NCBI GenBank assembly: GCA_000992085.1
Contig: LBTN01000013.1
Span: 1-39,438 of the forward strand
Direction of reading: 5' to 3'
Origin: Candidatus Magasanikbacteria bacterium GW2011_GWA2_37_8
Lineage (GTDB): Bacteria > Patescibacteriota > Patescibacteriia > Magasanikbacterales > GWA2-37-8
Length of the DNA stretch: 39,438 bases
Shown one piece after another: positions 1 through 39,438 of the stretch (the first letter of the stretch is position 1; each line of letters begins with the position of its first letter). The translations under genes and the position numbers were made by a program. The notes beneath the pieces are model-generated. The model was given only the letters and a program-made list of their open reading frames with translations. It made no database searches and had not been told where the DNA came from.

Positions 1-2
1 TG

Positions 3-1694
3 GTTAAAGATTTAACCGAGCGTCATTTAGAAACCACTTCCGATTATGTACGTAAAGAGATCGAACAATATATGCGTGAAAAAGTTTGTTCGGCTTGTAA
101 TGGTAAGCGTTTAAAACCAGAATCATTATCAGTTAAAATTGGTCATCATAATATTGCCGATGTTGCCAACTTGAGTGGTGAAGAAAGTTTGGCTTTGCTT
201 AAACAAATAAAACAAGATAAAGCAAAAAACAAAATTGTAGAATCCATTACCAGAGAGTTAATGCCACGTTTAGCCAATTTGGCTGAAGTGGGTTTGGGCT
301 ATTTAAGTTTGGATCGCGCCATGAATACTTTATCTGGTGGTGAGGTAACCCGTGTGCGTTTGGCTACTCAATTATCTTCTGGTTTAACGGGTGTAGTTTA
401 TATTTTAGACGAACCATCAGTCGGTTTGCACCCTCGCGATAATCAAAAATTAATTAACACTTTAAAATATTTGCGTGATTTAGGAAACAGTGTAATTGTG
501 GTTGAGCACGATGCGGCTATGATGGAGGCAGCAGACTATTTGGTAGATGTTGGCCCAGGTGCTGGGGTGTATGGGGGCGAAATTGTAGCGGCTGGTACCT
601 TTACAGAAATAAAAAAGAATAAAAATTCCTTAACTGGTAGTTATTTGTCTGGTCAATCACAGGTGTTCGTTTCTGGCAAAAAAAATGAGTTAGAAACAAA
701 AAAAATCGGTAAATCAATATCAATTGTTGGTGCCAGTGCTTTTAACTTAAAAAATGTTAATGTAGAAATTCCGCTTAGTAAATTAGTTTGTGTAAGCGGT
801 GTTTCGGGTTCTGGTAAATCTACTTTAATTATAAATATTTTAGCGCGACATTTATTGCAACATTTTTATCGCGCCAAAGATGAACCAGGTGCACATAAAA
901 CCATTAAGGGAGTTGAAAATATTGATAAAGTTATTTCGATCGACCAACAACCAATTGGTCGTACCCCGCGTTCTAACCCGGCTACCTATACTGGTATCTT
1001 TACATTGATTCGTGATCTTTTTTCGGCATTACCCGAAGCCAAATTACGTGGTTATGATGCTGGCAAATTTAGTTTTAATGTTAAAGGCGGTGGTCGTTGT
1101 GAAGCTTGTGCAGGCGAGGGTTATATTCGTATCCCCATGCAATTTTTAGCCGATGTTTTTGTGGTATGTAACGAATGCAATGGTTCGCGGTATAATCAAG
1201 AAGCATTAGAGGTGCATTATCGCAACAAAAATATTGCTGATGTTTTACACATGACAGTCGAAGAAGCTTTTAAGTTTTTTGTAGATATTCCAGCACTAAG
1301 TGATAAATTAAATTTACTCCGCGAAGTTGGTTTGGGCTATTTAGAACTTGGCCAGCCAGCTACCACATTGTCTGGCGGTGAAGCTCAGCGTATTAAACTA
1401 GCTACCGAATTATCACGAGCCTCTACTGGCAAAACCCTGTATATTTTAGACGAACCAACTACAGGTTTACACTTTGAAGATGTAAAACATTTGCTCGGGG
1501 TATTACGCCGATTAGTAGAAAAGGGGAATACTGTTTTGATTATCGAACACAATATTGATATTATCAAAGCTTCCGACTGGGTAATCGAACTTGGCCCCGA
1601 AGGTGGCAAAGGCGGTGGCAAGTTAACTGCTGCTGGCACACCAGCCCAAATTGCTAAAATAAAAACCAGTTGGACTGGAAAATATTTGAAATAA
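3..1694 (+). CDS. uvrA: UvrA excinuclease ABC subunit A, C-terminal part (5' truncated by window edge)
   Basis: Frame open from base 3 (VKDLTERHLETTSDYVRKEIEQYMREKVCSACNGK...). Zinc-finger CxxC motifs, two LSGGE signatures, second Walker [18 protein letters not shown]. Confidence 0.95.
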   Translation, partial: VKDLTERHLETTSDYVRKEIEQYMREKVCSACNGKRLKPESLSVKIGHHNIADVANLSGEESLALLKQIKQDKAKNKIVESITRELMPRLANLAEVGLGYLSLDRAMNTLSGGEVTRVRLATQLSSGLTGVVYILDEPSVGLHPRDNQKLINTLKYLRDLGNSVIVVEHDAAMMEAADYLVDVGPGAGVYGGEIVAAGTFTEIKKNKNSLTGSYLSGQSQVFVSGKKNELETKKIGKSISIVGASAFNLKNVNVEIPLSKLVCVSGVSGSGKSTLIINILARHLLQHFYRAKDEPGAHKTIKGVENIDKVISIDQQPIGRTPRSNPATYTGIFTLIRDLFSALPEAKLRGYDAGKFSFNVKGGGRCEACAGEGYIRIPMQFLADVFVVCNECNGSRYNQEALEVHYRNKNIADVLHMTVEEAFKFFVDIPALSDKLNLLREVGLGYLELGQPATTLSGGEAQRIKLATELSRASTGKTLYILDEPTTGLHFEDVKHLLGVLRRLVEKGNTVLIIEHNIDIIKASDWVIELGPEGGKGGGKLTAAGTPAQIAKIKTSWTGKYLK

Positions 1695-1726
1695 TATTTT
1701 TTAAAGTAATTATTAGTATATTAAAA

Positions 1727-1753
1727 AACCCTGCACCGTTCTGGTGCAGGGTT
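1727..1753. terminator. Bidirectional intrinsic terminator between convergent uvrA and rplS
   Basis: AACCCTGCACC-gttct-GGTGCAGGGTT hairpin flanked by A- and T-rich runs. Confidence 0.8.
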
Positions 1754-1759
1754 GTTTTA

Positions 1760-2113
1760 TTATTTTTTAACTTCTTTCTTGGCTGCCTTTTTAACTTCTT
1801 TTAACTTGCGTTTAAACTTAGTGTTTTTAGTAAAGTTTAGTTTAGCGCGGCGAACACGGAATTCGCGAACCAGTTCTATTTTTGCAATTACTGGTGAATG
1901 GATTGGGTAGATTTTTTCTACACCCACACCTTCAGATACTTTGCGTACAGTAATGGTGGCGCCTGGTTCGTTGCCATGGCGAGCAGCGATAATCAAACCT
2001 TCAAAGATCTGAATACGCTCTTTTTCTTCACCTTTAGTGTTGGTTTCTTTGATTTTTTGATGAACCTTTACAGCCATACCTGGCTTGTAAACTATTTTAG
2101 TTTCTTCGGTCAT
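1760..2113 (-). CDS. rplS: Ribosomal protein bL19
   Basis: [13 protein letters not shown]...[15 protein letters not shown]...[28 protein letters not shown]...RRAKL. Confidence 0.95.
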
Positions 2114-2176
2114 ATATGAAGTGATTAATTTAAAGTGGGTTAATTTTACCCTAAAACCTGATTTTTGTCAATGGCT

Positions 2177-2761
2177 TCATTTAAGAGAGGGGTTAGTAAG
2201 GTGTTTTTTAATGATTTCCGCTATTTTTAGGATAGTTTCGTCTATTTCACCTTCACGATTGACTATTCTGTAATCATAGGTTTTGGATTTTGCTATTTCT
2301 TCTAAACCCAGATTTACTCGCTCTTCAATCATTTCGGGGGTCATACCACCCCGGCGGACGGCGCGTTCTCGTAACTGTTCGGTATTTTCGGGTAAGAGGA
2401 AAATGGATAAATGGGGGATACCAAGTTCGTCGAAATGCTTTTTTCCATTAACATCAATATTGGTAAAAACAATTTCGTAATTATTTTGAAGTTCGGTTAA
2501 AAGTTTTTTAGGTGTGCCGTAATAGTTGCCTGCACACTTATTGTATTCAACAAAATAGTCGGTGTTTAATTTTTTTTCAAAATCTTCAGCCGAGATAAAA
2601 AATTGGTCGATACCTTCTTTTTCTCGCGGTCTTTTGGCTCGCGAAGTGATCGTAATAAGTTTAACTGATTTTTTAAATATTTTAAGCAAACCACGAATAA
2701 CCGAGTCTTTGCCACCACCACCAGGAGAAGAAATTATTACAATAAGACCAGAATGTTGCAT
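2177..2761 (-). CDS. gmk: Guanylate kinase-like protein with atypical P-loop
   Basis: Gmk fold motifs (TITSRAKRPREKEGIDQFFIS, GNYYGTPK, IFLLPENTEQLRERAVRRG); P-loop SSPGGGGKDSVIRGL. Confidence 0.8.
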   Translation of the reverse strand: MQHSGLIVIISSPGGGGKDSVIRGLLKIFKKSVKLITITSRAKRPREKEGIDQFFISAEDFEKKLNTDYFVEYNKCAGNYYGTPKKLLTELQNNYEIVFTNIDVNGKKHFDELGIPHLSIFLLPENTEQLRERAVRRGGMTPEMIEERVNLGLEEIAKSKTYDYRIVNREGEIDETILKIAEIIKKHLTNPSLK

Positions 2762-2762
2762 A

Positions 2763-3752
2763 CTATTTTAGTAATTTTAAAAATTCGCTTAATTCTTTTG
2801 GTAAAGGTGATTCGAATTTTTGGGTTTTGCCATCCAGGTCTACAAAAGCTAATTTGGTACAGTGTAAAAATAGTCGTCCGCAAACCTCGTCCCATTTACT
2901 TTTTCGTTTCTTTTGAAAATACAACGGGTCGCCAACAACCGGATGGTTGTAGGCCAGCATGTGGGCCCGAATTTGATGCATACGACCAGTGTGAATGTTG
3001 ATATTTAATAAAGTAAAATTTACAAAATGTTTGGCGATATTAAATTCGGTTAAAGCCTCTTTGCCTTTTTCGGTATTTACACCATATTTGGTTAGCGGTA
3101 CAGCCACTACACGATCTTGGTTTTGGCCACGAGCTAATCGAAAGTTAATAGTAGACCATTCTCTAGCCACTTTGCCGTGTACTAATACTGAATATTCTTT
3201 GTCGATTGTATGATTTTTAAATTGATTTTTTAGATGGTTGAACATTTTTTGTGTTCGAGCTACCACCAACAACCCCGAAGCGTCTTTATCTAACCGGTGC
3301 ACAATACCTGGACGAATTGGGTCGTCACCAATTTTTTTAATTTCTGGATATTTTTTAGCTAAGTTGGTTGCCACCGATTCTTTTTCTTCGGCTTGGGTAG
3401 GGTGGGTTAAAAGTCCAGTGGGTTTTTCGATTACAATATAATCTGACGTGGTTTTTATTATTTTTAGTGGAGCAGTTTTTTCTTTTTTGATTTTTGTTTT
3501 TTTAATTTCGTTTACCCCACCTTGTTCCTTTCCAGTTGTTATTCGTTTAATTTTTTCAATTTCAATTTTATCTGTGGCTTTTATTCTGTCTCCCGCTTTT
3601 TTTGGTGGCAATCCGTTAACAGTAATTTGTCCAGCGCTAATCATTTTTTGTGCCTGAGAACGACTAATTTTTAATTTTTCCAATAAAAAAACATCAAGCC
3701 GTTGGCTGGGAGTTTTTTCTGTAGTTTTGATTTTTATGGTTTTTGCATTCAT
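2763..3752 (-). CDS. RluA/RluD-family 23S rRNA pseudouridine synthase with N-terminal S4 domain
   Basis: RLDVFLLEKLKISRSQAQKMISAGQITVNG (S4); HRLDKDASGLLVVARTQ catalytic motif; HQIRAH. Start placed at MNAKTIK because the longer ORF reads through the tRNA. Confidence 0.92.
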   Translation of the reverse strand: MNAKTIKIKTTEKTPSQRLDVFLLEKLKISRSQAQKMISAGQITVNGLPPKKAGDRIKATDKIEIEKIKRITTGKEQGGVNEIKKTKIKKEKTAPLKIIKTTSDYIVIEKPTGLLTHPTQAEEKESVATNLAKKYPEIKKIGDDPIRPGIVHRLDKDASGLLVVARTQKMFNHLKNQFKNHTIDKEYSVLVHGKVAREWSTINFRLARGQNQDRVVAVPLTKYGVNTEKGKEALTEFNIAKHFVNFTLLNINIHTGRMHQIRAHMLAYNHPVVGDPLYFQKKRKSKWDEVCGRLFLHCTKLAFVDLDGKTQKFESPLPKELSEFLKLLK

Positions 3753-3754
3753 AG

Positions 3755-3827
3755 TGCGCCTGGATGGAATCGGACCATCGACTTCCACCTTATAAGGGTG
3801 GCACTCTAACCGCTGAGTTACAGGCGC
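3755..3827 (-). tRNA. tRNA-Ile, anticodon UAU
   Basis: 73-nt cloverleaf: GCGCCTG TA ACTC AGCGGTTA GAGT G CCACC CTTATAA GGTGG AAGTC GATGG TCCGATT CCATC CAGGCGC A. Loop CTTATAA gives UAU. No encoded CCA. Confidence 0.9.
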
Positions 3828-3954
3828 AAAATATGCATTGATTATATCAGTTATTAGGAATTTTTCAAGCCCAATAGCTGTTACCCCTTGTTTTCTTTCC
3901 CTTGTCAGGCCGAGTTATAAATGATATTATAAAAGCACTGATTTAATTATATTT

Positions 3955-4506
3955 ATGAGTAAAAATGTAGATTTGTTTCTTGAAATCAATAGTTTAGTAG
4001 GCAAAAACCGCTGGTTTGATGCTTTTGGGCGTGCTGGCGCAGAATGGGTAATAATTGCTATGGGCGGTTGGTTTTTGGCTAGTATCTATATTAGTAAATT
4101 AGAGGTTTTATTCCCGATCATTTTTTCTTTATTGCTATGGTTAATTGGTATTGGAATAAGTTTTATAATTGGTTTTTTAGTTAAAGAATTCCGGCCTCAT
4201 ATATACCACCCAGAAAGCCGTGTATTGTTTACCCCGCTTAGCAACTGGAAATCTTTTCCTTCGGATCATTCTTTTAGTGCTTGGTTAGTATTTTTTTTAG
4301 CATTAATTTTTGGTTTACCAGGTGCTTGGGCTTTGTTACTACTAGCTTTGTGGGTTAGTTGGGGGCGGGTTTATGCTGGTTTACATTATCCGTTAGATAT
4401 TGTGGGTGGTGTAGTTTTAGCTGGTTTATTAGCAATATTAGGGTATTATATTTTATTTCACATCAGTGGAATCCCGTACTTCATGTCGGGACAAATAATA
4501 ATTTAA
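3955..4506 (+). CDS. PAP2-family phosphatase (possible undecaprenyl-diphosphatase)
   Basis: KEFRPH...PSDHSF...SWGRVYAGLHYPLDIVGG match the three PAP2 motifs; several TM stretches. Confidence 0.85.
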   Translation: MSKNVDLFLEINSLVGKNRWFDAFGRAGAEWVIIAMGGWFLASIYISKLEVLFPIIFSLLLWLIGIGISFIIGFLVKEFRPHIYHPESRVLFTPLSNWKSFPSDHSFSAWLVFFLALIFGLPGAWALLLLALWVSWGRVYAGLHYPLDIVGGVVLAGLLAILGYYILFHISGIPYFMSGQIII

Positions 4507-4526
4507 AAATAAGTTTTTTAGTTTAC

Positions 4527-5237
4527 ATGAAAGCGATCATTCTTGCCGGTGGATTGGGTACGCGATTACGGCCACTTACCGAAAATACTCCAAAACCACT
4601 TTTGCCAATTAAAGGCAAACCAATTATCGAACATGCATTATTAAATTTTAAAAAACATGGGATTACCGATGTTATTTTGTCTATCGGTTATAGGGCCGAT
4701 TTAATTAAAGAGTATTTTGGCGATGGTAATAAATGGGGGATGCAGATTAGTTATTGTGTAGAAAATGAGCCACTTGGTACTGGTGGTGCTATTCGTGAAG
4801 CTTCGCGTGGTATTAACGAAACCTTTTTGGTAATTAATGGAGATAATTTAGCAGATTTTGATTGGACAGAAATTATTAATACCCACACCACCACTGGCGC
4901 CAAAATCACCTTAGCACTTTTTCCAGTAGAAGATGTAACCCAATATGGTATTGCCGAATTAGAAGATGGCAGGGTTAAACGATTTGTCGAAAAACCCACC
5001 AAAGAATCAGCGCCGTCTAACTTAAATAACGCGGGCGGTTATGTAATGGAGCCAGAAATTTTAGAAATTTTGCCAGAAGGTTTTTGTATGATTGAGCGTG
5101 ATTGTTTTGAAAAACTTTCACCCACTGGTGTAATTTTTTCCCATTGTCACAGTGGCCAATGGTTTCCCACCGATACCCTAGAAAAATATTATCACGCCGA
5201 AAAAAATTTTGATATTTTAGAAAAAGAAGATGAATAA
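4527..5237 (+). CDS. Sugar-1-phosphate nucleotidyltransferase
   Basis: MKAIILAGGLGTRLRPLTENTPKPLLPIKGKPIIEH signature; start internal to the longer ORF. Confidence 0.9.
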   Translation: MKAIILAGGLGTRLRPLTENTPKPLLPIKGKPIIEHALLNFKKHGITDVILSIGYRADLIKEYFGDGNKWGMQISYCVENEPLGTGGAIREASRGINETFLVINGDNLADFDWTEIINTHTTTGAKITLALFPVEDVTQYGIAELEDGRVKRFVEKPTKESAPSNLNNAGGYVMEPEILEILPEGFCMIERDCFEKLSPTGVIFSHCHSGQWFPTDTLEKYYHAEKNFDILEKEDE

Positions 5238-6069
5238 TAAAAAAATAAATTTAATTTTGATTGGTTTTATTATAGCAACACTAGCTGGTGGTTTTTGGTA
5301 TTATCGACGTACCCATCCGAAATATGTTCCACTGCCACCACGGCCAGAAGTTACTTTAACCATTATACCAGGTTGGAATTTACGACAAGTGGCAGAATAT
5401 TTGGTAAACAAAGGTTTTGCTTCTTCTACCAGTCAAGTTTATCGCTATACTGGTGAACCAGCTAAAGTTTATTCTAAACCATGGAATACAGAAATACCGT
5501 CATTAGCCAATGATTTTGCCAATCGGCCGCCCTTACAAAGTTTTGAAGGGTATTTGGCCCCAGATACTTATCAAGTATACAAAGATGCTGCTTTGCGTGA
5601 AATAATTGTCAAGTTATTATTGCAAAGAAATGACGAAGTTGATTATCAAGAAATTCGAAGAATAGAAAAAGAATCTGGCCATTCTTGGCACGAGATTTTA
5701 ACCATGGCTTCTTTGGTAGAAAAAGAGGCGCGTACACCAGAAGATATGGCGTTAGTAGCAGATATTTTTTGGCGACGGAATAAAATTAAATGGGCGCTCC
5801 AATCATGTGCCACAGTAAATTATATTACTGGCAAAAATGATCCGGCAGTTTCCGGAAAAGATAAGGCAATAGATTCTTTATACAATACCTATAAATATCC
5901 GGGTTTACCACCTGGGCCTATAAGTAATCCTGGGTTGGTGGCTATCACAGCTGTGCTTTATCCAACCCAAAATAATTACTGGTATTTTATGAGTGACACC
6001 GATGGTAAAATGCATTATGCTAAAACACTAGAAGAACACGGTCTAAACCGAGCGCGGTTTTTAAATTAA
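5230..6069 (+). CDS. mltG: Endolytic transglycosylase MltG (YceG-like)
   Basis: N-terminal TM, LAPDTYQVYKDA, MASLVEKEARTPEDMALVADIFWRR, YNTYKYPGLPPGPISNPG. Confidence 0.92.
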   Translation: MNNKKINLILIGFIIATLAGGFWYYRRTHPKYVPLPPRPEVTLTIIPGWNLRQVAEYLVNKGFASSTSQVYRYTGEPAKVYSKPWNTEIPSLANDFANRPPLQSFEGYLAPDTYQVYKDAALREIIVKLLLQRNDEVDYQEIRRIEKESGHSWHEILTMASLVEKEARTPEDMALVADIFWRRNKIKWALQSCATVNYITGKNDPAVSGKDKAIDSLYNTYKYPGLPPGPISNPGLVAITAVLYPTQNNYWYFMSDTDGKMHYAKTLEEHGLNRARFLN

Positions 6070-6120
6070 TAAGTATAAATTCATAGCTACTAAAACCTGT
6101 TGGCTGTGAACTATTGAATT

Positions 6121-7218
6121 ATGTTAACTTCGGATTTTAATTACAATCTTCCCAAAGAATTAATTGCTCAAACTCCAGCAGAAAAGCGTGATGAATCGCG
6201 ACTTTTGGTGATTAATCGGGAGACGAAAGAAATTAATCACCGGCAGTTTTTTAATATTATCGAATATTTACGTCCGGGTGATTTGTTGGTTTGGAACAAT
6301 TCTAAAGTGTTTAAAGCACGTTTAAAAGGCGTACTTGTTTTAGATGAAGAAGTATTTGACTTAAAGGGAAAAGATTTAACGGATCGAATTTTAAATGAGC
6401 CAAGTGTTGAAATTTTTTTGGTTAGGCCAATGGAAAATTTTGGAGTATGGAAAGTATTGGCCAAGCCGGGTAAAAAATTACGTTTGGGTATGAAAGTAGT
6501 TTTTGCCGAAGATTTTTTTGCGGAAGTAATTACCAAAGAAGAAGACGGTACGGTATTGGTGCAATTTCAAGATGATGATATTACAGTGCGAACAAAAGCG
6601 AATAAGTATGGTGAAGTGCCAACACCGCCGTATATTAAGGAACAAGGAGCAAGGAATAAGGAACAACTTGTTGAACGGTATCAAACTGTGTATGCAAAAG
6701 AAGAAGGGTCGGTGGCGGCGCCGACAGCGGGGTTTCATTTTACCGAAGAGTTGATAGAAAAATTAAAAAATAAGGGAATAGAATTTGCCGAGGTTACTTT
6801 GCATGTTGGTCTTGGTACATTTTTGCCAGTTAAAGTAGAAAAAGTAGAAGAGCACAAAATGCACGCCGAATGGGTAGAATTAACCGATAAAAATGCGCAA
6901 TTAATAAACGCAGCCAAAGCTGAAGGTAGGCGAGTGGTGGTGGTTGGTACAACGGCAGTGCGAACTTTGGAAGGGATATTTGCCAAACGGGAAAGTTTAG
7001 AAGCGTTTAGTGGTGATATTAATATTTTTATTACCCCTGGTTTTAAATTTAAAGTAGTAGATGCATTAATTACCAACTTTCATTTACCCGAATCTACTTT
7101 AATAATGTTGGTGTCTGCTTTTGTGGGTGACAGAGAATTTACTCTAGATTGTTACAAAAAAGCAGTCGAAGCAAATTATCGTTTTTATAGTTTTGGCGAT
7201 GCAATGTTTGTTTTTTAG
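6121..7218 (+). CDS. queA: S-adenosylmethionine:tRNA ribosyltransferase-isomerase QueA
   Basis: LPKELIAQTPAEKRDESRLLVI, YQTVYAKEEGSVAAPTAGFHFT, LHVGLGTFLPVK, FHLPESTLIMLVSAF. Confidence 0.95.
   Translation: MLTSDFNYNLPKELIAQTPAEKRDESRLLVINRETKEINHRQFFNIIEYLRPGDLLVWNNSKVFKARLKGVLVLDEEVFDLKGKDLTDRILNEPSVEIFLVRPMENFGVWKVLAKPGKKLRLGMKVVFAEDFFAEVITKEEDGTVLVQFQDDDITVRTKANKYGEVPTPPYIKEQGARNKEQLVERYQTVYAKEEGSVAAPTAGFHFTEELIEKLKNKGIEFAEVTLHVGLGTFLPVKVEKVEEHKMHAEWVELTDKNAQLINAAKAEGRRVVVVGTTAVRTLEGIFAKRESLEAFSGDINIFITPGFKFKVVDALITNFHLPESTLIMLVSAFVGDREFTLDCYKKAVEANYRFYSFGDAMFVF
6637..6666 (+). repeat. Heptanucleotide array inside queA
   Basis: AAGGAAC AAGGAGC AAGGAAT AAGGAAC AA, translated KEQGARNKEQ. 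Confidence 0.9.
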
Positions 7219-7219
7219 A

Positions 7220-7248
7220 TTGACAAAACGCTAAAAATGTGCTATAAT
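7220..7248 (+). promoter_or_regulatory. Putative sigma70-type promoter for ORF 7291-7581
   Basis: TTGACA (7220-7225), 17-nt spacer, TATAAT (7243-7248). Confidence 0.75.
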
Positions 7249-7290
7249 GTATAGGTAAATGGCTTAATTTAGCCAAATAATTACAACAAT

Positions 7291-7581
7291 ATGGGAGAAC
7301 ATGCGCAAATTTTAAGTTCACATCGCGATGATGAAAGGTTTAGAATAATAAATGCTCCAAGCAAACCAAAAAAAGAAGGTGTGGTAGAAGCATTATCTTC
7401 CTCAGTTATTAGAAGAAGAGCAAGTGGCCAAGTTGTTGAAAGTACAACACCAGTAGCAAAAGTAGCAAAAGAAGATTATGCGCGAGAGATAAGAGCTAGA
7501 TTAAATGCTCCACTTACACAAGGCGCACAAGTAAGTAGAGAAGAACAAATGAATAGATTAAAAGCCTTGTTTAAAGAATAA
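7291..7581 (+). CDS. Hypothetical small charged protein
   Basis: 96-aa ORF between a consensus promoter and a strong terminator; no family recognised. Confidence 0.6.
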   Translation: MGEHAQILSSHRDDERFRIINAPSKPKKEGVVEALSSSVIRRRASGQVVESTTPVAKVAKEDYAREIRARLNAPLTQGAQVSREEQMNRLKALFKE

Positions 7582-7587
7582 TTTTAA

Positions 7588-7620
7588 AAACAAAAAACCA
7601 ACGTTAGTCGTTGGTTTTTT
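7588..7620. terminator. Bidirectional intrinsic terminator between ORF 7291-7581 and rplK
   Basis: AAAAACCAACG-ttag-TCGTTGGTTTTT hairpin. Confidence 0.75.
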
Positions 7621-7630
7621 AATTTATTTC

Positions 7631-8056
7631 TTATCCTTCAATCGTTACACCCATTTGTTTAGCTGTGCCTTCTACCATATTCATAGCACCAATTAGATCT
7701 TTGGCATTAAGGTCGGGCATTTTTTGTTCGGCGATGGCCTTTACTTGAGCTTTGGTAATTTTACCAACTTTTTCTTGTAAAGGTTTGGCTGAACCTTTTT
7801 TAATACCAGCGGCTTTTTTAATCAATTCGGCTACTGGTGCAATTTTCATGATAAAGTCGAAACTGCGATCGGCGTAGACATTGATAATTACTGGTACTAC
7901 TTCGCCTTTTTTATCTTGGGTTTTGTCGTTAAATTCTTTACAAAAACCTTGGATATTTAGACCATGTTGACCAAGAGCTGGACCAACTGGTGGGGCTGGA
8001 TTGGCGGCACCGCCGACAATTTGTAATTTGATTTGGGTAATTAATTTTTTTGCCAT
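7631..8056 (-). CDS. rplK: Ribosomal protein uL11
   Basis: [36 protein letters not shown]... Confidence 0.97.
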
Positions 8057-8121
8057 ATATTTTTTTAAATTAATTCTTTTAGAAAAGTGAGAAGCGTCAA
8101 ATTATGACCACCTTTCTTTTG

Positions 8122-8560
8122 TTATATCTTTTTTACTTGTAAAGCGTCTAATTCTACTGGTGTTTCGCGACCAAACATGGTAACCAATACTTTAATTTTA
8201 CCACGTTCAGCATCAACATTAGCGATTTTGCCTTCAAAGTTTTTAAATGGTCCGTCAACAATACGTACAACATCATTTACTTCTACATCAATTTTATGTT
8301 GTGGATCGCCATCGGCAGTGCGTTTTAATAACGACTCTACTTCTTTTTGATCAATTGGGGTAGGGGTAGTACCAGAACCAATAAAACCAGTAACATTTGG
8401 GGTATTGCGTACTACATACCAAGAATCATCGGTTACAATCATTTCTACCAAAATGTAACCAGGGAAGATTTTTTCTTCTACAGTTTACGTTTTCTTCATA
8501 GCCGCTATAGGTATGAAGTACATACCAACGACGACCAAGATTTAGGGTTTGTTTGGCCAT
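8122..8560 (-). pseudogene. nusG: NusG, split by an internal deletion/frameshift near 8481-8490 (probably sequence or assembly artefact)
   Basis: N-terminus MAKQTLNLGRRWYVLHTYSGYEENV in one frame; VEEKIFPGYILVEMIVTDDSWYVVRNTPNVTGFIGSG...KOW domain in another. Confidence 0.8.
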
Positions 8561-8606
8561 ATTATAATAAACTAGTAAGGCTTTAAAATCTCAAAATATC
8601 TAATAA

Positions 8607-8801
8607 TTAACGAATAATTAAGGCAGTAATGCCCCAATTGAAAATATAATCTAAAATAGCAAAGGTAATCGCGACTCCAACGCTCATGCCAATTACCAAT
8701 AAACTGTAATTGACGGTTTGTTTTTTGGTGGGCCAGCTTACTTTTTTCATTTCAGCATAAGAGCCAATAAAATAATTTTTGATAGAAGTAGCTATATTCA
8801 T
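8607..8801 (-). CDS. secE: Preprotein translocase subunit SecE
   Basis: MNIATSIKNYFIGSYAEMKKVSWPTKKQTV followed by one TM; adjacent to nusG-rplK. Confidence 0.92.
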   Translation of the reverse strand: MNIATSIKNYFIGSYAEMKKVSWPTKKQTVNYSLLVIGMSVGVAITFAILDYIFNWGITALIIR

Positions 8802-8908
8802 ATATAATTTAGGTTTTTTAAAACAGCCTGGTGGCTGATTTATGTTGTAATCATACACCAAAGCTGTTAAATTGTCAATACCTCGCCAAAAGGCAAGGCA
8901 AGGGGTGA

Positions 8909-11140
<2,232 letters not shown>

Positions 11141-11371
11141 TTAACATTTAAAATATGAAGCAATATTTTTTTTGCTTACACAATCTTTTACAATTAATGG
11201 TTATATTTTATCATAAATCAAAGATAAGGACAAGTCCCGCCAAAGGGTTAGGGAAGTGACAAAGCGGTGATTTTTGATGTTAATTTTAGGAGATTTTTTC
11301 TGTTTTTAAATAGGCGAATTGTTTAAAGTGGATAATTTTGCTATAATATATTTGTCTTAAATTAATATTTT

Positions 11372-12355
11372 ATGGCTTTAAATATATATCATAAGATTAG
11401 CAAACCAGAAGGCGAGCCAATGATTAATCATTTATCTGCCGAAGCGGAAAAGAAATCAGGAAATAATAAAATTAAGCCAGTTAATTTTGTTAATTATGTT
11501 GATCCTTCTGGAGATTTTACTAGTAAAGAATTAAAGTGGGGGATATGGTATGTAAAAAATAAGGTTTTGTTGTATCGAATTGCAGTTGGTACGTTAATTG
11601 GTTTGATTACTATTTTTTGGGGTTTTAGTTTGTGGCAGTGGGGTGATTATTTAATTTTTGGAATTACGGCTGATCAAAAATTATATCAAAATCTTAGTCA
11701 AACTTATGATTATACTTCTATTCACGCTCACTATTCTCCTAAACCTTTTGCTGTCTCTAATCCAGAGTTATTACCAGGCGGGGTAGGAAAAACCGATGTG
11801 TTGGTTTGGATTGAAAATCCTAATCCTCGTCATGTGGTATACTTTGATTATTATTTTATTTCTGGCGAAGAATCTACCCATTTGCGTCGGGGCGTGGTAT
11901 TAGCAGGAGAAAACAAACCCTTTGTTGCTTTTGGGTTATCAGATAGTGTTGCTAGCGGCGCTAGTATTGTTATTGAAAATATTGCTTGGAAGAGAATTTC
12001 TAATCATACTATTTTAGATGTGCCTACGTGGCAATCGGAGCGATTAGATTTTGTTGCCAGCGATTTCGTTTTTACTCGTCCCTTGACCAAAGAAGAGGCT
12101 AGTGCTAATGTGGTACAGTTTAAATTAACAAATAACAACCCATTTGGTTATGTGGCGGCCAAATTTGTAGTAGAATTATTGCAAAATGGAAATTTAGTGG
12201 GGGTTTTACCTCTTGAATTAGACAATTTTAGATCTTTAGAAACTCGCGATATTGATTTGCGTAGTTTTGTACCTAATTTAAGTGTTACAGATCTTAAAAT
12301 TTATCCACTATTGGATATCTATGATCCGACAGTTTTCCTGCCGCCCGAGAAGTAA
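11372..12355 (+). CDS. Hypothetical single-TM membrane-anchored protein
   Basis: 327-aa ORF; TM near LLYRIAVGTLIGLITIFWGFSLW, long predicted extracellular beta-rich domain; immediately upstream of rodA. Confidence 0.7.
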   Translation: MALNIYHKISKPEGEPMINHLSAEAEKKSGNNKIKPVNFVNYVDPSGDFTSKELKWGIWYVKNKVLLYRIAVGTLIGLITIFWGFSLWQWGDYLIFGITADQKLYQNLSQTYDYTSIHAHYSPKPFAVSNPELLPGGVGKTDVLVWIENPNPRHVVYFDYYFISGEESTHLRRGVVLAGENKPFVAFGLSDSVASGASIVIENIAWKRISNHTILDVPTWQSERLDFVASDFVFTRPLTKEEASANVVQFKLTNNNPFGYVAAKFVVELLQNGNLVGVLPLELDNFRSLETRDIDLRSFVPNLSVTDLKIYPLLDIYDPTVFLPPEK

Positions 12356-12360
12356 ATTGT

Positions 12361-13455
12361 ATGTTTAATTTTTCTAAGTTTTCGACACGAAGTTTTGATT
12401 GGCTGTTGTTGGTGGTAGTTATACTTTTAATGTCGATTGGTTTGGCAGCTGTTTATAGTATAGATTTATCACGTGGTCTTACTTTAGTATATTTTAAAAA
12501 ACAAGCGATTGCTGGTGGTATCGGTTTGGTACTGCTTTTTTTAGCTAGCACTTTTCAATACAATTTTTATCGTTCTTACGCAAAATTATTCTATTTGGCA
12601 TCAGTAATTTTATTAATTGGGGTGTTGGTTTTTGGTTCTACTATTCGTGGTACTCGCGGTTGGTTTGCTTTTGCAGGTTTCTCGTTTCAACCAGTTGAAG
12701 TAGCCAAGGTAGCCATTATATTAATTTTGGCTTATATAATCTCTAGTTTTGGGCGACGGTTTGAGCGCCCATTGTTTTTTTTCGGTACGGGGATGGTTGC
12801 GTTATTAATGATAGGCTTAATTATGTTGCAGCCAGATCTGGGTTCGGCTATGATTATTGGTCTTATTTGGTTTGCACTAATGTTATTGGTTAAGGCGCGA
12901 CGTGCTTATATTATTGGTTTGATTGTAGTGGTTGCGGTAGTGTCGGTTTTGGGCTGGTTTTTCTTTTTAAAAGATTATCAAAAATCGCGGGTTATGACGT
13001 TTATCGACCCAGCTAGCGACCCGTTAGGCGCTGGTTATAATGTTACCCAGGCAGTTATTGCTATCGGTGCTGGTCAGTGGTTTGGTCGGGGCTTGGGCTT
13101 TGGTTCACAAAGTCAGTTGCGATTTTTACCAGAAGCGCAAACCGACTTTGTGTTTTCGGTAATTGGCGAAGAATTAGGTTTTGCCGGAGCTCTAGTAACT
13201 CTATTTTTATTTGGTATATTATTTTGGCGGTTACTGCGTATTATTCGACAAACCGATGATGACTTTGTTTCTGCCGCAGTAAGTGGTATGCTGGTTTTGT
13301 TTGTTGGGCAATTATTTGTTAATGTTGGCGCAAATTTAGGATTGTTACCAATTACTGGTATTACTTTGCCATTTGTAAGTTACGGTGGATCGTCGCTTAT
13401 GATTAATTTGCTGTTAATTGGAGTAGCGGAGAGTATGGTGGTGAGAAGATATTAG
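12361..13455 (+). CDS. rodA: RodA/FtsW/SpoVE-family SEDS protein
   Basis: IRGTRGWFAFAGFSFQPVEVAKVAIILILA, GLGFGSQSQLRFLPEAQTDFVFSVIGEELGF, PFVSYGGSSLMINLLLIGV. Confidence 0.93.
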   Translation: MFNFSKFSTRSFDWLLLVVVILLMSIGLAAVYSIDLSRGLTLVYFKKQAIAGGIGLVLLFLASTFQYNFYRSYAKLFYLASVILLIGVLVFGSTIRGTRGWFAFAGFSFQPVEVAKVAIILILAYIISSFGRRFERPLFFFGTGMVALLMIGLIMLQPDLGSAMIIGLIWFALMLLVKARRAYIIGLIVVVAVVSVLGWFFFLKDYQKSRVMTFIDPASDPLGAGYNVTQAVIAIGAGQWFGRGLGFGSQSQLRFLPEAQTDFVFSVIGEELGFAGALVTLFLFGILFWRLLRIIRQTDDDFVSAAVSGMLVLFVGQLFVNVGANLGLLPITGITLPFVSYGGSSLMINLLLIGVAESMVVRRY

Positions 13456-14314
13456 ATTTTAATTATGAAATTTAAACTTTATTCTCCTTATAAACCCGCT
13501 GGCTCTCAACCCGAAGCTATAAAACAGCTTGTTTTTGGTTTGGAGAGTGGAATGAATAAACAAACTTTGCTTGGTGTTACTGGCTCGGGAAAAACTTTTA
13601 CTATTGCTAATGTTATCGAAAAAGTGCAAATACCTACTTTGGTAATTGCCCATAACAAAACTTTGGCTGCCCAACTTTGTAACGAGTTTAGAGAATTTTT
13701 TCCGGGTAATGCCGTGGAATATTTTGTTTCTTATTACGATTATTATCAACCTGAGGCATATATGCCGGGTAGCGATACCTAAACCGAATACGAAAAAATA
13801 GTTTTGCATTTAGAGCAAGGGCAAAAATTAAATCGCACCGAAATGTTGGCGCAATTAATCGAAATGCAATTTGAGCGCACTACCAGTGATTTGCGTCGCG
13901 GTCAGTTTCGCCTGCGCGGACAAGTTTTTGAAGTAATGCCAGTGAACGAGGAAATAATTTATCGTTTAGAAATTTCTGAAAGGATTGATTTGATTGAAAT
14001 GGTAGATGCAGTAACCAGAAAAGTAAAACACGAAACGAGTGATATGTGGTTGTTTCCAGCCAAGCATTATGTAGCTGGTCCAGAAATGCGCGAGCGAGCT
14101 TTTAAGACTATTAAGCAAGAACTAAAAGAACAGCTGACTATCTTTGAGAAAAAGGGAAAAGTTTTGGAATACGAAAGATTAAAACGCCGTGTGAATTATG
14201 ATTTAGAAATGATAAAAAATATTGGCTATTGCAATGGTATTGAAAATTATTCACGTCATTTCGATGGACGCAATGCTGGTGAACCACCATTTAGTTTGTT
14301 GGATTATTTTAATA

Positions 14315-14342
14315 AAGGAGTAAGGAGTAAGGAAAAAGGAGT
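14315..14342 (+). repeat. Heptanucleotide array 1 inside uvrB
   Basis: AAGGAGT AAGGAGT AAGGAAA AAGGAGT. Confidence 0.9.
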
Positions 14343-14644
14343 AAATAATAATTTTCTTACTGTTATCGATGAGTCGCACGTTACTGTTCCGCAAATTAAT
14401 GGTATGTATGCTGGTGATAAAGCGCGTAAAGATACTTTGGTAGAACATGGGTTTAGACTACCAAGTGCACGTGATAATCGTCCGCTTAATTATGTTGAGT
14501 TTGAAAAACGTGTTAATCAAACTATTTATGTTTCGGCTACACCAAGTGAGTATGAATTAGGGGAGAGCAAACAAGTGGTGGAACAAATTGTACGCCCAAC
14601 TGGGCTAGTTGATCCAGAAATTATCGTTAGGCCGGTTACTGGAA

Positions 14645-14672
14645 AAGGAATAAAGAATAAAGAAAAAGGAAT
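14645..14672 (+). repeat. Heptanucleotide array 2 inside uvrB
   Basis: AAGGAAT AAAGAAT AAAGAAA AAGGAAT. Confidence 0.85.
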
Positions 14673-15206
14673 AAGCCAATTATCCCAGATTGAAGATTTA
14701 ATAATTCGTATTGATGAGCGTATAAAAAGTAAAGAACGTGTGCTTGTAACTACTCTTACCAAAAAAATGGCAGAAGATTTGAACGATTATTTATTAAAGA
14801 AAAAGTATAAGGTGAAATATTTACATTCTGATATTCAAACTTTGGAACGTATCGAAACCATCACCGCACTTCGCAAAGGTATAATTGATGTGATAGTAGG
14901 TGTAAACTTGTTGCGTGAAGGTTTGGATATGCCAGAGGTGTCACTCGTGGCGATTTTAGATGCCGATAAAGAAGGATTTTTGCGTAGTGCCACTAGTTTG
15001 ATTCAGACTATTGGCCGCGCTGCTAGGAATGTTAATGGCCAAGTAATTTTGTATGCCGATAATATTACCCAATCAATTGAGAAAGCGATTAGCGAAACCA
15101 ATCGTCGTCGCACAATCCAGTTGGCCTACAACAAAGAACATAACATAACACCCAAAACAATTGAAAAAAGTATTAAAGATATTTTAGGAGAATTAGGGGT
15201 TAGTTC

Positions 15207-15234
15207 AAGGAGTAAGGAAAAAGGAGCAAGGAAT
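15207..15234 (+). repeat. Heptanucleotide array 3 inside uvrB
   Basis: AAGGAGT AAGGAAA AAGGAGC AAGGAAT. Confidence 0.9.
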
Positions 15235-15408
15235 AAACGGACAACGTCGGATAAAATTTTAGAACTTGATTTACTTGGAGACAAACGACCGCTTGAAGAA
15301 ATTATTAAAGACAAAGAAAGTCAAATGAAAGAAGCGGCGAAGAATTTAGAATTTGAGTTGGCGGCAATATTGCGTGATGAAATTTACAAATTAAATAAAC
15401 AAACTAAA

Positions 15409-15432
15409 AAAACGGCTTAAGGCCGTTTTTTG
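15409..15432. terminator. Bidirectional terminator whose loop carries both convergent stop codons
   Basis: AAAAAACGGC-TTAA-GGCCGTTTTTT. Confidence 0.75.
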
Positions 15433-15890
15433 TTTTGGGTATTATTTTTTTTGTCAAAAAAATATTTTATTACATATTGTCCGGGGTAGATAATTAAAAC
15501 TCCGCCCATAAGAATCAATACACCTGCTGTTGTGAATAAAAATCGATAATCAGCTACGTAAGCGTCTTTTGGATTTGCAGGGTTATAATAAATTGGAAGT
15601 ACGTCGCCAATTTTGTGCTTAATATTTTCTCGATTATAATCATTAGTAAATTTTATTATTTCTCCACTTGGCAAACCAAATTCAATTTGTAAATAATCCA
15701 TTGCGGCTGCTACTTCAGCGCCATAGTTGTATTCAGTTTTAATATCATAAACTGTACCAGTGGTTTTTTGGTAGGTTTCTTTTATCCAGATATTTTTTTT
15801 AGTTATGTTAACCCCCCAAGCAAAGGTGCTAAATCCAAGAAGTATTAAACAAATATTAGCTATTAAAGTAACTTTAGAAGTAGTAGACAT
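15417..15890 (-). CDS. DUF3592-like membrane protein
   Basis: Two TM segments flanking GTVYDIKTEYN...FGLPSGEIIKFTNDYNRENIKHKIGDVLPIYYNPANPKDAYV. Confidence 0.7.
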   Translation of the reverse strand: MSTTSKVTLIANICLILLGFSTFAWGVNITKKNIWIKETYQKTTGTVYDIKTEYNYGAEVAAAMDYLQIEFGLPSGEIIKFTNDYNRENIKHKIGDVLPIYYNPANPKDAYVADYRFLFTTAGVLILMGGVLIIYPGQYVIKYFFDKKNNTQNKKRP

Positions 15891-15957
15891 AAGTTATAGA
15901 TATACAGACCAAAGGTTAACAATATTATATATCTAATATTTTAAGCTGTCTAATTTA

Positions 15958-15985
15958 TTGACAAAACATACCATTTTGGTATAAT
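15958..15985 (+). promoter_or_regulatory. Putative sigma70-type promoter of uvrA
   Basis: TTGACA (15958-15963), 16-nt spacer, TATAAT (15980-15985). Confidence 0.75.
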
Positions 15986-16050
15986 TACTTTGTTCTTTAT
16001 ATTTTAAGATATACCTAATTAACCCCGTGATGGGGCTTTTTGGCATTTTT

Positions 16051-18627
16051 ATGCAAAATAAAATAATTATTCATGGAGCGAGAGAGCACAATCTAAAGAA
16101 TATAGATCTAGAGTTACCGCGTAATAAGATGGTTGTGTTTACAGGGCTTTCTGGCTCGGGAAAATCGAGCCTGGCTTTTGATACTATTTTTGCCGAGGGT
16201 CAACGTCGGTATATCGAATCTTTATCTGCGTATGCCAGACAGTTTTTGGGTGGTATGCAAAAACCAGATGTTGATGAAATAACTGGTTTGTCGCCGGCTA
16301 TTTCTATTGATCAAAAGGCACACAGCGCTAACCCGCGTTCTACTGTTGCTACTATCACCGAGATTTATGATTATTTACGTGTTTTGTATGCGCGTATTGG
16401 TGCCCCGCATTGTCCGATTTGTGGAACAAAAATTGAAAAAATGACAGTAGATGAGATGACAGAACGCGTAGTCCGTAAAGTTGAAAGTTATAAAGTTAAT
16501 AAAGTTAGCGAGTTAATTGTGTTGGCACCAGTAGTACGCGGACGTAAAGGAGAATATTATCAGATGCTTTATGATATGTATAACTCTGGATTTTTGGAAG
16601 TGCGGGTAGATGGTAAAATGAAAAGTTTAAAAGAAAGAATTGTTTTAGGAAAAAATACCAAACATACGATTGAGGTGGTGGTGGATAAGTTCATAGCCAA
16701 TAGTTCACAGCCAATAGTTGTAGAAAAAAGATTAGCCGAAGCAGTAGAAACTGCGGTGGGTTTGTCTAAGGGGCTTTGTACAGTAATTTTTCCAGATAGC
16801 GAAGAGCAGATTTTTTCTACGGAATATTCTTGTCCCAAAGACGGTTTTAGTTTTCCCGAAATCGAACCACGATTGTTTAGTTTTAATAGTCCTTATGGCT
16901 ATTGTGATTATTGTACTGGTCTTGGTACCAAAACTTTGTTTTCTGAAGAAGTTTGCCCAAAATGTAATGGTAAAAGATTAAACGAAACTGCTTTGAGTGT
17001 AAAAATTAATAACAAAAATATTTGGGAAGTGGTAAGTATGCATATTGGCGAAGTGCGGGATTTTTTTGCAGAAACAGAAATGTCTTTGCCGGCGCAAGAA
17101 CAAGAAATCGCTGGAGCAGTGCTTAAAGAAATCGCCAATCGTTTGCAATTTATGTATGATGTAGGTTTGCATTATTTAACCTTAAATCGTACAGCAGGCA
17201 CTTTAAGTGGTGGTGAAGCACAGCGTATTAGGTTGGCTTCGCAAGTGGGTACAAAATTGGTAGGTGCCTTGTATGTGCTAGACGAGCCGACAATTGGTTT
17301 ACATCAAAAAGATAATGATCAATTAGTAAAGACCCTGCGTAATTTATGTGACGTGGGTAATACTATTATTGTGGTCGAACATGATGAAGATACAATTTTA
17401 GTCAGTGATTGGATAGTGGATATTGGGCCCGGCGCTGGAAAACATGGCGGAGAAGTAGTGTATAGCGGCCCAACAAAGTCTGTCGTCCTGAGCGGAACCC
17501 GAAGGGCGGAGTCGAAGGATCCCTTAATTGATTGTAAAACATTTGGCGATCCTGCCAAATCACTTACTGGTAAATATTTACGCGGAGAAGTAAAAATTCC
17601 TTTACCAGAAAAACGTCGTAAAGTTGACAGTTCGACTCCAAAATTAAAAATTAAAGGCGCTACAGAACATAATTTAAAAAACATTAATGTGGAAGTTCCG
17701 TTGCGTCGTTTTGTTTGTTTAACTGGTGTGTCTGGTTCTGGCAAAAGTACTTTAATGCGCGATATTATTCAAAAAACAGTATCTAATAAATTTAATCATT
17801 TAAATAAACCAACGGGGCAATTTAAAGAAATTCTTGGTATAGAATATTTGGATCGAATTATTACTATTGACCAAAGTCCAATTGGTCGTACACCGCGTTC
17901 TAATCCAGCCACCTATACCAAAGCTTATGATTTTATTCGCGAATTATTCGCTTCAACTGCAGAAGCGCGTATGCGCGGTTTTAGTACTAGTCGTTTTAGC
18001 TTTAATGTACCAGGGGGAAGATGTGAAAATTGTGAAGGTAGGGGATTTTTGGAAATTGAAATGCATTTTTTACCTAGCGTGCAAATAGTGTGCGATGTGT
18101 GTAAAGGCAAAAGGTTTAATCAAGAAACTTTGCAGATTGATTTTAAAGGAAAGAATATTGCTGATGTTTTGGAAATGACTATTGAAGACGCTGAAGATTT
18201 TTTTCGTGATATCCCGGTGATTTATGATAAACTAAAAATATTAAACGAGGTAGGTTTAGATTATTTAACTTTGGGCCAATCTGCCACCACTTTGTCTGGT
18301 GGTGAAGCGCAGCGTATCAAACTTTCTCGTGAGTTAGCTAAACATGGCACTACCAAAACTTTGTACTTGTTAGATGAGCCAACCACTGGTTTGCACTATG
18401 AAGACGTGCGTAAATTATTAATTGTGCTTGAGCGTTTGGTAAGCCAAGGGAATACAGTATTGGTAATTGAACATAATTTAGATGTAATAAAATGCGCCGA
18501 TTGGATAATTGATTTGGGGCCAGAAGGAGGGGATAAGGGTGGAGAAGTGATAGCAACTGGGACACCAATAGAGGTGGCGCGAAAAAAAGGAAGTTATACT
18601 GGGGAGTATTTGAAAAAAGTTTTATAA
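16051..18627 (+). CDS. uvrA: UvrA excinuclease ABC subunit A, full length
   Basis: [66 protein letters not shown]; two ABC domains, zinc CxxC motifs. Confidence 0.97.
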
Positions 18628-18631
18628 TAAA

Positions 18632-18658
18632 AAATTCCCCTATAGGGGAATTTTTTAT
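18632..18658. terminator. Intrinsic terminator after uvrA
   Basis: AAAAAATTCCCC-tata-GGGGAATTTTTT. Confidence 0.8.
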
Positions 18659-18667
18659 TTATTAATT

Positions 18668-18982
18668 TTATTTTTTGATTATCTTAATTCCTCTTATTCC
18701 AAAAAATATTAGAACCAAAATTAATATTTTTAAGATGTAGTGTCCGCTAAGGTCTAGAAAGTTTTTAGTAAGAGGTGTGATTGTATTTACTAACAAGTGA
18801 GCAATAATACCAATTGGTAAGGTAAGAAAAATCCAATTGATTTTTGGTATTTTGATCCTCATTTTTAAAAAGAGTTTTGTGAGGAGTGGAGAGAGTAGCC
18901 AAATACCTAGAAACGATGCGATAAAATCAAATAATGCATATCCGCCTAATCTAAATTGTCGCAAAAATTCTATTGTAGTCAT
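18668..18982 (-). CDS. Hypothetical membrane protein
   Basis: 104-aa ORF with about three TM segments. Confidence 0.6.
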   Translation of the reverse strand: MTTIEFLRQFRLGGYALFDFIASFLGIWLLSPLLTKLFLKMRIKIPKINWIFLTLPIGIIAHLLVNTITPLTKNFLDLSGHYILKILILVLIFFGIRGIKIIKK

Positions 18983-19043
18983 TTTGTTTGTAAAATTACT
19001 TAATTTATTATATTATATCAATTAGCGCTTAAAATAGCAAAGT

Positions 19044-20291
19044 ATGGTAGTTGTTAAAAACAATATTCGTAGTTTTCCAGATAAACCAGGTATTTATCTT
19101 TTTTTTGATTCTCAAAAAGAACTTATTTATGTAGGTAAGGCTACAAGTTTGAAGAATCGGGTAAAGTCGTATTTTGTTAGCACTAAGACATCACGTCCGA
19201 TTGAGCAGATGATACATAAGGTGGTAGATATAAAAACTATCCAAACAGACTCGGTTTTGGAAGCGATTATTCTAGAGGCAAATTATATTAAAAAATTTCA
19301 GCCAAAGTATAATGTTGATTTAAAAGATGATAAGAGTTGGAATTATATTGTAATAACCAATGATAAATTTCCAAGAGTAAATACTATTAGACAACACGAA
19401 TTTAAAAATTTGAAATTAGAAATTAAAAATTTTCAATTTACATTTGGTCCTTATCCTGGTTTAAAAACCAAAGAAATGATGAGTCTGCTTCGTAAGTTAT
19501 TTTATATTTCCACTTGTGAATCAGACAAAGGTAAACCTTGTTTTTACCGTCAATTAGGACAGTGTTTGGGTGTGTGTATCGGAGAAATTAGTCCAAGTGA
19601 ATATAAAAAGAAAGTGATTAAGCCGTTAGTACAATTTTTAAGTGGGAAGAAAAAAAGTTTACTAAAAAATTTAGAGCGTGAAATGAAGTTAGCTTCTAAA
19701 AATCACGAGTTTGAAGAAGCGGGAAGACTGCGAGATCAAATTAGGCAATTAAATAGGATACAAGATGTAGCGCTACTAAATAAGAGTTTTGTGGAAAATG
19801 AAAAATTAGGAAATTCAGAAATTAGGAAGCTCAGAAATTTAAGGATTGAAGGGTATGATATTTCTAATTTAGGAACCACTGGCAAAGTGGGGAGTATGGT
19901 GGTATTTGAAAATAATGAGGCGAATAAATCGCAGTATCGTAAATTTAAGATTAAAACTGTAGTAGGCCAAAGCGATGTCGATTGTCTTGGCGAAGTATTG
20001 ATAAGGCGTTTAAAACATACAGACTGGCCGTTGCCCGAGGTATTTTTAATTGATGGCGGTATGCCTCAAGTTAATCGAACAAAAAAAATACTTAACTCTT
20101 TGAATATTAATATACCCGTAGTCGGAATTGCTAAAGGATCGGAACGAAAGAAAAATGATTTTATAATTAGTAATTATCAAAGTAAGGATTTTGTCTATTG
20201 GGTAAATGAAAACAAAAAATTATTAATTCAAGTGCGCGATGAAGCGCATCGATTCGCAATTAAGTATCAACGAACATTGCGTAAAATTTAA
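19044..20291 (+). CDS. uvrC: UvrC excinuclease ABC subunit C (no C-terminal HhH domain visible)
   Basis: GIY-YIG nuclease (KPGIYLFFDSQKELIYVGKATSLKNRVKSYF), UVR motif, RNase H-like domain (IEGYDISN...VGSMVVFENNEANKSQYRKFKIK...LIDGGMPQVN). Confidence 0.93.
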   Translation: MVVVKNNIRSFPDKPGIYLFFDSQKELIYVGKATSLKNRVKSYFVSTKTSRPIEQMIHKVVDIKTIQTDSVLEAIILEANYIKKFQPKYNVDLKDDKSWNYIVITNDKFPRVNTIRQHEFKNLKLEIKNFQFTFGPYPGLKTKEMMSLLRKLFYISTCESDKGKPCFYRQLGQCLGVCIGEISPSEYKKKVIKPLVQFLSGKKKSLLKNLEREMKLASKNHEFEEAGRLRDQIRQLNRIQDVALLNKSFVENEKLGNSEIRKLRNLRIEGYDISNLGTTGKVGSMVVFENNEANKSQYRKFKIKTVVGQSDVDCLGEVLIRRLKHTDWPLPEVFLIDGGMPQVNRTKKILNSLNINIPVVGIAKGSERKKNDFIISNYQSKDFVYWVNENKKLLIQVRDEAHRFAIKYQRTLRKI

Positions 20292-20379
20292 TTTTTGTAA
20301 GGTTGTATTACATAAAAATTGTGTAGTAGTATAATTAAATTATTAATTTATTCCGCTTAGGCGGTTTAACTCAAAATGT

Positions 20380-20637
20380 ATGTTATATTATGGTATGGGT
20401 TTTGGCTTCGGTATGATTGTTTTTGCCGTATGGTCAATTTTTTGGAAGGGCTGGGCAATGTGGATTGCTGCTCGCCAAGGGCAAAAAGTGTGGTTCGGGG
20501 CTTTGCTTGTAGTTAACACTCTTGGCATTTTGGAAATTTTGTATATCTTCATTTTTAGCAAGAGCCAAACCAAAGATGCGGTCGCTCCTATTGTTCAAGC
20601 CGAAGTTAGTAAAAAAGAAACTGAAAAAGTAGAATAA
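20380..20637 (+). CDS. DUF5652-like small membrane protein
   Basis: WSIFWKGWAMWIAARQGQKVWFGALLVVNTLGILEILYIF. Confidence 0.75.
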   Translation: MLYYGMGFGFGMIVFAVWSIFWKGWAMWIAARQGQKVWFGALLVVNTLGILEILYIFIFSKSQTKDAVAPIVQAEVSKKETEKVE

Positions 20638-20648
20638 AGAAAGGCAGC

Positions 20649-20677
20649 TTGACATTTTTTGCAAAATCAGCTATTAT
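20649..20677 (+). promoter_or_regulatory. Putative promoter for the L25 gene
   Basis: TTGACA (20649-20654), 17-nt spacer, TATTAT (20672-20677). Confidence 0.65.
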
Positions 20678-20734
20678 ATGGCCTATGAAGAAAAGGATAT
20701 TTTCTTTTGTTATTTATAAATAATCTTATAAATT

Positions 20735-21415
20735 ATGTCATTTACATTAAATGCAGTAAAACGTGTAATTAAAGGAGAAAAAACTCGCGAAGGTGGTGCT
20801 TTACCAGCTGTTGTATATGGTGCTGGTGGTGAAGTTATTTCTTTGGATTTAAATTACACTGAATTTGCTAAACTTTTTAAAGAAGCCGGCGAATCTAGTT
20901 TGATCGATTTAAAAATTGATAATCAAGATGCTGGTAAAATGTTGGTTCAAGAAATTCAATTCGAACCAATTTCTGGCCGTATGTCTCACGTTGATTTACG
21001 TCGTATTGATATGAATAAATCAATTGAAGCAAAGGTAGAGTTACGTTTTGTTGGTGAATCTCCAGCAGTTAAGGCAATGGGCGGTACTTTGGTACATAAT
21101 GTTAATGAAGTAGAAGTAAAATGTTTACCAAGTCAATTAGTTGGCCATATCGATGTTGATTTATCAGGTTTGAAAACTTTTGACGACGTTATTAAAGTTA
21201 AAGATTTGGTATTACCAACTGGAATTGTTATAACTAGCCCTCATGCTGATGATTTGATCGCCAAAGCTACAGCCGCCATGAGCGAAGAAGAGATTAAGGC
21301 CTTAGAAGATTCTGCGAAAACTGCTGATATTTCTAAGATTGAAGTAGTTGGTAAGAAGCCTGAAGAAGGTGAAGCTGGCGCCGAAGGCGAAGAAAAGAAA
21401 GAAGAGAAAAAATAA
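20735..21415 (+). CDS. rplY: Ribosomal protein bL25 (Ctc form)
   Basis: GALPAVVYGAGGEVISLDLNYTEFAKLFKEAGESSLIDL...VQEIQFEPISGRMSHVDL; acidic/lysine-rich C-terminus. Confidence 0.92.
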   Translation: MSFTLNAVKRVIKGEKTREGGALPAVVYGAGGEVISLDLNYTEFAKLFKEAGESSLIDLKIDNQDAGKMLVQEIQFEPISGRMSHVDLRRIDMNKSIEAKVELRFVGESPAVKAMGGTLVHNVNEVEVKCLPSQLVGHIDVDLSGLKTFDDVIKVKDLVLPTGIVITSPHADDLIAKATAAMSEEEIKALEDSAKTADISKIEVVGKKPEEGEAGAEGEEKKEEKK

Positions 21416-21436
21416 TCATCTACAAACTTTTAAAAA

Positions 21437-21467
21437 TTGGCCTGTATGCTATAATAGCAGCAGGCCT
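21437..21467 (+). terminator. Intrinsic terminator after the L25 gene
   Basis: GGCCTG...CAGGCC followed by TTTTT. Confidence 0.65.
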
Positions 21468-21530
21468 TTTTGTTGATCTTATATTCCTATTGTATCTGTG
21501 ATATAATTTAGTTTCTATCTTATATAAATT

Positions 21531-22541
21531 ATGAAAAAAGCAGTGTTTATTGTGGTTGTTGGCATTTTGACTTTATTGTTAGTCTATTTTTTACTTTATT
21601 TTTTTGGTGGTTCTAATAAATTTTCTCAGATTGTTGTTAAAGATTTTGATAGTAGAGCGTCACAGTATCTTAACAAATTAGATGGAACACCTGTTTTATC
21701 CACCACTACACTTGGTATTGTGGCAGTAATGGTTGATAACCATCCAGATGCTCGGCCGCAATCTGGTATTGCTGCGGCCCGAGTGGTTTATGAAGTCCCG
21801 GTTGAAGGCAACTTTACTCGTTTTTTAGCGATCTATAATACTGAGGATATCGTAGAAAAAGTTGGGCCAGTGCGTAGCGCACGGCCATATTATTTAGATT
21901 GGCTTCGTGAATACGGTGATGCATTGTATTTACATTGTGGCGGCTCTCCAGATGCGCTCAGCTTAATTAAAAAAGACAGTATTTTTGCTGCTAATGAGTT
22001 TTATTGGGGAGATTTTTATTGGCGTGATCAAGTTAGAACTGCTCCACATAATTTGTACACCGATAGTGAATTATGGCAAAAATTATGGAGTAATTACGGC
22101 AAAGATCACGGTAACCAAGATTGGCAGGGTTGGAAATTTGGTGAAATATCCGTTACCGGAACGTTGCCTAGTAAAGGTGTGTCAATTACTTATGCTAGTA
22201 ATTTCCAAGTAACTTGGCAATATAATATTGCGGTGGGGCAATATAGTAGATTAATTAATAACCAACCATTAACTGAGCCTGTATTAGCAGATAATGTAGT
22301 GGTGCAGTATGTAAAAATGCGTTCTTTGGATGAATTGGACAGAAAAGAAATCACCACTATTGGTAGTGGTGATATGCGAATTTGGCGTGATGGGGTTTTG
22401 ATTCGCGGTACTTGGAGCAAAGGCGATGTTACTAGTCGAACCAGATTTTTTGATAATACCAATCAGGAAATAAATTTACACTCTGGGGTTACTTGGATAC
22501 AAATTGTACCCGAGAGTGCAAAGGTAGAAATTAACTCTTAA
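21531..22541 (+). CDS. DUF3048 (YerB-like) putative lipoprotein/secreted protein
   Basis: VMVDNHPDARPQSGIAAARVVYEVPVEGNFTRFLAIY...KVGPVRSARPYYLDWLREYGDALYLHCGGSPDAL. Confidence 0.88.
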   Translation: MKKAVFIVVVGILTLLLVYFLLYFFGGSNKFSQIVVKDFDSRASQYLNKLDGTPVLSTTTLGIVAVMVDNHPDARPQSGIAAARVVYEVPVEGNFTRFLAIYNTEDIVEKVGPVRSARPYYLDWLREYGDALYLHCGGSPDALSLIKKDSIFAANEFYWGDFYWRDQVRTAPHNLYTDSELWQKLWSNYGKDHGNQDWQGWKFGEISVTGTLPSKGVSITYASNFQVTWQYNIAVGQYSRLINNQPLTEPVLADNVVVQYVKMRSLDELDRKEITTIGSGDMRIWRDGVLIRGTWSKGDVTSRTRFFDNTNQEINLHSGVTWIQIVPESAKVEINS

Positions 22542-23391
22542 TCATTTCAATTTCCACCAACCTGTCTAATCCAGACAGGTCTTTTTTTATTGTAATTTTT
22601 GCTTGAGGCAGGTACCTGTTGATTAATGATTTTATTGCTTTAATTTGGCTAGGGTCGATTTCGAGACAAATTAACAATGAACAATTAGTAATTAGCAAAA
22701 GAGGTTGTATTTGTAATAAAAGTTTTTCATAGAGAGAAAGCCCGTTGGTATTATCAGCAACCAGTGCTAGTTGTGGTTCTTTTTGAATTGATGGTTCGGA
22801 TATAAATTGATTGTTGGTAAGATAGGGGAGATTGGCGGTGATAATTAAATTATTAAATTGATAAATTGATAAATTGTTAAATGGTGACAGTAGATCGCCG
22901 TGTAAAAAATTTATGTTTACATTATGTATTTTAGCGTTTTTTTTGGCTACTCGTAGCGCTTGGCGAGAGATGTCGATTGCGATTGTTTTGATATTATTAT
23001 TTATATTTTTAATAATCGAAATCGGAATACAGCCAGAGCCTGTGCCAATATCAATTAAAATTAGGTTTGATTTTTCGTAATTTTTTATTTTTTTAATTAC
23101 CGTTTCAACCATAATTTCTGTATCTGGTCTTGGTATTAAAACATGCTTATTTACATAAAAATCCAACCCAAAAAATTCTTTATGTTTTAAAATTGCCGCC
23201 ACTGAATAGCCTTTTTTATATAAATACAGATAGTAGGCGAATTTAATTCTGGATAAAATACTAGGGCGGTATTCGGGGTGGGTCAGCAAAAATACGCGCG
23301 GTTGGTTTATACTGGCGGCTAAAAGCAAATCTAGATCTGTTGCAGCTATTTTGCCAGAGTATTTTTTTTGTATATTACTGAGATTTAACAT
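22531..23391 (-). CDS. prmC: PrmC (HemK) release factor glutamine methyltransferase
   Basis: DFYVNKHVLIPRPDTEIMVE, LIDIGTGSGCIPISI, ITANLPYL, position next to prfA. Confidence 0.9.
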   Translation of the reverse strand: MLNLSNIQKKYSGKIAATDLDLLLAASINQPRVFLLTHPEYRPSILSRIKFAYYLYLYKKGYSVAAILKHKEFFGLDFYVNKHVLIPRPDTEIMVETVIKKIKNYEKSNLILIDIGTGSGCIPISIIKNINNNIKTIAIDISRQALRVAKKNAKIHNVNINFLHGDLLSPFNNLSIYQFNNLIITANLPYLTNNQFISEPSIQKEPQLALVADNTNGLSLYEKLLLQIQPLLLITNCSLLICLEIDPSQIKAIKSLINRYLPQAKITIKKDLSGLDRLVEIEMIKS

Positions 23392-24856
23392 AAAGTATGA
23401 TTTCCTGATATTCTAGTAAATGCGGGTACGACTCTTCTTGGCGTTTCCAGCCACGACTTTCTAGCACCTTGTTAATATTAATACCGAGACTATCTTTGTG
23501 TAACAAAAAAATTTCATCGTTTTGTTCTACTGCTTTTTTATCTAACCAATCATTTATTTCTTTTTCTGGTCTTAAATACATTGCATAGTTGGTAGTAATA
23601 ATAGCATAATCTTCTGGTTGGTTTTCTTGGTCACCTTCGGTATAAGGGATAATTGATATTTTCCCTTGGTAGTATCTGTCGATCAATATTTTGTCAAAAA
23701 AATGTTCATAAATTACAACTTGTTTTTTGGCTGGATTATATTTCCCAGATAAATAATCATTAACCGTTTGCCAATTATTAAGTGGTAAAACTTTATTTAG
23801 TCGTGTTAGCCCAGGCCAAAGTAATAAACATAAAACAATAAGTGTTAATAATATTTTGTGTAAATAAAAATCAAGTAAGTAAACCAATAGTAGTATTGTC
23901 CAAGGAAGAATAATAATAAAAAATTTTATATTCCACAATCCTGTTAATGCAAAAGTTGTCCCAGGTACTAAAATAAAGATGGTTAATAAAATAAAATTTG
24001 TATTGAGCTTATTAGTCTTTTTTTGTTGGTAAAGATTAAAAGTAGTTATTAACAGGAAGGAGAAAATTATACCTATGCCAATATATTGGTTGCTTGGGCC
24101 TTGGAAAATTGATTGTAGGGTACCGACTAAATTTGTCCAATCATTACCTAATCCAAAATACCAAGCAGTACCAAAAAAAGAAGTAGAAATTTTAAATGTA
24201 AGAGATGGAATTATCCAAGCTAGCCAGATTGCAATTGGTATGGATACAATTTTTATCCAATAGATAATTTGACGGCGGAAAAGAATAAAAAGGGCAACTA
24301 GTTGTGCAAATAAAGTAATAATTCCAGTTAAATGGGAAAATAGCATTAAGCTGTTAATTACAACAAACCAAATTATATTCTTTTTTGTTTTTTTATCCAG
24401 AATAAAGATTTTATAAAATAAATCAGTAGATAGGATTATTAGTAAAATTAATAATGCATAGGTACGGGTGGTAGAAGATATAAAAATATGATAAGAATGA
24501 GCAGATAAGAAAAAAGATGCTAAAAACGCAATTTTTTCATTAAAAAGTTGGCAGGATAAACGATAAAAAAATATAATACTAATTACGCCGATAATTAAAC
24601 TTAACGATCTAGCAAAAAATTCTGTGGCAGGGACGATATAAAACCAAAGTTTTAAAAGTAAAAGATGAAGCGGTGGGTTGGTTTCCCAAAGCCAGAATTT
24701 CATACTATCTAGCCATGGTTTTTGGCTATATGTAAAACTGAACATTTCATCTCCCCAAAAATCACCATATTTAAGAATAGCTAACAATCTGAGACTGGTA
24801 GCTATAATTAAAATAAAAGTGAAGATTAGAAAATTTTTGTTATACCAAGGCTTCAT
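23375..24856 (-). CDS. ArnT/PMT-like (GT39/GT83-type) membrane glycosyltransferase
   Basis: [41 protein letters not shown] motif and multiple TM segments. Confidence 0.8.
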
Positions 24857-25895
24857 AATCGGCAGTACGTAAGGCTAAAATTATTGGTTCTAGGTCGCCG
24901 TTTAAAATTGTGCTGATATTATTCCAATTCTCGTGGATGCGATGATCAGTAATGCGATCTTGCGGGAAATTGTAAGTACGAATTTTTTCGCTGCGATCAC
25001 CGGTACCAATTTGTGACAAACGTTTTTCGGTCATGGCCTTTTCTTTTTTCTCGCGTTCCATATCAAATAAGCGAGCACGCAGTACTGCCATGGCTTTTTC
25101 ACGATTGGCGGTTTGAGAACGTTCGTCCTGGCACTGTACTACCAAGTTAGTAGGAATGTGTACTATGCGTACAGCCGAATAAGTAGTATTTACACTTTGT
25201 CCGCCATGTCCGCCAGCACAAAAAGTATCGATACGCAAATCTTTTGGTTCGATTTTAATTTCGGTTTCCTCTATTTCTGGCATTACCGCTACAGTAACGG
25301 TTGAAGTATGGATGCGCCCAGCTTTTTCTGTTTCTGGCACTCGTTGTACACGATGTACGCCCATTTCATATTTTAAATCTTTATAAACATTGTGGCCTTT
25401 TACACCAAAAATAACTTCTTTAAAACCGCCAATACCATTTTGGCTTTCGTCGATTACTTCTACTTTCCATTTTTTACTTTCGGCATAATGAAAATACATG
25501 CGAAATAATTCGGCGGCAAATAAAGCAGATTCGTCGCCGCCAGCAGCAGCGCGAATTTCTATAATAACATCTTTTTTATCCATTGGATCTTGAGGTCGGG
25601 TGAGTTCTTCTAATTCTTGGTTTAATTTTGTTATATGATTTTTTAATTCGTCAATTTCAATCATAGTGAGATTGCGCATTTCTTCATCAGTTTCGTGCGC
25701 TATCATGCTTTCGGCTTGTCCTAAATCTTTTTCTGCTTTTTCCATTTGGCCAATTTTTTCTACTGTTAGTTTTAAGTCGTTATATTCTTGGGATGATTCT
25801 TTTAATTTTTTTTGATCACCAATAATAGCTGGATCCTGTAGATCGGCTTCTAGTTTTGTAAATTTAATTTTTAGATCAAGATATTTTTGGAGCAT
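24840..25895 (-). CDS. prfA: Peptide chain release factor 1
   Basis: [63 protein letters not shown]. Confidence 0.95.
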
Positions 25896-25901
25896 AGAAT
25901 T

Positions 25902-25936
25902 AAGGAATAAGGAATAAGGAGTAAGGAGTAAGGAGT
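25902..25936 (+). repeat. Heptanucleotide array (AAGGAAT)2(AAGGAGT)3 in the prfA 5' leader
   Basis: Five consecutive 7-nt units ending 6 nt upstream of the prfA ATG. Confidence 0.9.
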
Positions 25937-26011
25937 AAGTGATGTGATTTGGTATGGTAATTGTTTTATGTCGGTTTGGCTTTTTATTCCTTATTCTTTT
26001 ATTATAAATAA

Positions 26012-26050
26012 AAAACAGATCTAGTTTATTATAACACTAAGATCTGTTTT
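26012..26050. terminator. Intrinsic terminator downstream of rpmE
   Basis: AAAACAGATCT...AGATCTGTTTT. Confidence 0.75.
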
Positions 26051-26060
26051 AATGAATATG

Positions 26061-26354
26061 CTAAGCTTTGTCGCTAGATTTTTTGGCAGTTTTTTTAGCA
26101 ACCGCAGCAGCCTTCTTTATTTTCTTGCCTTTACGGCCAGCGGCAGCGGCAGCAATTTTCCCGGCTTTTTCTTGGAATTTTTCTACGCGACGAGCAGTGT
26201 CAACGAATTTTTGTTTGCCAGTATAAAAAGGATGGCAAAGATTGCACAACTCTACACGAAATTCTTTTAAAGTACTGCCAGTGGTAAAGGTATTGCCACA
26301 AGCGCAGGTAACTTTACAGTCTTTATGATATTCAGGGTGGATTTTCTTTTTCAT
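26061..26354 (-). CDS. rpmE: Ribosomal protein bL31 (Cys-containing form, Ala/Lys-rich tail)
   Basis: [63 protein letters not shown]. Confidence 0.95.
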
Positions 26355-26393
26355 ATAATAATCTAAATTAAGTGGGTATATTCTACTATAAAC

Positions 26394-27071
26394 CTACCTT
26401 GATGTCAACCCCCCAATAGTTTTGGCGTCTTTTAGCAAATATTCGCCAATTGCGGTGCGAGTTAATTCTTCGCAATAAGCACCACAATCTAAAGTTAAAC
26501 CAATATCATGGGCTATGGTGCGGATATAGGTTCCAACCGAACATTTTATCTCAATTTTTAAATGTGGCCAATTATAGTTTATTAATTTAATATTGTAAAT
26601 TTCAATTTCATTAGGCTGGCGCTCAATTTCAACTCCTTGTCTGGCCAACGTATAAAGTCTTTGCCCGTTTATCTTTTTAGCAGAAAACATTGGTGGAGTT
26701 TGTAACTGTTTACCAATAAATTTATTCAGTACTTCTTTAATCTCTTCTAATTCTGGCATTTTATTTAATTCATTTTTTTCATAATTTTTAATTATACCAG
26801 TACTATCATCGGTATCAGAAACTTTGCCTAGGTGGATGATAGTATTATAGGTTTTTGGTAAATTTTTGAATTCGTCGATGCGTTTGGTAGCTTCGCGTCC
26901 AACGCCAACTATTAATAATCCGGTTGCAAAAGGGTCAAGAGTGCCAGCATGGCCAACTTTTGTACCTTTGGGGTATTGCCGGCGAATATAAGCAACAACA
27001 TCAAAACTAGTCCAGTCGACTGGTTTGTTGATTAAAAGGAATTTTGGTTCGTTATTTTGATCTAAAATCAT
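26394..27071 (-). CDS. truB: tRNA pseudouridine(55) synthase TruB
   Basis: LLINKPVDWTSFDVVAYIRR...VGHAGTLDPFATGLLIVGVGREATK. Confidence 0.95.
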   Translation of the reverse strand: MILDQNNEPKFLLINKPVDWTSFDVVAYIRRQYPKGTKVGHAGTLDPFATGLLIVGVGREATKRIDEFKNLPKTYNTIIHLGKVSDTDDSTGIIKNYEKNELNKMPELEEIKEVLNKFIGKQLQTPPMFSAKKINGQRLYTLARQGVEIERQPNEIEIYNIKLINYNWPHLKIEIKCSVGTYIRTIAHDIGLTLDCGAYCEELTRTAIGEYLLKDAKTIGGLTSR

Positions 27072-27184
27072 AGCAATCTAACAATATAGCAATTTGTCAA
27101 TTTAATCAAGATATATATATATTGACATTTTGGCGATTTTATGGTAGGCTATTATCAACCAATCATCATGGCTGGGAGGCCATC

Positions 27185-27463
27185 ATGAAAAGCGCGTTGC
27201 GTGGCAATGTGGCGATCAACCTGATCGCCATCATCTTGATCATGGCAACTTTCGCTCTCGTGGTGGTTCCCAAGATCCACCACGAGTACCGCGTAGCGAT
27301 GGCGGACTATGCCATCGACTACGCGGGGTCGCTTGCCCAGCGGGAGTGGGACGCCGCCGACTACAACGATCTGGAGCAGCCGTCCGATGACCCACCCGTT
27401 ACCCAGGTAACGGAGGGAGCGGACGAGCTTCCGCCCCTGCCCGAGTGCACCAGCCCGTTCTAG
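27185..27463 (+). CDS. Unknown GC-rich mini-protein (N-terminal TM, acidic Pro-rich tail)
   Basis: ATG preceded by GGGAGG; MKSALRGNVAINLIAIILIMATFALVVVPKIHHEY...; composition strikingly different from its flanks. Confidence 0.55.
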   Translation: MKSALRGNVAINLIAIILIMATFALVVVPKIHHEYRVAMADYAIDYAGSLAQREWDAADYNDLEQPSDDPPVTQVTEGADELPPLPECTSPF

Positions 27464-27656
27464 CAACGGGCAGTCCTTCGTGGATAAAATGCATTTGGGG
27501 GGACAACAACCAAAAGGAGGCTACACAAACTCCCCACCATCTGCCTTAATTCTTTATTTAAAAGAGTTAGAGCAGAGGGGGAGTTTTGTTTTTGTTGTAA
27601 TAATGAATGGGGTAAATTTGACTTGCCCTTAATTTTCCGGTATACTGTTATTTACT

Positions 27657-29565
27657 ATGAATGTAAGTGAATTGGCCAGACAACTTCGAGTGCATCCTCA
27701 AAAACTTTTGCAAATATTGCCAGAGTTTGGTTTTGATATTGGTGCAAAATCTATCAAAATCGATGATCGTGTGGCGCAACAAATCCAACGTGAATGGCGT
27801 CGAATAAAATATATTTTAGATGAACGTGAGCGTAAAGAAAAAGAGGAAGAAAAAGAAAAAGAAAAAGAGCAGCGTCGTGAAAGCGGGGTGGCTGTGTCTA
27901 TCCCGTCAGTTTTAACTGTACGCCAATTAGCAGACAAATTGCAAACGCCAATCAATAAGCTAATGCTAGAATTAATGAAAAATGGTATTTTGGCTACTCA
28001 AAACGAAAATATTGATCACGATACCGCTGTCTTGGTTGCAGAAGAGATGGGGTTTTCTATTGCCGAAGAAGAAGTATTGGCTGTTACTGAAGAAAATACA
28101 AGCCAACATGTTCAAAATTTAGAAAAAACTTTAGGAACTGGTGCTACTGTTCCACGTCCACCAGTAATTGTGGTAATGGGCCATGTTGATCATGGTAAAA
28201 CAAAATTACTCGACGCTATTCGTAGCACTAATGTGGTTGCCCAAGAAGCTGGCGGTATTACCCAACATATTGGTGCTTATCAGGTGGTTTGGAATAATCC
28301 AAAAACAAAAGCTCAAACTCCCTTAACTTTTATTGATACTCCTGGCCACGAAGCTTTTACTGTTATGCGTAGTCGTGGTGCAAAAGTTGCTGATATTGCT
28401 ATTTTGGTAGTAGCCGCCGATGATGGTGTAAAACCACAAACAATTGAAGCAATAAATATTATTAAAGCTGCCAAATTGCCAGTTGTGGTAGCAATTAATA
28501 AAATTGATCGTGAAGGCGCTGATCCACAACGTGTGCGAACCGAATTGTCTCAACATAATATTTTAGCCGATGATTGGGGTGGTGATGTGCCAATGGTAGA
28601 AATTTCTGCAAAACAAAATTTAAATATAGATAAATTGTTAGATACTTTGTTATTAGTTGCCGAAATGAACGCCGAAAATATTAAAGCCAATCCCGATCGT
28701 CCTGCCGCTGGTACAGTAATTGAAGCCCATGTAGACAAAGGACAAGGTCCAGTAGCTACTATTTTGGTGCAAACCGGAACTTTGCACAACAACGATCCCT
28801 TGGTAGTTAATGGGGGATGTTTTAGATGTTAGCCAAGCTGGTGATGCGACAGAAATTAATTTAAAAACTAAACGTACTCAACAATCTGGCGCCGAGCAGC
28901 GTCCAGTGGTGGCTACAGACGAAAATGATGAAGAAGCCAAACAAATGTATAACATTGTTTTAAAAACCGACATGCTTGGTTCTTTAGAAGCAATTGTTGC
29001 TTCTTTAGAAAAAATTAGCCATGATGAAGTGGGTGTAAAAGTGGTAGGGAAAGGTTTGGGTAATATTACCGCCGACGACATTTCTTTAGCAGCCGCTACC
29101 GGAGCTACGGTTTTTGGTTTTAATGTTAACACCACTCCAATCGCCACCGAAATGATGCAAAATGGTGGAGTGCAATTTAAGCAGTATCATGTTATTTATG
29201 ATTTGTTAGATTATGTTAAGGGCGAATTAGAAAAAATGCTAAATCCAGAATTAATTGTTACTGAATTAGGTAATTTTAAAGTTATCGCCCTCTTTCGTAC
29301 CGAAAAAAACAGTATGGTGGTAGGCGGTAGAGTAGAAAAAGGAAAAATATTGCGTAATTGTTTAGCCCATGTTAAACGTGGTGGTGAAATTATTGGTAAA
29401 GGTAAAATTACTAAATTACAAATTAGTAAACAAGAAATGAATGAAGTTCCAGAAGGTAGCGAATGCGGCATCCAGTTTGAAGGTAAATTAAAATTAGAAG
29501 TAGGCGATTTATTAGAAGCCTACAAAGAAGAGAAAAAAGAAAAAAAACTTGTATTAAACGTATAA
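27657..29565 (+). pseudogene. infB: Translation initiation factor IF-2, split by frameshift/deletion near 28800-28815 (probably sequence or assembly artefact)
   Basis: [47 protein letters not shown]; then GDVLDVSQ...NIVLKTDMLGSLEAI in another frame. Confidence 0.9.
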
Positions 29566-29582
29566 ATATTAATTTATTTTTT

Positions 29583-29909
29583 ATGTCTGAAGTAAATTTT
29601 ACTGATGCAAATTTTAAGGAAGAAGTTTTGGACGCTGCGATGCCAGTATTTGTAGATTTTTGGGCACCGTGGTGTGGCCCTTGTCAAATGATGGGTCCAA
29701 TCGTAGAAGAATTAGCTCACGAATTTGAAGGTAAGAATATTAAAATTGGCAAATGTAACGTTGACGAAAACGGTGAGACTGCTAGTCGGTATAATATTAT
29801 GAGTATCCCGTCTTTCATGGTTTTTAAAGGTGGTGAGCCGGTGGATCAGATTACCGGTGGAGTACAAAAAGAAAAATTAGCCGAAATGATTAAAAGGTTT
29901 GTCGATTAA
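29583..29909 (+). CDS. trxA: Thioredoxin
   Basis: VFVDFWAPWCGPCQMMGPIVEELA. Confidence 0.95.
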   Translation: MSEVNFTDANFKEEVLDAAMPVFVDFWAPWCGPCQMMGPIVEELAHEFEGKNIKIGKCNVDENGETASRYNIMSIPSFMVFKGGEPVDQITGGVQKEKLAEMIKRFVD

Positions 29910-29922
29910 GTATTTTATTTTA

Positions 29923-29949
29923 AAAAAGACGCTTTCAAGCGTCTTTTTT
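29923..29949 (+). terminator. Intrinsic terminator after trxA
   Basis: AAAAAGACGCTT-tc-AAGCGTCTTTTT. Confidence 0.8.
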
Positions 29950-30018
29950 TGTGTTTGCACAATTTTTCATAATTTAGTATAATGCCTTTTGTCTTATTAA
30001 TGTTTAATTTATATTTTT

Positions 30019-31242
30019 ATGAATAATGCTTTCGAAAATGCCATGACCCAATTGGATCAGGCCGCGAATATCATGAATCTTAACAAAGATATTTATGCAG
30101 TTTTAAAACAATCAGATCGTGTGCTTATCGTTTCTATCCCAGTTAAAATGGATAGCGGTGAAGTAAAGGTTTTTACTGGTTATCGTTCTCAATATAATAA
30201 CGCTATGGGCCCATACAAGGGTGGTATCCGCTACCATTGGAATGTGAGTATTGATGAAGTAAAAGCTTTATCTTTTTGGATGATGATTAAATGTGCTACG
30301 GTAAATATTCCTATGGGTGGTGGTAAGGGTGGAATAATTGTAAATCCTAAAGAATTATCCATTGGAGAACTAGAAAGATTATCTCGTGGGTATATTCAAA
30401 AAATTTGGCGTGAAATTGGTTCGGATAAAGATGTGCCAGCACCAGATGTGTATACTACCCCACAAATTATGGGCTGGATGCGTGATGAATATGAAAAATT
30501 GGTTGGGCATTCTGACCCAGGTGTAATTACTGGTAAGGCTATTCCTAACGGTGGTTCGGAAGGTCGCGAAACCGCCACTGCCCAAGGTGGTGTATATGTA
30601 GTAAAAGAATTAGCTAAAAAACTTGGTTTAAACCCATCCGAAACAAAAGTGGCAGTGCAAGGTATGGGTAATGTGGGTGGTTTTATGGCTAAAATTTTGC
30701 ATGAAGAAGGATATGATATTGTGGCGATCAGCGATTCTAAGGGTGGAATTTATAGCGAAAATTTAGATTTGAATGCAGTGTTTGCACATAAAGAAGCCAC
30801 TGGTTCTGTACAAAATTTAGAAGGTACAAAAAATGTTACCAACGAAGAATTACTAGAATTACCAGTAGATATTTTGGTGCCAGCTGCCTTAGAAAATCAA
30901 ATTCATAAAGATAACGTTGATAAAATTTTAGCTAAAGCCATTGTAGAAATGGCCAATGGGCCAGTTACCCCCGAAGCTGATGAAATTTTAAAACAAAAAA
31001 ATGTTCCAGTGGTGCCTGATGTTTTGGCTAATGCTGGTGGTGTAACTGTATCTTGTTTTGAATGGGAACAAAACAACAAAAATGAGCATTGGACTGAAGC
31101 AGAAGTTTTTGCCAAGTTAGAACCAATGATGGTGCAAGCTTTTAATGAAGTTTGGGAAACAAAAGAAAAATACAATGTAGCCATGAGAGTAGCCGCTTTT
31201 GTAAAAGCAATTGAACGAGTGGCAGCTAAAATGAAAATTTAA
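30019..31242 (+). CDS. gdhA: Glutamate dehydrogenase (Glu/Leu/Phe/Val family)
   Basis: YKGGIRYHWNVSIDEVKALSFWMMIKCATVNIPMGGGKGGI, DVPAPDVYTTPQIMGWMRDEY, VQGMGNVGG. Confidence 0.93.
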   Translation: MNNAFENAMTQLDQAANIMNLNKDIYAVLKQSDRVLIVSIPVKMDSGEVKVFTGYRSQYNNAMGPYKGGIRYHWNVSIDEVKALSFWMMIKCATVNIPMGGGKGGIIVNPKELSIGELERLSRGYIQKIWREIGSDKDVPAPDVYTTPQIMGWMRDEYEKLVGHSDPGVITGKAIPNGGSEGRETATAQGGVYVVKELAKKLGLNPSETKVAVQGMGNVGGFMAKILHEEGYDIVAISDSKGGIYSENLDLNAVFAHKEATGSVQNLEGTKNVTNEELLELPVDILVPAALENQIHKDNVDKILAKAIVEMANGPVTPEADEILKQKNVPVVPDVLANAGGVTVSCFEWEQNNKNEHWTEAEVFAKLEPMMVQAFNEVWETKEKYNVAMRVAAFVKAIERVAAKMKI

Positions 31243-31247
31243 TATTT

Positions 31248-32105
31248 ATGCCAGAATTGCCCGAAGTAGAAACGATTAAACGCGATTTATTTAAACGAAT
31301 CTTGAACCACAAGATTCGTTTGGTTGAAATTCGTGATAAGAAAATAGTAAAGTCCAATAATTTTGTTAAAAAATTAATTGGTAATGAAATAAAGGGTATT
31401 GAGAGGCGAGGCAAGTTGTTGATATTTGTTTTAAAAAATAAAGAATATTTATTAGTTCATTTAAAAATGACCGGTCAACTAATGTTTAAAGCTAAAAATA
31501 AGTCTGGTAATGTTATAGGCGGACACAGTTTAACAAAAATGGAGGATAATTTTAGTGAAAAATTTACACGAGTGGTAATTGATTTTGGAGTGGGGAAGTT
31601 GTTTTTTAATGATATGCGGCGGTTTGGGTATATGAAGATAGTTGGGGAAGAAGAAAAAGAAAAAATTATTACTAAAGATTTTGGTATCGAGCCGTTGACG
31701 CCAGATTTTACTTGGGATAAATTTAACAAATTATTTAACAAGCGCACAACGTCTATTAAAGCTTTTTTGTTAAATCAAAAAATTATTGCTGGATTAGGTA
31801 ATATTTATGCCGATGAAGCTTGTTTTTGTGCAGGAATTAAACCAGACAGGCAAGTAAACAATATAAATTTAGAAGAAATAAAAAAATTATTTAAATGTAT
31901 ACCAAAAATTTTGCAACTGGCAATAAAAAATCGTGGTACTACTTTTAATAGTTTTGTTGATGGCGATGGTCAAAAGGGAAGTCATTTTAATTTTTTAAAA
32001 GTTTACGGCAGACACAAAGAAAAATGTAAACGTTGTTCAGAAAAAATAAAGAAAATTCGTCTAGTTGGCCGAGGAACACATTTTTGTCCGGGGTGCCAGA
32101 AATAA
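31248..32105 (+). CDS. mutM: Formamidopyrimidine-DNA glycosylase MutM (Fpg)
   Basis: MPELPEVETIKRDL; C-terminal zinc finger CKRCSEKIKKIRLVGRGTHFCPGCQK. Confidence 0.95.
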   Translation: MPELPEVETIKRDLFKRILNHKIRLVEIRDKKIVKSNNFVKKLIGNEIKGIERRGKLLIFVLKNKEYLLVHLKMTGQLMFKAKNKSGNVIGGHSLTKMEDNFSEKFTRVVIDFGVGKLFFNDMRRFGYMKIVGEEEKEKIITKDFGIEPLTPDFTWDKFNKLFNKRTTSIKAFLLNQKIIAGLGNIYADEACFCAGIKPDRQVNNINLEEIKKLFKCIPKILQLAIKNRGTTFNSFVDGDGQKGSHFNFLKVYGRHKEKCKRCSEKIKKIRLVGRGTHFCPGCQK

Positions 32106-32190
32106 GGCTGTTTCTTGCTTTTTTATCTATACTTTAGTAAAATTAAGATTACCAATTAAGGTAATTTTTGATATATACTTTTATGATCTA

Positions 32191-35067
32191 TTGAGTCATA
32201 AAAATATATATTCCGGAATATATAAAACCAAAGACAATAGTGATAAACCCAAATATTATGTTTTGGATATGTTTCCGTATCCTTCTGGTGCTGGGTTGCA
32301 CGTTGGTCACCCTAAGGGATATATTGCCACCGATGTTGTAGCCAGAATGAAAATGATGCAAGGGTACAATGTGCTTCACCCTATGGGTTGGGATGCTTTT
32401 GGGCTTCCAGCAGAAAATTATGCTTTAAAAAACAAAGTACATCCTTCGGTAGCTACCGAAGAAAATATAAAAACTTTTAAAAAACAATTAGGTTTACTTG
32501 GTCTTACTTATGATTGGGATCGCGAAGTAAATACCACTGATCCAGAATATTACAAATGGACCCAATGGGCATTTATTCAAATGTTTAAGCGTGGGCTCGC
32601 GTTTGAGTCTTATGAACCAATTAATTGGTGCCCTGAATGTAAAACTGGTTTGGCTAATGAAGATTTGGAAAATGGTTTGTGCGAACGTTGTGGTAGTGTA
32701 GTGGTGCAAAAACCGATGCGTCAGTGGGTGCTTAAAATTACCGACTATGCAGAAAGATTATTGAATGATATTGATAAGTTGGATAAATGGCCAACTTCAA
32801 TTAAAGAAATGCAGAAAAATTGGATTGGAAAGAGTGAAGGGGCGACAGTAAAATTTTCTGTCATTTCGAACGAAGGTGAGAAATCTGCGCTCGAGGTTTT
32901 TACCACTAGGCCAGATACTTTGTTTGGAGCAACATATTGTGTAATTGCGCCAGAACATGAATTGATAATGAATCAAGAATCAAGAATCAAGAATTATGAC
33001 GAAGTAAAAAATTATGTTGAGAATGCAAAAAAGAAAACTACTTTAGAAAGAACTGATTTGCAGAAAGAAAAAACTGGTGTAGAAGTAAAAGGTATAAAAG
33101 CAATTAATCCAGTAAATAACGAAGAGCTGCCAATTTTTGTAGCTGATTATGTTTTGGGCGGATATGGTACAGGCGCGATTATGGCAGTGCCAGCTCACGA
33201 TGAACGTGATTTTGAGTTTGCTAAAAAATATAATTTGCCAATTAAACGAGTGGTGGCACCGCATTTTGTTGATCCTGCTAATCCACCACATTCTGATTTG
33301 CCAACTACTAGGCGTAAAACTATTCATGTTATTATTCGCAATCCAAAAGACGGTAAGGTTTTGCTTTTAAATTGGTTTACAAATCTTACTCCAAGTCGTC
33401 CACATTTGCATACTTTAGTCCTTGGCGGGATAGAGGAAGGAGAAAATTTAGCTGTGGCCGCAATTAGAGAAGCACAAGAAGAAACTGGCTACAAGAATTT
33501 TAAGTTTTTAAAAGAAGTAGATTTAGAAGTTCATACTGAATATTATACTGAACACAAAGGGCAGAATCGCTATGCAGAAATTCATATAGTAGAATTGGAA
33601 TTAGAAGACGAAGAAAGAGAAAAAATTCCAGAGAGTGAATTAAAAAACCATGAGCCAGTTTGGGTAGAAGAAAAAGAAGTGCCAGAGAAGTTAAATGTTA
33701 TTGATGGTCCAATAATTTGGGGTGCTTATAAGAATGGTTACTTCGCCTTTACTGAAGATGGTGTAACTGTCAATTCTGAATTTTTAAATAATTTAAAAAC
33801 TCCAGAGGCGAAAACAAAAATAATTGCCTGGTTGGAAGAGCAAGGCGTGGGTAAAAGAAAAGTACAATACAAATTACGTGATTGGGTATTTTCTCGACAA
33901 CGTTATTGGGGCGAGCCAATCCCACTTGTTAATTGTGGAAAATGTGGTTGGGTATCAGTGCCTGAATTAGAATTACCACTTAAATTACCGGAAGTAAAAA
34001 ATTATGAACCAAGTGGAACAGGGGAGTCGCCACTCGCAAATATTGAAAAATGGGTGAATACCATTTGTCCAGTGTGTGGCGGGCCAGCAAAAAGAGAAAC
34101 TAATACCATGCCACAGTGGGCAGGCTCGTGTTGGTATTACCTCGCATATTGCATGCTTGGAAAGGAAAAAGGAGTAAGGAGTAAGGAAAAATATAAATGG
34201 GATAAAGAAAAAATAAATTATTGGAATCCGGTGGATTTGTATGTTGGCGGTGCCGAACATGCTACGCGTCATCTTATCTACGCTCGTTTTTGGCATAAGT
34301 TTTTGTTTGATATTGGCGTAGTAGCGAACGAAGAACCATTTACACGTTTGCAAAATGTGGGTTTGATTTTGGCTGAAGATGGACGAAAAATGAGTAAACG
34401 TTGGAACAATGTTATCAATCCAAATGATATGGTAGATCAGTTTGGCGCAGATGCAATGAGATTGTATGAAATGTTTATGGGGCCGTTTGATCAGCCGTGC
34501 GCTTGGAGTACAAATGGCGTGGTAGGTACAAGAAGGTTTTTAGAAAAGGTGTGGTGGTTAAGTGAAAAAGTTAATGATTTAGAAGATAACAAAACTAATG
34601 AGAAAACAAAATTAGATACATTACTTCATCAAACTATAAAAAAAGTTACCGAAGATATTGAAGCGATGAGATATAACACCGCAATTTCTCAGTTGATGAT
34701 TTTGGTGAATGAGATGTCAAAAGAAAATCAGCTATTTCTTACTCATTATTCCTTACTCCTTCAATTGCTTGCTCCCTTTGCTCCTCATGTTTCAGAAGAA
34801 TTGTGGTATGAATTAGGGAATAATGAATCCATTTTTGAGTCCGTATGGCCGCAGTGTGATAATGCACTAGCCAAATCAGAAACTTTTACTTTGGCTATTC
34901 AGATTAATGGTAAATTGCGTGAGACTATTGAGGTGTCTGCTGATATATCAGAAGAAGAAGCAAAAGCTCAAGTTTTGGCTTTGCCACAAATTCAAAAGTG
35001 GTTGGAAGATAAAGAACCAAAGAAAATAATTTATGTAAAAGGGAAATTAATTAGTATTGTAGTTTAG
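32191..35067 (+). CDS. leuS: Leucyl-tRNA synthetase with inserted Nudix domain (5' end uncertain)
   Basis: KPKYYVLDMFPYPSGAGLHVGHPKGY, VFTTRPDTLFGATY, VPAHDERDFEFAKKY, RKMSKRWNNVINP; Nudix box GGIEEGENLAVAAIREAQEETGY. Confidence 0.93.
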   Translation: MSHKNIYSGIYKTKDNSDKPKYYVLDMFPYPSGAGLHVGHPKGYIATDVVARMKMMQGYNVLHPMGWDAFGLPAENYALKNKVHPSVATEENIKTFKKQLGLLGLTYDWDREVNTTDPEYYKWTQWAFIQMFKRGLAFESYEPINWCPECKTGLANEDLENGLCERCGSVVVQKPMRQWVLKITDYAERLLNDIDKLDKWPTSIKEMQKNWIGKSEGATVKFSVISNEGEKSALEVFTTRPDTLFGATYCVIAPEHELIMNQESRIKNYDEVKNYVENAKKKTTLERTDLQKEKTGVEVKGIKAINPVNNEELPIFVADYVLGGYGTGAIMAVPAHDERDFEFAKKYNLPIKRVVAPHFVDPANPPHSDLPTTRRKTIHVIIRNPKDGKVLLLNWFTNLTPSRPHLHTLVLGGIEEGENLAVAAIREAQEETGYKNFKFLKEVDLEVHTEYYTEHKGQNRYAEIHIVELELEDEEREKIPESELKNHEPVWVEEKEVPEKLNVIDGPIIWGAYKNGYFAFTEDGVTVNSEFLNNLKTPEAKTKIIAWLEEQGVGKRKVQYKLRDWVFSRQRYWGEPIPLVNCGKCGWVSVPELELPLKLPEVKNYEPSGTGESPLANIEKWVNTICPVCGGPAKRETNTMPQWAGSCWYYLAYCMLGKEKGVRSKEKYKWDKEKINYWNPVDLYVGGAEHATRHLIYARFWHKFLFDIGVVANEEPFTRLQNVGLILAEDGRKMSKRWNNVINPNDMVDQFGADAMRLYEMFMGPFDQPCAWSTNGVVGTRRFLEKVWWLSEKVNDLEDNKTNEKTKLDTLLHQTIKKVTEDIEAMRYNTAISQLMILVNEMSKENQLFLTHYSLLLQLLAPFAPHVSEELWYELGNNESIFESVWPQCDNALAKSETFTLAIQINGKLRETIEVSADISEEEAKAQVLALPQIQKWLEDKEPKKIIYVKGKLISIVV
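32970..32997 (+). repeat. Heptanucleotide array (GAATCAA family) inside leuS
   Basis: GAATCAA x3, GAATTAT. Confidence 0.88.
34162..34189 (+). repeat. Heptanucleotide array inside leuS
   Basis: AAGGAAA AAGGAGT AAGGAGT AAGGAAA. Confidence 0.9.
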
Positions 35068-35071
35068 GATT

Positions 35072-36595
35072 ATGTTAGGAGGGGCGAAAGAAAAAATAAT
35101 TAATTCAAAAAGCAGAACATTTTTATTGTTCTGTTTTTGTTTTATTTTTGGTGTGGGTATTTTTTCTGGTTTCGAACTTGCTGCGTATTGGTTGTATCGT
35201 TTGTATTTGTTGTTGTTCTTATTAGGATTTTTATTAATTTTATTTTGGCATAAAATTAACTGGCGATTTTTTTTGTTGGGCGGGGTATTTTTTGTGTTAG
35301 GTGGAGCACGCTTTATGTTTTCTGTGCCAGCTGAAGATAATCCGAATTTAATTAAATTTTATAATGGAGAACAAAAGGATTTGGTTGGTTATGTAGCGGA
35401 TGAGCCAGAAATCGGAATAGATGGGGCGAAGTATGTAGTACAAATTTTAGATAACAATATTTCAGGTAAAATTTTAGTGAATTTACCTCTTTATCCACAA
35501 TACCAATATGGTGATGAATTAAAATTAAAATGTAATTTACAATCACCAAAAAATTTTGTTGGTAGTAATTTTCGTTATGACAATTATTTGGCCAGGCAGG
35601 GGGTTTGGTCGGTGTGTGGTTCACCTGTCATCCTGAGCGTTGGCGAAGGATCTTCGCCACAATCGTTTGGAATTGCGCTAAAAAATAAAATGTTGATACT
35701 CAAATCGTATGTAGGCGATAAAATAAACACATTATGGCCAGAACCAGAATCAAGTTTGATGGCCGGGTTGTTATATGGCGCGCGTTCTAGCATGCCAGAT
35801 GAAATAAAGAATAATTTTAATAAAGTTGGTCTAACTCATATTGTGGCAATTTCTGGTTACAATATTAGTATTATCGCTGCAATTTTAATGGTTAGCTTGA
35901 TAAGTTTTGGCTTAAATCGTCGACGTGCTTTTTGGTTTTGTATTAGTGGAATAATTTTATTTGTTTTATTTACTGGTGCCACTGCATCGGTTGTGCGTGC
36001 CGGTATTATGGGTATTATTGTATTGTTGGCTAATCAATTAGGCAGATTATCGCGAGTAGGTAATATATTGGTTGCCACCGCGGTGATTATTTTACTAATT
36101 AACCCCTATGTGTTAATTTGGGACGCCGGTTTTCAATTATCTTTTATAGCCACCATGGGGTTAATTTATTTAAGCCCAATTATTGAAGAAAAGATAAATT
36201 TAAATAAAAAATTAGTTGGATTAAAAAGTTTGTTACTAGAAAGTTTGATTTCCACATTGTCGGCCATTATCGCTACGTTGCCACTTATACTTTACCAATT
36301 TGGCAGGTTATCTGTTGTGGCACCATTAGCGAATATTTTAATTTTATGGATAATTCCCTGGTTAATGTTTTTTGGTTTTATTTCAGTTGTATTAAGCGTA
36401 ATATTTTTTCCATTAGGGTTAGTATTAGCTTGGATTACTGGACTAGGATTAAAATATGTTATAATATTAACCGAGTGGTTAGCTGGTTTCTCTTGGTCAT
36501 CGATTGAGATTAGTTTGCCGATTTGGGGGTTGATAGGGTTGTATGTAATTTTGATATTTGTGATAATAAGAAGTAAAAAGAAAATACATTTATGA
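35072..36595 (+). CDS. ComEC/Rec2-type competence membrane domain protein
   Basis: DUF4131-like N-terminus, ESSLMAGLLYGARSSMPDEIKNNFNKVGLTHIVAISGYNISIIA, multiple TM. Confidence 0.88.
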   Translation: MLGGAKEKIINSKSRTFLLFCFCFIFGVGIFSGFELAAYWLYRLYLLLFLLGFLLILFWHKINWRFFLLGGVFFVLGGARFMFSVPAEDNPNLIKFYNGEQKDLVGYVADEPEIGIDGAKYVVQILDNNISGKILVNLPLYPQYQYGDELKLKCNLQSPKNFVGSNFRYDNYLARQGVWSVCGSPVILSVGEGSSPQSFGIALKNKMLILKSYVGDKINTLWPEPESSLMAGLLYGARSSMPDEIKNNFNKVGLTHIVAISGYNISIIAAILMVSLISFGLNRRRAFWFCISGIILFVLFTGATASVVRAGIMGIIVLLANQLGRLSRVGNILVATAVIILLINPYVLIWDAGFQLSFIATMGLIYLSPIIEEKINLNKKLVGLKSLLLESLISTLSAIIATLPLILYQFGRLSVVAPLANILILWIIPWLMFFGFISVVLSVIFFPLGLVLAWITGLGLKYVIILTEWLAGFSWSSIEISLPIWGLIGLYVILIFVIIRSKKKIHL

Positions 36596-37197
36596 AAAAA
36601 ATAAAAGTTTTATCTTCTTCGGTTGGTTATGATTTGGCCGCTAAAGATTATGATAAGAAAGAATCATATTTAAATAGTTTTGAAACAGACAAATTGTTGC
36701 CTTTGCTTGGAGATTTGGACGGTAAAAAAGTTTTAGATGTGGGGGCGGGTACAGGTAGGCTAACATTAAAATTAGCCAAAGCAGGGGCAGAAGTGGTTGC
36801 GCTTGATGTGTCAGAGGAAATGCTTAAAAGAATTATGAATTATGAATCAAGAATCAAGGTAGTGATTGGTGATGCAGAAGATTTGCCATTTCCAAATGAG
36901 AGTTTTGATTTTGTTACTGCTGCTTTTTTAGTTGTTCATTTAAAAGATTTGGAACGGTTTTTTGATGAAGTTTACAGGGTATTAAAACCAAATGGTAAAT
37001 TTTTAGTCACTAATATTAATCAAAAAGAACCGCCAGAAGTAAATACAAAAGAGGGGATAATAAAAATAGAGTCATATTATCATCGGCCAGAAAAAGTAGT
37101 AGAGGAGTTGGAAAAATTAGCATTTAATATTGAGAAAGAAGAATTTGTTAAAGAAAATGAGGTGTGGATTAATCAAATTATTTTGGCGAGCAAATAA
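36592..37197 (+). CDS. Class I SAM-dependent methyltransferase
   Basis: VLDVGAGTGRLTLKLAKAGAEVVALDVSEEMLKR...GDAEDLPFPNESFDFVTAAFL; ATGA overlap with the upstream gene. Confidence 0.9.
   Translation: MKKIKVLSSSVGYDLAAKDYDKKESYLNSFETDKLLPLLGDLDGKKVLDVGAGTGRLTLKLAKAGAEVVALDVSEEMLKRIMNYESRIKVVIGDAEDLPFPNESFDFVTAAFLVVHLKDLERFFDEVYRVLKPNGKFLVTNINQKEPPEVNTKEGIIKIESYYHRPEKVVEELEKLAFNIEKEEFVKENEVWINQIILASK
36830..36857 (+). repeat. Heptanucleotide array (GAATTAT/GAATCAA family) inside the methyltransferase gene
   Basis: GAATTAT x2, GAATCAA x2. Confidence 0.88.
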
Positions 37198-37199
37198 TC

Positions 37200-37669
37200 A
37201 CTTCTTTACACACCAACCGTTCTTTATATATTACAGGCCAATTGCCTCTTACTTTTTTGAAAAAGTAAGCAAAAACTTCGAGCTGGTGGTTCGTGTCGGA
37301 TAATTTAGGGTTCATTAATGTTTTTGACTCGAACTCCCCCGCATACTGCGGGGTCAAACAACGAGTCAAATCCGCCCGTAGGGCGGATCACATTAATTCA
37401 CCTCTAAATTAAACCTCACTCACCAAGGCTCGGGACAGTTGGTTGGCCAACGTTGGCCAGGCGAGCGTTGAGAATTTAGAATGGTAATTAAGAGATGGAG
37501 TATGAGTGTCCCCGCAGGGGTTTGGCTCGTTGTTTGAGCGAAGCGAGTTCGAGCCAAAAACGAATACGCAATCCTTAATTAGCGTTCTAACATTCTCATT
37601 GTCTCGCGATTTCTTTGAGTCCCTTTCTTATAAAAGAAAGGGACAAGAACGGGTGGTATGTGAAGAAGT
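37200..37669. repeat. ~470-bp nested palindromic intergenic element with ~24-bp terminal inverted repeats
   Basis: ACTTCTTTACACACCAACCGTTCT (37200-37223) versus AGAACGGGTGGTATGTGAAGAAGT (37646-37669), inverted with 3 mismatches; 16-bp palindrome TGGCCAACGTTGGCCA at 37444-37459; at least six internal hairpins. Confidence 0.85.
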
Positions 37670-37686
37670 ATTAAATAAGAAAGATT

Positions 37687-38547
37687 ATGAAAAAAATAAT
37701 TATAGTCCTATTAATACTACTTGCGTTGGTTTTAGGGCTATTTTTTTATATAAAATTTTATTCTTCAAACAAATTTCAGATTATTTTTTTAAACGTTGGT
37801 CAAGGTGATTCTGCTTTGATTAAATTTCGTAATGGCGAAAAAATGTTAGTTGACTGTGGGCCAGATCGAAAGATTCTATCTAAATTAGGGCAATATCTGC
37901 CTTTTTACGATCGCACAATTGATGTTTTACTTGTAACACACCCGGATTTAGATCATTATGGTGGCTGTGCAGATATTTTAAAACGTTATCAGGTAAAAAA
38001 GATTATTACTAATGGTGAAATCAAAGATTCTGACCCGTTTTTTCAAGTATGGCAAAAAATGGTAATGCAAGAAAATGCAGAAAATTTAGTAGTTTTTTAC
38101 CCTGAAGAAATAATTATTGCCAGTACCACTTTTAAATTTTTATCACCGGATAATAGTTTGGGTTTAGAAGATAAAATAAAAGAGGGTAATAATAACTCTA
38201 TTGTTTTTCAATTACAGGATTTGGCTGTTGGTAAAGTTTTGTTTACCGGAGATATGGAATTACCTTTAGAAAATGCTTTGTTAACAAAATATTGCCCAGA
38301 TTTTACATCTTCTACCTTACCCTGTCCGAGTTTGCAATCCGATTATCTCAAAGTTGGTCATCACGGCAGTGATAGTTCTTCGGGTGATAATTTTTTACAA
38401 GCAGTTAATCCAAAAGTATCAATTATCTCCGTTGGCAAAAATACTTTTGGCCATCCTTCGTTTCGAGTGTTACGACATTTAGAAAGAGCTGGTACAGTAA
38501 TCTGGCGGACAGACGAAAAAAATGATATAATAATTGGAGAAAATTAA
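37687..38547 (+). CDS. ComEC-type metallo-beta-lactamase-fold hydrolase
   Basis: FLNVGQGDSALIKFRNGEKMLVDCGPD...LLVTHPDLDHYGGCADIL...LKVGHHGSDSSSGDNFL. Confidence 0.92.
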   Translation: MKKIIIVLLILLALVLGLFFYIKFYSSNKFQIIFLNVGQGDSALIKFRNGEKMLVDCGPDRKILSKLGQYLPFYDRTIDVLLVTHPDLDHYGGCADILKRYQVKKIITNGEIKDSDPFFQVWQKMVMQENAENLVVFYPEEIIIASTTFKFLSPDNSLGLEDKIKEGNNNSIVFQLQDLAVGKVLFTGDMELPLENALLTKYCPDFTSSTLPCPSLQSDYLKVGHHGSDSSSGDNFLQAVNPKVSIISVGKNTFGHPSFRVLRHLERAGTVIWRTDEKNDIIIGEN

Positions 38548-38563
38548 TAAGTAACAATTAACA

Positions 38564-39199
38564 ATGAAGAATAAATTAAAAATTTGGATAATGGCGTGGG
38601 TTGTATTATTAGTTGTTTTTTCTTTACCAAAAATTTGTTTGGCAGCCGAAGTGGATTCGGATAGCGACGGATTAAATGATGAACTAGAATTAAAATTAGG
38701 CACCGATCCGAATAATGCGGATACCGACGGTGATAGTTTTAAAGATGGGACAGAAGTATATAATGGTTTTAATCCATTGGCAGGAGATAAAAATAAAAAA
38801 ATAAAACGGAATGTAGAAGTTAATCTTAATACCCAACAGTTATCATATTTTTTTAATGGTGTAAAAATCGGTGGTATGCCAGTTTCTACTGGATTGCGCG
38901 GTTGGGATACACCAAATGGGGAATTCAAGATAATGAATAAGTTTCCTTCCAAACTTTACAAAGGTGTTAATTATTATTATCCGAACACTAAATGGAACTT
39001 GGAATTTAAGCGTGGTTTTTATTTGCATGGCGCTTATTGGCACAATCAATTCGGTATAAGGCCTATGAGCCATGGTTGTGTAAACATAGCTTATAAAGAT
39101 GTCGAAAAATTATATCGTTTTCTATCGGTAGGGGACGTGGTTAAAATTGTAGGCAAAACCCCCACTAAATTGCCGTTAAAAGTTAGTGTAAATAATTAA
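38564..39199 (+). CDS. L,D-transpeptidase (YkuD) with N-terminal calcium-binding-like TSP3 repeats
   Basis: Signal peptide; DSDSDGLNDELELKLGTDPNNADTDGDSFKDGTEVYNGFNPLAGD; catalytic LHGAYWHNQFGIRPMSHGCVNI. Confidence 0.92.
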   Translation: MKNKLKIWIMAWVVLLVVFSLPKICLAAEVDSDSDGLNDELELKLGTDPNNADTDGDSFKDGTEVYNGFNPLAGDKNKKIKRNVEVNLNTQQLSYFFNGVKIGGMPVSTGLRGWDTPNGEFKIMNKFPSKLYKGVNYYYPNTKWNLEFKRGFYLHGAYWHNQFGIRPMSHGCVNIAYKDVEKLYRFLSVGDVVKIVGKTPTKLPLKVSVNN

Positions 39200-39200
39200 T

Positions 39201-39326
39201 ATGCTCATTGATCAGATTAAGAAGGACCAAGTAGAGGCCATGAAAGCTGGTCAGTCGTTGCGCCTGTCGGTGCTGCGGATGTTAATCTCGGCGGCCAATT
39301 ACAAGCAAATTGAATTACTACTTTAA
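39201..39326 (+). pseudogene. GatB/YqeY-family N-terminal fragment, truncated
   Basis: MLIDQIKKDQVEAMKAGQSLRLSVLRMLISAANYKQIELLL*, much shorter than a normal YqeY domain. Confidence 0.55.
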
Positions 39327-39438
39327 TCCGGGCTGCATGGTCGGCGCTGCGGGATTCTATGGCCCTTATCTATCCGACAAAGTCTATGGTGATGTTCTCC
39401 CGGATGGACATGACTATGACGAATACATAAACGCCGGA

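What the first reader, a model, noticed from the sequence alone, without database searches (positions are those of the whole stretch)
6080..38569. Locus-wide family of short (mostly four-unit, ~28 nt) heptanucleotide arrays embedded in frame in housekeeping genes
By eye I find 7-nt tandem arrays, mostly with four recognisable units, in queA (6637-6666), uvrA (16690-16717), uvrB (three), uvrC (19406-19433), prmC (22668-22695), leuS (32970-32997, 34162-34189, inverted 34741-34761) and the 36592 methyltransferase (36830-36857). They also occur in non-coding leaders (prfA 25902-25936, L,D-transpeptidase 38542-38569). Several unrelated unit families share the same period and similar copy number: AAGGAGT, GAATCAA/GAATTAT, AAATTAG, CAATTAG, TTCATAG/CCAATAG. 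A shared period with different unit sequences suggests a common generating process rather than one mobile sequence. Precedents for parts of this are cyanobacterial heptanucleotide STRRs and Rickettsia palindromic elements inserted in ORFs. I do not know of a described system combining several unit families, a period of 7, about four copies and in-frame residence in universal genes.
Basis: partly seen in the sequence, partly recalled or inferred. Interest (0 to 1): 0.85.

Follow-up and report, generated by a model that had tools for sequence, protein, structure and literature searches.

The report
Four-unit seven-base repeats inside housekeeping genes
This tiny-genome bacterium, and many of its distant relatives, carry short stretches of a seven-base word repeated about four times, scattered through the genome and even inside essential genes, where only copies that can be read as harmless protein survive; the four-copy length and seven-base period stay constant while the word changes, and nobody knows what writes them.

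Summary
The window is a contig of a low-GC Patescibacteria genome (864,631 bp). Period-7 arrays are far above chance genome-wide (66 versus about 1), and all claimed window arrays exist, though uvrA's is a 14-base unit. In the main family (AAGGAGT, 57 arrays) 43 have exactly four units, followed by a conserved AA: a 30-base block. Its intergenic copies often occur as inverted pairs that fold into strong hairpins. In genes, 24 arrays lie in the orientation that reads KGVRSKEKGV-like peptides, and only the unit whose TAA would fall in frame is altered. Different unit families sit at the same protein positions in other genera, with many independent gains. Some arrays add 5-8 residues; others replace host sequence at exactly equal length. 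The closest known case is the Xanthomonas GGGAATC heptamer (mostly four units, inverted pairs, but 89-93% intergenic), with Rickettsia palindromic elements for in-frame residence. I read these as dispersed non-autonomous repeats filtered by selection in genes. The copying mechanism is unknown; no Y1/RAYT transposase was found. Verdict: real, a new variant of a known kind.

The parts
6637..6666 (+). queA array AAGGAAC AAGGAGC AAGGAAT AAGGAAC AA (family A, four units), read as KEQGARNKEQ
   Evidence: segment 26 aa versus 21 aa in most orthologs, four relatives carry other arrays here
14315..14344 (+). uvrB array 1, AAGGAGT AAGGAGT AAGGAAA AAGGAGT AA, read as KGVRSKEKGV
   Evidence: +8 aa versus modal ortholog
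14645..14674 (+). uvrB array 2, AAGGAAT AAAGAAT AAAGAAA AAGGAAT AA, read as KGIKNKEKGI
   Evidence: +8 aa versus modal ortholog
15207..15236 (+). uvrB array 3, AAGGAGT AAGGAAA AAGGAGC AAGGAAT AA, in the linker before the UVR motif
   Evidence: little or no net length change
16688..16719 (+). uvrA array of a 14-base unit (TTCATAGCCAATAG / TTCACAGCCAATAG): two different heptads, two copies; family with at least ten copies in the genome
19406..19433 (+). uvrC array of AAATTAG-like units
   Evidence: segment length within the ortholog range
19803..19839 (+). second uvrC array (period 8/16) at a site where relatives carry AAATTTC, AAATTCG or CAATTAG heptamer arrays
22668..22695 (-). degenerate CAATTAG/CAATGAA array in prmC
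   Evidence: 16/21 at lag 7; not detected by TRF at score 30; orthologs not compared
25901..25939 (+). prfA leader array, five to six TAAGGAR units, best array of the window
25986..25999 (-). inverted partner of the prfA leader array; the 112-base stretch folds with z = -5.3
32970..32997 (+). leuS array GAATCAA x3.6, read as NQESRIKNY; replaces equal-length ortholog sequence
34162..34191 (+). leuS array AAGGAAA AAGGAGT AAGGAGT AAGGAAA AA, read as KEKGVRSKEK; 28 aa segment versus 21 aa in 62 orthologs
34734..34761 (-). leuS inverted family-A array, read as hydrophobic FLTHYSLLL in a helix; equal length to orthologs
36830..36858 (+). methyltransferase array GAATTAT x2, GAATCAA x2, read as IMNYESRIK
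   Evidence: orthologs not compared
38542..38569 (+). [quoted passage not shown]

Best explanation
The arrays are dispersed, non-autonomous short repeats: about 30-base blocks of four heptamers, often arranged as the two arms of a hairpin of about 60-85 bases. New copies are written into other sites of the genome by an unidentified copying process (transposition-like insertion or short-patch ectopic replacement; inferred). Genes receive them too, but a copy survives in a gene only if it keeps the frame, lacks an in-frame stop and gives a peptide that fits the spot: hydrophilic KGVRSKEKG in loops, or hydrophobic [10 protein letters not shown] in buried helices. Shown here: dispersal of each family to many loci, the fixed size, the inverted pairs, patchy distribution, recurrent gain at the same protein sites, and the stop and orientation filter. 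Inferred: the act of copying, the enzyme, and the reason for 7 x 4.
For: Family A has 57 arrays at unrelated loci, 43 of exactly four units with a sharp left end and a conserved AA after the fourth; AAGGAGTAAGGA occurs 31 times versus 0.06 expected. The four-unit rule holds in intergenic copies too, so it is not caused by reading frame. Period-7 array lengths peak near 30 nt in this genome and in 80 unrelated loci. Inverted pairs with short loops fold with z -4.4 to -6.9. Family A is abundant in only two of 86 genomes of the order, and related genomes lack arrays in the stretches read. In sense arrays inside ORFs the in-frame unit carries AAA or CAA in 31 of 32 cases, while out-of-frame units keep TAA in 56/64, like intergenic 86/106. 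Sense arrays outnumber antisense 24 to 7 although intergenic arrays would be open in only 8/78 sense frame choices versus 71/78 antisense; sense peptides are hydrophilic (mean -1.98), antisense hydrophobic (+1.47). uvrB loops carry different arrays or other palindromic elements in different genera. A second genus, G073, repeats the size and stop pattern.
Against: No transposase of the REP-mobilising (Y1) type in this genome, which is about 90% complete. No empty site from a near-identical strain was available, so insertion and target duplication were not seen. At two leuS positions all 14 array-bearing windows scored have exactly the modal length of array-free orthologs, which fits replacement, not simple insertion. 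Variation is confined to unit positions 3, 6 and 7, more orderly than neutral decay of copies. Dispersal does not explain why unrelated unit families share period 7 and four units.
Confidence: 0.6

Rival explanations
1. Ordinary microsatellites: each array grew in place by replication slippage of a local seven-base word.
For: Heptamers are reported as over-represented among bacterial simple repeats, with polymerase contact length suggested as the cause (cited in PMC4692102). Arrays at one site differ in unit and length between L137 and L144, 83% identical there, so turnover is fast.
Against: The same word recurs at dozens of unrelated loci. Lengths are peaked at four units instead of decaying. 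Units within an array differ, but only at set positions. Equal-length replacement at leuS sites.
Confidence: 0.12
2. The arrays are functional DNA or RNA motifs, for example hairpin terminators or binding sites of a DNA-binding protein, kept by selection where they lie.
For: Inverted pairs fold well; unit positions 1, 2, 4 and 5 are nearly invariant; density is several times higher outside genes than inside.
Against: Half of the family-A arrays are inside genes, mostly as single arms; gene functions are unrelated; the word differs completely between related genomes and whole genomes lack arrays.
Confidence: 0.12
3. A dedicated generator (a template or ruler of fixed size) writes about 30-base blocks of period 7 regardless of sequence.
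For: The same 7 x 4 size is seen for many unit families in many genera, and in Xanthomonas (PMC4692102).
Against: No candidate gene is identified; families are shared among loci within a genome, which plain copying already explains.
Confidence: 0.11
4. Protein-level selection for seven-residue helical patterns produced the repeats through codon choice.
For: Encoded peptides suit their sites, for example ISNLKSQISNW in a leuS helix.
Against: Out-of-frame TAA and intergenic copies keep the same word; four 7-base units are 28 bases, not whole seven-residue repeats; Markov controls give about 1 array; all three phases are used.
Confidence: 0.05

Closest known systems
Xanthomonas GGGAATC and Nostoc GGGGA(C/T)T heptameric repeats (PMC4692102)
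   Same: Period 7, dispersed in dozens to hundreds of copies, four units most common (Xanthomonas), many convergent inverted pairs (Xanthomonas)
   Different: There one G-rich, quadruplex-capable word and 89-93% intergenic in Xanthomonas; here several AT-rich words, and about half of the main family's arrays inside genes
Rickettsia palindromic elements (RPE; reviewed in PMC10969869)
   Same: Dispersed palindromic elements integrated in frame in unrelated genes, compatible with the host protein's fold
   Different: RPEs are about 150 bp in non-tandem families; here about 30 nt tandem blocks, alone or paired
TAACTGA direct repeats of Beggiatoaceae, cyanobacteria and others (PMC4679880)
   Same: Heptamer arrays of two to six units dispersed in a genome; forward copies carry stops in all frames
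   Different: One word, mostly just upstream of start codons; forward copies in ORFs only at ORF ends. Here forward copies lie inside genes with the in-frame stop altered
Cyanobacterial STRR heptanucleotides
   Same: Dispersed short heptanucleotide arrays (from own knowledge and citations in PMC4692102)
   Different: Described mainly as non-coding; sequences not compared here
Borg tandem repeats (PMC9879509)
   Same: Widespread tandem repeats in ORFs that create new peptide segments
   Different: Borg ORF repeats have unit lengths divisible by three and units that differ at each locus; here the unit is 7 and shared across loci

Membership tests
Bacterial heptameric dispersed repeats (Xanthomonas type) | period 7 strongly over-represented | tested here: met
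   66 versus 1.0 expected
Bacterial heptameric dispersed repeats (Xanthomonas type) | four units most common | tested here: met
   43 of 57 family-A arrays; length mode near 30 nt
Bacterial heptameric dispersed repeats (Xanthomonas type) | convergent inverted pairs | tested here: met
Bacterial heptameric dispersed repeats (Xanthomonas type) | G-rich unit and mainly intergenic location | tested here: not met
   AT-rich units; 31 of 57 inside ORFs
Rickettsia palindromic elements | in-frame residence in unrelated genes, compatible with the protein | tested here: met
Rickettsia palindromic elements | about 150 bp palindromic element in non-tandem families | tested here: not met
   about 30 nt tandem block; only some are paired
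REP elements mobilised by RAYT | Y1 (RAYT) transposase gene present | tested here: not met
   no PF01797 match in G000; 16 of 57 genomes searched have one; G000 is about 90% complete
Slippage microsatellites | local origin and length distribution decaying from the minimum | tested here: not met
   shared words, peaked lengths
Mobile (MITE-like) element | target-site duplication and empty sites in near-identical strains | not testable with these tools
   nearest comparators are about 72% identical; AA at both ends of the block is compatible with a 2-bp duplication but does not prove it
Cyanobacterial STRR | sequence relation of units | not tested
   no STRR sequences were compared

The most novel reading that the evidence does not exclude
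A conserved but unknown machinery in Patescibacteria (and some other lineages) writes blocks of about four seven-base units into DNA, replacing a short patch of host sequence at near-constant length, so that essential enzymes repeatedly acquire new, repeat-encoded segments at the same structural positions, with a unit sequence set by the genome and not by the gene.
Probability: 0.2. Interest if true: 0.85.

Novelty: new variant of a known kind. Interest (0 to 1): 0.62.

Why it matters
It shows a quantitative rule (seven bases, about four units, about 30 nt) that holds across unrelated unit sequences and genera, which slippage does not predict and which can be tested on existing genomes. It also gives clean, repeated cases of non-coding repeats becoming protein segments in universal enzymes, with the selective filter (frame, stops, hydropathy) readable base by base. 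For annotators it explains the recurrent KGVRSKEKGV, NYELRIKNYE and ISNLKSQISN stretches in Patescibacteria proteins.

Tried and rejected
RAYT/Y1 transposase as mobiliser: absent in G000 and most relatives. Fixed-length simple insertion: rejected as a general rule, since net change ranges from 0 to more than 11 residues, with 0 in all 14 arrays scored at two leuS positions except one L113 array at +4 near the first. Frame constraint as the cause of four units: rejected, since intergenic arrays also have four. Known RNA family: only one tRNA in the window. Same-genus genomes (G007/G015/G024, G017/G021, genus g23) as empty-site comparators: no arrays in the stretches read, and only 70-80% identity. 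Genus-level searches centred on the array-rich loci L139 and L146 were not possible. Literature: no paper on heptamer arrays in Patescibacteria was found in the library, which lacks most subscription journals.
Full report
What the window is. The window is contig C13 of a draft genome of 864,631 bp in 44 contigs. In a LeuS tree its nearest rows are MAGs labelled Patescibacteria group bacterium (L088, 74% identity over kept columns) and Candidatus Magasanikbacteria (L108). About 95% of the genome (822,607 bp) was read as loci L001-L057 plus the window.

Check of the observation. The uvrA array is really a 14-base repeat of two unlike heptads (lag-7 10/21; TRF period 14), and an extra uvrC array has period 8/16. 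Genome-wide, period-7 arrays number 66 against 1.0 in order-4 Markov sequences; period 14 gives 46, period 8 gives 21, period 16 gives 16, and every other period at most 12. Lengths of period-7 arrays peak at 26-33 nt; period 8 behaves alike, but periods 6, 9 and 12 decay from the detection limit. The same peak is seen in 1.28 Mb from 80 unrelated loci. This separates the phenomenon from slippage microsatellites.

Anatomy. The commonest family, AAGGAGT with variants AAGGAAT, AAAGAAT, AAGGAAA and AAGGAAC, has 57 arrays (56 if a contig-end duplicate is removed). Forty-three have exactly four units, ten have five, four have three. The left boundary is sharp at the first A, and AA follows the fourth unit in about 40 of 43, giving a 30-base block. 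Positions 1, 2, 4 and 5 of the unit are nearly constant; 3, 6 and 7 vary (the search demanded at most one mismatch in AAGGA per unit, which lowers variation in positions 1-5 but does not explain its unevenness). Other families are AATTTTT, TAGTTCATAGCCAA, GAATCAA/GAATTAT, CAATTAG/TTGCTAA and AGTAAAC. Ten closely spaced inverted pairs were listed for family A, seven of them intergenic, and other arrays have a short inverted partner, as at the prfA leader. Five such stretches fold with z-scores of -4.4 to -6.9.

Residence in genes. With simple ORF calling (90% of bases), 31 of 57 family-A arrays lie inside ORFs, 24 in the AAGGAGT-sense orientation and 7 reversed, three of the latter being the second arm of an in-frame hairpin. 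All three phases are used. A perfect sense array has a TAA in every frame within 21 bases. In the 24 sense arrays the unit whose TAA would be in frame carries AAA (20), CAA (11) or AAT (1), while out-of-frame units keep TAA in 56 of 64 cases, as do intergenic units in 86 of 106. That no in-frame stop is seen is true by definition of an ORF; what is informative is that only that unit differs. Intergenic arrays would be open in 8 of 78 sense frame choices and 71 of 78 antisense ones, so stop avoidance alone predicts mostly antisense arrays in genes. The opposite is observed. Peptide hydropathy can explain it: sense peptides average -1.98, antisense +1.47, and some antisense arrays sit in hydrophobic surroundings such as a leuS helix and a hydrophobic protein on L047. 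Array density is about seven times lower in ORFs than outside (computed). Both a frame/stop filter and a composition filter therefore appear to act.

Comparison with orthologs. uvrB sites 1 and 2 are eight residues longer than the modal ortholog. Most relatives have nothing there, while others carry different heptad arrays (AACAAGG in G011) or unrelated palindromic elements at exactly these loops. In one genus, G012 has an AAATATC-type array and G019 a palindromic element at the same site. queA has 26 residues against 21, with four relatives carrying four other arrays. leuS-34162 has 28 against 21 in 62 orthologs. By contrast, arrays at leuS-32970 and leuS-34741 occupy segments of the ortholog length in every array-bearing genome except L113, with different units in each (GAATCAA, AAATCTC, AATTATC; ACTCCTT, TTATTCA, CTGTTCA, TTATACA). 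On the LeuS tree four array positions need 7, 6, 7 and 6 changes. Two relatives 83% identical in that stretch of leuS have different units and lengths at one site. Arrays therefore appear repeatedly at tolerant or fitting positions, sometimes as additions and sometimes as replacements.

Distribution. Family A occurs in 7 of 86 genomes of the order and is abundant in G000 and G073 only. 160 kb of G017/G021 hold no period-7 array. A 383-kb sample of G073, a different genus and family, repeats the four-unit mode, the AA end and the stop pattern; the one in-frame TAA there is the ORF's own stop.

Interpretation. Shown: sharing of a unit family among many loci, fixed block size, inverted pairing, patchy family distribution, recurrent gain at homologous sites, and filtering in genes. 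Inferred: the blocks are non-autonomous dispersed repeats copied by an unidentified process. Equal-length replacement and variable net change make me favour a short-patch ectopic copying process over a classical transposase at present, but this step is weak (about 0.25 on its own). A comEC-like gene lies in the window (ORF 35072-36595, identified by reading the translation only), which makes uptake of DNA possible but proves nothing.

Comparison with known systems. Xanthomonas GGGAATC arrays share period, four-unit mode and convergent pairs but are G-rich and 89-93% intergenic (PMC4692102). Forward TAACTGA repeats are confined to the ends of ORFs (PMC4679880). RPEs supply the in-frame precedent at about 150 bp (PMC10969869). 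Borg ORF repeats have units divisible by three (PMC9879509). The present case combines features of the Xanthomonas heptamers and the RPEs and is best called a new variant of a known kind. The generating process and the reason for four times seven remain open.

Noticed in passing
window 17478-17527: uvrA carries another in-frame element, GTCGTCCTGAGCGGAACCCGAAGGGCGGAGTCGAAGGATCC (read as [15 protein letters not shown]), of the widespread VILSE... palindromic type; relative G044 has a different palindromic element at the same uvrA site.
   Followed up: partly
window 13465-15420: uvrB is interrupted by an in-frame TAA at 13780-13782, between a 105-aa N-terminal part with the Walker A motif and the 538-aa rest; real nonsense mutation or assembly error not decided.
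   Followed up: partly
window 27657-29565: infB (IF-2) is split into two overlapping ORFs in different frames, and the join lacks sequence expected between them.
   Followed up: partly
window 32065-35064: LeuRS contains a NUDIX domain (residues 416-549, Pfam E = 9.6e-14) next to its editing domain; the nucleotide alignment with near relative L108 skips about 500 bases there (window 33245-33747).
   Followed up: partly
window 72-1694: A second UvrA-like ATPase (C-terminal part, 51% identical to the uvrA at 16027) starts the contig; a matching N-terminal part lies on G000:C3:169-1191.
   Followed up: no
uvrB loops in relatives (L078, L085, L214, L225-L229): The same UvrB loops in other genera hold large in-frame palindromic or GC-rich elements (VILSETKNL..., VIANEEKRS...RNDN, LSPRERSGEG), so these loops are general landing places for short repeats.
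   Followed up: partly
genome-wide, G000 and G073: Period-8 arrays are also enriched (21 in G000, 18 in 383 kb of G073) with lengths near 30 nt, so the total length may be more constant than the period.
   Followed up: no
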